Below the pieces are notes generated by a model. It was not told where the DNA came from. It made no database searches and was given only the letters and a program-made list of their open reading frames with translations. A program made the translations under genes and the position numbers. This document shows, in pieces, positions 1 to 64,000 of a stretch of 64,000 bases of DNA. The first letter of the stretch is position 1, and each line of letters starts with the position of its first letter. This DNA comes from Megalonaias nervosa. Its lineage: Eukaryota > Mollusca > Bivalvia > Unionida > Unionidae. Where the stretch lies: NCBI GenBank assembly GCA_016617855.1, contig JAECUM010091505.1, positions 32,068 to 96,067 on the forward strand. Reading direction: 5' to 3'.

Positions 1-2265
1 ACGGCGTGTGTCCAAAATTATTCGGAAAATCCCGTTTGCCGCGATAATATAGAGCCCGCGATAATACAGCGTTGGACCAATACTCATATTTGTACCCATA
101 TTTCGCGGACGGGATACTAACTTAAGCCTATGTGTATCAACGGAGCAGCTGGGTTTGGTTCACACCCGGCGCTTTTTCAGCCTACTAAAAAAAAATAAAA
201 AAAAAAAATAAATTAAAAAAAAAAAAAAATAAATAAATAAAAAAAATAAAAAGAACACATACTAAAGAATTTAAATATCCATCTTATTTAATACAAGAAT
301 TGCTGTGTATCATTGTAAAAATACTTGTATAATATCGTTTACCATCTTTATATGATTTTTTTTTTTTCATTTGAATCGTCGGCCATATTAGTTCAACATA
401 TAACTACTTCCGTTTTCAACCTCATTTTTGTATGCCATATAAGGATAATGTCGCCTTATTTGGAACCCTAAACAGACCGTAGTAGTATGGTATCTATTGA
501 ATAACATAACGTTGAATTATGGGTTATTATATTTGTATGGGAAAATATGAACGAGCTCTTTCTGAGTAATACTGCACGACCTTGGAAGTGCAGTATTAGT
601 CCCAAAAAAGCGAGTTCATATTTTCCCATACAAATGCAGTAACCTTTTCGTTATTCGTTTTTTCCTACCTAAGGCTTCATAATAAAGGAATACACAACAA
701 GAAACAAAGCAATTTAATTTATGCTTTATTTCAAATTAAATATACAACCATAGATGAATCAATACACGGTAACAATATTAATGCGCACACAGCATAGCCC
801 AGCGACCACTGAACTTCGTTGTGCGCTCGACAGTAGTTTAAAAACAAATTCGTTTTGGTTTACTTAAAACTGAAATCTAGAGTCATATGTTGAATGAATG
901 CACATTGAAAAAACTTTTCCATTTGGTCTGGAATGGATGGAGTTTGTTTTTCTGTTGATCCAACTCAATTCTGCTTTTCTGCTATTGATGATCTGGATTT
1001 ATTGGGTCAGTTCAATGCAATATGGAGAATGCGATTTCAGATGGAAATATAGTCGACATTACAGTACAGTTTCGTTGTGTATCGGGTTTTCCATGGCATT
1101 GGTAATATCATTCGTATTTGCAGAACTAAAGAAGCACATTTTAATGAAATTCAAGATGCACAAATGTAACTATATTTATTACCATTCTAATCACCAGCTA
1201 AAGAAGACATATACGTACGCCTTATCACTTGCATGCTCGCTGTTGGAGGACCCCAGCTATGATCTGTAAAATACATTATATGTCTTCTATTCCTAGCCTA
1301 ACATCGTATTAAAATAGTTAAACAGGGAAAATTACAAAGCAGCTGTTGCACGACCATCCATTTAGCCAGCGGAAATAGTACTTTTCCGTCGTCTTGGCTT
1401 AATGGCTCTGAGGCTCTTAGTTTCCTGCCAAAACTTTCAGTTGAATTTTGTTTTCTCGAATTTAGTGCTTTGACTGACTTGCAAAATGGGTCAGATAGAT
1501 ATGCGATAGTCCTTCGCCTCAGTATGCTTTTCTGTGCTATTTTATAGACCCTAGAGGGCACTGGTCATAGTCTGAACCGTTCTATTTGTGAAAAGATACG
1601 AATATTTCTCCTAAATAACCGTTTAAATGATCAGAATGGTATTTTCAGTTACTGTGTCTCTCATGTTTGTTGTTGACATTGCGAATATCACGTTCATTAG
1701 TTTGTTTGTTTGAAAGTTTCATTTTGTGACTCATTAAACTCGTCTACGTCGTTAACTTTATGAGCTCTACTTTCAAATGGACGAAACAGTTTGTTTAGTT
1801 CATCCACAAACAAATCCAATAAACCAAAAGCTAGAGTCTACTAAATGAGTGACATTGTTTGTTTACAAAGTAGTTTCTAATACACTATATTATTTTGAGA
1901 CAAACGTGTCGTATAGTATGAACAAAATATGGAAAATACGATTCTGTCTATGTAAAGTTAACGGAGAAAAAAATGAACACATAATAATATCCAAATATGG
2001 CATTGCGAGCCTTATTTTGAAAATGAATTACCATTTTAGACGGCTTGACATTTCCGTGTGGTGTGAGAGCCAACAGCCTATCGAAATGTTGGAATTCGCC
2101 GATAGTAGTGAAGGGGGGTAGTATAGGGACAATGGAAACTACATTACGGACACCCCCCCCCCCCACCCCCCGGGGCTCATATAGGGACACGATTTATAGG
2201 GACAAAAAATCACCCTGGGCTCATATAGGGACAATGGGAATTTTGTATAGCGACAAGACGAATGG
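1..2265. other. Left flank, no convincing gene
   Basis: AT-rich sequence with an A-rich low-complexity patch at about 186-262 and a C-run at about 2153-2168. Short TATAGGGACA-type repeats lie at about 2118-2250. A 123-codon frame at 898-1269 has hydrophobic stretches but no recognisable domain, neighbour or promoter, so it is not called as a gene. I cannot tell whether this stretch is host DNA or the outer part of element A. Confidence 0.5.
531..635. repeat. Nested inverted repeat (hairpin)
   Basis: Perfect 22-bp arms at 531-552 and 614-635 enclose a second perfect 11-bp stem (567-577 with 588-598). The two nested stems can fold as one interrupted hairpin. It could be a MITE remnant or a structured RNA site. 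No target-site duplication is evident. Confidence 0.7.
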
Positions 2266-2341
2266 AACAGGTAGGGTGACGTCACGGTACTGGACACTTG
2301 CAACAATGTAGCAAGTACCGTGACGTCATGCCACCTGTTTC
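2266..2341. promoter_or_regulatory. Imperfect palindrome with two CRE sites
   Basis: The arms at about 2266-2290 and 2316-2341 are inverted copies, each containing TGACGTCA (2277-2284 and 2321-2328) next to CGGTAC. TGACGTCA is the consensus CREB/ATF site. A third copy lies at 2885-2892 beside the TATA box of the next rightward gene. This could be an enhancer or the inner part of a terminal repeat of element A. Confidence 0.5.
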
Positions 2342-2427
2342 ATTTCTATACAAAGTTTTATGCATTCGCGTTCGTGTCAGTGGATAGTATAGCATGTTTT
2401 AAATTTGTTTAGGCAAGAAAGAATAAA

Positions 2428-2463
2428 TCTTTTCGAGGCAGTGGAGTGGCCCTGAAAAGGGCC
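2428..2463 (-). terminator. Histone-type 3' end: stem-loop plus purine box
   Basis: On the minus strand 2463-2448 reads GGCCCTTTTCAGGGCC, a 6-bp stem with a TTTC loop identical in architecture to the metazoan histone mRNA stem-loop. The loop lies 13 nt after the stop of the 2725-2477 gene. After 12 nt comes CGAAAAGA (2435-2428), which resembles a histone downstream element that pairs with U7 snRNA. Three further copies lie in this window. Confidence 0.8.
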
Positions 2464-2476
2464 TTTGGGTTTTATG

Positions 2477-2725
2477 TTAACACCAGTTTGTTAACATAGA
2501 GGGCATCTCACTGATCTTCTTCTCTTCCTCAAAACTTTGTCTAACCTCTGGACCGTAGATGAGGACTCGCTTCAGACAACCTTGTCTTTCCACATAGGTA
2601 ATTCTTTTCCAAACGCTTGTCTCGATGATCCTAACGATTCTCCATGATGTTTTCACATACATGGGTAAGTCCGTACGGAAAAAAAATGACGATACGAAAG
2701 TAGCCGATTCAACGTTGGTCCACAT
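2477..2725 (-). CDS. Small basic protein, leftmost gene of element A
   Basis: An 82-codon frame with an ATG start, read leftward and divergent from the 2958 gene. The product is rich in Arg, Lys, Val and aromatics with a Glu/Lys patch near the C-terminus. I recognise no domain. The case for a real gene is its position: the stop is followed 13 nt later by a perfect histone-type stem-loop and purine box on the same strand. The 230-bp divergent spacer holds CCAAT-like motifs. The role is unknown; an early regulator is a guess from position only. Confidence 0.55.
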   Translation of the reverse strand: MWTNVESATFVSSFFFRTDLPMYVKTSWRIVRIIETSVWKRITYVERQGCLKRVLIYGPEVRQSFEEEKKISEMPSMLTNWC

Positions 2726-2884
2726 CTTGTGACGAGGAACAGGTGAAGGGAATGAAGTGAACCGCGTTTTTTTACAGTGGAAGACCGAACCGAAACGGAT
2801 TGAAATTGTTCACCAATCCCAACACGCGTTACAAAATTCAGTCACTTCGAAGAGTCTGTCTTCCAATCCGAAGAGAGCTACCTG

Positions 2885-2906
2885 TGACGTCACATTCCCT
2901 ATATAG
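2885..2906 (+). promoter_or_regulatory. CRE plus TATA promoter
   Basis: TGACGTCA at 2885-2892 is followed directly by CTATATAG at about 2899-2906. The TATA box lies about 52 bp upstream of the ATG at 2958, a plausible spacing for a short leader. Confidence 0.6.
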
Positions 2907-2957
2907 GTGCATTAGCGTCTGTGCGCAGTGAATCGATGCGACATTGTTTTGTGAAAC

Positions 2958-3586
2958 ATGACTGAAACTAAGAAGACGATGAATTGGGGTGCACCGGCTG
3001 TGGAGAAGAAAAGCAATGGCATAGCAGCGGCTACCAAAGTTAACACAGCGCTACTTCCTGAAGAGGTCGATTTCAACTGGGATTTAGTAGATTTTCTGTC
3101 TTCGCAAGAATTTGTTCCAGAGTACCAGTACCTTCGCCACCTTCTCCTTCTTTACCACACGTCGAGGATTTTAAACAGAGACAGAAAGAAGAATTGGAGA
3201 AATCTTTACAACAGCAGAAAGAGGCAGAACAAGCATTTCTCCTTGAACAGCAACAGCGAGAAGAAGAGACAAGAAGGAAACGACAGGAGGAAGCAGCAGA
3301 GAAGAAACAAGGTCTAGGAGAGAAGGAGAACAGTGAACCTCAAACGGTAACGGTACTCTTGGACATATTGGCCGAGTTAAGAAGTCTGAAACAAATGTAT
3401 CAGACTTCTTTATTACGACCCAAGAGAAAAAGACCTTCCCGAGCCAAACAGTCCAACCCTGTTACTACACCGGAGATACCACCCCTAGTGATTCCTACCA
3501 AATCATTGACAGGAGCAAGTCCAGAAGTAGGCCTTGGCCGTGGCAAAGGTTTAAGGCAGTTAGAGTTGATTGCTTCTCGTTCCTAA
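2958..3586 (+). pseudogene. Coiled-coil protein with acidic N-terminal segment (one frameshift)
   Basis: The reading frame opens at ATG 2958 and runs into a second frame, with the switch somewhere in about 3095-3190; the second frame ends at 3586. The N-terminal part holds an acidic, aromatic stretch (FNWDLVDFLSSQEF) resembling activation domains. It is followed by a Pro/Ser segment, a Glu/Gln/Lys-rich coiled coil, a short leucine-rich segment and a basic patch (RPKRKRPSRAK) that looks like a nuclear signal. A histone-type 3' end follows 30 nt after the stop. The layout suggests a nuclear regulator, but I know no homologue. The coiled coil recalls the genes at 22331 and 23496. Confidence 0.55.
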
Positions 3587-3616
3587 GTTTGTTCTAAGAA
3601 AAAACAAACACCCAAC

Positions 3617-3654
3617 GGTCCTTTTCAGGGCCACTCACTTCTTTCGAAAAGAGA
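3617..3654 (+). terminator. Histone-type 3' end: stem-loop plus purine box
   Basis: 3617-3632 reads GGTCCTTTTCAGGGCC (6-bp stem with one G-U pair, TTTC loop), then ACTCA. CGAAAAGAGA begins at 3645, exactly 12 nt after the stem. It sits 30 nt downstream of the stop of the 2958-3586 gene. Confidence 0.8.
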
Positions 3655-3930
3655 TAATATTCATTTTGCCAAAATCAATTAAAACTCAAAAATCCCTTGG
3701 TTAACCCTACGATATACGTGTTGTGATTGCATGAGTGTAGGTCCTTATTATTCTAAATAATCAAAACCAAGAGACACTTACGTTTTTTTCAGTCTGGTCT
3801 ATTCTGGTACAAATATTTACAATTCAATATCACAACACAACATAACACAATACTTTTTAAAAATTCATAGACTTCTTCTGTGTCTTTTTTGTCTTCTTTC
3901 ACTCTCTCTGTTTTCTGATTTTCGTCACTT
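3655..3930. other. Short intergenic spacer
   Basis: AT-rich, between the histone-type end of the 2958 gene and the convergent zinc-knuckle gene. It contains no frame or repeat that I recognise. Confidence 0.5.
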
Positions 3931-4345
3931 TCACAGTTTTTTCCTGCTCTTCTTCCTCACTTTTTCTCGTCTTCTTTTCTTTTCTGTCTTCTCTTTCTGA
4001 AAGTGTCGGGGTTCGTCATTTGCCGAGGGCACCTCTTCTTCTTCCTCCTCCTCCTGCTCCTGTTGTTTCTCCGGGCAGTCTGAAGACCAATGTCCTTTCT
4101 CTTGACAATGATAGCAGGTATCTTGACTTTTGTCTCTTCTGACACTGGTCTTGCTTTTTGACGATCTGGACATTCTGTAGCCAAATGCCCTTTCTTCTGA
4201 CAGATATAGCATGTATCTTGACTTTTATCTGGAAAGGAGGAAGAGTAGTCCGTCGGCTTGTCTGAAGAAAACTTTCTTATGACACCTTTTCAAAGCTCTA
4301 ATCAGAAGTTCGATTTGTGTGGGTTCTTCCAACGTGCTGGTCAGC
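3931..4345 (-). pseudogene. Zinc-knuckle (CCHC) protein, frameshifted
   Basis: Two CX2CX4HX4C zinc knuckles lie on the minus strand: CYICQKKGHLATEC near 4213-4172 and CYHCQEKGHWSSDC near 4115-4074. Each is preceded by the same DKSQDTC-type lead, so they are an internal duplication. They sit in different frames, so at least one frameshift lies between them, and another break lies upstream near 4280. The tail is Glu-rich then Lys/Arg-rich. CCHC knuckles usually bind single-stranded nucleic acid. A minus-strand TATA box at about 4394-4384 is its likely promoter. Confidence 0.6.
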
Positions 4346-4383
4346 TTGAGAGCGAAATGAATACTGAGAGGGAAGGCAGCAAC

Positions 4384-4420
4384 CCTTTATATATACACTG
4401 AGCCTGACATGGATATATAG
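4384..4420. promoter_or_regulatory. Divergent TATA pair between zinc-knuckle gene and PolB
   Basis: A minus-strand TATATAAAGGG (4394-4384) faces the zinc-knuckle gene. A plus-strand GGATATATAGG (4411-4421) lies about 50 bp before the PolB ATG at 4467. Confidence 0.55.
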
Positions 4421-4466
4421 GGATCCATGGCGTTTCAAATGTAGTCATTTGACTTTTGCAGTCAAG

Positions 4467-7400
4467 ATGAAACGATCGCATCATTTCGTAAAGAAAGGAG
4501 AAGAAAGTAAGAGGCAGAAACGTGATTTATCGCCTCGCACAGTAGCTGAAGTCTTTGCTCAAATTCATGGCAGCGATTTTGAAGATGACATGAGTGAACC
4601 AGAATCCAGACCCAGAGAGTCTACACCAAATCAAAGTCCATCAACACCAATAAACCCTGAAATGTACTGCCACATTCGAGAGACGGACAAACGCTCCTCT
4701 AGAAAATTTAGAACCACAGCCTACACGTACACAGTAAAGTTTAAAGATTTCGAGTCCGACGTACCGTTGGAAAAAGCAGAGGGGTTCATCACCAATGTGT
4801 GGGATTCTTTGTTAACCACACTGAAACAGAAATGTGAATCCAAAGAAGACGATCGCTTGAGACTTTCCATTCATCACGACAGTTAGAAGTCCCCCGTTCG
4901 GATCGAGTTTAGCAGCTCGGCAGAATTGACACCTTCCAAAGTGATGGACAAGATTCAACACGTACAACAATCCAACGACAAGTTTCACATCACCGACGGA
5001 AAAGCGACTCTGTTCATGAACCACGTGTCTCTTCCCCAAGGAACAGGACGTGGCAAAAAGGTGTTATTGGTAGACAATCTTCGCAGCATCAAGCGCAGCC
5101 TCGTCCGAATTAAAAACACTCAAGACAAGATGTGTTTAGCTCGTGCCATTTTGGTGGGACGAACGTATTCCAACAAGAACGACACGGCAGAATGGAAAGG
5201 AGCCTGGAAAACTATTCGAAAATCTAGCCGAGCCAAACAACAAAGAGAAGCAGAACTCCTATTACAGCAAGCGGGGCTATCCAAAGACACACCCTGTGGC
5301 ATTCCTGAAATGCAAACATTGCAAGACGTCTTGGCTCCACGCTACACCTGGAAAGTACATCCTCAAGAATTGCGCCGACCTCTGTTGTTTAGAGGCAAAA
5401 ATTTCAAAGACGGAAAATACATTCACGTCTATCATCACGATGAACATTTCGATGCCATTACCAGTATCACTGCATTCCTGGGATACAGTTATTACTGTGA
5501 GAAATGTGACTATGGCTATAACAATCGATAGCAACACAAGCATTGTGGATAGAAATGTGAGGGATATTTAGCCTCTAAGCCCTGTCTGGACCAAGGACAA
5601 GAACGAGTGCATTGCCCAGCTTGTCAGCGCACGTTTTTCAGCCCTTTCTGTTACCAACATCTAAAGACGCAAGGTTCACAGCAGAAAAGTGCTTGTCAGC
5701 TCCTGAGATTGTGCCCTACTTGTGGACAAGGCATACGTACTAATAATGCCAAGGAGCACGTATGTTCAGGAAAGAAGCGATGTCACATTTGTCACCTAAT
5801 CGTGGACTTGGAACACCAATGCTACATTCAAAACTACCTATCCAAACATGAAGAAGAAGATAATGACCAGAAGAAAGGCCATTTCATCTTTTTCGATTTC
5901 GAATGCATGCAAGAGACTGGCATTCACATTCCTAATTTCTGCGTTGCTCATCGAGCGTTTGAGAAGTGCATCCAAGAGCCTATCTTTACTCATTGCCCTC
6001 ACTGTAGCAAGATTCCTGGAGGATGTGAAAAAAAATCTTTCGGGGACCGAACACGCTAGCCGATTTCGCCCAATGGATTTTAAACCCGATTGATGAGACG
6101 TGGAGCCAAGAAGACATCGAACGTTACGGAGATTGTCATCGCTATGCTACGGTGATGGCTCACAATTTCTCGGGATATGATCGACAGTTTCTTTCGAGAT
6201 ACTATATGAAACAAAGTACTGAAGGCCCTAAAGTGACTTTGAACGGAGCCAAAATCATTTCCATGCAAGTGGGTCAAGTGCAGTTTAAAGATTCGATGAG
6301 TTAGTTGGCCATGCCTTTGAGCCGCATGCCTAAAACGTTTGGAATGGCAGAAATGACCAAAGGCTATTTTCCACACTTTTTCAATACAGAAGCCAATCAA
6401 CACGCCGTTCTACCCCATTTGCCTGAGGCTCACTACTACGACCCCGACAACATGCGTACCGAACAACGAGAAGCTTTCTACGCTTGGTACCAGACTCACG
6501 CCTCGGACCCTTTTGACTTTCAGGAAGAAATGTTAAAATATTGTCGTTCCGACGTGGACATTTTACGGCGTTGCTGTGGAAAATTTCGAGAACTGTTCAT
6601 GTAACACGGAGGGATCGATCCTTTGAAAGAAGCCTGCACCATTGCCAAAGCGTGTTCCTTAGTGTATCGCCAACGATTTATGCCCGAAAACACCCTAGCT
6701 GTCATCAGTCCTCAAACAACCAATTTTGTCAAACGTCAATACTCGGTCAAAGCCCTACGCTGGTTATATTACTTGTGTGACAAGGAGGACAAATGGATCC
6801 AACACGCTCGCAACGGAGGAGGCGAAAAAGCCGTCGGAAGGTATTCAGTAGATGGCTGGGACTTGGAAAACCCCAAGATCGTGTACGAGTTTAACGGGTT
6901 CCTATTTCACGGATGTCCTATCTGCTACCCTCAACGTAACACTAAAAATCAGTTTTTACAACGGACCATGGAAAACTTGTACCAGGCCACTTGTCAGCGA
7001 CGCTTGAAGTTAGAAGAGCAAGGATACCAAGTGGTAGAAATGTGGGAACACGAGTACGATCACCGATTGAAAACCGATCCCGAGTTTAAGCGCATCGTGG
7101 AAAGTTACAAGCTAGTGGACCCACTGAACCCAAGGGACAGTTTGTACGGAGGACGGACGAATGCCACCTGTTTGCTATACCAGACCGACGAGGAGAAAGG
7201 AGAGGAAATCAGATACTTGGACGTGTGTTCTCTGTATCCGTACGTGTGCAAATATTGTCACTTTCCCGCAGGGCACCCACAATTGCCGACGGAAAACATT
7301 GACGTGAACAATATTAGACAATACGAAGGATTGATCAAGTGCAAAGTCTTGCCTCCCACGTACTTGTACCATCCCGTTTTACCACATCATTGCCAAGGAA

Positions 7401-8545
7401 AACTGATGTTTCCCTTGTGTCGTACTTGTGCCGAAACGTGCAACCAAGACCAACCTTGTCAGCACACTCTGGAAGAACGCGCCTTGACGGGAACGTGGGT
7501 CAGCGTGGAATTGTTTAAAGCTCTGGACTTGGGATACTAACTGTTTGAAGTGTACGAAATTTACCACTTTCCCAAGACAGAAAAATACCACAAGGGCGAC
7601 GAGACTCAGAAAGGCATTTTTGCAGACTACGTGAATGCCTTTTTGAAACTAAAACAAGAAGCTAGTGGCTATCCTTCCTCCTGCCACACTCCCGAAGACC
7701 AAAAGAAATTCAAAGAGAAATACTAGCAGCAGGAGGGCATCACTTTAGACCACGTCGAGAAAAACGAAGGAAGGCGATCGTTTGCCAAAGTGATGTTAAA
7801 TTGTTTGTGGGGCAAAATGGCACAACGACCGTGTTTCCCCAAGACGGAGTATTTGACAGAACCTTCCCGCTACTTTCAGATGATTCACGACAAAACCAAA
7901 TACATGAAACACGTGGACGTCCTTCGTGAGGACTTGATCTTAGTCAATTACGAGGAAGAACTGGACTTTGTAGAAGCCGACGAATTTGGAAATGTCATCA
8001 TTGCGGCTTACGTGACAGCCCATGCTCGCTTAAAACTGTACGAAGCTTTAGAACTATTAGGAGATCGTGTGCTGTATTTTGACACGGACAGTTGCATCTA
8101 CATTGATCGCCTGGGTCAGCCTCACCCTGTCATCGAAGGAGACCGTTTAGGAGCCTGGACGGACGAGCATCCCGACCACAAGATTCTAAGTTTTGCAAGT
8201 GGAGGTCCCAAAAATTACGGCTACGAATACCGTAACCCACAAGGAGAAGTGTACACGGAGTGCAAAGTGAAAGGATTGACTCTCAATTATCGCACCAGTC
8301 AACTGGTAAACTTTGGCGTCTTGAAAGAAGCCTTGCAGTCTGGAGAGGATGGAAATTTTAAAGTGACCACCCACGAACCGCACAAGATTGTACGTTTATC
8401 CACACACCAAATCGTTAGCCGACCCTTGGAAAAAGTCTATCAAATCGTGTACCAGAAGCGAGTACGGCTTCCCAATCACTTTACTTTACCGTACGGTCAC
8501 ACTGATATTGGCGAGCATATAAAAAGGGACAACATTCAAGACTGA
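4467..8545 (+). pseudogene. polB: Protein-primed DNA polymerase B of element A (multiple breaks)
   Basis: Replicative DNA polymerase of the Polinton type, spanning about 1,360 codons. Cys/His zinc-finger pairs lie around 5490-5830. Exonuclease motifs are FDFEC (about 5896), HNFSGYD (about 6160) and YCRSDVDIL (about 6538). Polymerase motifs are the LYP-containing motif A (about 7220), KVMLNCLWGK (about 7788) and DTDS (about 8080). In-frame stops occur at 4884, 5529, 5550, 6302, 6602, 7538 and 7724, all TAG or TAA. One frameshift lies beside the 8-A run at 6028-6035. All catalytic motifs survive, so decay is recent or partly artefactual. It ends with TGA at 8543-8545. Confidence 0.9.
8518..8525 (+). 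promoter_or_regulatory. TATA box before the BIR gene
   Basis: TATAAAAA lies inside the last codons of PolB, 57 bp upstream of the ATG at 8582. The same arrangement recurs before the ATPase and core genes of this element. Confidence 0.55.
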
Positions 8546-8581
8546 TAGTTCATTGTGACTACAAACGCCAAGCGAGAAAAA

Positions 8582-9193
8582 ATGAATCCTTTCACACATC
8601 AAGTATCCAGCAAGAGTAAACTCGAGTACGATGCTGTGCCTTGCGATGGCATTGATGCCGTACGCTATGACCTTAGCGATTCAGTACCACATCATCATGG
8701 GAACTTTGCTATAACTACTACTACCATACCTACCATGGAAAGTGATGCTGTGCGTGTCAAACCTGATGGATGCGAAAGCGATGCCACTCGTTATCGCACA
8801 CCATTTCACTTTACTGGTTTTCATGGTGGATGTCATCCTAATGAAACCATGCGACTACCACCCTACGGATGTCATGTAAAACTGAGTAGACTCCTGCATA
8901 TTTCACCGTACCCTCATCGAAATGAACCTGTGAAAGACGAATATTCGTTCCCTGTGCGTTTGCCAGAATACTGTGACTTTGAAAGTCGGATCCAAACCTT
9001 CCAAGGAAAATGGCCAAAATATCTGGGAGGACCTACCCCCGAAGAATTAGCTAGAGCTAGATTTATCTACTTGGGCGAAGGGGATAAAGTCAAGTGCTTC
9101 AGTTGCGGTGTGTCACTTCACGCGTGGGAGAAGAAAGATTGCGCTTACCTGGAACATGCTCGATGGTCTCCAGTTGTCACTACCTACCTTTAG
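8582..9193 (+). CDS. BIR-domain (IAP-like) protein, C-terminus frameshifted
   Basis: ATG 8582 is chosen because a TATA box lies 57 bp upstream. The first about 120 residues are low-complexity, His/Asp/Thr-rich and unrecognised. The C-terminal part is a baculovirus IAP repeat: SRIQTFQGKWP, then ARFIYLGEGDKVKCFSCG, then LHAWEKKDCAYLEH. The CX2CX16H zinc ligands are present. The fourth ligand, a Cys expected seven residues after the His, is absent from this frame but present a few bases on in another frame, so a one-base shift at about 9168-9175 has truncated the domain. IAPs block caspases; an anti-apoptotic role is inferred from the family. Confidence 0.75.
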   Translation: MNPFTHQVSSKSKLEYDAVPCDGIDAVRYDLSDSVPHHHGNFAITTTTIPTMESDAVRVKPDGCESDATRYRTPFHFTGFHGGCHPNETMRLPPYGCHVKLSRLLHISPYPHRNEPVKDEYSFPVRLPEYCDFESRIQTFQGKWPKYLGGPTPEELARARFIYLGEGDKVKCFSCGVSLHAWEKKDCAYLEHARWSPVVTTYL

Positions 9194-9222
9194 TGGGACC
9201 TTGTCATTGAAGTGGGTCTACC

Positions 9223-9612
9223 ATGTCGTGTAAGAAACCAGCTACGGGGCTAAGAGTCAAACATTGGACAACCCCTAGACAAGTATTTAAACCCCATGTA
9301 GAAAATAATCTTCAAACATTACCAATCGAATTGCAAGAGAAGATCTACAAGGAAATTTGGCAGGGACTTGCCAGAGCCAAATCTCAATTAGTGACTGTAG
9401 AGCTTTTTTGTCGAGAAATTCACAAGAAGAAATTGACCAAAGTCAACAAGCAAGTCCGACTTCTCTGGATCAAGGGTGCGTTCGTTCTACTATTTCGCTT
9501 TAGACCATTTACATTTGAAGATTTTATTGACATTCTTGACGGTTTCCTGGAATGGCAGTGGCCAGAAATTACTCACTACGTTCATTACTTTCGATCTAGG
9601 AGAAGTGTTTGA
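9223..9612 (+). CDS. F-box-like small protein 1
   Basis: An intact 129-residue frame starting at ATG 9223. Residues about 33-47 (LPIELQEKIYKEIWQ) fit the start of an F-box (LPxEL..kI), the motif that binds SKP1 in SCF ubiquitin ligases. The rest is basic and aromatic without a known substrate-binding domain. The next gene begins with the same motif (LPVELRERIYREF), so the two are paralogues or share a domain. Viral F-box proteins commonly redirect host ubiquitination; that role is an inference here. The stop (TGA 9610-9612) is 5 bp before the next ATG. Confidence 0.55.
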   Translation: MSCKKPATGLRVKHWTTPRQVFKPHVENNLQTLPIELQEKIYKEIWQGLARAKSQLVTVELFCREIHKKKLTKVNKQVRLLWIKGAFVLLFRFRPFTFEDFIDILDGFLEWQWPEITHYVHYFRSRRSV

Positions 9613-9617
9613 CTGAC

Positions 9618-10112
9618 ATGGTTATGGATACTTTGCAAGAGAACATTCATGGCTTGCCTGTGGAATTGAGAGAACGCATTTACCGTGAGTTCGTCAAAAT
9701 ACAAGTGAAAAGCAAAGAACCATTGCATCCGTTACGTCACCGATGTTTAAACCACTGGTACCTGAATGCTATAAGAGGACTGATTCATGTGAAAGCGTTC
9801 CATTGGTCAGACATTGTTCAGCTGGACGAGAACCAGAAGACATTGGTTGTCACTCTTCCTTCAACTTACAAGGTGGCCATACTACAACGAATTCCAGAGG
9901 AAGAGTTAGAGGAGTACCAAAATCTTTTACGCTACCAAATTTTGTCTGTAGTGGAAAATTCTGTACGGTGTGTAGTGTGTGAACTAGTGACTAAAAAATT
10001 TGGATTCGCTACTGGAGTACGATTAGCTCTGTGCAAAAAGTACACTTATTACCTCCGACAAAAAAGAGGGTATAAAAACGGACGACCATGCCACGACCTT
10101 TATCATTCGTGA
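9618..10112 (+). CDS. F-box-like small protein 2
   Basis: A 164-residue frame from ATG 9618 (a second ATG lies at 9624). The N-terminal LPVELRERIYREF resembles an F-box start and matches the preceding gene. The C-terminal half holds a hydrophobic segment (YQNLLRYQILSVVENSVRCV) and a VVCELVT block that recurs, diverged, in the next small gene. It overlaps the 10088 gene by 25 bp. A TATAAAA at 10073 lies inside its coding sequence. No definite function is known. Confidence 0.5.
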   Translation: MVMDTLQENIHGLPVELRERIYREFVKIQVKSKEPLHPLRHRCLNHWYLNAIRGLIHVKAFHWSDIVQLDENQKTLVVTLPSTYKVAILQRIPEEELEEYQNLLRYQILSVVENSVRCVVCELVTKKFGFATGVRLALCKKYTYYLRQKRGYKNGRPCHDLYHS

Positions 10113-10312
10113 TACAACAGATTCCGTGGAAGGAAATCAATGACACTATTGAAACAGTAGAGGATTACCATTGCCTTTTACGAGAACTGTCTCCATTGAA
10201 TTGGGGTCGACGTGTAGTGTGTGTCTTAGTGACTTGCTTTCTGGGATTTCGTTTATCAGCTGATTCCTTGTGGACTCTTTACGAACAGTACCTACTACTC
10301 CAAAAAACATGA
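10088..10312 (+). CDS. Small protein related to the C-terminus of the preceding gene
   Basis: A 74-residue frame with ATG 10088. Its DYHCLLREL and VVCVLVTCFLGF blocks align with EYQNLLRYQ and VVCELVTKKFGF of the 9618 gene, so it looks like a partial duplication lacking the F-box part. Its TGA overlaps the next ATG (ATGA at 10309-10312), a compact arrangement typical of viral genes. The function is unknown. Confidence 0.45.
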   Translation: MPRPLSFVIQQIPWKEINDTIETVEDYHCLLRELSPLNWGRRVVCVLVTCFLGFRLSADSLWTLYEQYLLLQKT

Positions 10313-10554
10313 AAGTGGTCCCTTTAAATGTACACGAGAGACTCATTCTGCTCAAAGCTTTGCGCTTTCATCTTGATACTTCTCAACCTCTACGGAAAAA
10401 CAAGATTCGTCAACTTTTAGGCCCTGAAGATGTGTACGACGACGTGTGTATAGCTTGTGACTTACACCCTCACTGGAAAGATGTACGTGACTGGAAAAGT
10501 TGGGGGTTTGAGGCATGGACAAAAGAAGTGGCACACTATGCCAAAGATTTGTAA
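10309..10554 (+). CDS. Small acidic/basic mixed protein, unknown
   Basis: An 81-residue frame whose ATG 10309 overlaps the stop of the previous gene by the sequence ATGA. It contains a leucine-rich N-terminal helix, a DVYDDVCIACDLHPHW block and a Trp-rich end (WKDVRDWKSWGFEAW). I recognise no family. The compact overlap with its neighbour supports coding. Confidence 0.45.
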   Translation: MKVVPLNVHERLILLKALRFHLDTSQPLRKNKIRQLLGPEDVYDDVCIACDLHPHWKDVRDWKSWGFEAWTKEVAHYAKDL

Positions 10555-10575
10555 TCCTAAAAATTAAAACGTTCC

Positions 10576-10908
10576 GTGAAAAAAGTAACTTTTAAACCAG
10601 TGTTAGTGACAGTGCCAGAAGAAGAAGAAGAAGAAGTCGTGACCGAGGAAAACCACTCTCTTCAGGACGGGACCGTGATCGACATCCCTGAAAGGCCATT
10701 CCGGGAGGACTCTTGTGTGATTGTGCCAAGGAGTGTAGAGACTCTCAGAACATTACACAGTACCCCTACGATTTCACCTCTTGATCATCACAAATGTTGT
10801 ACAGAGACTTGTTTATATTCCACTATGATCGTTTTAATGTGTCTTTTATTCATGTACTTAGCCATTTGGCTTTTATGTATTTTTGTCTTTCGTGTTGTTC
10901 ACTTTTAA
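10576..10908 (+). CDS. Single-pass membrane protein, start uncertain
   Basis: A 110-codon open frame beginning at a GTG; no in-frame ATG precedes the body, so the true start is unknown or was lost. It has an acidic Glu run near residue 16-22, a Pro/Glu-rich middle, a Cys pair (HHKCCTETC) and a strongly hydrophobic C-terminal segment of about 25 residues (about 83-107). That arrangement fits a tail-anchored membrane protein. The function is unknown. Confidence 0.45.
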   Translation: MKKVTFKPVLVTVPEEEEEEVVTEENHSLQDGTVIDIPERPFREDSCVIVPRSVETLRTLHSTPTISPLDHHKCCTETCLYSTMIVLMCLLFMYLAIWLLCIFVFRVVHF

Positions 10909-10936
10909 AGATGACAATAAACGTTTCCTGAAAAAG

Positions 10937-10944
10937 TATAAAAA
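10937..10944 (+). promoter_or_regulatory. TATA box before the packaging ATPase
   Basis: TATAAAAA lies 62 bp upstream of ATG 11006, followed by an ACT trinucleotide run just before the start codon. Confidence 0.5.
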
Positions 10945-11005
10945 CTCTTGTCTTGTCTGTCTTCGTGTCAAAAGTGACATTCCTTTCACTACTACTACTA
11001 CTATT

Positions 11006-11740
11006 ATGGCTACCTCTACTGTCTCTGCTCCATCTTCCTCCACTGTCAAAGTCATTGACGAACACGTAGATCGGACTAGTTGGGAGGTCTTGTATCTTCG
11101 CCATCCCTTTAACATGCTCATTGCCGGACCTAGCGGTTCCGGCAAAACCGAATTTGTAAAACGTTTGATCGAACATAAACATCATTTGATCGATCGTCCC
11201 CCTCAACGCATCGTGTGGTGTTACAAAGAGTGGCAATCGGCGTACAGCCTTCTGCGAGAAAGTCAAGGCGATTCCATCGTCTTTGTGGAAGGTATTCCTG
11301 GCGAGGACGACGGGATCATGTCTGACCCTAGTCAAACTCATTTGGTTATTTTTGACGACATGTTAGGAGAAGACGAAGAAGAAATTAAACTCTGGTTTAC
11401 ACGCAAAGGGCATCATCGTAATGCCAGTGTCATTTACATCACCCAAAATTTGTTTCAACAAAGTAAAGCCCATCGTACCATTAGTCTCAATGCTCATTAC
11501 GTGGTGTTGTTTAAAAGCCCTAGAGATAAATCGCAAGTACAAGTCTTAGCCAAACAGTTAAGAACGCCTTGGCTGACAAATGCGTACGACGATGCCACTC
11601 AAACTCCACACGCTTATTTACTCGTGGATTTAAAACCCACCACTCACGATTATTTGCGATTTCGTACCCATCTGTTTCACCACTGGTGCCTGTCGTGTAC
11701 ACGTCTCCTTCGTCGACTTAATCACCAAAAAAATCTATAA
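11006..11740 (+). CDS. Genome-packaging ATPase (FtsK/HerA type), intact
   Basis: A 244-residue P-loop ATPase that drives DNA into the capsid in Polintons and other double-jelly-roll viruses. Walker A GPSGSGKT is at about residues 41-48, Walker B HLVIFDDML at about 112-120, and the sensor-like ITQNLF at about 145-150. The first ATG downstream of the TATA box at 10937 was chosen as start; the frame is open further upstream but without a better start. The stop codon TAA overlaps the TATA box of the next gene. Confidence 0.88.
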   Translation: MATSTVSAPSSSTVKVIDEHVDRTSWEVLYLRHPFNMLIAGPSGSGKTEFVKRLIEHKHHLIDRPPQRIVWCYKEWQSAYSLLRESQGDSIVFVEGIPGEDDGIMSDPSQTHLVIFDDMLGEDEEEIKLWFTRKGHHRNASVIYITQNLFQQSKAHRTISLNAHYVVLFKSPRDKSQVQVLAKQLRTPWLTNAYDDATQTPHAYLLVDLKPTTHDYLRFRTHLFHHWCLSCTRLLRRLNHQKNL

Positions 11741-11743
11741 AAA
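11736..11743 (+). promoter_or_regulatory. TATA box overlapping the ATPase stop codon
   Basis: TATAAAAA at 11736-11743 contains the TAA stop (11738-11740) of the ATPase. It lies 38 bp upstream of the core-protein ATG at 11781. Confidence 0.5.
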
Positions 11744-11780
11744 CCTCGGTCACTTTGACTCTGCCTCACACATTGTCAAC

Positions 11781-12507
11781 ATGACGTCCCTTCAGTCTAA
11801 TCTTCCCATTAAATTGATTCGTGCCTTGTACGGTATCAGTCGCGAGAAAAATCCACAAATACGTGCTCGTGTCTTAGAAGCTAGTCTCAAAGAAGTCTTA
11901 CGATGGTTTACGGTGACAGCACGTCAGTTACTGCAAGGCATCATTCAGATTCCACATCAAACCAAACGTTTTTTGAGAGAAACAAAGGCGCCTTGACGCA
12001 ACTAGCCGATCCTAGCATCGACACTCAAACCAAAAAGCAAATCATTTTGAAACCTAGAGGTAGCGGTTCTCTAGGAGGTGTCATCATTCGTTCCCTCTTA
12101 AAATGGGATCCTAATGCTCCCAAAGTCGTCCCCAAGAAAAAAGCCACGCCGAAACGTACCCAGAAGAAAAAGAAAAAGAGCAACGGTGTCAAGACCAGGT
12201 CACAGCCTCAGAAAAAGAAAAAGAAAAGTCCACAGAAAACAGCTTCTACTCGCAAGAGAGTGTCTCCAAAACTTCTCCTCCAGTGGTGACACCCTCTTCC
12301 TCTTTAGCGGCAGTGGCCGCTGCTCACAAAGTACCTGCCCAAAAAATTAAAGTCCAAGGGAGAACAGGTGTGTTACAGAGTTTACTGGATTTGTCCAAGA
12401 AAGAACTGTCCCGATTTAGTCCGTTGCGAACTCCTCCACGACGTGTGTTGCCTGTCATCAAGTTGATACGACGTAAAGACAATCAGTGGCGACGCATTCC
12501 AGTATAA
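11781..12507 (+). pseudogene. Lysine-rich core-like protein, two frameshifts
   Basis: One gene seen in three successive frames: 11781 to about 11970, about 11970 to about 12260, and about 12260 to 12507. The first switch lies at the 6-T run 11969-11974. The second lies in or after the A-rich lysine-codon tract at about 12160-12240. The N-terminal part has the Leu-rich helices and QLLQGIIQIPHQTKRFL block shared with the 13163 gene. The middle is extremely Lys-rich, as expected of a DNA-condensing core protein. The end contains RFSPLRTPPRRVLPVIKLIRR. The role is inferred from composition and from its position between ATPase and integrase. Confidence 0.6.
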
Positions 12508-12565
12508 AACGACCTGAGGCAAACCATATGGATCAGTGTTTTTTTGTGCTGCTGCACGTCCAAAG

Positions 12566-12826
12566 ATGTCCCCGCCAAGAAGTGTACACCGTTACCATCG
12601 TCGTTCTTCTTCTTCGGTCCAAAAAGGAAAAGGAAAACGAAAAAGACAGTCACGTCATCCTAAAAAGCGCTTAGTCAAACATCGGCGTCACTCTCTGAAA
12701 AGACACACTCGTCCAAAGAAAAGGAGAATCCACCAAAAGGGAGGTTTCTTTGGCCCTTTCCTTGAATTCGATAAGATAGCCGATAAGTTTGTCTCAAGGG
12801 TAAAGGACAGGCTCCAAAAAAAATAA
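12566..12826 (+). CDS. Basic core-like protein, tandem copy 1
   Basis: An 86-residue protein dominated by Arg, Lys, His and Ser, ending in a GGFFGPFLEFDKIADKF segment. ATG 12566 lies in a leader (CAGTGT...AAAGATGTC) that is repeated before copies 2 and 3. It resembles the short basic proteins that coat DNA in adenovirus-like particles (mu/pX type). No catalytic motif is present. Compared with copy 3 it lacks the middle helical domain. Confidence 0.6.
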   Translation: MSPPRSVHRYHRRSSSSVQKGKGKRKRQSRHPKKRLVKHRRHSLKRHTRPKKRRIHQKGGFFGPFLEFDKIADKFVSRVKDRLQKK

Positions 12827-12882
12827 GATAAAAAGACGCATGTTGAGCCATGGATATCAGTGTATTTTTTGTGCACCAAAAG

Positions 12883-13079
12883 ATGTCACCTCATCGTCGT
12901 TCTCCTGTCCAGAAAGTAAAAGAAAAAGACAGTCTCGTCATTAGAGAAAAAGCTTAGCCAAACATCGACGTCACCCCCAGAAAAGACACACTCGTCCAAA
13001 GAAAAAGAGGAGCCGTCAAAGAGGAGGATTCTTTGGCGATTTTGGAAACAACATCGTCACCTTTATGACGAAGCGATAG
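12883..13079 (+). pseudogene. Basic core-like protein, tandem copy 2 (broken)
   Basis: The leader and first codons (MSPHRRSPVQK) match copies 1 and 3, but the frame hits TAG after about 27 codons. The homologous basic tract and RGGFFGDFGNN end continue in another frame to TAG 13077-13079, with a further TAG within that frame. It is clearly a dead duplicate of copy 1. Confidence 0.65.
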
Positions 13080-13162
13080 TCTCCCAAAAAGGATACAAGA
13101 CCGTGTGACAAGTCATCGACGTTAGTGTATTTTGGTGTGTGTCCCGGAATCAACAAACAAAG

Positions 13163-13576
13163 ATGTCCCCCCGCAAAAGACATGCCTCTTCTACCCCCAA
13201 AGGAAAGAAAAGGAAAGGACTGCCTCCTCGTTTAGTCAAACATTGGGACATGTTGTCTGTCCTGTCCAAAGCTCCTCCACCCATGCGAAAACAACTCATT
13301 CAAACTGCCTCCAAAGATGTCATCGATACGATGAGCGAATGTTGTCTGAACGTCTTGAAAGGCACAATAACTTTGACTAAACATCAGAAAAATTGCTTAG
13401 CCAAACATCGACACGTTCTTCGCCAAATGGTCCAAAAGAGAATACCCATTCGTCAAAAGAAAAAGATGTTGGTGCAACGCGGAGGATTTTTACCCCTGTT
13501 AGGACTTATTACCAATGTAGCGAAACCTATACTGAGTGCCATGGGACATATTATACCCGCCCTAATTCCAAGATAA
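13163..13576 (+). CDS. Core-like protein with conserved helical domain, copy 3
   Basis: An intact 137-residue frame from ATG 13163. After a basic N-terminus (MSPRKRHAS) it has a helical domain with MSECCLNVLKGTITLTKHQK, then KHRHVLRQMV, then a Lys run and RGGFLPLLGLI. This pattern (NvLkG, a following Lys/His helix, GGFLPLL) recurs in minor virion proteins of Polinton and adintovirus-like elements, as I know the family. It is probably a DNA-binding virion protein. Confidence 0.65.
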   Translation: MSPRKRHASSTPKGKKRKGLPPRLVKHWDMLSVLSKAPPPMRKQLIQTASKDVIDTMSECCLNVLKGTITLTKHQKNCLAKHRHVLRQMVQKRIPIRQKKKMLVQRGGFLPLLGLITNVAKPILSAMGHIIPALIPR

Positions 13577-13640
13577 AAGACCAAGAAGATAAAAGGGACC
13601 TCTGAAATCAAACGATCTCAGACGTGATCCTTGAAATCTG

Positions 13641-14333
13641 ATGGAAGGACGAAAACTAGCTTTAGTCCCTTACAAACGATGGATGGAATACCATCGTTGG
13701 CAAGAATAATGAACCCCACATTTACCTACCAATCCTCATTTGACCGAGATGTCCCAGTTACAACACGAATTGCAATCGTTGATGGATCACAGCGATTTGT
13801 CAGAAACGGAAAAATAGCAACGGTACGGTCAGTTGTTGGAACGACTGAAACTCTTTCACCAAAAAGCTTTAGACGAAACAGCTCAACCCACTCTGAAAGA
13901 TTTTAAGGCCTTGATGAAAAGTTCACCACCACTACTACGACCACTACCACTGCCAGTAGTCAAGACAGAGGCAGCCGCACGGTTGCCTGAGGAAGAAGAG
14001 GCAAGAGAAGTCTTTCAAACACCGTCAGCAGCTCCCATCCCTAGTAGGATTGCAGCGTCCTTGTTGACCCCTTCCCCTACACCGCAACGAGAAGAACTTA
14101 AAGCTTGGGTTAAAAAGATGATGTGCACTCCTCCTTCGACAGAAGTGAAAAAGAGAGAAGGGAAAGCAGAAGTGAAAAAAGAAAAGAAGACCAAAGCCAT
14201 TCCATTACCACCACCACCACCACTACCTTCCACTTCTACACCCGTGGCACATCGGACACGTAAAACCGTTTCTAAACCACCCCCTCGTCTCATTCAGAGT
14301 AGCATCAGTAAAGATTGGATCACTTATCAAAAC
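13641..14333 (+). pseudogene. PY-like protein / N-terminal extension of integrase
   Basis: ATG 13641 opens MEGRKLALVPYKRWMEYH, matching the short VPY-containing start of the PY protein that usually precedes integrase in Polintons. Stops TAA 13707, TGA 13710 and TAG 13815 interrupt it, all in the same frame. It then continues through a Leu-rich helix and a long Pro/Lys/Glu-rich linker straight into the integrase without a further stop. PY and integrase may therefore be fused here, or the PY stop may have been lost. Confidence 0.55.
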
Positions 14334-15441
14334 ATGGAGAAGGTGTTAGCCAACATTTACTACGATCCATCCCATTGCGCAGGTTACGGAGGAGTTCAGA
14401 AATTGTATCGAGGTGCCAAAACTCGACTGAAAAGTATCCGTTTACCTCATGTGCAACGCTGGTTACAAGAACAAGCCACGTACACCTTACACAAGCCCAT
14501 TCGACGAAAATTTTCCAGAAGTCGCACCCAAGTAGAGGGTATCGATCACCAATGGCAAGCCGATTTAGCCGATGTCTCTCATTTAGCCACCTACAATCGT
14601 GGCTACAAATATTTGTTTTGTGTCATCGACGTCTTTTTCAAATTTGCTTGGGTCGTACCATTGACTTCCAGTTCGAGCAGTGAGTTAGTGCGAGCCCTGC
14701 AACTGGTGTTGAAACAAAGTGGTCGTCACCCTCTTCGATGGCAAACTGACAAAGGCACCGAATTTCTAAACCAAGCTTTCCAAAAAGAATTGAAGAAACG
14801 TGACATTCATTTTTTCACCACCGAGAATCCCGAAACCAAAGCCAGCATTGTGGAACGTTTTCAACGTACCTTGAAAGAACGCATGTGGAAATCTTTTACG
14901 CATCAACACACTCTCAAGTACATCGACGTCTTGCCACACTCGTCCAATCGTACAATCAATCTTACCATCGGAGCATAGGGTGTGCCCCCAAGAAGTGACT
15001 CCTGACAACGAAGTGACCGTCTTCGAGCGCCTGTTTGGTCCGTCCCCGACAGTGCCTGTCCCCAAGAAAGGTGAAGTGTTGGCATCAGGAGATTGGGTAA
15101 CCATTGGCAAAACCAAACGCACTTTCGACAAAGGTTACTTATCCAATTGGACCACCGAATTGTTTCGTGTCACCGAACGTGTGCGTGGCCGTCATCCTCC
15201 CGTCTATAAATTAGAAGACATGAACGGAGAAGTGTTAAAAGGAACGTTTTACTTGCCTGAGTTACAACGTGTGACCAAAAAAGAAGACGACGTGTACGAG
15301 ATCGAAAGCATACTCGATCGAAGAACCCGAAAAGTAGGAAAGAAATGTGTCAAAGAAGTCAAAGTACGTTGGAAAGGATATCCTCCCAGTTTTGACTCTT
15401 GGATCGACGCTTCGCAACTCATTGACTATAAAAAGAAGTGA
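14334..15441 (+). pseudogene. int: DDE integrase with C-terminal chromodomain (frameshifted)
   Basis: Retrovirus-like integrase that inserts the element. The N-terminal block YYDPSHCAGYGGVQKLY is typical of Polinton integrases. The catalytic triad is HQWQADLADVS (about 14550), RWQTDKGTEF (about 14745) and ASIVERFQRTLKER (about 14850). The C-terminus carries a chromodomain (YEIESILDRR, then VRWKGYPPSFDSWI). Two frame changes lie between about 14930 and 14985, just before the SH3/chromodomain part, so the current product would stop at 14978. ATG 14334 is internal to an open frame, so the true start may be upstream. Confidence 0.88.
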
Positions 15442-15446
15442 CCATC

Positions 15447-15851
15447 ATGCCCTTCAACACAACCTCAGCTACTGCAGTGACCACTCCGTCGCCCAGTTCT
15501 TCTCTGCAAGATCTACAAAAGCAACCCTTGTGGGTGTGGTGTGGAGAACGTGTGCCTAAAACGCAAATCGTCTTTTTCTGCCAAATCTTTGTGGTGTATT
15601 GTGTCATCGGTGCTGCCATTGCCAATTTGAGTTTGCAACAAGGAGAAAAACAATTGTGGACTATTTTACTTAGCAGTTGCATTGGTTACCTTCTTCCCAA
15701 TCTGTCTCTGAAATATTCCTCTAACGGAAACAACAACAACAACGGGAGTCTTGCGTCCAACGTTAGTCACCAATCCAATCACAACAATCCTCTTTTAGAC
15801 ACTCCTCTGACTTCCAGTGACTCCTCAGACACTAGAACTGTGGAATTATGA
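15447..15851 (+). CDS. Conserved two-helix membrane protein of Polintons
   Basis: A 134-residue product from ATG 15447. After a Ser/Thr/Pro-rich start comes RVPKTQIVFFCQIFVVY, a first membrane helix, then a short loop and a second helix (WTILLSSCIGYLLPN), followed by an Asn/Ser-rich tail. This pattern (VPK.qIVFF, ...LLSSCIGYLLPN) is a recurrent uncharacterised membrane protein of Polinton-type elements. The TGA stop overlaps the ATG of the minor capsid gene (ATGA at 15848). Confidence 0.65.
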   Translation: MPFNTTSATAVTTPSPSSSLQDLQKQPLWVWCGERVPKTQIVFFCQIFVVYCVIGAAIANLSLQQGEKQLWTILLSSCIGYLLPNLSLKYSSNGNNNNNGSLASNVSHQSNHNNPLLDTPLTSSDSSDTRTVEL

Positions 15852-16744
15852 ACAACCAATTTTACTTAACGTTACCCAGTGACAGTTCCATGGAGGTGTT
15901 TCCCAATAACACTTTGTGCTGTTTCTCGGCCAGATTACCTCAAGCCATCCAATTGGATCACGAAGCCCATTGGGAAGTAGCTTTAGTGGAAATGATTCAC
16001 CCTACACAAATCAAAAACATCGTCGAAAATGAAAACTCTTTTACGGTAGAAGTTTATGACGAACAAGTGCAACAAGCCATGGATGAACGCGCTATTACAG
16101 CTGACTTTATGAAATCACAAGACCCCAAAACTAAACGAACCACTTATCTTTTGAAAATTCCTGCGGGCTATTATTTTAGTGGTCAACATTTGGTGAACAC
16201 CATTCCTGAGAGGTTCAATTTCATGTTTGGTAAAGCCTTGGAGAAAGCCAGAAGAAGTGTCACGATCGAGTACCACAAAATAGCTCGTCGCCTAATGATG
16301 AAATTTTCAGAGGACAAAGTATTGGCCATTACATTTTGTCCTGAATTGTATGACATTTTGGGTGGAGACCCCAAGTTGATCAAGATGAGAAACGAAATAC
16401 CAGCTATGACCGATAACTTGGATTTTGCGAAACATTTTCGATTCCCTGTAGAAATGAACCAAGGACTGAATTTGATTTTTGTGTACTCCGATGTGGTGGA
16501 GTACAACGTAGTGGGACACACCTCCGTACCGTTACTGCGTGTCATTCCTTTCAAAGTGGATTCTGCCACGGCTGCTAACGAGGAAAGTGGAAACACCTAT
16601 CACGTTCACCGCGAATTTGTACATCCTCACTATTTGCCAGTCAGTAAGTCTTATTTCGACACTGTCAACATTACGATAAAAGGAGATCTGGGACAAAATA
16701 TTCCATTCACCAAAGGGAAAGTCACAGTAAAACTCCATTTTTGA
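15848..16744 (+). CDS. Minor capsid (penton-like) protein, intact
   Basis: A 298-residue protein, intact. The N-terminal FYLTLPSDSSMEVFPNNT followed by WEVALVEMIHPTQ is the hallmark of the Polinton minor capsid protein, a single jelly-roll that forms the pentameric vertices. A GYYFSGQHLVNTI block and C-terminal YFDTVNITIKGDLGQ also fit. Its ATG overlaps the preceding stop. The pVI-like and major capsid genes follow in the usual virion block. Confidence 0.85.
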   Translation: MNNQFYLTLPSDSSMEVFPNNTLCCFSARLPQAIQLDHEAHWEVALVEMIHPTQIKNIVENENSFTVEVYDEQVQQAMDERAITADFMKSQDPKTKRTTYLLKIPAGYYFSGQHLVNTIPERFNFMFGKALEKARRSVTIEYHKIARRLMMKFSEDKVLAITFCPELYDILGGDPKLIKMRNEIPAMTDNLDFAKHFRFPVEMNQGLNLIFVYSDVVEYNVVGHTSVPLLRVIPFKVDSATAANEESGNTYHVHREFVHPHYLPVSKSYFDTVNITIKGDLGQNIPFTKGKVTVKLHF

Positions 16745-16772
16745 AAACGATTACTCTAACTTTTTGTCAGTC

Positions 16773-17213
16773 ATGTATCCTGTGTACCAAGGAGTCGCTC
16801 GACAGCGAGGACATGGTTTAGGTGATATGCTCAAATCGGCCTTTCGTACAGTGGTTCCCGTTTTGAAACCGGTGGTGACACGGGGATTGCACGCCTTAAA
16901 AGATGCCGCGTTGACGCAAGGTAAAGAATTTCTCCAAAATGTCATCATTGACAAATAAAACCCCAAAGAAGCTTTCTTGAGAGCAGGCAAAAATGTCTTA
17001 CTTCAAACGGGCAAAGACCTTTTGGGTCGGCGAGAAACTCCTATAAATGCCCTGGGCAATGCCGAGTCAGGCATTCCTGTTTCCCTGACGCCACAGCAAG
17101 GACAAGGCAGAAAAAGACGACGAAAACACCCCTTGAGAGGACTTCACACCCCTAGAGCTAGAAAGTCTAAGAAAAGAAAAACTGTCCGAGAGTTAGACGT
17201 TTTTGATTATTAA
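16773..17213 (+). pseudogene. pVI-like minor virion protein (one in-frame TAA)
   Basis: The N-terminus GHGLGDMLKSAFRTVVPVLK matches the GxGxGD amphipathic start of adenovirus pVI-like proteins of Polintons, which disrupt membranes and tether the capsid interior. A TAA at 16956-16958 interrupts the frame. It then continues with helices and a very basic tail (GRKRRRKHP, ARKSKKRK). The C-terminal part could also serve as a protease-activating peptide, as in adenoviruses. It sits between minor and major capsid genes. Confidence 0.7.
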
Positions 17214-17223
17214 GAAAAAGAAA

Positions 17224-18543
17224 ATGATGCACCGAGAGTCTTGTGCTTGTTCCAAGTCGGAACTGGATCTGTTTGCCATGCCACCCACCATGATGACGAT
17301 GCAAGAATCCCAATGGGTCGAATTTCATCCCTTCTCCTCTTTGACGGATTCAGCTCTCATCGAGTTTGAAATCAAAGGACAGCCCGAAGATTATCTCGAT
17401 CTGAATAGCAGTTCCTTGTACCTAAAACTGAAAGGGATCAAAACCGACAACACCAATCCGGGACCCGATGCTAGAGTAGCTCCCGTCAACAATTTCATGC
17501 ATTCCTTGTTCAGCGAAGTGGATTTGTACTTGAATAACAAACTGGTCTGCAGCAGTATGGATACTTACCCTTACCGAGCGTACCTAGAAAATCTCTTGAC
17601 GTACGGAAAAGAGGCCAAGAACACTCATCTGGATGCTTGCGTGGTATGGAAACCTGACACCGCAGGTGAAAACACGTTTAACGACACAATCCTGACAGCC
17701 GATGACAATCCTCACAGTGTGGGTTTTAACAACCGTCGAAGAAAAATCCTGCAAGGTCGTAGTTTAGAACTGATGGATCGTTTGCATTTGGAAATGTGGT
17801 TGCAAGACAAGTATTTGCTGAACGGAGTGGATATTCGCCTGAGACTCAATCGCAGCAATGTCGCTTTCCATTTGATAGCTCATGCCAACGAGTACAAAAC
17901 CATCATCCAAGAAGCCAGACTTTACGTGCGTCGTGTAGAAGTGTTACCTAAAGCGGGAAACGACATCAGTCAAACATTGAGCAGATCGACCGCCAAGAAT
18001 CCGATACGACGTGTAGAAGTGAAAATATTCACCATTGCTGCTGAACTCCGATCCAAGATCGAAGATCATTTGTTCCAAGGACAGTTACCCAAACGTTTAA
18101 TGGTTGGAATCGTCAGTAATGCAGCCCTCAACGGAGCCCACGATCAAAATCCTTTCCAGTTTAAGCACTACAGAGTGTCCAAGATCGAAGTCAGTCGCGA
18201 TGGCAAGACTTTGTGTACCAGACCTTTCGAACCTAACTTTGTCCAGAAGAATTACTTGAGATCCTACTTGTCCCTGTACGAAGCTACGGGACAACTAGGA
18301 ACCAACGGCAGTCACGGTATTTCGTACGAAGATTATGTAGGAGGTTACACTTTGTGGGCCTTTGATTTCACTCCAGACCAAGGCAGCGACAAGGGACATT
18401 TCCAACCTATAAAATCCGGTCAACTGTGTGTGGAACTTCAGTTTGCAGAAGCACTCACTGAGACGGTCAACGTCATCCTGTATGCTGAATTCGATAATAC
18501 CATAGAAATCAACAGTTTGAGAGAAGTCATTCTAGACTATTAG
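17224..18543 (+). CDS. Major capsid protein (double jelly-roll), intact
   Basis: A 439-residue protein forming the trimeric capsomers of a predicted adenovirus-like particle. ATG 17224 was chosen as the first ATG after the pVI stop. Typical blocks are SLFSEVDLYLNNKLVCSS, TYPYRAYLENLLTYG, DRLHLEMWLQDKYLLNGVD and DFTPDQGSDKGHFQPIKSG, the last a hallmark of the Polinton major capsid C-terminal jelly-roll. There are no stops or shifts, in contrast to PolB and integrase. Confidence 0.9.
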   Translation: MMHRESCACSKSELDLFAMPPTMMTMQESQWVEFHPFSSLTDSALIEFEIKGQPEDYLDLNSSSLYLKLKGIKTDNTNPGPDARVAPVNNFMHSLFSEVDLYLNNKLVCSSMDTYPYRAYLENLLTYGKEAKNTHLDACVVWKPDTAGENTFNDTILTADDNPHSVGFNNRRRKILQGRSLELMDRLHLEMWLQDKYLLNGVDIRLRLNRSNVAFHLIAHANEYKTIIQEARLYVRRVEVLPKAGNDISQTLSRSTAKNPIRRVEVKIFTIAAELRSKIEDHLFQGQLPKRLMVGIVSNAALNGAHDQNPFQFKHYRVSKIEVSRDGKTLCTRPFEPNFVQKNYLRSYLSLYEATGQLGTNGSHGISYEDYVGGYTLWAFDFTPDQGSDKGHFQPIKSGQLCVELQFAEALTETVNVILYAEFDNTIEINSLREVILDY

Positions 18544-18548
18544 ACACA

Positions 18549-19055
18549 ATGGAAGACTCCTATCCCTCATTGAACGATAGAGAATCTTTGGACATGGAAT
18601 GGGAGGATAGCGTGAAAGCAGAACCCCAAGACCAAGACAAAGAGGACGAGGTAGTAGTCAAGTCCAGATGGCCAGAACAAGAACAACATTTAGTGTCCTG
18701 TTTTGCTAAACACCTAGCGAATACAATTACGGAATTGTCCAAGAAATATTGTTATGGATGTCAGAACGGTCATCCCAGTCAAATTCAACACGATAAATGT
18801 ATGATGATGAGTCAAGAAGAAAAATTGGACGAGTATCTGGACGAAGCTTGGAGTCTCATCTCAGAAGAAGCAGTGTTGCATGAATGGTATAAAGGCTTGC
18901 GTGATCTTTCCTGCCCTCCATTGACTACTCTAGAGATCTATAGCATCGAAGCTCTCTTAGCCCAGAGTGCGGAGACAAGGCGAAGAAACGGCTACTTGAC
19001 AGAGCGTTTCAAACAAAAAGTCAGAATTGAATTGATGACTTATCATTACCTGTGA
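18549..19055 (+). CDS. Cys-rich conserved Polinton protein
   Basis: A 168-residue frame starting 5 bp after the major capsid stop. After an acidic N-terminus it has YCYGCQNGHPSQIQHDKC, a C..C...HPSQ..H..C cluster that I recognise as recurrent in Polinton proteins next to capsid or protease genes and that may bind zinc. The remainder is helical, with Leu/Glu-rich segments. The biochemical role is unknown. It lies directly upstream of the protease. Confidence 0.6.
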   Translation: MEDSYPSLNDRESLDMEWEDSVKAEPQDQDKEDEVVVKSRWPEQEQHLVSCFAKHLANTITELSKKYCYGCQNGHPSQIQHDKCMMMSQEEKLDEYLDEAWSLISEEAVLHEWYKGLRDLSCPPLTTLEIYSIEALLAQSAETRRRNGYLTERFKQKVRIELMTYHYL

Positions 19056-19076
19056 AAAAAACAACAAAACAAAAAA

Positions 19077-19628
19077 ATGGATACCTAGGAACTTTATTAC
19101 CTTTTGAACAATAGTTCGTATACTGCTTCTTGGAATCCTGTCGTGTGCGCTAAAGATGAACTACCTCATCGCAAACCTCAAGACCATCAAGCTTATGTCA
19201 TCAACACGGACGAAAGTCATCTTCCAGGGACTCACTGGGTTGCCGTCTGCTTCCCTCAAGAGAATTGTGTGGAATATTTTGATCCGTATGGATTACCTCC
19301 TTTGGAAGACGATATCATTGACTTTATGAGAAGAAATGCCCAGACGACACGATACAATAATGTGAAATTGCAAGGCACAGATTCCATGGTGTGTGGACAA
19401 TATTGTGTGTATTTTCTTCATCAACGCAGTCTTGAATATCCTTTAGAACATTTAGTGACTTATTTTGATTGTCACTCTTCTAGAAATGATGAGAAAGTAG
19501 ATCGATGGTTTTGTGACCATTATAGTTATCTTTTGTCTTTAGCTAGGAAACGTAGTGTACATCAATGGCCTCATAACTTCCATCAATGGAAATCTCACAT
19601 GACTTCACAACGTTGTCAACCTTGTTAA
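19077..19628 (+). pseudogene. Adenain-like cysteine protease (early in-frame TAG)
   Basis: Ulp1/adenain-fold protease that would mature capsid proteins. Residues GTHWVAVCF (His), YFDPYGLPP (Asp/Asn position) and SMVCGQYCVYFL (oxyanion and nucleophile Cys) give the catalytic set. ATG 19077 is followed by TAG at codon 4 (19086-19088), after which the frame is open to TAA 19628. Translation could only begin downstream at a non-ATG or after read-through. It is the last gene of the structural block. Confidence 0.8.
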
Positions 19629-21924
19629 AAATAATTTGTTTGATGTTACTTGTGACTTATGACTTGTTACTTGTTGGTTGAATGAAAAATGTTGTGTTTT
19701 GGAAAAATGTGTCGTTTGTTTTCAAAAAGCACTGTGAATATATGCTCTTTGACTTTCTCTCTATCCCTCACCATGACATTCGCTATCATAGCTTTCCGAC
19801 ACTAAAACCGAGTAGGGATGTTTTCTGTCGCGTCCGCGTTTGAACCATATAAAGCGGGTTGTTCTCCAACATAGAAATCAGCAAACATACTGCACACAGG
19901 CATGTGGACAACAAACCATTCACAAACTTTAAGCATCACCATGCAGCATGCAGCATGAACGCACACACCCAACTAATAGCATGAGTTTAAAAAAAAAAAA
20001 ACCAAAAAAAAAAACCATATTTTTCTTGTCCTTTTTATTAAAATATAACTTTCCCAATGCAAATGTATAACTAACACCCCCTCCTACCAACTTATCTTCC
20101 ACACCTCCTCCTACCAACTTATCTCCCACACCTTCCCCATCCCCACGGACAAGCGGCTGCACACAGACGTACAGTCAACAACCCAGTCACAAACCTTAAG
20201 CATGACCATACAACATGGAACGCACAAACCCAACTAACAGCATGTGATTACAATTATTATTTAAAAATTTCTTTTCTCTCTATTACAATACAAATGTATA
20301 ACTAACACTCCCCCTAACACCTCGAATCGGACAAGCACCAATGCAAGGGGCGGTCCAGGAAGATCTACCTGCTGCCCCACAAACCCCCACCCTCACGGAC
20401 AAGCGGCACAATCCGGACAAACATCAAGGTAAGGGGTATGCCAGGTAGCCCTACCTGCTGCCCCACAAAACCCCCCTCCCCATCCGGACAAGCGCCCAGG
20501 CAGCGACAACACCCATCTTCATCCGGACAAGCAAGATAGAACAACAAAAATAAAGAAGAAACCAACCCAAGATGGAAAATAAAGAAGCAATATACGACAA
20601 CAAAATTAAAGAAGAAACAATCTAAGAAGAAAAATAAAAGAATACAGACAACACGCAGCAAAAAGGAAAATAAAGAAGACACAAACTATACACCACGGGA
20701 AGCTATCGTCAACCAATAGACAGAAACAGCAAAATGTGCAGAGGAAAGATGTGCATTGCCACGCAATCGCAATTAGCCACTTCAGAAGACGCTCATTGCC
20801 ACCCATCAACAACTTGCCAATTGAAAAGATCAATAACTTGCCAATTCGAAAAGATGTAAATGACTACACAACACAAATTGCCAGACAAACATCAAAGCAA
20901 GGGGCAGTCCAGGCCGCACTGCCTGCTGCCCCACAAACCCCCTACCAACCCCACCGGACAAGCGTAACATACCCCTGACAAGCTTACGGGCACCTCCGGA
21001 CAAGCATAGCATACCCCGGACAAGCATACGGACACCACCGGACAAGCATGCCATACTCCGGACAAGCGTACGGACAATAATAAAGGCAAGTTGCGGTCCA
21101 GGGGACCCTACCTGCTGCCTTACAAACCCCCATCCCCACCGGACAAACATAGCATACCCAGGCACGGACAAACTCAAAGCCAAGGGGCAGTCCAGGAAGC
21201 TCTACCTGCTGCCCCACAAACCCCAACCAACCCCACCGGACAAGCATAACATACCCCGCACAAGCGTACGGACACCACCGGACAAGCATAGCATACCCCG
21301 CACAAGCGTGCGGACACCACCGGACAAGTGTAGCGCACCACCGAACAAGCGTTCGGACGCTATCGGACAAGCATTTTATATCCCGGACAAGCGTACGGAT
21401 AATAACAAAGGCAAGTGGCGGTCCAGGGAGGTCTACCTGCCGCCACACAAACCCCCATTCCCACCGAACAAGCATAGCATACCCAGGTACAGACAAACAC
21501 AAGCAAGGGGCAGTCCAGGAAGCTTCACCTGCTGCTCCACAAAACCCTACCGGACAAACACAGCGAATCCATATCGAGCAGCAATTAATCCTCGCAAGAA
21601 GGAGGTATTGCAGAGCACAGCTCGACATGGACAACCAAGGGTCTTCACTTTGGCTGAGGAAGACCCGACATAAACCAACCTTGATCCTTTCGACCCCTCA
21701 TCAAAAAAAAATTTTAAAAAAATTCTCCAATTACGGATAATTATTAGGAGGGCACACCTCCGTCCAGACTGGCAAAGAATTTCGGAAAACGGACACGTAC
21801 ACTAAGTACACAAAATTCAAATTTAATCTATACCCAACACACCAAATTCACAAAGCTTGATAAATTACACAGGTGACTTACACAATACTGGCATAGGGCA
21901 GTCCACTAGCACAACTGGACCACA
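19629..21924 (+). repeat. Repeat-rich non-coding region of element A
   Basis: About 2.3 kb with no supported gene. Two diverged copies of a about 100-bp block (AACCTTAAGCAT...CCCAACTAA type) lie at about 19890-19990 and 20158-20255, each followed by an A/T-rich tract. From about 20325 to 21560 a GGACAAGC-based array is interspersed at least seven times with an AAGG-GGCAGTCCAGG...CTGCTGCCCCACAAA block. Long reading frames here on both strands are translations of the repeats. Confidence 0.7.
19815..19856 (+). promoter_or_regulatory. Promoter-like block with TATA
   Basis: GATGTTTTC, then CGTCCGCG, then CATATAAAGC is closely echoed at 22966-23006 (GAATGTTTTCC, CACGTCCG, ATATAAAG). Part of it recurs at about 24665-24685. 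The upstream CACTAAAACCG (19800) also recurs at 21927 and, as CATTAAAACCG, at 23036. It is a repeated regulatory module; no gene is seen directly downstream of this copy. Confidence 0.45.
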
Positions 21925-22330
21925 TTTGACACTAAAACCGGTCCCGCCTTGTGGTTGGTTTTGGGTGTGCCTTGGATGGCTGTTCCCTTGGTCTTTTCGT
22001 GCCGTTTCTGCGCTGCCTCCCTTCCGGATCTCTTTCCGCCTCCGCCTCGTTACGGACGTGTCTGCTTGCTGCTGGGTATATGATCTGAAAGCAAACTAGG
22101 GGGCTATGATGGCACCATATTCATATCCCCCAGGAGGACGTGAGGGCACAATACTCACACCTCGAAGGGCCCAGCCTAGGGCTCTGAGAGGCAGTGGTGG
22201 CACCATACCCACACCTCCGAAGGCCCAGACTAGGGCTATAACCAGTCGCGAAGCACAGAGTGCATATGCGATTATAATCCTTCAGTCAGACTTCAGTCAG
22301 TCTGACCATCCACTGTTGACTCGTTAACCT

Positions 22331-22690
22331 ATGAACATGCCTTCCAGACTAGCCCAGCTGAACGAAGCTTACGTCAGTTTACATCGTGTCAGGCTAAACC
22401 TGATACCGAAGCCTGAAGAGATAGAGAATGTCAGGATGTTATCCATAGCCCAAGACCTAATAGAAGAAGTCTTTAGAGAGGAAATTAAGAAAGAACAAGA
22501 AGAATGGACTGAGAAATACAGACTTAGAGAAGAACAACTGCAGCAACAACAGCAGCAGCAGCAAGAACCAGACAGAGGTTTTGTGGACTGCCGTGTGGAC
22601 ACCAAAGAATTCTCTTTCTCTTTCTGCAGAAGCAGGCCGTATCGTATAGGAAAGCCTGCCGCCAGACGGGGACGCAATCTTAGACAGTAA
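22331..22690 (+). CDS. Small coiled-coil protein with histone-type 3' end (unit 1)
   Basis: A 119-residue frame from ATG 22331. It has helical Leu-rich and Glu-rich segments, a Gln run (about residues 73-80) and a basic C-terminus (RIGKPAARRGRNLRQ). A TATAAT-type box (TTATAATCC) lies about 57 bp upstream. The stop is followed 39 nt later by a histone-type stem-loop and purine box. The whole promoter-gene-3' end unit is duplicated at 23034-24063. I know no homologue; a nuclear early protein is a guess. Confidence 0.55.
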   Translation: MNMPSRLAQLNEAYVSLHRVRLNLIPKPEEIENVRMLSIAQDLIEEVFREEIKKEQEEWTEKYRLREEQLQQQQQQQQEPDRGFVDCRVDTKEFSFSFCRSRPYRIGKPAARRGRNLRQ

Positions 22691-22729
22691 AAAAAAGATT
22701 GCCATTACTCCCGTTAACAAAAAAAAAAC

Positions 22730-22766
22730 AGCCCCTTTCAGGGCTACCCAATGCTCTCGAAAAGAC
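22730..22766 (+). terminator. Histone-type 3' end: stem-loop plus purine box
   Basis: 22730-22745 reads AGCCCCTTTCAGGGCT: five base pairs plus one C-A mismatch, with a TTTC loop. It is preceded by an A-rich run and followed by ACCCA, the usual histone flank. CGAAAAGAC starts at 22758, 12 nt after the stem. Confidence 0.8.
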
Positions 22767-22965
22767 ATACTCATTCAATTGCCAAAAAAATATTTGTGTG
22801 TTTCTATGTTAAAAAAATAGAAGTGTGTCTATAAGCACTTCGTTTCTCTGTCTTGTCTGATAGTGTATGTCTGTGTTTGTAAATCAAAAAGTTAACGTGT
22901 TTCTTTTAGGTCCGCGCGTTCCATGGGATGGTAATAATGATATAGTAAATTTTGGTATTAGGGAA

Positions 22966-23046
22966 TGTTTTCCTTCACGTCCGTGCTCCACGAATATAAA
23001 GCCAAGCGCACGTCAGTCTGGCTGGACTAAATGTGACATTAAAACC
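22966..23046 (+). promoter_or_regulatory. Promoter-like block of unit 2
   Basis: GAATGTTTTCC and CACGTCCG precede ATATAAAG at about 22999-23006. CATTAAAACCG follows at about 23036. The same order of motifs occurs at 19800-19856. The next coding start, ATG 23496, is 490 bp away, with a closer TATAAT (about 23438) in between, so two promoters or a long leader are possible. Confidence 0.4.
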
Positions 23047-23495
23047 GACCTAGCCGTTAGGTCGGGGCGCGTGGTGGCGGGTGTTAGTGTGCCCTGTGTG
23101 GCTGTCCCCGGGGCGCTTCCGTGGTGTTTTTGCGCGGCCTTTTCTGGGTTCCGTCTCCTCCTTTCCTCGCCAGCTGTGTGGATGTAGACTGTGTCAAAGG
23201 TCAGAGGTGAATCGGAAAAGCTTTGGTAAAGGCCCAGCACTTGGGCTAAAAGCCCAGCACGGGGCTAAGTGCCTCTCTAGGAAAGCAATGTCGCCCAGCC
23301 TGGGGCGGCATCCAGCCGAGGCCGAGTGCCTCCCTAGAGGGGCTATTGCCCAGCCTTGGGCCTGGAGTGCCCCAATAGGGGCCTCTGGTCCAGCCCGGGA
23401 CCTACAGTCGTAAAGCACATGGTGCATAAACGACTATAATCCCTTAAGTCAAGTCAGTCTGGCTACCCAACGTTGAGCTGTTAACGTGAAAGAAA

Positions 23496-24062
23496 ATGAG
23501 AAGCAGAACTGCAAAATTGTTAGAACTCAAAATGCACCTGGAGTATGCCAGGCGTTTATTGAAAGAGCTAGCCATGGAAGCTAATGAAGAAGAAGCCAGG
23601 ATAAAGGAGGAGGAGGAAGAGAAGAAAAAGAAAGAAGAGGAGAAAGAAAAAAAGCAAGGGATCTTGCCTCACCTCATCATGAGCCCTGTGTGTGAGGTCA
23701 AGCCTGAGGTGAGGACACCTCCACAGCCAGTACGACGTCAGCTGCAGCCACAACCACAACCACTAACAGCAGTACAACTTATCCACGGTTGTGGTATAGG
23801 AAAAGGACGGAAGCCTTCACTATCCCAGAGACGGAAGATTGGGAGAGTGAAGCCAGTCAACCTCCCTCTGCACTCCCAAGAACAAACATCAATTGGGAGC
23901 AGGACTGGAGCCGTCGTTGCGTCTGTGGGGTTAGACCTGGGAGGTGCCACCATTAGCCAGGTGCAATTGAGTTCAACGAAAAAAACAGCCCTTCTCAGGG
24001 CTAGCCAGATCTCTAGAAAAGAGAGACTATTCAATTTGCCAATTGGTGTGAATGTAGAGTAG
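23496..24062 (+). CDS. Coiled-coil protein with histone-type 3' signal inside the frame (unit 2)
   Basis: A 188-codon frame from ATG 23496: a Leu-rich helix, a long Glu/Lys coiled coil, a Pro/Gln-rich segment, then a basic middle (GKGRKPSLSQRRKIGRVKP). Upstream motifs (ACTATAATCCC, GTTAAC) align with those before the 22331 gene. The histone-type stem-loop (23987-24002) lies inside the last 25 codons instead of after the stop. The original stop was therefore probably lost or shifted, and a processed mRNA would end without a stop codon. Confidence 0.5.
   Translation: MRSRTAKLLELKMHLEYARRLLKELAMEANEEEARIKEEEEEKKKKEEEKEKKQGILPHLIMSPVCEVKPEVRTPPQPVRRQLQPQPQPLTAVQLIHGCGIGKGRKPSLSQRRKIGRVKPVNLPLHSQEQTSIGSRTGAVVASVGLDLGGATISQVQLSSTKKTALLRASQISRKERLFNLPIGVNVE
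23987..24022 (+). terminator. Histone-type 3' end: stem-loop plus purine box
   Basis: AGCCCTTCTCAGGGCT (23987-24002) forms a perfect 6-bp stem with a TCTC loop. AGAAAAGAGAG begins at 24015, again 12 nt after the stem, followed by TTTGCC as in the other copies. Confidence 0.75.
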
Positions 24063-24089
24063 TGTGACTATAAACACTCACTCCTTTAC

Positions 24090-24660
24090 TGATGTGTATG
24101 CGTGTTTCTTCTCTTCCTTCGTTGGTGTGGATAGTAGATAGGTGTGTGTTTTATGCGTTCTCCTTCATTGGTGTGGATAGTATATGGGTGTGTGTTTATG
24201 CGTTCTCCTTCGTTGGTGTGGATAGCATATGGGTGTGTTTTTCTTCTCATCCGTTTGTGTGGATAGTATATGTGTGTTTTTTCTTCTCATCCGTTTGTGT
24301 GGATAGTATATAACGTGTGTTTTTTCTTCTCTTCCGTTTGTGTGGATAGTATATGTTTTTTCTTCTCATCCATTTGTGTGGATAGTTTATGTGTTTTTTC
24401 TTCTCATCCGTTTGTGTGGATAGTATATAATATGTGAAGTGAGTGCTTCATTGGTGTGGATAGTAGATAGGTGTGTGTTTTATGCGTTCTCCTTCATTGG
24501 TGTGGATAGTATATGGGTGTGTGTTTTATGCGTTCTCCTTCGTTGGTGTGGATAGTATATGGGTGTGTGTTTTTCTTCTCATCCGTTTGTGTGGATAGTA
24601 TATGTGTGTTTTTCCTTCTCATCCGTTTGTGTGGATAGTATATAATATGTGAAGTGAGTG
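24090..24660 (+). repeat. Minisatellite, GTGTGGATAGTATATG unit
   Basis: About a dozen diverged units of 35-45 bp share GTGTGGATAGTATATG followed by a TTCTTCTCATCCGTTT or TTATGCGTTCTCCTTCGTTG spacer. The two spacer types are arranged in blocks, and a larger block is itself repeated (about 24130-24330 and 24445-24655). Confidence 0.8.
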
Positions 24661-24683
24661 TAAGGAATGTTTTCCTTCACGTC

Positions 24684-24880
24684 CGTTCAAACTTACTAAT
24701 ATCAGTAACCTGTAAAGGAAATTAAATGTTACCAAAACTGAGTTCACCCATAGTCAAAGCGGTTGCAGACCTTCTTCCTTCCAAACACACTGACGGTGAT
24801 ATCAGGGTTCAGTCGTTCAAACTTACTAATATCAGTAACCTGTAAAGGAAATTAAATGTTACCAAAACTGAGTTCACCCA
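24684..24880 (+). repeat. Direct duplication of 67 bp, period 130
   Basis: 24684-24750 is repeated exactly, as far as I can read, at 24814-24880. The first copy starts inside a CACGTCCG motif shared with the promoter blocks at 19815 and 22966, so this may mark the right border of element A. Confidence 0.7.
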
Positions 24881-27800
24881 GGTGCTGTTTGTATATTCAA
24901 GGCTGATCTGTACTATCACTCACGGGATGTAACACCGAAAATAGCACCCATTCAAAACATCGGTAGTCATTATTTTTCACATTTATCACTGACTGCAGTC
25001 GAATACATACTGGCATTGGAATATAATTCAATCCGCAGAGAGGTTATAATGGAGAAATATGCACTTCAACTAGCAGATCTGTCAAGAGTCCATCCTGATC
25101 ATATATTTGTGCATTTTTTTACTGGAGAATCTTTTCAAAGCTTTGGTCTCGGCGTCTTTGCGGTTTAAAATTAACAGAAGACCACCATGGAGCCACAAGG
25201 TTGTGATTTTTAATTTATCCTTGCCATGGTTAAGTGATTTACTCAAATGCACATATAAAACAATATCTATAATTTCAAAAGTGTCTGTGCTCAGTAACAT
25301 GCGATTCATGGACGCATGATTGAAAAAAGTTTCATGTATTTTCTTTGCATGTATTCAGTCAGAATAATTGCCAGATAATTTTCTAATTCATCACCAAGTT
25401 TATGTAGCTGAAACTCAGGTACTTGTAATTGCTGTGCTTCTTCAGTGATTTTAGTGGCAATGGCATGTGTCCTATGGCAACGTTGCTCTTGTTTAGCAGG
25501 GGGCCCCGAGTGGCTGAGTGGTCTAAAACGCTCACCATTACAGATCACTGCCATCTCACCTCTGACTGCATGGATTCGAGTCTCTGGTTCGGCCAATGTG
25601 GTTATGTAAGAAAGCTTGCCAGTAGCTTCTCATGGGTCAGTTGTTCTTTCCGGGGTTTTCCCTGGTTCTTCCTCCACCATTTATACTGGCCACCATGTAT
25701 AGCCTATCTTGTGCTGAAAAATGGCATTAAGCTCTACAACAACAACAACAACTTGTTTAGCAGCATTGGCAGCAATACAATATGGTCATGTTCATCCTCA
25801 ACCACTCATGCAATTTCAGCTTGCCAGGCTCGTTTTGGAATTTGGATATTTCACAAAGCTGTCTAGCAGTCTGACACAGTTCATCGATAGTACCTAATAA
25901 TGCAAGTTTATCAGCATTTTGCATGTGGTTTGGTATTCGACACAGCATTCTTATATAAGGTTAGTCATTCTGAGAAATTTGTGTATTATTGGTTTTACTT
26001 TACATGGATGAGAAACTGCAATAGCTTCAATCCTGGCTATTATTTAGATTACTTCTGTCTATTTTCTCAACGTTGTCAGGTGTTTCTACAATTATATTTT
26101 TTGCACATCTTCGTCTGCACGCTCAGTAATACTCAAGTGCAGATCCTCATGGCTGGCAAAGCTGATGATATGATTTGACTCTGATGCCATATTTATAAGA
26201 CATGGCTAAACACCTATACCAAAACTTAATGCATTCAAATGCGATTTACAGTATTCATAATGGCATGTTCTGTTACATAGTTCACATTTTCCAAGACACA
26301 CTTCTGCAGCGTTTGTATTGTAGTGCCATTGAAGTTTTATATACGCACTGCATTATCAAATTGTATCATTTTTCCACTGCTGTTTCTGCTGTTTGTTTTC
26401 CAGTTACCACTGCATTATCTCCTCTTCTGCATGATGTGGTATACATATGTATGTTAATATCCAACTTATACATTACAATTTCACAACAGAGTTTACGTGT
26501 TGGCTTTACTGTAATTCAAAATTGTAAATCAGGTTTTTGCAAATAAACAGGCTAATTCTTTTTGGCACCATAAATTCCTTTTCAAACCTGAATAAAATAT
26601 ATTCCAACATTGCTTCAGTCCAGATGAGCTCAAATGACCAAACACAAAGTATTGCCTAAACTCAAATATGACCAGATTTCCTACATTTGTATCCAATAAT
26701 GGCAAAATGTCTTGGAATGTTTGTAAATTTTCTCAATAGTTTGTTTCATTGTTTTTGGTAACAGCATCTTAAAATTTTCCAGTGCTTGTGCTGCTTCACT
26801 TCTGCTTCACTGTACATTATTTCATGACACTTCTGAAGATTGGTGAGTATGGATACCATTATTATATTAATACTAAATGTATCACTCAAATTAATTTATT
26901 CCTGGTGTCCTTCAGTATTGCTACTATATTCACCTTACGTTTAATGTCATCATCATCATTGCTGCATTCATCTGTTTCATTATCTGTACTCAACATAGCA
27001 TCTTTATTTTTCTTGCACAATATGAAACAATGACTTTTCAGGTTTTTTTTTAATAATATTCACAATTTACCTAGTTGCTGCTTGAAGATAATTCCTAAGT
27101 TTATTAATTTATCAATATGTTCCAGAAATGTTTGAAGTCTAAAACATTTTTTTGGGCCTCATTGACAAATCTGTATAATGCATTCAAACAAAACAGTGAT
27201 TGAATTTTTTTCTGTAACATTGCACACACTCCACTGAACTGGTACAATAATGCCACAATTAAATATGTCCATAAATTCTTTAAAAATACTACATGCATGA
27301 ATCTGTGCATCTTCTGCCATTTATATATAATGCAGTAATTGTTAAGTAACAAATATTTTCTGTCACAATTGGTGTAAAATATTCTCTGCAACTGTAAAAT
27401 ATTCTGACACAGAAAATATCCACACTGTATAGTGGCCGACAGTAATTTCTGTAGCATGTCCACAATCAATAACTAAAATAGGCCCAACTGAAAACATTAC
27501 CATGCTGATAATTATCATAATAAAGTCATTTTTACCACAGTAGTGTGACAACAGGTGATTTTATCAGTTACTGTTATGGGTCACGGCCTTCTACATCCAT
27601 GACCATCCTCTTGCATTGGATACATATTGGGAACTTTCGTGGATTACAATCCATAGGTTCACATGCATACACGATGATATGAGCACAAAGTCATGGGGGC
27701 AGAAGACTGTCTCCAACTGCTATTTCACTACTTCTCAAATACAACCCAGAGCATCATCTTGATGATTACAATCTCATCAACAAAACCAGAATTCCCAATG

Positions 27801-29570
27801 GTCTTTCTAACACCAATTATTACAGGACAATTCAGGTGCTCAAAATCCGACTACCATCTTTGTGTGTTTATCACAGTTGGGCTAATATCGGACTACAACT
27901 GTCTGGTTCTTGATGCGAATAACTCGCTTGCATTTTTGTCAGACTAAGGCAATACCTTCAGTGTAATTGGATTTTCCTTAGGCACATATGAGATTGGATC
28001 ACTGAATGACAGAGGAAATACTGGTGACAAGTGAAGTCTCAAAATCTACATAGACACGCATGATTCTACACTCAACTCTGCCATTTAGACTGGAAGTCCA
28101 CAGTATGGAACTGACAATGCACAGTTGTAGCTGATAACTGTTCTTGGTTGGCCTGTAGATATGATATTCCCGTGTACCAATGAATTTTGTGCACAGGATT
28201 CGCCAGTACCAGTTACAAATATTGTGCCAGATATCATCAGGATCACCTCAAAGATTCAGGTTAATTTAACCTGTGATGTCCGAAGCAGCAATTACAGTTC
28301 AGATTTATGAAATATTGCATCAGTGTTACATATTGCTGGGTTTGCCCCAAATTAATCCAAGTTTTCTCTGACCCTTCTCACCCTATTTTAGATATTTTAA
28401 CATTTATACTGGGGTGTAGGGTCTGAGCCAACTGCCTATTGAAAACTTGGTCAATTCAACAAAGACATAATTGTTCATGTTACAGTTCTTGGATGAAAAT
28501 AAGAATAATCATTTCAGACACCATTCAGTGGTGTAACCAGGCCCCAGTAATGCACAATTGCCAGACACTTAAATATTCTCCATGCTATTATTTTCTATAA
28601 TTAAATAGTAGTTGTACCAGTAAGGAGTAATTGGTAAGAAGTGCATGAAGTGGGGAGACTGTTGAGGGTCTGCCTTTTGAGCAATTATGCTATGTGATCA
28701 CATTATTCACAGAACTGTGATAGAACCTCAAAGCTAAAATAATTAAAGTGGAATAACAGCTGTGAGCTTAAATTGCCACGAAAACCATTTTACTCTCAAA
28801 ATAACAATGTATGTGTGGTTCTGGATGCTATTTGTGGACTTGCCGTGGCAACAACCATTCGCTTTGGTGTTGTGGGAATTGCAACTATGACAACTATCAC
28901 AGGCCCACCAATTGGATTTGCTGCTGAAGCCATATCGATAGTAAGTGTTGTGAATGGTGGCACTGGCAACATAATTTTGTTACATTTACATTCACTAATA
29001 CATGTTTATTCAGAAATTCTCAGGGCTGCCCTGATATTATCTTTAAACAATATATATAAAAAAAACATTGGTGGCAATATCCAGCTACTGTACTAGTGGC
29101 AATATCCAGCCAATGTACATTTGACTGTTGAATATGTATGTAAACTATTTTATTGTTTGTGGAGATACTCTTTATTCTGCAAGTTGAGAATACAGATTCT
29201 TGGGCTAATAGAAAAAATGAAAGTCTCAGATATAAAAAAATTTCAACACAAGTTCTTTTTTTATACCCTGTCTACCTTTGCCTTGTGATAATAGGGAAAA
29301 TTCTCTTTCAGGACTACTTTTGTTTCAAACTTTAGAATTGGTTCAAAAATAATTCTCTAAAAGCAAAGTGAAAAAATAATAGCTCTTCATTAAAAACACA
29401 TTTATACCAAAATATTACTATCCAAATCTACAACAGGCAGTACCAGACAACTTTTATCACGTTCAGACATCTTCTCAGTATGATTTTAAATATTAAAAAA
29501 TATGAAATCATTCTGTCCATTTTTGATGGTCATACACAAATTTTCATTGCTATACTTCCAATAACTTGAA
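24881..29570. other. Host AT-rich DNA without a supported gene
   Basis: Apart from the SINE at 25500-25751 I see only short frames on both strands with no domain, consistent splice signals or promoters. A 107-codon frame at 28773-29096 is hydrophobic and Ile/Thr-rich but has nothing else to support it. Confidence 0.5.
25500..25751 (+). mobile_element. tRNA-derived SINE with 12-bp target duplication
   Basis: It starts with a tRNA-like head: an A box TGGCTGAGTGGTC near 25511 and a B box GGATTCGAGTCTC near 25571. It ends in a CAACAACAACAA tail. CTTGTTTAGCAG occurs on both sides (25488-25499 and 25752-25763), a clean 12-bp target-site duplication that shows retrotransposition. Confidence 0.85.
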
Positions 29571-30540
29571 TTCAACACAAGCCTTCATGGTGTATATCCA
29601 ATGTAGACAGATACCATGAATTCAAAACAAGCCTTCATGGTATATAAACACTGTAGGCAGGTACCATGCATACAACACAAGCTTTCATGGTGCATATACA
29701 ATGCAGATAGACACCATCATTCAACACAAGCCATTGTGGTGTATATACAATGCAGATAGAAACCATGCATTCAACACAAGCCTTCATATACACTGTATGC
29801 AGACAGTGGTGTCACTAAGGTTGGTGTCACCCAGTGCAGTAACTCATGGTGTCACCCCCATGGACCCCCTTCCTGCAAAATATTTTTATAGACAGTCATT
29901 TTGGTGTCACCCCCTCTGATGGTGTCACCCGGTGATGCCACTGTATGCAGATACCATGAATTCAATACAAACCTTCATTGTGTATATACAGTGTAAACAG
30001 ATACCACGAATTCATAACGCTTCATGTATATACACTGTAGGCAATACCATGCATTCAACACAGCCTTCATGGTGTATATACATTGTAAACAGATACCATG
30101 CATTCAACACAAGACTTCATGTTGAGTATATACTGTAGGCAGATACCATGAATTTGACACAGGCCTTCATGGTGTATATACACTGTATGCAAATACCATG
30201 AATTCATCATAAACCCTTCATGTATATACACTGTAAGCAAATACCATGCATTCAATACAAGACTTCATGGTGTATATACACTGTAAACAGATACCATGAA
30301 TTCAATACAAGACTTCATGGTGTATGTACATCGGAAACATACCATGAATTCAATACAAGACTTCATGGTGTATATCCAATGTAGACAGATAATATGAATT
30401 CAATACAGCCTTCATGGTGTATATATATACTGTGAACAGATACCATCAATTCATCACAACTCTTCATGGTGTATATACACTGTAGCCAAATACCATGCAT
30501 TTTATCCAAGCCTTCATGGTGTATCTACATTTAAAATTTT
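29571..30540 (+). repeat. Minisatellite, about 50-bp unit
   Basis: About 17 diverged units of the form CCTTCATGGTGTATATACA...TGTAGGCAGATACCATGAATTCAACACAAG. The array is interrupted by a MITE at 29804-29943. Confidence 0.85.
29804..29943. mobile_element. hAT-type MITE, 140 bp
   Basis: Terminal inverted repeats CAGTGGTGTCAC and GGTGATGCCACTG, with a perfect 8-bp duplication TATGCAGA at 29796-29803 and 29944-29951. Eight-base duplications are characteristic of hAT transposons. It lies inside the 50-bp minisatellite and has no coding capacity. TATGCAGA also belongs to the array unit, which slightly weakens the duplication call. Confidence 0.65.
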
Positions 30541-31059
30541 ATTGGATAACTTTAATTCAATGTTAAAAGTTTATAAATATCATGTGGAGGACCAAAATTT
30601 TGACAATTTCTAATATTTATATATCTGGGAATTTTAGGACGCTATGTCTCTAGGAATTTTAATTAAATTAAATACAGTTTAACTTTAAACACTTGTTGTT
30701 CTGAGAGTCTAACCAAAACGAGAAATTTGTGAAAAAGACCACCTTGCCAATCCAAATTGCTTTAAATCCATACTGTTTTTAATTTTCCTATTTAACTTTT
30801 TAAAAAAGTTTTACCAATTTCATTTGGAATGAGCACAAATATAAGATTCTATTTATCACATGACAAAAAATTCCTGATTTTATTTGCCACCACCACATAA
30901 TACTGTAGTGAAATGAATTTGAAATACATTGGGAAATACCTTGTCCCTTTGTCTAACAAGCCATCTAGACATTATCTGTGATGCCATAAGGTGTTATTAT
31001 GTGTTACATATAAAACTATGATACAGATATATTAACCTAAACAACAGTGGTCATGTGAT

Positions 31060-31170
31060 CAAGAGAGTATATAATAAATAGTGTATAATAAATAACCGAG
31101 TACATAATAAATAGAGTATATAATAAACAGTATATAATAAATAAACGGTATATAATAAATAAATAATAGT
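31060..31170. repeat. AT-rich TATAATAAATA tandem repeat
   Basis: Short units of GTATATAATAAATA repeated about seven times. Confidence 0.6.
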
Positions 31171-31254
31171 TTCTGCACTACTGAGTATAGTAGCCTTACA
31201 TAAAAATGTATTGGGCTTATAAACTGATTGCATTGTACTTACATTTTGTCCACA

Positions 31255-31860
31255 ATATCCACCAGTACACATTAATTTATAGACATGTCAATCCAACAGC
31301 ACACATTAATGTATAGACATATAAAACCAACAGTACACATTAATGTGTAGACATGTCAATCCAAAAGTACTCATTAATTTATAGACGTGTCAATCCAACA
31401 GCACATATCAATTTATAGACATGTCAATCCAACAGTACTCATTAATGTATAGACATGTCAATCCAACAGTACAAACACATTGATCTATGGGTATGTCTAT
31501 GCAACAGTGCAAACACATTGATCTATGGGTATGGCTATTCAAAAGTGCAAACACATTGATCTATGGGTATGGCTATTCAGCAGTGCAAACACATTGATCT
31601 ATGGGTATGGCTATTCAACAGTGCAAACACATTGACAAACACATTAATTTACAGCTGTCTATCCAACAGCACAAACACATTAATTTAGAGCTGTATATCC
31701 AACAGCACAAACACTAATTTACAGCTGTCTATCCAACAACACACATTAATTTACAGCTGTCTATCCAACAGAACAAACACATTAATTTACAGCTGTCTAT
31801 CCAACAACACAAATACATTAATCTATAGACGTGTCAATCCAAGAGTACACTTTAATCTTT
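31255..31860 (+). repeat. Compound minisatellite
   Basis: Three related unit types follow each other: ACATTAATTTATAGACATGTCAATCCAACAGT; CAAACACATTGATCTATGGGTATGGCTATTCAACAGTG; and CACATTAATTTACAGCTGTCTATCCAACA. All share CAACAG and ACA-TTA cores, so they look like stages of one array. Confidence 0.75.
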
Positions 31861-32429
31861 AGATGTATCCAGCTCAAATAATGTAAAATAGAGATAATAA
31901 TCACATATAAAAAATAAATAGGTAGAAAAAAATTTAGAACACAAAAAATGTCCTCATTTTTCATAGCAAAATGAAATGCATACCAAGGTATATAATAAAA
32001 ACCAAGTCTAAGATGACAAATTTGTTCACTTGATGGATATCCACTCCTAATAAAGTGATAAAAGTAACTTTTTGTTTACTGTTTTCATTCTGCCATTTTA
32101 TTTCTGCTATTTCTTTCTTAAATCTTGAAAAGTACAGGATGGATCTGTGTAAATATTAACAACTTTATAAATAATTCATTGCAAATACATTTCATTATTG
32201 GTATGCACACACAAAAAATAAGCAAATATGATTTCCACTACTTTAAAATAATAAACATATATACTCTGTTATCCAAATTTTACAATACCGGCTGAATACC
32301 AACAAATTTTTTTATTCCAAGTCCACATTTTTCACTCAAATAAGCTTAAAGAATTTGGTGTCCGATTCTTCTGATAGAAATTAGGGTCCAGTTGTCATCT
32401 TGTATATTCAACGTTCTGCTCAACATTTC

Positions 32430-32625
32430 CTACTTCCTTCTTTCATCATACAATTTCATCCTCTCCTCTCTGCCCTGCTCCCACTCCACAAGTTTTTCTA
32501 ACCCCAGCATGTTAAGCATGACCACTTTCATCAACCTATCACAATCTCCAAAGATACGGACCCCATTTGGGGCCAGCTGGCCCTCTTCTTTCTCGTAACA
32601 CAATGCATCATACGGTGTTGGCTGT
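32430..32625 (-). CDS. Sirtuin, coding exon 4 (terminal)
   Basis: The acceptor TTTTTACAG precedes 32625 on the minus strand, and phase matches exon 3. The exon encodes the end of the Rossmann core (RIFGDCDRLMKVVMLNML) and a charged helix, and stops with TAG at 32432-32430. In sirtuins this segment follows the NAD-contacting CN motif. It completes a predicted protein of about 384 residues. Confidence 0.8.
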
Positions 32626-32859
32626 CTGTAAAAAACAAAAACACCACATTATATATATATTTATTCATCAATTTAAATATTTAAATATCCTTACATGTCT
32701 AATATTTATCAATATACCTGTATAACCAATCATTCAAATACTCATAACGGAAGTCTCTTTGGAGAATGATCTGTTTTAATGCTGCTAAATCTGACAAAAA
32801 AAGACAAATAAAATATAAAAAACATGCTATTATTATCATTAAAAAATTATGTTGCTGTG

Positions 32860-33775
32860 CTGGCTGGGATATTATTACAAGACAAAGTCTGGAGGATATT
32901 TCTAGCTACTCTGTTACAAGCCAAAGACTGGGGGATTTCTCTATAGTTAATCTAGCCAAAGAGTGTGGCATTTCTCTAGCTAACGTATTAGAAGTCAAGG
33001 AGTGGTGGATTTCTCAAGCTACTCTATTACAAGCCATGGACTGGAGAATTAATCTATTACTAGCCAAGGAGTGTGGCATTTCTCTATAATTAATCTATTA
33101 CTAGCCAAGGGGTGTGGCATTTCTCTAGCTAATGTATTAGAAGTCAAGGAGTGGTGGATTTCTCAAGCTACTCTATTACAAGCCATGGACTGGAGAATTT
33201 GTCAAAGTTACTCTCCATTACAAACCAAGGACTGGGAGATTTTTCTATCTACTCTATCACAAGCCAAGGACTTGGGGATTTCTTTAACTACTCTATTATA
33301 AACCAAGGAGTGGGGCATTTCTCTAGCTACTCTATTACAAGCCAAGGAGTGAGCTATTTCTCTAGCTACTCTATAACTAACTAAGGAGTGGGGAATTTCT
33401 CTAGCTATGTTACAAATCAAGGAGTGGGGAATTTCTCTAGCTACTCTATTACAAGCCAAGGACTGAGGCATTTCTACAGCAAACTCTATTACAAGCCAAG
33501 TAGTGAGGGATTTCTCTAGCTACTCTATTACAAGCCAAGATGTGGAGATTTTCTCTAGCTACTCTATTACAAACCAAGGAGTCAGGCATTTCTCTAGCAA
33601 ACTCTTTTACAAGCCATGGAGTAGGGGTATTTCTCTAGCTACTCTATTACAAACCAAGGAGTGGGACATTTCTCTAGCTGCTCCATTACATGCCAAGGAG
33701 CAGTGAATTGCTCTAGCTTTACTATTACAAGCAAAGGACTTGGGGCATTTCTCTAGCTAATTTGTTACTAGCCAA
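32860..33775 (+). repeat. Minisatellite in sirtuin intron 3, about 39-bp unit
   Basis: Some 20 units of the form TTTCTCTAGCTACTCTATTACAAGCCAAGGAGTGGGG-A. The same array resumes at about 34100-34320 after the SINE, which therefore inserted into it. Confidence 0.85.
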
Positions 33776-34100
33776 GGAGACCACTCTGGTGGCCTAGTGG
33801 TTAGAGCGTCTGCCTCGGATGCGGGAGGTCGTGGGTTCGATCCCCAGTCAAGTCATACCCAAGACTTACAAAAATGATACTAACAGCTGCCTCGCTTGGT
33901 GCTCGGCATTAAGAGGTTAGTGTTAGGACTGGTTGGCCTGGTGTCAGGATAATGTGACTGGGTGGGACATCATGCTACATGTCTGCAGCATGATGCCTTA
34001 GTGCTAGACATCACTATAAACTTCCACAATGCAGACATTGTAGCGATATGACTGAAAAATTGTTAAAGCTACGTTAAAAATCATAATCACATCACATCAC
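33776..34100 (+). mobile_element. tRNA-derived SINE
   Basis: The head contains TGGCCTAGTGGTTAGAGCG (A box) and GGGTTCGATCCCC (B box) with good tRNA spacing. A conserved-looking central body and an ATCACATCACATCAC tail follow. It interrupts the 39-bp minisatellite. It is of a different family from the SINE at 25500. Confidence 0.8.
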
Positions 34101-34929
34101 TAGCCAATATTTCTCTAGCTCATCTATTTGACGTCGAGGAGTGGTGTATTTTTCAAGCTACTGGTACTCTATTACAAGCCAAGGACTTGGGGGATCCCTC
34201 TAGCAACTCTATTACAAGCCATAGAGTGGGGGCATATCTCTAGTTACTCTATTACAAGCCACAGAGTGTGGCATTTCTCTAGCTACTCTATTACATGCCA
34301 TGGACTAGATTTCTCTGGCTTCTAACTCTTGCTGTTTTAAAGCAACTTAATTTTTCTTTTTTAAATTGCGAGGATATGAAGTCTCCTCCTACTTCCAAAA
34401 ATTGAAGACACCATAAACTGTTCAGTACAAGTCTGAAAATATACACCAAATATATTATTGTGATGGTTTTCTTATTTTTTATTACTGAAGCTCCTTAAAT
34501 CTGCTTAAAAAGCAGCTGAGTGATAACTAGAATGTTCTAATGGATGCATAAGTCAATATGCAATGGAAACATAACAGACCATACATTATGTATGCACAAG
34601 TCCATGTGTTATGGACACATAACAGACCATTTGATGGATGCAGGGTCATGGCATATATTGGTTTTTGCCTGGCCAAATATGCTTTATAAGCTGCATTACT
34701 GGCTGACTGACTTGAATGGGCACTACCTACCATAACAGTCTGATCTAAATGTACTTACTTAATTTCTAATGAAGCTACAAGTGCTAACAGCTTACTGAAA
34801 GCACTCTGTCACCAGTAAACAGTTGCTCTTACACAAGTGGTGACTTTATTGGTAAACATTTGAAATGTGTGATACTAGTGTCAAGCTTGGTGATGTTAAA
34901 TGCAAACAGAAAGCAAGCATGCCATTCTT

Positions 34930-35430
34930 TTCATGAGTCATTTGTATGCAATATTCAGTCATTTCACTGGCAGCTTACATGACACATGTCAATATTCATT
35001 CAATCATTTCACTTGCAGCTTACATGACACCTGTCAATATTCATTCAATTATTTCTCTGGCAACTTACATGACACATGTCAATATTCATTCAATTATTTC
35101 TCTGGCAACTTACATGACACCTGTCAATATTTAATAATTTCACTTGCAACTTACATGACACATGTCAATAATTAAATCATTTCACTTGCAACTTACATGA
35201 CACATGTCAATATTCAATCATTTCGCTAGCAACTTACATGATACCTGTCAATATTCAATTGTTTCACTGGCAACTTACATGACATGTGTCAATATTCAAT
35301 CATTTCACTGGCAACTTATGACACATGTCAATATTCAATCATTTCACCTGCAAGTTACATGACACATGTCAATATTCCATCATTTCACTGACAACTTACA
35401 TGACACATGTCAATATTCACTGACAACTTA
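34930..35430 (+). repeat. Minisatellite in sirtuin intron 3, about 41-bp unit
   Basis: About 12 units of TCATTTCACTGGCAACTTACATGACACATGTCAATATTCAA. Unit length varies slightly. Confidence 0.85.
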
Positions 35431-35568
35431 AATGACACTTGCAATTCTGTATCAGTGTCATGACTTTTGAATAGTCATAACCATCTGTAGGTGCACTGGA
35501 AATTAAACCAAAAATTTATCACAAGGAACTGAATGTAACAGCTACTGCACTATCAATATATGGCTTAC

Positions 35569-35762
35569 CTGTTACATAAAATAAGTCTGAGTGGTTTCTT
35601 TCCCATCTGTACAAGATCACTGGCTGGAGTGACTCGAAGTGTGGACCCAAGACACAGCACCAGGTCTGCCTTCTTTGCATTTTGTGTCGCTCCTGACAAC
35701 ACTTCATCCTCCAAGTAATCTCCAAAGTTGATGATTGTATTCATCAGGTATCCTTTACAATC
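35569..35762 (-). CDS. Sirtuin, coding exon 3
   Basis: Bounded by an acceptor (GTTACAG before 35762) and a donor (GTAAGC after 35569) on the minus strand. It encodes DTIxxFGD-like TIINFGDYLEDEVL, then ADLVLCLGSTLRVTPASD (the GTSLxV NAD-binding motif, here GSTLRV) and LILCN. The reading phase joins exons 2 and 4. Confidence 0.88.
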
Positions 35763-35934
35763 CTGTAACGTTGGACAGATTTGTATTTTAAGACAATGTA
35801 TATAGAGAGAATAGTTGAAAACATCGAGAAAAAATTTTTAACAGTTTAAGGTGAGCTTATTAACCAAGCAAATGTTTTGACTACTTTTTTCATTACGTTA
35901 ACTCAATTCTGATTGCTTAAAGAAAAACATGATA

Positions 35935-37262
35935 CAGTCATACCCACTTATATCGACATCACTTATGTCAACAAGCCGCCTATTTCGACAAAAAAGCAAA
36001 GTCCCGGTCCCTTGGTCTACTATTGCTACCAAAATTGTCATGCTTATGTCGACGTCGAGTTAAAAAAATAAACGTACATGTCGACAGAAGCCCTTGGTCC
36101 CACCTGAACAAATCCTTTGTTTTCTGATCATTTATGTCAACAAGCTGCCAGTTCTGACCCATACTTTGTTCAACAATTAGTTGATCTTGCCGCCAGGCTT
36201 TAATTTTCCCGCCTAATCATTTATGTCGGCAAGCGGCCAGTTCCGACCTGTACTTTATTGAACAATTAGTTGATCTTGCCGCCAGGCTTTAATGTCGTGG
36301 TCAGATAAAATAAAAAAATGGCTTTTGTTTGGTCCTATAAAGTTGGCCTCTCGCGGCGACTTAAATAAAAGCAATGAAATCTGATCAGTTCTTGCATTTT
36401 CCAAAGTGATCAGTGATTAAAACAAGTTTATTGTGCTGTGAAAGTTTCCTTTTTAACTTTATTTATATTTACGATGGCTACCAAAGGCAGTGTAAACGCA
36501 GATTAAATTTACAGTCTCTGGAAACTAAATATCTGGCTGTTAAGGAAGTTGAGGGTGGGGCATCTCGCAAAGATGTCTGTGAAAAATTTTAAATGTATAC
36601 CACTTGAGCTGACATTGTTACAATATTGTATTGTAAGAATCATTTTCTTCTAATACCTCATTAGCATGTGTCAATGTATACAATATTATGCCTTCATTAA
36701 TCATATCAGCCGCACATCTCTTGTTCGCTTTTATTTACTTTTCACAATGACTTCTCTAACTAAATACACATACTGTTTAAACCAACTTGTCGACAGGTTT
36801 TCATTTCCCTGTGAACAGCCCCATCCCCTTGGTAGCCTCAATAAGATGGGAACAGACTGACCAAAATCTAGGCCAATATAAGTACATGCACTTGAAGCGT
36901 GTAAATTACAATTATGCAACCATGTGCTTATGCCGACATTGAAAATCGTAGTGAATGTTTTTCATATCACGATGTGACTGATGCAATATTTTATTGTGAA
37001 TTTTATTATACAAAGGTAACTAAAATGTAATTTGTCAATATACATGTGTATTTCACACTGGTTTTGTCTTCATGTAATCAAAATTTGCATTGTTTGTTTT
37101 CTCAAAGTGTAAATGCTACTCACTGACGACAGGTCACCCCTTACTGACGAATTTAACTTGTATCTTTTTTTCAGACCCTCCCCCAAACACTTATCTCGAT
37201 ATCTGCCTATGTCGACAATATTTCCTCGGGCCCGAGGATGTCGACATAAACGGGTAGGACTG
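35935..37262 (+). mobile_element. Tigger/pogo-like DNA transposon, degraded, in sirtuin intron 2
   Basis: The left end CAGTCATACCCACTTATATCGACA and right end TGTCGACATAAACGGGTAGGACTG are inverted copies. Each abuts TA (35933-35934 and 37263-37264), the target site of the Tc1/mariner/pogo group. At 1,328 bp it is too short to be autonomous. Internal repeats of TTATGTC-AACAAG lie near the left end. Confidence 0.8.
36474..36592 (+). pseudogene. Pogo/CENP-B-type transposase N-terminus remnant
   Basis: After ATGGCTACCAAAGGCAG a frame encodes LQSLETKYLAVKEVEGGASR then KDVCEKF, the first helix-turn-helix of pogo/Tigger transposases (CENP-B N-terminal domain). It ends after about 35 codons; the DDE domain is missing. 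An early frameshift or stop separates the ATG from the helix block. Confidence 0.55.
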
Positions 37263-39040
37263 TATAGCAAATTAAGAAACTCAAACACTCACCATGAGTA
37301 CTTTTGTTATCATTATTAGCACTATTAACAATGCTAAGTACTTGCATGCACTTCTCAAAGATTAGTCACTTTAACTGCATGCACAATTAGAAACAAGCTA
37401 ATACCTTATGATAACTGGATTCACATAAAAGATTATCTGTACAACCAATATTAACTACGTGATACATCAAATGATCTCACAGTCACTTTTCCAACAATGT
37501 ATTGATTTCCCAGTCAGCTTCTCTACTACCATACTGCCTGCTTGGTTGATGGAATTATTTTGTGTTAGATTGAGTGGGGGACCAGATATATAAATTGCCT
37601 ATCAAATAATTATGTCGAAAACTTTAACAAGATAACGTGGAAAGCATCATTTTTTAGAATGTTCAAAATGCAAATGCAAACTTAACATAACTCAAACTTT
37701 TAATAACAAATAATGAAAATCAAACTTGGTCTGTGGACCTTTTTCACATTAAGCTTCCTATTAAATTTAATTCAAATCAATTTTTTTCAAATGTTTTTGT
37801 GCAGCAATGAAATTGATAATGCACTGGCAAATTTCCAAGTCAAAGAGGAGTCTGATTGAAAAAGGTGAAAATCCTAGTCAATCAGGAGCCATTAGTCCAG
37901 TGTTTGATGAGAAAAGGTGAAAATCCATTTTAATCTAGGTCTTCTTAAGTACCATACCAAATTTGCTTCAATCCATTAAGTCCTCAGAAAGCTTTTGTGT
38001 GGAAGCAAAATCCATATGTTACAGACAAAGGAGACATATCAACATCTACAATTGATGGACATAGTTAACCATGTGGTACAAACAGATATGTTGCTTTGGT
38101 GTTTTACTGCACAGCAACATGAGTGGTTTAATTAGTGCCAAGCTACTTGGAGTAAAGTGCCTTGCCCAAGGACATGGAAGCTGACCATGGTTCATTTGAT
38201 ATAGACAGATGAAACATAAACATCTGCAAAGGACATGCTTAGGTAATCGTCTATTACAATGGCAGATATGACATCAAAACCCACAATGGACAGGCATAGT
38301 TAATCACGTGGTACAGACAAATGAGTTGATTTGGTGCTTTACTGCACAGCAACACTAGTAGGTTATTTAGTGCCAAGGCAGTTGGAATAAAGTTCCATGC
38401 CAAAGGACACACCATGGTTCTTGACTTGGGCTATTCTGATACAGACAGATGAGGTATATCAGAATCTGCAATGGACAGGCATAGGTAACCACCTGCTATG
38501 GACAGATGAGATATATCAGTATTTGCAATGGATAGGCATAAGTAACCACCTGCTATAGATAGATGAGATATCAATATCTGCAATGGATAGGCATAGGTAA
38601 CCACCTGGTATAGACAGATGAGATATATTAATATCTCCAATGGATGGGCATAGGTAACCACATGGTACAGACAGATGAGACATCAATATCTGCAATGGAT
38701 GGGCATAATTAACTGTGGTACAGACAGATGAGACATATCAACATCTGCAATGGACAGGCATAGGTAACCATGTCATATAGACATTAGTTTTATCAGCATC
38801 TGCAACGGACAGGAGTATGTAACCATGTCATATAGACATGTTTTATCCACATCTGCACTAGAAGGTATCCAGCTGTAGGTAACCATATAGTAAAGACAGA
38901 TGAGACATATGAACATCTGGATGGATATTAATAACTACGTTGTACAGACTAATAAAATATAATGATATCTGCAATGGACAGGCATAGGTTACACTATAAA
39001 CCCTCTCCAAAGAATACAGCTGGGCATAATTATATAAAAC
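37263..39040. other. Sirtuin intron 2, including a 55-bp minisatellite
   Basis: Non-coding. From about 38030 to 38980 it carries about 14 diverged units of the form ACAGACAGATGAGACATATCAACATCTGCAATGGACAGGCATAGGTAACCA. Two longer blocks containing TTTACTGCACAGCAACA are interspersed at about 38100 and 38340. Short frames on the minus strand here are read through the repeat. Confidence 0.7.
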
Positions 39041-39372
39041 CTTTTTCTCACATATCCTTCCTGTGCGATGGTTAATTTTACATCTTTGGCAGCGTTTGGG
39101 TGGAACTAATGAATTTCCTGAGACACTTCTGTAGGAAAATGGCCGTTCATACCGTGCCCCACATTTCTCACATTTTTCTATGAAACTGTTGCCGTGAAGC
39201 TCTGAGAGTTTTGAATGGGGAATGCCTGAGAGTCGATGTAGACCATCTGTGTTTTGACTGATCAAATGTTTCATGTGACCCATCTCCATCAGTTTCACGA
39301 GTGCCTCATGAGTGTAGGTTGGCCGATAGGAGCCGTACGATTTCTTTGCACTCTTCTTGACTCCTTTTTCAC
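39041..39372 (-). CDS. Sirtuin, coding exon 2
   Basis: The acceptor CTTTTGCAG precedes 39372 and the donor AAAAAG|GTTTTA follows 39041. It encodes SQNTDGLHRLSGIP (QNxDGLH motif), SELHGNSF (catalytic His) and a CEKCGARY...RCQRCK zinc ribbon. The sequence resembles the SIRT6/SIRT7 (class IV) group rather than SIRT1-5. NAD-dependent deacylases of this group act mainly on chromatin in the nucleus. Confidence 0.9.
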
Positions 39373-39937
39373 CTGCAAAAGAAATTTAAAAATATAACCC
39401 CATTTTCAGAATTTCACTTGTCAAAAAGCCTCTTGAACTGGCAAAAGTCAATGGGAAAATTATTTTCAAATATACTTTACACCAAACCTGACACACTCAG
39501 ATTTCTCTACCATTATCACCATGTTATGCCTTGCACTTTTGAAAACTGTCTGAACACTGACCTACGAGTCAATCCATAACAGAATATGAAATAGTTTTCC
39601 TCTAAATATGATCATTTTTACACAGTAAGACAAAATGATGCACACAAAAACCTAAAAAAAAATCCTACAAACTTCCTCTTTAAATTATCAAATGATTGCA
39701 GCATTTCAAAATCAAAATTATGATATGTAGATAAAATCTTTATAAACATACCTATATGTAAAACAGTATATGGAGGACAAAGGTGATGGTAACATGATTA
39801 AAATGGGTGTCCAAGTTCTACTTTGGGAATGAACCCAGGTTATTAAGCTTAAGTGAGTTTTATTACAACGATAATATATCAATATCATATATTTTGTATA
39901 TATTGAACGCAACACCTTTTTTTTAGTTTTCTTTTAC
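39373..39937. other. Sirtuin intron 1 (coding)
   Basis: AT-rich, non-coding, with proper donor and acceptor ends. No repeat stands out. Confidence 0.7.
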
Positions 39938-40370
39938 CATATTCTTTCCTTTTGTCTCTGTCAGTCCATTTTCCATCTATTCCACGAAAATCTCCAATAC
40001 CAGCTGCTGTTGATATTCCAGCACCCGTGAAACCAATACAATAATCAGCTGATCTGATCATTTGGGCAATTCTCTTGGCTTCATCTTTGACCTTCTCTTC
40101 TTCATCATGATATTCTGCAGTTTTTAAAGCTTCCTGAACTAACTGCACCTCCAAGTCAGAGAGCTTCATATCAGGGTTCTTTCCCCTGGCTGCAGATGAC
40201 AAATATTTCCAACACTTATAATGAAAAACTGCATTTCCTTCCTCAGACCATGCTGCCTTAAGATCTTTTCTCTCATTCTCAGTTAGGTTGAAAGCTCTAA
40301 CATCAACATGGGCATGCATAGAAGTTATGGCCCCTTCTTTACAGGTGGATAAACAGCAACAAGCAGCCAT
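39938..40370 (-). CDS. Sirtuin (SIRT6/7-like), coding exon 1
   Basis: ATG 40370, with the donor GTAAAAG after 39938. The first about 100 residues are a Cys-rich, Lys/Glu-rich extension, then IGFTGAGISTAAGIGDFRG, the NAD-binding sirtuin signature, and GKWTDRDKRKEYG. A splice acceptor (TTTTCAG|AGGAG, 40386) just upstream of the ATG implies a non-coding first exon further upstream. The four coding exons give about 384 residues. The long unusual N-terminal extension prevents a firm choice between SIRT6 and SIRT7. Confidence 0.88.
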
Positions 40371-40385
40371 CAGATATTATCTCCT

Positions 40386-41244
40386 CTGAAAATGATGCTT
40401 TTCTGAAGAAAAAAAATAATTGTATATATTTCCTGTATCTGTGATATTTTTTTTCAAAAAAAGGATACAGAAACGCATTAATGTGTCTGAATCGACATCA
40501 CTGACATTTTTTTCAGGGGAAAGTTTGCCCCCTTCTTACTGTCAACAAATTTTCAAAGACCAAAATTTATGCATCTCAAAATGGTTTCACCTTCATTAAA
40601 TATTCCATTTTAAATATACACTTATTTTGACTTAAATTATTATGATTAAATTTTGATTTATCAATGTTCTGACCAAAAAACAAGCTTGCCTGAATATACT
40701 CATAAATGAAATGAACTCCATATTTTACATAAGTCATGAAGCTTGAAAACTGATTACACCTAACACTGCCATAGTAACATATCTAAAGAAATAACTATAT
40801 TTTAACAACTGTTTACAATTATTCTCAAAGCAAACACGAAGGCACAATATGATGTAATTAGTTCCTTTCTGGTGCTATGATCAAATAACTTCAATTTGAT
40901 TGATTTCTTGCAGTATGTTGGTAAATTCTTTCATTCCATACAGTAAAACCTCCATGCTGTTCTAGAATATCAGACATTAAATATCACCCTGTTCATCCAT
41001 GCACAGCAGTTCCCTGCAACAATATGGTGCTTTAAATAAAGATTATTAAAACATATTTCATCTAATGATGTCGATAAAATTAAGAGAAAATAGATGTATG
41101 ATATTGATATGTAAGGTTGCACAAAATGAAATCATAATTTCTACAGGACCCTAATTTTCAATTTTTAGTATACAAGTTTTATTTATTCTGCCTAATCAAG
41201 CATTGTCCGGTAGAATCCTGGGAGAGCACTTTCCATTCTGTTTG

Positions 41245-41305
<61 letters not shown>

Positions 41306-42792
41306 CTTCAAAGAAAGATTCCTAAAATATATTTCATCTTTCAACTGGTAAAACACCACCATTCTTGTTTTATTATAGTTTTCTTTCATTATTACAGGGC
41401 CCACAATATTATCTGAACACAGACATATGATACTGTATTGAATCAAATCTTGAATTTGACATGACCCAGATTTAAATTTTTAGTATACGTGTTATTTTGC
41501 ACTAATAGTAGATAGTAAAATGTACAAGATAAATATTAATTCTAAATAAATCTAACAGAAATATTAACATACTCCGACCAATATGTGTAGAGTAAATTTA
41601 CCAAATGAACCATGAGCCCCTGACTTCACGATTTTTGACATTACTAAACTGCCTATGCAAAAAAAGTCTTTAAGTTATTTCATTTCATTATAAATAAACA
41701 ACCCCATTACCACGCGTACCATCGATGTTTTATTTCCTTAAATGAATATTTGAACTGCTTAACGTACCTGGAAAATAACGAGAAATATCAGATTTTAAAA
41801 CAAATGTAAATGTCACATTTAAGCCCCAAACGAAACTTAATATTTCACACGGTCCGAATTAGCCTAGCTCGTAATTTTGGCCGAATAAGCAATGGTAAGA
41901 ATCAGCCTGTAACCGTACTTCAGAGGACCGTCACGAACACCTATTATGTAGAAAATTGTGTATATGTTCACATTTTACTTTCATAGCATTGTAAATGTGT
42001 CAGTCGCTATGGGCCATCGCACTTGTCAGACAACTTGACAGATCAGCGGATTTCTCTTTATCCATAAAAGGCAACATAATATTTTGAAGCACCCGATACT
42101 GCTCTACTGCGTATCATTTCCATGATCACAAAAATCGAGCGTAATTTACCGACGTTCTAGGCAAAATCGTCTTTAAAACTTACTTCTCATGATACTCTAA
42201 CCGGTTAAAGAATAAGATCTAACATTTTCCAAATTACGCACCTCACACACAGCTCGTCATTTCCTAAAATACACATGCTTAGATATGTTTGTTTACAAGG
42301 AAAACAACTCCTACTTCGTTTTGGTCGTGCCAGTTTCCCGATCAAAGGGAAGCTACTCACATGTTTTGACGACTACTTAAAAGAAAACAATTTTATGTCG
42401 CTGTGTCGTATCGTCGCTAAGAAAACGACCTAACTAAGTTTGAGTCGCAGGACTCGCACAACTAATTTAATTCACTGCTATGTTATCTTACAAGGTTTCT
42501 AAATACTAAAAATAGGACAAAATCTTTTCATTGTGTTTTAAAATAAATCTTTTATCATTTGGTAGATATTTCATGGCTGCATAAAATGTTAAAGAAAAAA
42601 CAAAACGTATTTTTCTGTTTTTACAGCTACGTAACATTTATTTTATGTGTGAACCAAACAATCCTGCCTTCCTGCAGGTAAATTGCATCTGAACATAGAG
42701 CTAGAAATGCCTTTTTGCACTGCACTTTGAAAATGAAATCTACGTTAGTCAGTTTAATAACCTGTCAGGTGCTTTTGCCATAAGCCTACATC
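40386..42792. other. Upstream region of the sirtuin gene
   Basis: No coding frame is supported. It should contain the promoter and non-coding first exon of the sirtuin, which I cannot place. A TG/TA microsatellite lies at 41245-41301. Element B is inserted at 42793, about 2.4 kb upstream of the start codon. Confidence 0.5.
41245..41301. repeat. (TG)n(TA)n microsatellite
   Basis: About 9 TG units directly followed by about 19 TA units. Confidence 0.95.
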
Positions 42793-43058
42793 AGCAGCAG
42801 AGAGGGTGAACAGACCACTTGGCTGAATCGTCATTTGTCTAAAAAAATAAAGGTTCCTACGAAAGCTAAAAAAAAAGGTCAATGACGCTAAACCAAAGCC
42901 TCTAACTCAAACGATTTCCATACGGTTGAGAACGGATAATAAATCTTTTGGGTTAGCTCAGTTTTGTTATCAATCGCTGACTTATTTTTTTCAAATTTTT
43001 ATGCGATTTCATTTACGCGTTGGTCACTCAGTATTGGTCATTCACCCTCTCTGCTGCT
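42793..43058. repeat. Left terminal inverted repeat of element B
   Basis: Matches the reverse complement of 59067-59330 with about 10 differences, including one indel (about 96%). It both starts with AGCAGCAGAGAGGGTGA and ends with the inverse TCACCCTCTCTGCTGCT, so each terminal repeat is itself flanked by 17-bp inverted repeats. Confidence 0.95.
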
Positions 43059-43070
43059 ACCTTGATAAAA

Positions 43071-43742
43071 TCAAGGACCAAAGATTTTATCCAGACCTAC
43101 ACGATATCTAGATCTTGGATCATGTAAATTTATCGTTATAAATCCGAACGGAACAGATTGTGCTTTTGAAAAGAAATATTTAAATTTAATCATGTCCATG
43201 TCCCCTGAACACCAAGTATAATAAATATTCTGCAGAGGATAATTATCTACTCCATTAAACACAACCAAAATATTACAATTATCTCTGATCACCTTAGGTA
43301 TTTGTGTATATCGTTGTGTAACATAAATCACGTCAGTATTTTTATGTCTACCTCGAGAAAATATTCTAGCTGGATTGGATTGTTTATCCAGCATAACATC
43401 ATCGTACACTACTAAATTATTAATAAGTCCATCTAGATCATCTACAGATGGTGCCTCATCGATATCGGTAATAAAATCAATAACATCGTTTCCATCTTCG
43501 TCCAATATTTTTGCATTTTCATTAAAATCTTTATGTACCCCATAACACCGCTGATCATCTACAGATGGTGCTACCAAATATAACTTATCCCACTTGAGCC
43601 ATCGCATTATTAGATTAAGCAATAGTTGTGTTTTACCAGATCCAGATGGACCTATTATTATCATTCTAATAGAATTCGGAAGCGCTGGATGGTGCTTTAC
43701 TGGTTCTTGTTTTCGTGTGGCTGAGAAATCAATTATATCCAT
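43071..43742 (-). CDS. Genome-packaging ATPase of element B, intact
   Basis: A 223-residue FtsK/HerA-type ATPase. Walker A GPSGSGKT is at residues 31-38, Walker B NLVVYDDVML at about 108-117, and DVIYVTQRY (sensor) at about 136-144. It would translocate genomes into capsids. Its stop lies only 12 bp from the inner edge of the left terminal repeat. It diverges from the phospholipase gene across a about 30-bp AT-rich gap that must hold both promoters. Confidence 0.88.
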   Translation of the reverse strand: MDIIDFSATRKQEPVKHHPALPNSIRMIIIGPSGSGKTQLLLNLIMRWLKWDKLYLVAPSVDDQRCYGVHKDFNENAKILDEDGNDVIDFITDIDEAPSVDDLDGLINNLVVYDDVMLDKQSNPARIFSRGRHKNTDVIYVTQRYTQIPKVIRDNCNILVVFNGVDNYPLQNIYYTWCSGDMDMIKFKYFFSKAQSVPFGFITINLHDPRSRYRVGLDKIFGP

Positions 43743-43774
43743 ATAATAAATAATAAGAGTTTATATTGTGTTCG

Positions 43775-44258
43775 ATGCAGAGTACCTACCGATACCACTG
43801 GATTAACAACGATAACAACAAAAAATAAAAGACGTGCAATTACAGGCAAATGTGTAAAATGTGGCACAAAAAAATATAAATTTATTTCATCGACGAAGAA
43901 CGGTGGAGATATAGCCGCTTCATTAGGGAAATTGCCAGGAGTTCCATGGGCTAAATACCCCGGTGAGAAACATCTTCCTGGATATAATTATTGTGGTCCT
44001 GGAACCCGACTTGATATCCGACTTGATGATCAGGATCAACCAAGACCAGGAGAGCATCCAGTAAATAAGATTGATCAAGCGTGTCATGTTCATGATGTTG
44101 TGTATAAAAGTAAGGATTTACAACAACGACATCTCGCAGATGTGAAATTGATTCATGCGTTAAATTCTATACCTAATAAATCTCTCAGAGAAAAACTCGC
44201 TAGTTTTCTAATAAAATCTGCTATGAAAGGTAAAATAATGCTAGGAGCTGGTAATTAA
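43775..44258 (+). pseudogene. Parvovirus-type phospholipase A2 protein (one frameshift)
   Basis: Short secreted-type PLA2 domain as in the VP1 unique region of parvoviruses. The calcium loop YNYCGPGTRLD and the catalytic HDVVY (in DQACHVHDVVYKS) are both present, followed by a helical tail. Upstream are a Cys pair (GKCVKCGTKKYKF) and a GGDIAASLGKLPG segment. ATG 43775 runs into a stop after 17 codons. The main frame resumes across the 6-A run at 43820-43825, so one base is probably gained or lost there. Viral PLA2 domains breach the endosomal membrane during entry; the role here is inferred. Confidence 0.8.
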
Positions 44259-44274
44259 ATATATAACTAATATA

Positions 44275-45255
44275 ATGGAATCTGTTTATTATTCCCCGAT
44301 AGGATATTGGAGAGGCAAAGCAGCTATTACTAAACTTTCCGAAGCAGCAAAAGTCTCACGTGATGTCGCTGCAGCGTGGTTAGCACGACAGGCAATATGG
44401 CAGATTTATCTACCACCACCTAAAAAAATTCAATACGCACATTTTGATGTCAGCGTCCCTAATGAAGTTCATCAAGCAGACTTTTTATTTTTACCGCACG
44501 ATACTATTAAAACACGTGGACGAAAATCACGCACGTACAAATACGCATTAACTGTCGTTGACGTTGCAAGTAGATATAAAGAAGCGGAACCATTATCAAC
44601 AAAGACAGCATCTGAAGTTGCATCTGAGTTCGAGCGAATTTATCAGCGAGGACCTTTGCGATGGCCACAATTATTACAGGTTGATCCTGGTAAAGAATTT
44701 CTTGGTACAGTATCATCATTGATGAAGCGACATAACGTTAAAATCAGACGAGGACATACTGAAATTCATCGTGATCAGGCAATCGTTGAACAATTTAATA
44801 GAACACTTGCTGAGCGGTTATTTGGATATCAATACGCAAAGGAAATATCTACCGACTTTAAGTCCGGAGAGAGATCTTGTGAATGGGTTGCAAGATTACC
44901 AGGTGTGATATCTGCGCTAAATAATGAAATTACTCGTGCAACTTCCATGAAACCTTCTAATGCGATTACAAAAAAATATATAACCCGTAGCGATGACAGA
45001 CAACAACCTCGACCAATATTAGGTAATGTAACTGTAAGATATTTATATGAGCCTGGGGAACTTGAGGGTGGTAAAAAAAGAGCAACCGATCCCATCTGGA
45101 GCGTTACTACACATACAATTTCTGACATAGTTAGATCCACTGGAAGACCTGCAATCTACAGACTAGATTCTACAGCCCCTCAGCGTGGATTTGTAAGTGA
45201 ACAATTACAAGTAATTCCTGCGGATACACAATTACCACCACATACAATTACATAA
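44275..45255 (+). CDS. int: DDE integrase of element B, intact
   Basis: A 326-residue retrovirus-type integrase. The N-terminal YYSPIGYWRGKAAITKLSEAA is the Polinton/adintovirus leader block. Catalytic residues are HQADFLFLP (D), LQVDPGKEFLG (D) and QAIVEQFNRTLAERL (E). A C-terminal SH3-like segment (VTVRYLYEPGELEGGKKRATDP) is followed by IYRL. Unlike element A there is no chromodomain. The last 75 bp overlap the convergent HNH frame on the other strand. It could insert the element and fits the ACATC duplications. Confidence 0.92.
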   Translation: MESVYYSPIGYWRGKAAITKLSEAAKVSRDVAAAWLARQAIWQIYLPPPKKIQYAHFDVSVPNEVHQADFLFLPHDTIKTRGRKSRTYKYALTVVDVASRYKEAEPLSTKTASEVASEFERIYQRGPLRWPQLLQVDPGKEFLGTVSSLMKRHNVKIRRGHTEIHRDQAIVEQFNRTLAERLFGYQYAKEISTDFKSGERSCEWVARLPGVISALNNEITRATSMKPSNAITKKYITRSDDRQQPRPILGNVTVRYLYEPGELEGGKKRATDPIWSVTTHTISDIVRSTGRPAIYRLDSTAPQRGFVSEQLQVIPADTQLPPHTIT

Positions 45256-45520
45256 CCAGAACCTCTACGTCGATTGCATTCAAGACAGGTCAGCATCACA
45301 TTATCACGTGTGTGACCTAGATCGCTATTAATTCTATCTACGGTAAATTGTCTTGGATTATTATTTGAATACTGCCATAGCATCTTACAGCTACAGCTTG
45401 CACAATCATTATTCTGTCGTTGTTTTAGCGTTATAATAAATTCAGCATCAATATCAAAGTCACGCTTATTTTTTTTGTCACATTGCTTATAACCCGCTAA
45501 TTTTTCTTTATTGCAGCAGT
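45180..45520 (-). CDS. HNH endonuclease domain (no clear start)
   Basis: The minus-strand frame opens after a stop near 45529 and runs to 45180. It has CASCSC (zinc pair), then FTVDRINSDLGHTRDNV and LTCLECNRRRG. This Cys4 HNH pattern is common at the end of PolB genes in Polinton-like viruses. It begins right where the PolB-helicase frame ends but in another frame, and no ATG precedes the zinc pair. It may be the displaced C-terminus of the polymerase-helicase polyprotein. Confidence 0.65.
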
Positions 45521-48500
45521 GTCATTAGTGATTTCCTCAGTTATCACGTAATCTATAATAACCCTATGTAGTTGAGATATTCTTCTGACTCGAGAAACTG
45601 CAAGATAGACTAAATTCGACCATTCAATCCGATCATCTACAATCCAGATATTTGTATCAGAAATAGTTAATCCTTGAGATGAGTGAATCGTTATAGCGTA
45701 TCCTAATGTCCATGGAGATTTATCCATATTCAATGCGCATTCAACAACATCAATAGCAACCAAAACAATATCATTCAAGACGAGATTCTGTACCCCACCA
45801 CCAGGAATTTCCACTTCGATATTTTGCCGTCGAGTGTCTGCTGGGCGATAACATAACGGTACAGATAGATCTGAAAACTTTTCTTTATGTAACGTAAATA
45901 ATTTTTCTTGTAGTTCATCACGAACTATCTTTCTACTTGCGACTATCAAATCAGCGGGTCTCCATAAATTTAAAAAATCACTCATTGTAGTTTCTGGAAT
46001 TACTTTACGCATTATCTCACATTGTATTTTATCTGGCTGCAGTCTGATTAATCTTTTAAGTTCTTTCAGCGGTTCATCAATGGCTGTACGGTCATCAGTT
46101 ATTTCTTCATAGTAATCTACATTATTTTTCAGCCATTCATGTGGAGATTGTCCAACAAAAGGTGGTGGTTGACCATGATCACCACACATAATCACAGCAG
46201 TATTCTTTAATAACAACCATTCAAGAAATACTTTTAATACTTCTAACGACACCGTGCATATCTCGTCCCATATAATATACTTAGGTATATATTTTTCACC
46301 CATTCTTTCAGGAGTCCATGTGTCTCCGCACCATCTAAAGAAACTATGGTATGTACATGATTTTACTCCTCGCTCTTTTATTTCTCTGGCGAGTTTATGT
46401 GTAGGTGTTAAAACAATTATATCTGAAATATTATTCATAAATAAGTCAATCGCACGAGTTGTTTTACCTGAACCACCGCATCCATTAAGATAGACGGATT
46501 TATGTCTAGCTACAGGATCGTATACAGATGGTGCAGATGACTTTGATATTTGATTACTATTTTTATAATATTTCTCCATAATTTCAACGTCTGCAGATTC
46601 AGAATAGCTAAGTATATTTTCTTGCTTTATCCTCCATGTTCCCCATTCACCATTACCGAGTAGCGGTTTTAATAAATCCTTATATTTTTTATCTATGTAA
46701 AATGAATCCGTAGCAACCCTGACAGCGTAACGAGGAAATCTATTTATCATCGACAATAGATTTATCGACACATAGGCTAGCATCGAAGATCTTAAATGAG
46801 TAAATTGCGGTGAGTCGCCATCAATATAGCTCACAATCGTACCTAGTTTGGTTCCATCTGATAAATAAGCATTACATCGGCTTATAAATGTGTTTTTTTC
46901 CGTTGTATCAGCGATTATAAAATCTAGCTCAGTGTCGTCCATAATCAATCTTGTACAGTGTCTTTTATAATCGTATGAACTACCTTGAGTAAACTTACCG
47001 ATTATCTTTCTACCAAGATCTTTTGCAAGTTTTTCATCGTCCCTGCATTTACGGTCATCTTCGTCAAGATCAAGGAATTCTTTCCTGGCATCATCGACAG
47101 GCTCTGGTAACCAAACCTGCTTCTGTGGACGATATGATATAATCGCTTCATCTACTATTAACGATATTAAAATTCAAGAATCGATCATATACCGCAACAG
47201 CACTATCGGTACCCAGTATTTCTCTGAAAAATGTCTTCCAAACCAAATATAGTTGATAGGATGAAGATTTTGTGCAAACTCGAATGATTCTACACACGCA
47301 AATCCTGTTAAATCAAAATCTGGTAGGGGTCCGTTTATCGAAACCTTGGTCATCTCGTGTTATGGATGTCCAAATCTCTTAAAGTATTTAGAATATTCCC
47401 CATATCCAAGAAAACTCCCAGGATAACACGCTGCCATATCAACAGAGATAACGTCACTATAGTTGTATTTGGTATTCCATAATCCACCGTGTCCATATTC
47501 TATACAACTTTTCTGAACATCTTCAAGAAATTCCGATCGTGTCGGTTTCCATGAAGTTTTCTCCTGAGCGAAGTGGGCAGCAACCGATGGTACAGTAAAA
47601 AAATTATTTAATAATTCTCCAACCTTGATATCGTCAAAAGTATATTTCAGCGCAAGATTTCTCATCTCTTCATGAAGAGATTCTGTACGATAAATATCAC
47701 CATTAGACCGTACAAATTGATCGTAATCATGTTCTGAACTTTGAAACAACCAAACAGATATAGGGTCACTTTTACTAATATTTCTGATAAAATCAAATAT
47801 ATCACCATCATAAAATTTAACCGCTCTATCTCGTGGAAATATAGTTACTGCCATAGTCCATGCATGCGCGTTATGATCAATTATTGTTATTGGAGCCCCT
47901 CTTGATTCATATTTTGATTTATATAAAATCTCTCCTGTTAACGTCTTTACTGTTATTGGGAATTTTAATTTCTTTTCTAGCTCAGCGACATCTTTGATAG
48001 ACGCTCCGGTATCTTTAACCGCCTCTGCCCATGTGTTTATTTTTTTACGTCTTAAATCTGTCAAGCCATTACCACGTATCGCATTTGTGAAATGTTCTGT
48101 AACTCGTTCAGCTACACAGTTTATTCTCGACAGTTTCATCGGTTTAAGATCCTTAATGTCAGGTTTATCATTCAGCGGATATATTGCTTAGACAACTGCG
48201 GTCACAGGATACGGCCTGTCTATACCAGTCAGTATTCCAGGTTTGGATCTGTTATTTAAGAGAACAATATTGCTTCCCGACTGCACACGGACTGGATCAC
48301 GCTTATCACGAATAATCCAGATATCGTCATCTGTCTCTACAATAAATTTTATTAAAATAAAATATTTTTGATTATCAAGGTGGTTAATAATCACCCTTCC
48401 TCGTTTGTCATCCATCACATTGACAACATTTCCAACTCTGAATGTTGACCACACATGAGCCGCACCATCGTCACGAAATTCCTTCTTGGCTTCACGGATA

Positions 48501-48634
48501 CGTTCTGTTATATCTTCATTCGTTAAAGCTAGATCCTGCATCGAAACACTAAATTTATATTCTGGTAGTCTGTCAAGGTCAAATCTGGATCCCGCTGAGA
48601 CTGCGGAAGGTTCAATCATGGATAATTCCTCCAT
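45497..48634 (-). pseudogene. polB: DNA polymerase B-SF1 helicase fusion (three in-frame stops)
   Basis: A single minus-strand frame of 1,046 codons from ATG 48634 to TAG 45497, interrupted only by TAA 48190, TAA 47362 and TGA 47176. Polymerase motifs are ISVDMAACYPG (A, about residue 404), RKIIGKFTQG (B-like, about 545) and VATDSFY (C, about 640). An SF1 helicase follows: Walker A NGCGGSGKTT (717), IIWDEI, MCGDHGQPPP, ITIHSSQG and VAVSR-type motif VI. I see no 3'-5' exonuclease motifs. The helicase ORF itself (46948-45497) is intact. Element A's PolB has no helicase. Confidence 0.8.
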
Positions 48635-48667
48635 ATAATTAAAACAAATATTTAAATTGAATTTTTA

Positions 48668-48668
<1 letters not shown>

Positions 48669-48721
<53 letters not shown>
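48669..48721. promoter_or_regulatory. (TA)n tract forming a divergent promoter
   Basis: About 26 TA units fill most of the 90-bp gap between PolB-helicase (minus) and the zinc protein (plus), ending 3 bp before ATG 48725. It may serve as a two-way TATA element; slippage could change its length. Confidence 0.55.
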
Positions 48722-48724
<3 letters not shown>

Positions 48725-48727
<3 letters not shown>

Positions 48728-49038
48728 ATTGAAACAAAGAATTACTACCACTGGCTTAAAATTGGACATACTTCTCCTTGTAACAGAGCATGCGTGAATG
48801 AATTCTGTGGCTACCATATGCAATGTGTTAGACATGGAAGTTTAGGACCAAAACCGTGTATTCAGTGTGGTGCTGGAGTCAGAGGAAAAACTCAGTTATG
48901 TGTGAAATGCGGTGGAAAAAAATATAGAGAACTAAAACGTTATTATGACAAAAAAATAATACATTGTCAGGTAAATCCCCTATAAAAGCCGCAGAGGATT
49001 ATCTGGCCAGATTTCAGAATAATGATTTAGACAAATAA
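48725..49038 (+). pseudogene. Cys/His-rich zinc protein (one frameshift)
   Basis: ATG 48725. It has a C...C....C..H cluster (CNRACVNEFCGYHMQC) and a zinc-ribbon pair (CIQCGAGVRGKTQLCVKCGG), similar to small zinc proteins of adintovirus-like elements. The open frame stops at 48985, but the natural continuation (AAEDYLARFQNN, stop 49038) lies in another frame, switching at the 7-A run 48950-48956. It is transcribed away from PolB through the TA tract. Nucleic-acid binding is likely; the role is unknown. Confidence 0.6.
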
Positions 49039-49051
49039 TATTATTATATAA

Positions 49052-49588
49052 ATGGAGCAAAACGAATTTGTAGCACATCCGATCATCAAAAATTATGAAG
49101 CGTCTCGTGATGGCGTGATCAGAAACTGCCGATCAAAAAAAACAGTCGGTAGTCTTGATAAATTTGGTTATTTTAGATTCAGTGTTGGTAGAGGTAAAAT
49201 TTATTACTCACATAGGTTCATATTTGAATGTTATTTTGGATTGATTAAAAACGGACTTGTAGTTGACCACTTTGATGGGAATCCCCAGAATAATCATCTA
49301 TGTAACTTGCAAATCGTTACACAACGTCAAAATTCTGTACGTGGAAATACAGGAAGGTGTAAAGTATTCGGAAAGAGAACTATTAAATCCATAAATACAA
49401 AAACAGACCAAGAAATGACCTTCTCCTCAATAAACACAGCAGGTAGATATTTTGGCATACATCCACGATCGGTACAATTTGTCGCAAATAAAACATACAA
49501 ATCTGCATATTCAATAAAATACAACCAGCAGATAATATTTGAATACGTCAAAAAACTCTTCAAAACAATAAATTTTTACTGTATATAG
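49052..49588 (+). CDS. HNH homing endonuclease (NUMOD type), intact
   Basis: A 178-residue protein from ATG 49052. The N-terminal NUMOD4-like part (YEASRDGVIRNCRSKK, GSLDKFGYFRFSV) and the HNH core (GLVVDHFDGNPQNNHLCNLQ) match free-standing phage- and giant-virus-type homing endonucleases. A C-terminal IENR1-like DNA-binding repeat (FSSINTAGRYFGIHPRSVQ) follows. It lies 14 bp after the zinc protein. Such enzymes cut intron-less alleles and spread by repair; here it is free-standing inside a Polinton. Confidence 0.85.
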   Translation: MEQNEFVAHPIIKNYEASRDGVIRNCRSKKTVGSLDKFGYFRFSVGRGKIYYSHRFIFECYFGLIKNGLVVDHFDGNPQNNHLCNLQIVTQRQNSVRGNTGRCKVFGKRTIKSINTKTDQEMTFSSINTAGRYFGIHPRSVQFVANKTYKSAYSIKYNQQIIFEYVKKLFKTINFYCI

Positions 49589-49598
49589 TTCGACTCTG

Positions 49599-49940
49599 TC
49601 AATTTTGCCAAGGCTTTTGTTTAGCCATAATTACAGTCAAGGGTCCACCTTCACCGTCGCTGCTCTCAGTGTCACTTTTGACAGAATCAGATAGCATAAT
49701 CTTTCTTAATTGCATTATGCAATTGTCCATAATTTGTTTTCTTTCGTATTCACGAGACAGTTCGGATTTAACCTTTTCGATTGACTGTGCAAGAGGTGCA
49801 AATAGCTTTACCTGATCGTCGTTTACCATAGCTAGTGATTCAAGCATAGATTGATAAATTAATTTTATAAATCTGTAGTTTGAAGGTAGTGTATATTTAT
49901 TTTCAAATTTTCTCTGTTGCAGTGATTCAAAATCGCACAT
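49599..49940 (-). CDS. Helical protein of unknown function
   Basis: An intact 113-residue frame, minus strand, convergent with the homing endonuclease. It is Leu/Glu/Lys-rich and mostly helical, with an acidic Ser/Asp patch (SVKSDTESSDGEGG) near the C-terminus that could be phosphorylated. No family is recognised. Confidence 0.5.
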   Translation of the reverse strand: MCDFESLQQRKFENKYTLPSNYRFIKLIYQSMLESLAMVNDDQVKLFAPLAQSIEKVKSELSREYERKQIMDNCIMQLRKIMLSDSVKSDTESSDGEGGPLTVIMAKQKPWQN

Positions 49941-50120
49941 AATTTTCTGAGGGTCGAGATTATCAGATATTTTATTCCGTTATGTTTTAGTTTTTTAATA
50001 GCACAGATAATATCATTGATGTTTTCATGGTTCATTATATATATATTTATATATTTAAAATAAAAAAATATTAGCCCCCATGACTTTTTTTTTTGTCAGG
50101 GGGCTGTTTTTGTGTGATAT

Positions 50121-50275
50121 ATGGTTATGAAATATATACAGATGGTGATGATTTTGATTTTGGACGGCACAACATATATTGTATGGTTATGAAATATATA
50201 CAGATGGTGATGATTTTGATTTTGGACGGCACAACATATATTGTATGGTCATGAAATATATACAAATGGTGATGA
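50121..50275 (+). repeat. Tandem repeat, 62-bp unit, 2.5 copies
   Basis: Units start at 50121, 50183 and 50245 with ATGGTTATGAAATATATACA; the first two are identical as far as I can read. Confidence 0.85.
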
Positions 50276-50473
50276 CGGGGGAATCTTGTCTACGTCCAAC
50301 AGATTTTGTACACTCTCCCCCAAATACAAAACCCCTTGGAGTGTAAAAGGTACATCCACCACAAGGGTGTATGGTAGGAGAGTGTATTTTGTCTGTTGTG
50401 GATTTCGAGGAAATGCTCCGGGTTCCCCCAATTAAATAGCATCAGTCGCCAAATGCAAGATAATATATCTTTA

Positions 50474-50554
50474 GCATTTTTTGAGACTCGAACATGCGAG
50501 AGTCTACAGAACTTCGATCTACGTCCAACCGCGTTACCACTTCGGCCATCGCTC
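50474..50554 (-). tRNA. tRNA-Leu-like sequence, probably degenerate
   Basis: On the minus strand TGGCCGAAGTGGTAACGCGG is a good A box. The following TTGGACGTAGATCGAA resembles a leucine-type anticodon arm (four of five pairs). A long variable region and GTTCGAGTCTC (B-box-like) follow. The T stem pairs poorly and the acceptor stem is weak, so this is a pseudo-tRNA or tRNA-derived remnant rather than a working gene. Confidence 0.4.
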
Positions 50555-50695
50555 TCTTATTAATAATACAGTTAAATTTAAGTATATAAAATATTTGCGC
50601 TATCTCACAGGACTTGTATTACTAATGTAGCGTGAATTTACTTCAATTTTTCAAAATTAATAAAATAATCGCACATTACATTTTCTGTATGAGTT

Positions 50696-50955
50696 ATCGT
50701 TCGTTAAGGTCAAAATACATGTGTTAGAGCTAAACATAACTCTACGTACTTGGTATATAAGTGCTTGTGGAAACTATACATTTTTCATATAATAATATAA
50801 TGAATGTATAGTTTCCACATATGATATTTGTGCTTGCGGAATCGGTACATTTTCATATAATAATATAATGAATGTACCGATTCCGCAAATATCGTTCGTT
50901 AAGGTCAAAATACATGTGTTAGAGCTAAAAATAACTCTACGTACTTGGTATAAAA
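50696..50955. repeat. Twin covarying hairpins between direct repeats
   Basis: Direct repeats of about 65 bp (50696-50762 and 50891-50955, ATCGTTCGTTAAGGTCAAAA at the start) flank two hairpins. Hairpin 1 has a 17-bp stem (50766-50782 with 50803-50819), hairpin 2 an 18-bp stem (50834-50851 with 50871-50888). The two loops are nearly identical (CATATAATAATATAATG) but the stems differ at four positions, each compensated on the opposite arm. Confidence 0.85.
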
Positions 50956-51437
50956 CTGACGTGAATTTAAGGTTATCAGAGTCAAAATATGCATCAATAT
51001 CCCTCTCTGTTACAAATTACTGATTCACTAACAGCGATGCTTACAGAGAACAGTTAGATCACTAAATAATTATCTTAAAACGGTATATATATCGTGTCCG
51101 TACAGAGACTGAAATACCTCGATTATAGATAACAAGTATTACAAGGGAGATAATCGTTTAATTTGCTCTACAGAGAGACAGAGCAGAGTTATCGCTCTTC
51201 ATTATATAATCAATTACAGTGAAAAAATTTTTTATCTGCGTTTTGAGAGAAAATGTATAATAAATGTACATAGAGACCTGCCAAGGATTCTACAAGCTGT
51301 TACTGTTGTGCTGATTAAAATATTTAGTGGGGGTTTTTTTTATTCGCTGATTTTGTTTAAAAACCTCGTTTTTTGTTGGTTTTTTGCTCGAAAATCTCGT
51401 TTTTTGCATGAAAAGTACCTGAAAATCAACGAAAATT

Positions 51438-51676
51438 CACTAAATTTTTAGAATCCCTCGGGTCAAACCCCCAGGGTTTCTCTAAACGATTTTCGTGTTT
51501 TTCAGCATTTTCTTCTCAAACATATATAATTTCATCATTTTTTGTTGTTTTTTTGATGATTATTTGCTGTTTTTTGCTCGAAATATGTTATTTTTTCGTA
51601 AAAATGTCAAAAAACACGAAAATCATTTAGAGAAACCCTTGGGGTTTGACCCTCACGAAATTAAAAATTTGACTAA
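51438..51676. repeat. Imperfect inverted repeat, about 64-bp arms
   Basis: The arms (51438-51501 and 51609-51676) share GGGTCAAACCCC, AGGGTTTCTCTAAA and GATTTTCGTGTTTTT in inverse orientation. TTTTTTGCTCGAAA recurs around and between the arms. It could be a fold-back element or a transcript-end hairpin. Confidence 0.7.
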
Positions 51677-51885
51677 AAAAACAAGCAAAAAACAAGCAAA
51701 AATGACTAAAAAACAAGCAAAAATAACATAAAACAAGCAAAAATAACATAAAACAAGTAAATTTTCTCAGATCTATAATATTTTCTGAATAATGCGCCGA
51801 TTGCAAAAGAATTTATTCGCTAAACGAACAATGTTTGGTGCGCTATCACATGTACTGTATAAGTACGACAACTGCAATAATTACT

Positions 51886-53379
51886 CTACGAGTGTATATA
51901 CAAATTAATATTAAGATTCTCTCCTCGTAGTTCCAAAATGTTTCCAGACTGGTCTGTGAGTTTGAAATTTATTCTCGACAATAATGGATTATGTACACGT
52001 AGATAAACGGGGTTAATTGGTTCAGATACAATTAACCACCCGGGGGGCGCTTGAGGACTGAATGTATATAATATATAACCTTGCTGGGCCTGGCTAGATT
52101 TCTCAAGGTCTACTTGATAGCTGCCATCAATTACATCACATGCTAGATTGACTGCGATCGTTGATGTTATATTAACAATGCCTGGCGATATATGACGACC
52201 TCCACCGTATGGATCGTTGTTATGTTTAAGAATAACCGGTGGTGGGGCTAACTTTCTCCATGAATCACATATTCTTTTAAACTGTTCATCAATAAAATCA
52301 TTAAGTGATTTCTTTAGCTCTTCAGAGTTGAATCCGGGAATTATAAATGTTGATAGCTGTTCTTGCGTAATTCCGAAATGTTTAAGAAATACTGTTGTAA
52401 ATAAACGATTGAGTGGAACACGCTGAACTGGATCGTCTTCATTAACTATATAACCCGTAATATATCTTTTTGTTTCAGGGTCTAGTAATCTTTTTCTCTG
52501 TTAACAAAAACATTATTCATAAACTCTAGGTCTGAAGCAACTTGATTCAAATGTTGCATTGAGGCAATTATTTGATTTTTTAAATCATCGCTGTAATAAA
52601 CATTAATGCTTGAAAATAAATTTTGTAGATTATTAAATACACGTTCATGTTCAGATTTAATTGTATTAGCATATGAATTTATTAAATCAATATCAAGTAT
52701 TTCTATTATACCTTTTTTGCCATCAATTGATTTTATAAAATATCTTTCTACTCTATCTATATAATGTGTAACTCTATTATCACCAGAATATCGTTGCCAT
52801 GGATAAGCATCTTTTACTTTTCGATATTCTGGAATGTTTATAAATATTTTTTTTATCAGTAATGAAATCAGATCGTTGTGGTTCTGGTGGTCCTTGATAA
52901 ATCGGCGCAACTTCAGGCCATCCTAACACTGATCTGATGGAACTTTGATAAATGTCTACGAGATAACCAGGGGAATTTATTTCAATAGCCGCTGATAATG
53001 TTGGTTCGTAAGCAGTAATCGCTATTTTGGATTCTTTTTCTGTAATGGATTTAATTCTGCGTTGAAATTCATCGTTGATCTGATCTATCTGATAACTGCC
53101 AGTTGGAATACTAACTACTTGCCAATCAGGAGTTCCATCAGGTTTATTCTTATTTGCGAATACTAATGAATTATTTGGCTGTAGTCCACCAAATGGTTTT
53201 GATTTAATACTAGGCCAGCTATGATAAACCCGTAACTGTGCTAATGCTATTTCTTTTGCAGGAATTGCGGTTGGAAAGTTAACGCTAAATTCAGGATTGG
53301 TCGAACTTAATGAAATCATTGTAGTTTTTGATGGAGTCGTATTAGTGATGATCTGCTGAAGTAATTCCCTGTCTGTCAT
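51886..53379 (-). pseudogene. Penton-like minor capsid protein of element B (two frameshifts)
   Basis: ATG 53379 to stop 51888-51886, about 495 codons in three frames. The N-terminus ISLSSTNPEFSVNFPTAIPA and TGSYQIDQINDEFQRRI resemble adintovirus-type penton/minor capsid starts. The C-terminal third ends RGENLNINLY. Shifts lie at the 8-T run 52847-52854 and the 5-T run 52491-52495. No stop codons lie within the three frames, so the damage is limited to two indels. It would form capsid vertices below the fibre encoded next door. Confidence 0.65.
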
Positions 53380-53898
53380 TATTATTATCGTTATTATTAT
53401 CGTTATTATTTAATTCGTCAAAATCATTAGCGATCACCTTAAACGCATCATCATAGGTTTTCATCATCATCGCAAATTCAGTATCGGATATTTCACCATC
53501 ACTAACGCATGAAGAAATATACAAAGATAGTTTAGAACATGCCTCTGTCACTGTATGTAATTTAATCATATAATCGTGCAATTTAGCATTTGCACAGGTA
53601 TCTATCTTTTTAGCTATAATACCGAGAACACCAGCAATAGTCGTTGATGCTGAAACAATGATGGTTATAACAGCAGGTGCTGTCATCGTCAATGTTGATA
53701 ATAATAATCCTGTTCCAGCAATAACAGCAGAAACCGAGTAAACAACTACATCGATGAAACTATACGCCTTTTGTATTTTTTTATTTTTATGTTATAATAA
53801 TCAATAAAATCCTTTAGTTTAGTCAGACGTTCATATACTTGATTGTATCTGTAACGTTGAACGTCGATGTAGGACTGAGGTCTTTGGTGTTGATCCAT
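53342..53898 (-). pseudogene. Two-helix membrane protein of element B (one frameshift)
   Basis: ATG 53898 starts MDQHQRPQSYIDVQRYRYN with a basic helical N-terminus. The frame changes at the 7-T run 53776-53782 into one holding two hydrophobic helices (VVVYSVSAVIAGTGLLLS and ITIIVSASTTIAGVLGIIA), then a Cys-containing helical part and an Asn/Asp repeat tail. It overlaps the penton gene by 38 bp. Probable virion or host membrane protein, comparable in size to the two-helix protein at 15447 in element A but not clearly homologous. Confidence 0.55.
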
Positions 53899-53908
53899 TA
53901 TTGTTATA

Positions 53909-55009
53909 TTAAGTGACTAATTGTGGTGTTTCAGCTACAAATTCCAAACACCACCAGTAAGACGTTGCGGTTATTGTTTGATCATCTGCTTCCAGTAAAA
54001 ATATTTCTTCAGCATCTTTATTTAACACTATAGATACAACTCCAGAGAAAGCATCGGTTGAATGACGCCACGGAAATGTTGTAGTATAAATTTTAAACTT
54101 TGCAGAGCTAAAGATAGACAGTCTATACACACCAGTAACCTTCGCGGTATATTTAATAGTGTTATTTTGCTGTGACCATGTTGTTAATCCTGATGCTACT
54201 GTATACACGATATTGACGATCTGATTATGAGGAATTTTAATCAGATTAGTTTTTTGAACAATATTAGGTATTCCACTAACAATATCATCGAGTTTCATGT
54301 TAACGTCGGCTAGTTTTATGTCAACGGTTGGTGGATCACCAAAAAAATCTTTAATGGTTTTGTTTATGTTTCTACGAAAATTTAAAAACGTTTCCACGTG
54401 TCTAGTAAAAGTAATATTGAGTGTGGTCATTTCGTTATTGATTGTTTTTAGCGAAGTTGTCGTAGGAATGTTGCTATCGTCTACATATTTCTTCGTTGCA
54501 GCGTCAAAATCAGATTCTGGTGTTCTAAGATTATTAATACCATTATTATTCATGTTGAGAAATGCACGCATTATACCACCGTTGACTAACACATACTTAG
54601 ATTCTTGATCGTCGACATATTTTTTTGTTGCGGCGTCTGTATCTACGGTTGGATTTCCAAGGTCTATAATTTTATTTCGATTCATAATAATGCTACCGGT
54701 GAATGAATCACCAGCTCGCTTGATAAAATCGTTAACTGACTTACCAGAATCTTGTATTTTACCCTGATCGGAGAAAATAACGATATTATCAACAACTGCG
54801 GTAGGAATTCGTACGAGTACATCTGTCAGTTGTATGTTACTCGTTTTTAATCGTCCATGTTTATCCTGAAAAACAACGACTTCATTTTGATCCACACTTG
54901 TAATATTTAATAAATCGTCAATCTCATTTCTGAGTTGATCAAGAGTTGCGTATTTAGATAAATCAGCTTGCTTCTGAGCTTTGCGAGATCTTCCGTAAAT
55001 ATCTACCAT
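53909..55009 (-). CDS. Tail-fibre-like attachment protein, intact
   Basis: A 366-residue protein. Two shaft repeats, GDSFTGSIIMNRNKIIDL followed by DAATKKYVDD and a diverged copy ending DAATKKYVDDS, match the trimeric fibre repeat common in phage and virus fibres. The N-terminus is a helical virion-anchor candidate. The C-terminal about 130 residues (VYRLSIFSSAKFKIYT, then WWCLEFVAE) look like a beta-sandwich head. It lies between penton and protease. A receptor-binding role is inferred from the fold pattern; no receptor can be named. Confidence 0.75.
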   Translation of the reverse strand: MVDIYGRSRKAQKQADLSKYATLDQLRNEIDDLLNITSVDQNEVVVFQDKHGRLKTSNIQLTDVLVRIPTAVVDNIVIFSDQGKIQDSGKSVNDFIKRAGDSFTGSIIMNRNKIIDLGNPTVDTDAATKKYVDDQESKYVLVNGGIMRAFLNMNNNGINNLRTPESDFDAATKKYVDDSNIPTTTSLKTINNEMTTLNITFTRHVETFLNFRRNINKTIKDFFGDPPTVDIKLADVNMKLDDIVSGIPNIVQKTNLIKIPHNQIVNIVYTVASGLTTWSQQNNTIKYTAKVTGVYRLSIFSSAKFKIYTTTFPWRHSTDAFSGVVSIVLNKDAEEIFLLEADDQTITATSYWWCLEFVAETPQLVT

Positions 55010-55017
55010 TATATTTA

Positions 55018-55427
55018 TTAATGTCTGTTTAAATGTGACAATGTGGTATATTCATGCACGATTTTATGAGGTGGTTTTGTTGATTTTGATATAGCATCAA
55101 GTACATTAAGTACTTCACGACCACATATTGGTGGATCAGTAAATGTTTGTGTTGGTAACGTTGAATACCAGATTGGAGCAATATTATTGCTGACATAATG
55201 AAGAAATTCCTTAGGTGGCGCTAATCCATATGAATCGAAATAAATAATTCCACGTGGATCAATTGCATATCCAACCCAATGCGTACTGGTCCAGAGTTTT
55301 TATCGAGATTAATAATACCAGTTTCTAAATCGCTAGCGATTTTAGGTAATTGATCGCGCATAAAAACACCTCTGAAGTTTTTTATTTTTAGTTTTTTAGC
55401 GGCATTAAGTAAATCAAAATTGGACAT
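55018..55427 (-). pseudogene. Adenain-like protease of element B: frameshifted, nucleophile missing
   Basis: ATG 55427; stop 55020-55018. The N-terminal MSNFDLLNAAKKLKIKNFRG is a protease leader. A frame change lies at about 55285-55310, just before STHWVGYAID (catalytic His) and YFDSYGLAPP (Asp). The oxyanion/nucleophile block reads TQTFTDPPICGREVLNVL. Comparison with adenain's CGxxC shows Val (GTA codon) where the catalytic Cys should be. Element A keeps VCGQYC. The protease is therefore probably inactive even apart from the shift. Confidence 0.72.
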
Positions 55428-55435
55428 AGGCGATA

Positions 55436-55946
55436 TCAGTAAACTGTCCCGGGAAGTCTTAGACCCCTTCCGTACCATGAATATGGGGTCCCGGGAAGTC
55501 TTAGGCCCCTTCCGTAAGAATATGGGGTCCCTGGCAATCTTAGACCTCTTCCCTTTTTTTGGGATGTTCTTCTTATTCCCTGTCCGGTTGCTTTCTTTAA
55601 TGCCATTCCAGCAGTGGTTCCAACAGCGCCTAATGCAGCTGCTTTTGCAACAGCTGGGGCTGCAGCGGCTATTAATGCTGGTATAGCTGCGAGAAGTGGA
55701 AATATACCACCTGTCTTAATAGCATCTTTGATGGCACCCGCAGAAAGATTAAGTTTTATACCTTTATTTGATTTTTTTAGCTTCATTGAAGTTTCTGAAT
55801 TGACGCTCGGTCAACGATAATTTATTTGAACCGCTCATCTGTTCTTTTTTTAGCGATATTTTTATTCCACAGTTATTTTTTGATGCTGATTGTAGCCTTT
55901 TAATCTGACCAGGAGTCAGAGTAACACTAGCGTGATGATATGACAT
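55436..55946 (-). pseudogene. pX/pVI-like core protein with GRGLRLPG repeats (one frameshift)
   Basis: ATG 55946. The first part (LTPGQIKRLQSASKN, SLTERQFRNFNEA) and the second (SAGAIKDAIKTGGIFPLL, Ala-rich helix) are in two frames that switch at the 7-T run 55772-55778. The C-terminus has three repeats of GRGLRLPGTPYS. The LT..Q..+I..A pattern followed by GG.fP.L and glycine-rich repeats is typical of a minor virion protein in adintovirus-like elements. It lies between protease and major capsid. Confidence 0.65.
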
Positions 55947-55991
55947 TATAATTATTATCCTTATTTTAAATCAAGGTGATCTAATTACGTG

Positions 55992-57393
55992 TTACATATT
56001 TTCTACTGGGGCATCAACGATTCTCATTCGTCCACCAGCACCTTCAAGTAACATCGTCTTATCGCTGAGTATGACGGCGATTGCCTTATAATTTGCAATA
56101 ACCCCTCGATTCACACGAGCTCGAAAAATTATATCAACTACTGATTGTCTGGTTAAATCTAAATGTTCTAGTGAAAAGTAATAAATCGGATATAAGGTTG
56201 TAAAATCTAACTGTGATATTTGTAAACCAGAATCGATATTCTGATCACGCCCCATAAACGACATAAGACGATGATATGCACGTGCTACATGATTATTTTC
56301 AAAATTTAGCAATATTTCTTCAGAAGGTTCTTGATGTCCGTTTTTTTTTAAAGAAACCTCAGAAACACCGAGTTTATCAAAAATCATATTACTTTGTGTT
56401 TGATTATTTAATCGTGCAGTATTTTGAAGCGCGATAAACATATGTCGCGGTGCAGAAACACCTTGCTGAGAAGCTATTTGCCAAGCAAATAAACGATTAA
56501 TGTTACTTTGAAAAGCATCTGTGGTCACTGTCGACCATGACAACGTTGATTTACCACCTTGACTCATAAAAGATAGCAACCGGTCTTCTTCAGGTATTGA
56601 AGGGGTCATCACTGGCATCCACAGTGAAAGTTTTTTTTAGTACTACTTTACCATGAAGTGCTCTGGTTGCAGCATCATCAGCGCCTTCAAAGTGCCATAA
56701 TGCATCATCGTCGGCACCTTTTCTTACAAGTACAACTGTATGTTTAGCTCCAAAAATAACCTTTCTAACATTTCTACAAAATCCAAAGATGTGTGACAAC
56801 GGAATTGCACATGAAAAATCTCTTCTATTTCCTTTTAACATTGCTCGACATGTTGTAAATCCTAAGTTAAATTCTGGATTAGAACCATGAACCACCGGCC
56901 ACACCAGCATCATTGTTGTTGGCATTATTTCTTGGTCGTCTTATATTATATTGTCTGTTATCAGGGCGGTCAGAAGTATCCTTTACAAACATCATTGATG
57001 GACCAGCTGATCTTGAGTAATCATCACTATATATCGCGCAAGACCAAGTATCGTCGTGGCAACATCATCATCATAGATTGCTTCAATAATTTTTCCATCA
57101 ATCATGTATATGGCGCCTTTGAATAAAGCCATAACACCGTTGTTAACAAAACCAACCATAATATCATCTCCATATGCAGTATCGTCTGTTTTTAAAATTT
57201 CGCCCTCTACTTCAATAAATGCCTCAGCAGGTAGAAAATACCTACTTGTATCTTGAACTTGCAGCTCAATTTGTCCTCCACGCTGATTTGGATCTCGTGC
57301 GTCATAAGAATAATATTGATAATCACGCACAGACTCATCCTTGAGTACTGGTGCATCCATGTCGAACGCTGGATCAGATATACGTTTGAACAT
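55992..57393 (-). pseudogene. Major capsid protein of element B (three frameshifts)
   Basis: ATG 57393 to stop 55992, about 467 codons. Three indels split it: at about 57036 (TA-rich), at about 56890 and at the 8-T run 56631-56638. The N-terminus (RGGQIELQVQDTSRYFLPAE) is a virion beta-strand start. The middle part IPLSHIFGFCRNVRKVIFG is the usual double-jelly-roll block. The C-terminus (FSLEHLDLTRQSVVDIIFRA) matches adintovirus-type hexons. It is unlike the element A capsid protein, so the two are different lineages. Confidence 0.75.
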
Positions 57394-57407
57394 CTTTATT
57401 ATAATTA

Positions 57408-57880
57408 TTATCGTCTAAAACGAAGACCACTTCGGGAAGTGAGACCACTTCCTGCTATCAGACTAGCGGTTATATTTTTTTCTTTTTCTGATAATGGTAC
57501 ATCAGCCAACTCTGCTAGTTTTTGATTAGCAGCTTGATTTATTATTTTACTAATATTTGCAGGCATTACTTCAGTGCTAGGTAATTTTACAGGTTGAGGT
57601 CGGACCGCAGGTCTGCGTATTAATCGTGTTAGTCTATCCTTGATCGCTGAAAACGCTTTACTAGCGAGATTACCAACAGCACCAATACCTTTTTCACGAA
57701 CAACATCAATAGCTTTCATTGATAGTTGCTTTGCAATCGGTATTGTTTTGGGGCTATTCTTCTAAACAGACCCTGAACAATATCGCCTAGTCCATCTCCG
57801 TAGGTTGTTTTGTATACTGGTAATCGTGAATTTACTGCCCTGACCATGGTTGGTCCACATTGAGTACTATGTACGATCAT
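57408..57880 (-). pseudogene. pVI-like minor virion protein of element B (one frameshift)
   Basis: ATG 57880. GDGLGDIVQGLFRR near the N-terminus is the pVI signature also seen in element A. The rest (KAIDVVREKGIGAVGNLASK, then a basic Pro-rich stretch and GLTSRSGLRFRR) lies in another frame, switching near 57746-57757 (TTTTGGGG). It sits directly upstream of the major capsid gene, a conserved order. Confidence 0.65.
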
Positions 57881-57924
57881 TTTATTATAATAACTGTATT
57901 TAATTATATACTCAATCCAGTGAC

Positions 57925-59031
57925 TTAGTCACTATGGTAGTCATCGGCGATTTCATTAATGAGGGACCGATATACATTAATATCCATAATTCCACCTGTA
58001 AATAATCGTTTACAAATATCAGCTGCTTCATTAATGATTTCTGGGGAATTATTACCAGCTCGTTTTCCTCCAATGAGGATTTCTAGTCGATCAACATCAG
58101 CAAGGACGTTATTGGGGCAAGTAATAAGGCCACTCCCTAAACCACTTCCAGTTGCGCCAGGAGCATCATAATATTCTTCTTCCTCACCATTTTTTTCTTT
58201 TGGTTTTGATGATGTTTTTTTACTTGGTTTCGATGGTGTTTTCGGTGATTCTGGATAATCACGAAGTGATTGCTCAAATGGTTTTGGTGCTTTTTGTTGT
58301 TATTGTTGTCGTTGTAGTGGTTGTTGTGGTGATTTCAATCGTTTCATTGTTTCTTGTCGTTCTTGTTCTCGTCGTTGTAGCTCTTGTTGTAGTCGTTGTG
58401 ATCGTTGTGGTGATGGTAATTCAGATTGTTGTTGTAGTCGTGGTAGTGGCTGTTGTGGTGATAGTAATAATCGTTTACTTTGTTCAGCCTCTTTTATATA
58501 TCTATTTACAGTCTCATCAAATCTGTTAAAATTTTCAATATCTTCATTAGATCTGATTTCTGGAATACCAGTAGCGATGCGATATATATCCCTGATCCAA
58601 CTGGCAGAGCTTAGAGATTTAATATATTCTGGTTTTACATATTTTTGTCTTTCATAATATCCAAACGCGGCAATATCAAATAATTGGGTTGGGTCCCTGA
58701 TATCAGCAATACCTTCAGGCGTAAATTTATCCATTATCTTAGTTCTGGTTCTTGGTGGTTGTGGTGGTGGTTGAGCTGCTTGAATATGACCAGCAATATC
58801 AACAGGCAATGTTTCAAGAGCTTTCTGTGTTGCCTCAGTTGCTGTAACAATTTTCTTTGTTGGTTCGATAATCGGTTTAAATAATTGTTCTGTACCTTCT
58901 GCAAATTCCACCTGAGACTCCTGACGTGATTGTAGTTATTGTTGAACTAAATCACGGACGGGTAAATATTTTCTAATTGCCTCTAGTCGCTCTCGAGCTA
59001 ATCTAGCTGAATGTGGTTCTCCAATATTCAT
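57925..59031 (-). pseudogene. Conserved Polinton structural protein with GSG C-terminal domain (two in-frame TAA)
   Basis: One frame of 369 codons from ATG 59031 to TAA 57925, interrupted only by TAA 58938-58936 and TAA 58302-58300, both next to Gln codons. The middle is a Gln/Arg coiled region. The C-terminus GSGLGSGLITCP, DRLEILIGGKRAGNNS and AADICKRLFTGG is a conserved domain of uncharacterised virion proteins in Polinton-like elements, as I know the family. It is the rightmost gene, 35 bp inside the right terminal repeat. Confidence 0.7.
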
Positions 59032-59066
59032 TTATTAATAATATTTATACTGGCTGTTTAATTTAT

Positions 59067-59330
59067 AGCAGCAGAGAGGGTGAGTGACCAATACTGAGTG
59101 ACCAACGCGTAAATGAAATCGTATAAAAATTTGAAAAAAATAAGTCAGCGATTGATAACAAAACTGAGCTAACCCAAACGATTTATTATCCGTTCTAAAC
59201 CGTATGGAAATAGTCTCGGTTAGAGGTTTTGGTTTAGCGTCATTGACCTTTTTTTTAGCTTTCGTAGGAACCTTATTTTTTTAGACAAATGACGATTCAG
59301 CCAAGTGGTCTGTTCACCCTCTCTGCTGCT
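59067..59330. repeat. Right terminal inverted repeat of element B
   Basis: Inverse partner of 42793-43058, about 96% identical. It is likewise bounded at both ends by the 17-bp AGCAGCAGAGAGGGTGA motif in inverse orientation. Confidence 0.95.
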
Positions 59331-59335
59331 ACATC

Positions 59336-62300
59336 ATAGTTACTTAAACTTCTAACTCTGTATAAAAAATTAATTTTTTTTTTTAAAGCATTCTGCGGGC
59401 TTTTCAGCACGCTAACAAAAAGCTCACAAAAAACAAACAACCTAGATACTATTTTCTGCCAGCTTGTTTGAAAACATATCACATCAGTTGTGTGACAGCG
59501 ACATTTTTTACATAAATTGTCGGTTTGTATCTACATAACAAGAAACATTAGTTTATTGGAGCTATTTTATCTATATACTATGTATTGTGCTTGAAAATAA
59601 ACACCCATTTTGTCTGTCAGAATAGGTTGAGACCAAAAGTAAATAAATACACACTGGTATTACCTAACTTTCAGTCAAACCACAGGCCTTTGAAATTCTA
59701 TCACTGAAGTAAGAAATTTCAGAATAATGCAAAGAACGAAAGATCCTACGCAGATATACAAGAATGAAACCTGTTGAGAGGAAGGTTTATTGACAGATTA
59801 AATTGTGATTTAGTGAATAGTCATCAGCTGTACGAACAGCCGTTACCATAGTGTTGGTATGAAGCTCATCACGGTAACTTTTGACGTCACTATGGACGTC
59901 ATTCTTAAAATCAACTAATATGAGTTAGACCATCATCTTTATCAACATGTTTCGATGCACATCACCTATAAAATATTTATCACATAGTAGGTATAGTTTT
60001 CCTATAGTATGTGCAGTTTCATATTTTTTATATTACCACACGTTAAAATATCACTTTATGTGATTCTCATTGGTCCAGATATGCCCATGAAATTATTGTG
60101 CAATATTCTCTTTACTGATTGGATGCATCGTGGAAACACTTTTTTAACCCCGCCTTCTGGAATTTTTTGTTTGCAATGAACATTATTGGCCGCGATTTTT
60201 CGAATCGACTCACGAAAAGCAAATGAATAAAAATGGTCTCGTCTATTTGAATATGGCGAATTTACTCCCACAGGGGTTCTTTATGTCTTGTATAACGTAT
60301 CATAATATGAAAAATGGCTAAAACCACAAGACAAAAACAATAACATGGAATCCACCCTTTATACAAGCGTGGTTTAAAAATTAACTTACAGAAGTAAATA
60401 AACTCACCTCTGTTCACAGAAGAGTGTGGACATAAACTGATCTCCAAACTGACAGAAGTTCATCCAACCACTGCATATTTAAGATTTAAATATGTGATGC
60501 AATTCCGAGTCAAAATGAAATTTCTTTGTATATTCTGAAGTTTACTGTTCCAAATCAAACACTGCAAATATCCGGTCACAAATACATTACAGTAAATACG
60601 GGAATTCCTGCATCCAGTAAACCTTCTTTCACATGAATATCGCAATATCGGTGTAATGTTAGTTGTGAAAGTGAAACTTTAAGTTTACGTAAAAATGGAT
60701 CGTCACCTATACGGGAAGCGCATCAAACAATACGACGTCACACACATTTGACATTTCGTGTTGAAAAATGATTTTGTCAGTGTAAAATGTTCTGTTCATT
60801 CGGAAGGACGCTTGTTCTTTGATCTATAGTTTGTAAGAAATGGATAATTTACTTTTAAACTTCTATGCTAGTTCAGCTTTGGTTGGGACTAATTTTTACG
60901 CACAACAAATGAAAGGTGCATCGTCTGTCAGAATGAACGAAATTATTCGCTCTTCTTTCCATCTAAATAATTTCCACTGAAATAAAAACTGTGATAAAAA
61001 GAATCTCAGTTGGGTATTGATTTAATATTAAGTTTATGAAACTCGTTGAATAATGCCTAGCTTTTGCGTGCCAAGACTCGCAAAAGCTGGACATTATTCA
61101 ACTCGTTTCATATATATATATATAAAGCTCCAAACCTTTTAGTCGGATTAAATGTATGTGTGTTTGGCTAGAAATATATATATAAAAAAAACTGATGCTG
61201 GATTGTATATTTGGTGTGTTTTTATAGTAATCAAACAGCGTGTGTTGGTTGTAAGGAGTGTGTGTTTGGATAGTATATTTGATGTGTTGGATTGTAAAGG
61301 TGTGTTGAATTGTACATAAAAAATGAATTTTGCCATTCCCGTTTGTACCTATATACACTTTTGTTTCTATAATACTTTTCCCATCTTAAACATATGGACA
61401 CATTTAACATAGGATTTCCCATTTTCCCCCATGCAGCCCCGCTGTGTAAACCTATGACGTTATGTTTATTCCCGTATGTCCCCCAATCCCCACATATAAT
61501 TACTAAGGAATCCAAATTAAATACACTGAACTCACCGTTTTACATCTATAAGCAACAATAGTTTTGTTTTGTTTTTTTTAACTTACAGAAATAAGTGTAA
61601 GAATATAAATATAGAAGTCTAACAATTAATCGTTTTCAATCATCCCAAATTACATGTTCATTTATTCTTACATATCTATATTTAAGTATAAAAATTTGAC
61701 GTTACTTAAAAGCAGAAGGTATTTGTTCTCGAACAATCTGTATTTGTATTTACTATGTAGCTCGAGGTAAAAATAGCATGCGACAAAATTACAGTGGAAA
61801 TTCACATGTTTATTTTTAGAACATGCATATTCAGTCATTGCACCTATGAGCAATTATCAGTTCTAAAATTATGATGGCCTAGATCTAGAAGCTACTTCTA
61901 TGGATTAGGATTATATAGCTCGAGTTAAAAATAGCATATCATACAAAATAATTGTCGTGCAATCGGAAAGATCACAAGCAAGTAGGAGTTTTATCCTTTT
62001 TACTGCAACTGGAATCATTGTCAACATGCGAAGTGAGAACTAATACATTAAACTGCAACTATTAAATTGAACATATTATGACAGGAAAGTTCTAATTCTC
62101 GTGTCACTGAACGGTTTCCTTTTCTTGTTTGACTTTTTCAATAGTTTTCAACATTCCTCCATCTGAAAATAGAAACAATATTTCTTTTTTAAAATTGCTA
62201 GAATGGTATATGATACTGTATTGCATATGAAGTTGTATCCTAAGTCGTACTGAATTACACTGGTCTGCAAGTTTTTAAAAAAATTGTTAGAACTCATTGC

Positions 62301-63373
62301 CTCCCTCAATGAAAATTAATCGCTGAATATTTTTGCTCTGCAAAAATAAAGTCCATGGCCAATAGCGATCAAAACAAATAAATGAAGTCAGCATTTCAAC
62401 CCGCTGGCAAGTAAAACGGTATCAACTATATCTTCTTATACATGCATAATTTACAGGATTATCATTTACTATGATGATCATAAAATTATGAATAACCTGT
62501 CATCTTTTTATTAAATATTTATGCAGTAAATACTAAAAGAAAATGAATTTTAGTTATAAATTCTTCTACATTTCGTATATCTTCTAAATGTTTATCTATT
62601 ATGAGCCATTATAACTGATCATAGATAATGAAGCTGACAAATGTGGTAACAAGAAGTAAGTAAATGTTTTTACCTTTCTTCCTATTCCAGATATGTTACT
62701 TATTTCCTCTTATTTAAAGTTCGCAGTTTGAGATTGAAAACTGTTAAATATAGATTCGTTGACTGTCATGAGCTTTAGAAGGAACATTCAATGTCAAAAG
62801 TATATCGGTTTCGCACCAAACATTCAATGGTTGATTTATTCGTCCGTTCGTTCGTTTAAGTAACACCACTGGCACCAACGTTGCATATCGTCAAATTACG
62901 TTCTACTTCGTAGTGAATGGAACGTCATTACAAGCGAATGTCATTTTGCTTTTCATCAATCACAGTTTAACTGACCGGATATAGAAGTATCGTTTTGCTG
63001 AATGAATCTTTTTTTTTAACAATTCATTGGATAAATATAATTCACACATTTTCCAGGTTCAGATATGTTTGGTACCTTGCTGACTGTAGAAAGGGAAACT
63101 TTGGGTTCTGCGATTTTATTTCATTTCACTTCTCATCAACTTTCAAATTATCAATTTGTGCCACCCACTTTCTCCAATTTCAATATATTCAACTTGTTGA
63201 ATATTCAGCAGAGTTAACAAAACGATTGCAATATCAATTCAGAGTCGTCATGAGCGCATGTATTCTATGGCGTTGACACTGGCAGTGCGAGTTGGGGGTA
63301 AAGTATTCTTTTTTGTGATTTTCTTTCTTCGTTAATGAGATATGAAGCACAAATGTTTTCAGGTACCTGTCAA
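59336..63373. other. Host AT-rich DNA without a supported gene
   Basis: No frame longer than 94 codons with recognisable features. It includes the inverted repeat at 61036-61111 and a diverged direct repeat of TAGCTCGAG-TAAAAATAGCAT at about 61757 and 61917. A possible short terminal exon near 62104-62162 on the minus strand is too little to call. Confidence 0.5.
61036..61111. repeat. Inverted repeat, about 33-bp arms
   Basis: ATGAAACTCGTTGAATAATG and CTTTTGCG on the left pair with the inverse on the right around a 10-base loop, with one or two mismatches. It could be a fold-back MITE or a structured RNA. Confidence 0.75.
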
Positions 63374-63721
63374 TCACTCTTCTGAATCAAAATCAACAAC
63401 TTGGCCCCTGACTTTGACGATCAGACCATGTGTTTTCGTTGTCCACCTGTTTTTATTTGTCCTTTTGACAATTTTGACAGAAATGTTTGAACAAAGTCCC
63501 TTTGCTTCAAGGATTTTAAACATGTACAAACGTCTGTTGTCTGCCGAATAATAAACACCATCCTTGTCAATAACTTCTATCCGAGGAATATCCGATATTT
63601 TACATTTTCCATCTATAATTTCCTTTATCGCTGTTCCTATGTTTTTCCCAGACTTAAATTTGCAGGAAATTGACTCCTGTGTGTACCGAATATCACTCGG
63701 ACGTATATGGACACTTGGCAT
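63374..63721 (-). CDS. ParB/sulfiredoxin-like domain protein
   Basis: An intact 115-residue frame from ATG 63721. SIRPSDIRYTQ-type start (PSDIRYTQESISCKFKSG), then SDIPRIEVIDKDGVYYSADN and RRLYMFKILEAKG, the pattern of ParB/sulfiredoxin-like nuclease-fold domains found in many uncharacterised single-exon animal and fungal genes. A DNRR core is the most conserved part. The function is unknown in this family. Possibly a host gene, or of mobile-element origin. Confidence 0.6.
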   Translation of the reverse strand: MPSVHIRPSDIRYTQESISCKFKSGKNIGTAIKEIIDGKCKISDIPRIEVIDKDGVYYSADNRRLYMFKILEAKGLCSNISVKIVKRTNKNRWTTKTHGLIVKVRGQVVDFDSEE

Positions 63722-64000
63722 TTTTGACTATAATGGCACTAATGCTTCTTTCAAAACGTATTCCACGACAGTGTGTTGTTATACACTGTATTAACTTTTG
63801 AGAACTCTGGTTTATATACATCTAGGTGTGATGGGTTTTACCTATCTATTTATAGTGCATGGAACCACCTTTACATTACGTAAGAATACAAATGGTTGAA
63901 TTCTGTTGTTAATTATATCGACAAGTGGCTGTGCGGGAACGATAGTCGAAACCGAAAGTACACATACAGACCCAAGGGCGCCCGCAGGATTTTTTTGGAA

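Follow-up and report, generated by a model that had tools for sequence, protein, structure and literature searches.

Small non-histone genes with histone-type 3′ end signals in a Polinton-type element of Megalonaias nervosa

Polinton/Maverick elements have terminal inverted repeats and a target-site duplication as their hallmarks, and the 3′ end of a histone mRNA follows a rule of its own, namely a 16-nt stem-loop of six pairs with G-C as the second pair and U-N-U-N as the loop. According to PMC7026596, U7 base-pairs through its CUCUUU with the AAAGAG core, and the cut is made 4–5 nt past the stem. The two subjects come together in PMC12220804, which counts six matches to the Rfam histone 3′ UTR stem-loop across 8,300 genomes of Polinton-like viruses and virophages. 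Among the matches listed in our literature searches, this is the one prior mention of such signals in Polinton-like genomes, and in the passages that mention them it stands as a bare count, with no discussion of hosts, genes or the purine box. A search on histone stem-loops together with Polintons returned no paper, and others on histone stem-loops or SLBP in transposons, viral genomes or non-histone viral mRNAs showed no such case among the titles and abstracts listed. An earlier note on the present DNA had stated that no described Polinton was known to end its genes in this manner, which stands insofar as no described case was found and must be tempered by those six uncommented matches.

The element considered here is a decayed, Polinton-type element spanning ~2.2–24.7 kb of a 64-kb stretch of Megalonaias nervosa DNA, the whole of which is referred to as the window. 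Its core and right end contain the following features:

4887..8545, plus strand: DNA polymerase B region in several split frames, with Pfam DNA_pol_B_2 in 6605-7540
8555..9193, plus strand: BIR (inhibitor of apoptosis) domain protein (Pfam BIR, 4.1e-18 for 8549-9193)
10883..11740, plus strand: A32-type packaging ATPase (Pfam Pox_A32, 1.1e-7 for 10862-11740)
13833..15441, plus strand: rve integrase bearing a chromodomain at its C-terminus, divided between two frames (Pfam rve 3.4e-11, Chromo 1.3e-9)
15848..16744, plus strand: probable penton/minor capsid protein, placed by its position and with no Pfam match
17203..18543, plus strand: major capsid protein (MCP), recognized by sequence relatives
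19104..19628, plus strand: adenain-type protease (Pfam Peptidase_C5, 1.2e-4, barely above cut-off)
24097..24651, plus strand: tandem array at the right end, like DNA near stem-loops at several genome loci

The gene set of Polinton/Maverick elements (PolB, rve integrase, A32-type ATPase, adenain-type protease and capsid genes) is therefore present, and the assignment made in the earlier note was borne out, though several of the genes are broken. Within the polymerase region, a further DNA_pol_B_2 match at 7727-8545 fell below the cut-off, and a Pfam search of 4887-6059 gave no match. The MCP has 391 relatives; among the 120 listed, the named ones are mostly bivalve proteins (42–51% identity), plus one symbiont MAG. 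Its AlphaFold model is beta-rich (pLDDT 74.7), an MCP profile found no match among PDB sequences, and we infer its double jelly roll from its relatives. A comparison of the element's left and right ends detected no terminal inverted repeats apart from the oppositely oriented 3′ modules described below, and the true ends of this decayed copy may have been lost.

Four small genes and their 3′ modules lie toward the two ends of the element:

2410..2470, minus strand: gene 1 3′ module, with stem-loop 2463-2448 (GGCCCT-TTTC-AGGGCC), CA 5–6 nt past the stem and AAAAGA at 14 nt
2477..2809, minus strand: gene 1, an open frame of 110 codons stop to stop, with no Pfam match
2810..2957, no strand assigned: upstream region that the divergently oriented genes 1 and 2 have in common, containing the palindromic TGACGTCA (2885) and CTATATAG (2899)
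2958..3586, plus strand: gene 2, its frame broken here (2958-3317 and 3194-3586)
3610..3670, plus strand: gene 2 3′ module, with stem-loop 3617-3632, CA 4–5 nt past the stem and AAAAGA at 14 nt
22331..22690, plus strand: gene 3, a single open frame of 119 aa
22723..22783, plus strand: gene 3 3′ module, with stem-loop 22730-22745 (5/6 pairs), CA 4–5 nt past the stem and AAAAGA at 14 nt
23496..23956, plus strand: gene 4, its frame broken in the window copy
23980..24040, plus strand: gene 4 3′ module, with stem-loop 23987-24002, CA 4–5 nt past the stem and AAAAGA at 14 nt

None of the four genes has a Pfam family above its cut-off, and no histone match was found by Pfam in genes 1–4 or in nine members of the gene 3 family, in agreement with the earlier claim that none encodes a histone. 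The gene 3 protein has 12 relatives (70–88% identity across the aligned part), and its model consists of helices followed by a low-confidence basic tail (pLDDT 66, low confidence overall). The C-terminal part of gene 4 is kept in a single relative, P0133, in another frame with a stop at 23954-23956. The frames of genes 3 and 4 matter because they are conserved as protein in these relatives. BLASTP among genes 2, 3 and 4 gave nothing significant (gene 2 by its second part only), and on that comparison of three genes we rejected the idea that the four modules arose by duplication of a single gene. The N-termini of genes 3 and 4 look alike (M-SR-AKL), a likeness not counted as homology. Four E2F-like sites occur in the window, none of which adjoins the four genes.

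The observation that four genes of the element, one minus and three plus, carry a histone-type signal was confirmed with corrections. Coordinates and strands of the four 16-nt sites had been given correctly, as had the loops (TTTC at sites 1–3, TCTC at site 4). All four modules follow their genes on the sense strand, 13–39 nt past the stop codon (13, 30, 39 and 30 nt for genes 1 to 4), with the qualification that gene 4 has lost its frame in the window copy, where the uninterrupted frame 23496-24062 reads through its own stem-loop. The G-C second pair and loop U1/U3 are found at every site. The stem, said to be six-paired throughout, is so at three sites, including one G.U pair at site 2; site 3 has five of six pairs, with a C.A mismatch as its loop-closing pair and a 6-nt loop in the predicted fold. 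Between genes, the first pair swaps from G-C to A-U on both sides, being A-U in genes 3 and 4. CA starts at nt 4 past the stem in three sites and at nt 5 in the other. The distance to AAAAGA is fixed in all four modules, as claimed, the box itself beginning at 14 nt and the reported 12 nt belonging to the preceding CG or AG.

The left and right ends of the element resemble each other most in these modules. The modules fold with z-scores of −1.7 to −2.9, a modest result, and covariation over the four window sites, with a score reached by 93 of 500 shuffles, is too thin alone to prove the stem. AATAAA is absent within 300 nt of all four terminal genes, but it also occurs at just 1 of 11 core gene ends, which makes this weak evidence.

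The earlier note had proposed the Rfam Histone3 covariance model (RF00032; gathering score 34 bits) as a check, and the outcome was divided: site 1 passed with a full-length match of 38.0 bits, and sites 2, 4 and 3 fell below with 29.9, 20.1 and 19.7 bits. Over 64 kb and 4,227 families, the E-values of sites 2, 4 and 3 are 1.6e-4, 0.73 and 1; divided by 4,227, single-family values for sites 1, 2, 4 and 3 are about 4e-11, 4e-8, 2e-4 and 2e-4. A consensus scan (5/6 pairs or better, G-C as the second pair, loop T-H-T-H, AAAGA 8–20 nt downstream), with tolerances set post hoc after the sites had been seen, returned exactly the four sites in the element and none in the remaining window or in seven other loci (L001-L007), as compared with a mean of 0.05 and a maximum of 1 in 400 length-matched first-order Markov sequences. 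A different, looser scan recovered three of the four sites, missing site 3; 60 Markov sequences scanned in that way gave a mean of 0.3 and a maximum of 3.

Recurrence of the signal was assessed in the 2.19-Gb host genome, where scores were obtained for 75 of 423,121 Histone3 candidates. This set does not include the 38-bit site of the window, and 66 of its members exceeded the RF00032 cut-off. The 30 loci with the top scores (29 distinct) were fetched. Relatives of genes 1–4 are encoded at 22 of them (gene 1 at 17), one more matches element DNA 3541-5247, five hold only element end repeats or the module, and two hold nothing of the kind. Histone motifs were found at none of the 30, in a motif scan without a positive control. 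These loci were picked by Histone3 score, and the host histone genes were not found and lie outside the comparison. The arrangement of cassettes differs between copies; for example, at L024 the divergent partner of gene 1 is gene 3, not gene 2.

Among 18 non-seed gene copies in these loci (17 distinct), including four gene 1 copies whose match ended >15 residues short of the gene end, a stem of at least five pairs lies shortly downstream in 15 (14 distinct), accompanied by the purine box in 14 (13 distinct). The remainder comprises L026, with four pairs and the box, and three copies of gene 1: L020 has a full stem and lacks AAAGA, L037 has four pairs and lacks AAAGA, and L023 lacks the site. 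The stem criterion, 11 of 16 matches, is strand-blind, with antisense scores of up to 12; it does not tell the strand of the stem because the stem is nearly palindromic, and orientation rests on the box. In eight non-seed gene 2 copies, identity to the window is 0.92 for the stem-loop and 0.98 for the box, as compared with 0.82 in each spacer, 0.80 at the coding end, 0.87 over the 18 nt past the box and 0.69 farther out. By these fractions, which come from eight copies without a significance test, stem-loop and box are the best-conserved parts. What the DNA itself shows is the sequence, structure, position and spacing of the signal, its repeated occurrence, and its preferential conservation across copies in the genome.

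Outside the host genome, GTDB contigs yielded four distant elements in MAGs (L001-L004), all with tblastn relatives of the probable penton protein, which lies immediately upstream of the MCP in L001-L003. Within the reach of their contigs, three of which are 8–12 kb, they lack both the histone-type signal and the four genes; L003 and L004 gave weak model matches that skip the stem. The earlier note had held that absence from related elements would speak against its reading, and on this point the four distant elements lack the signal and most gene copies in the host genome keep it. No relatives were confirmed in IMG/VR with the MCP protein, an MCP alignment, a PolB piece, a gene 3 alignment or an integrase alignment, and the capsid protein had no match in a phage collection. 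Stem-loop pattern scans of IMG/VR gave 0, 3 and 1 matches. The three exact matches to an 18-base pattern went unmatched by Rfam at E-values up to 0.1, and the single match scores 21.3 bits inside a 784-codon frame; all were taken as chance, the surrounding frames looking by eye like phage genes.

Such Histone3-like 16-mers in viral contigs are what might be said for chance resemblance in the window as well, an explanation to which we attach next to no probability: it is refuted because of the counts, four sites against 0.05 expected, and because the signal recurs at the same genes across the host genome. It is conceivable, and in our estimate improbable, that the signal is a relic of an old histone-type ancestor and that present transcripts use downstream poly(A) sites. 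The ATTAAA 92 nt past the gene 2 stop, the broken state of the window copy and the incomplete or absent module in 4 of 18 non-seed copies would fit such a history, but the stem-loop and box exceed their surroundings in conservation in the eight gene 2 copies.

That same conservation pattern, with spacers kept less well than stem-loop and U7 box, bears against a site acting at the DNA level (in terminal recombination, replication or packaging) that descended from a captured histone 3′ region and is inactive in RNA. Modules toward both element ends and the variable cassette order at L024 would suit it, but the module sits at a gene 3′ end in all four window cases, the stem is retained after most non-seed copies, and both partners of the first pair change between genes (G-C to A-U); we regard such a DNA-level site as unlikely. 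Equally doubtful is the idea that the stem-loop transcripts act mainly as decoys, titrating SLBP or U7 from host histone mRNAs and, for example, limiting the chromatinisation of element DNA, with the encoded proteins mattering less. The 75 scored matches in the host genome would provide copies in abundance, but gene 3 is kept as protein in its 12 relatives and gene 4 in P0133, and a decoy has no need of 13–39 nt stop-to-stem gaps or of constant spacing to a purine box.

Histone-like processing remains the reading we prefer. That non-histone genes bear a histone mRNA end signal suggests that the element taps the host's histone mRNA machinery, and we consider it quite probable that this Polinton-type family has small accessory genes, not encoding histones, with mRNAs designed for such processing. 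Recognition by SLBP and U7, as the earlier note proposed, gains support from the anatomy, from the sense-strand position 13–39 nt past the stop and from retention in most host-genome copies. In this scheme the stem-loop would be the binding site of host SLBP and the AAAAGA box the pairing partner of host U7 snRNP; cleavage would follow CA, 4–6 nt past the stem, and the resulting mRNA would end at the stem-loop without poly(A). Coupling to S phase would probably follow, and a likely benefit would be expression and translation of the genes during host DNA replication, independent of poly(A) signals.

A broader proposal, which we hold somewhat less firmly and still favour, is that the element family, at no fewer than 20 loci, has brought several unrelated accessory genes under the control of the pathway that forms histone mRNA 3′ ends, with expression free of poly(A) and in step with host replication. 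These would be the first non-histone, protein-coding genes of an animal genome shown to have SLBP/U7 ends, and most of the best-scoring histone-type stem-loops of the host genome would come from such elements and not from histone genes. If unrelated genes do use the signal, the histone mRNA pathway can be borrowed, and the family would offer a natural test of what SLBP/U7 processing requires. It would also hint at a way for Polintons to match the timing of their expression to host replication, and would give a reason why such viral transcripts could be missed in poly(A)-selected RNA data.

As compared with the Polinton/Maverick elements and adintoviruses of animals, the window element has in common PolB, the rve integrase with chromodomain, the A32-type ATPase, the adenain-type protease, the MCP and the probable penton; it differs in having no detected terminal inverted repeats and in adding, near its ends, four small genes with histone-type 3′ ends. 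These ends resemble those of metazoan replication-dependent histone mRNAs (RF00032; SLBP and U7 snRNP), as described in PMC7026596 and PMC6303110, in the stem of six pairs (five at one site), the 4-nt loop with U1/U3, the CA, the AAAAGA box and the closeness to the stop codon. Unlike histone mRNA 3′ ends, they belong to non-histone genes in a virus-like element, with A-U as the first pair in genes 3 and 4 and with two sites scoring near 20 bits.

Each of the four stem-loops that an earlier note had claimed for small non-histone genes of the Polinton-type element (sites 1–4, belonging to genes 1–4, respectively) was found as described in the window sequence. In transcript sense, all four comprise a 16-nt stem-loop, a CA starting 4 or 5 nt past the stem, and a purine box, AAAAGA, at exactly 14 nt past the stem (4/4), an arrangement referred to here as the 3′ module. 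The claimed 6-bp stem holds for sites 1, 2, and 4, but only five of six pairs form at site 3 owing to a C.A loop-closing pair. With the Rfam histone model (Histone3, RF00032), site 1 scored 38.0 bits against a threshold of 34, the match covering all 46 positions; sites 2, 4, and 3 scored below threshold at 29.9, 20.1, and 19.7 bits, respectively. A consensus-rule scan, whose tolerances were fixed after the sites were known, returned four sites in the element, none in the remaining ~41 kb of the window, and a mean of 0.05 sites in 400 random sequences. A separate scan gave three sites versus 0.3 expected. Beyond the purine box, the modules also have a common AT-rich stretch ending in TTGCC. Features mentioned here and below are as follows:

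3657-3670, 22770-22783, 24027-24040, and 2412-2421: AT-rich stretch ending TTGCC, past the purine box of the modules
8555-9193: BIR (inhibitor of apoptosis) domain gene, inside the Polinton-type element
43071-56618: second virus-like element

The element itself (~2.2–24.7 kb) holds PolB pieces, the BIR protein, an A32-type ATPase, and an rve integrase with a chromodomain, together with a probable penton, a major capsid protein, and an adenain-type protease; this gene set is that of a Polinton/adintovirus. The capsid protein has 391 relatives, and among the 120 listed, identity goes down to 42% and the named relatives are from the bivalves Mercenaria, Ostrea, Crassostrea, and Saccostrea, the exception being one symbiont MAG; on this ground the host is probably a mollusc. 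Because no terminal inverted repeats were found when the element's ends were compared, and because a number of genes are disrupted, PolB, gene 2, and gene 4 among them, the window copy is a decayed, provirus-like insertion. Several core genes have TATAAAA-type motifs close to their starts (8518, 10071, 10937, 11736, 12503, and 15427). The palindrome TGACGTCA has four sites in the window, three of them at the left end (2261-2344 and 2885-2906), where two lie within an inverted repeat and the third adjoins a further palindrome, CTATATAG, in the interval from which genes 1 and 2 diverge. Long hairpins were also seen outside the element, at 522-644 and 50766-50911.

Genes 1–4 flank the core genes, two on each side. 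Gene 1 (minus strand) and gene 2 (plus strand) are divergent, and the region between them carries two palindromes, one a CRE-like site and the other a TATA. Gene 3 is a single open frame of 119 aa with 12 relatives at 70–88% identity. The C-terminal sequence of P0133, the single relative of gene 4, is present in the window in another frame, where a stop codon comes next, 30 nt upstream of the stem-loop; gene 4 thus normally stops short of the stem-loop, and in the window copy its frame is lost. No Pfam match above cut-off was obtained for any of the four genes, nor did BLASTP detect resemblance among genes 2, 3, and 4. The best matches between the element's left end and its right end were the 3′ modules, which are 76–78% identical over 59–85 nt.

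The window's own assembly (2.19 Gb, 54,709 contigs) was also searched with Histone3. Only 75 of 423,121 candidates were scored, a sample from which the window's own 38-bit site is absent, and 66 of the 75 were over the cut-off; one of 14 control genomes had a match, and none had a match over the cut-off. Thirty loci, each no longer than about 3 kb and 29 of them distinct (L017 and L018 are one locus, present twice), were taken around the top-scoring matches. Histone-like peptides were found in 0/30 loci, using histone motifs and no positive control from this genome, and relatives of genes 1–4 are encoded in 22/30. One additional locus (L029) matches element DNA 3541-5247, and in five others the match is confined to DNA of the element's ends: the left end and right-hand array in L011 and L032, the array and gene-1 module in L022 and L033, and the gene-1 module alone in L035. 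L027 and L030 have no match. Upstream of the stem-loops in L011, L032, and L035 are short frames with many basic residues and no match to genes 1–4; they may represent additional gene types that share this 3′ end. In L024 (91-1506), the divergent partner of gene 1 is gene 3 rather than gene 2, and part of gene 4 lies further on; gene and module therefore seem to travel as one unit.

Since these loci had been selected for a high Histone3 score, gene copies other than the match by which each locus was chosen (non-seed copies) were examined. A site was accepted at ≥11/16 matches to the site-1 sequence, which is a lenient criterion. The near-palindromic stem also lets the antisense strand reach 12/16; the orientation of a site is set by its purine box. 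In a first set of 14 genes, those whose match stopped no more than 15 residues short of the end of the gene, a site lay 30–50 nt past the match in all 14, with six stem pairs in eight copies, five in five, and four in one (L026); the purine box is at offset 14 in 13 copies and at 15 in the other. A second set comprised four gene-1 copies whose match ended earlier. The stem is full in L038, with the box at 17, and in L020, without AAAGA; L037 has four pairs and no AAAGA, and L023 has no site. Altogether, a stem of at least five pairs is kept in 15/18 non-seed copies (14/17 distinct), 14 of which (13 distinct) also have the box. In eight non-seed gene-2 copies compared with the window, without a significance test, identity is 92% in the stem-loop and 98% in the box, versus 82% in each of the two spacers, 80% in the last 120 coding bases, 87% in the 18 bases past the box (the AT-rich stretch ending TTGCC), and 69% in the next 100. 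A selected RNA signal is expected to give this pattern.

The second virus-like element, which encodes an A32-like ATPase, an rve integrase, a helicase-type AAA protein, an HNH endonuclease, a fibre-like protein, and a double-jelly-roll-like protein, has no histone-type stem-loop. A check of related Polintons, as the note had proposed, came out negative in four distant Polinton-type contigs (L001–L004, three of only 8–12 kb), which lack both the signal and genes 1–4; histone-type 3′ ends thus seem not to be general to Polintons. These contigs lie within bacterial MAGs and are probably from animal hosts. No relatives of the element were found in IMG/VR. Genes 1–4 have their lack of AATAAA in common with most core genes of the element, and this is weak evidence for histone-type ends.

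The note knew of no Polinton with such mRNA ends, and no description was found in the literature searched, but six Rfam histone stem-loops were counted in 8,300 Polinton-like and virophage genomes, without further comment in the available portion of that paper (PMC12220804). The element is a new carrier of a known RNA-processing signal, here on non-histone genes.

According to the accessible text of PMC7026596, U7 snRNP cuts histone pre-mRNA 4–5 nt past the stem-loop, and the downstream element has a core, AAAGAG, that base-pairs with the U7 sequence CUCUUU. A bivalve has histone stem-loops with purine elements beside only some of them, at variable position (PMC6210712, in part). Host SLBP and host U7 would process transcripts of the element's module-bearing genes, and there is good reason to regard this as the most likely reading, because the modules fit published processing features. 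S-phase coupling of these genes would follow from the known behaviour of the pathway. As far as the available text of these two sources (PMC7026596, PMC6210712) extends, the element's modules are in keeping with histone 3′ end processing as published.
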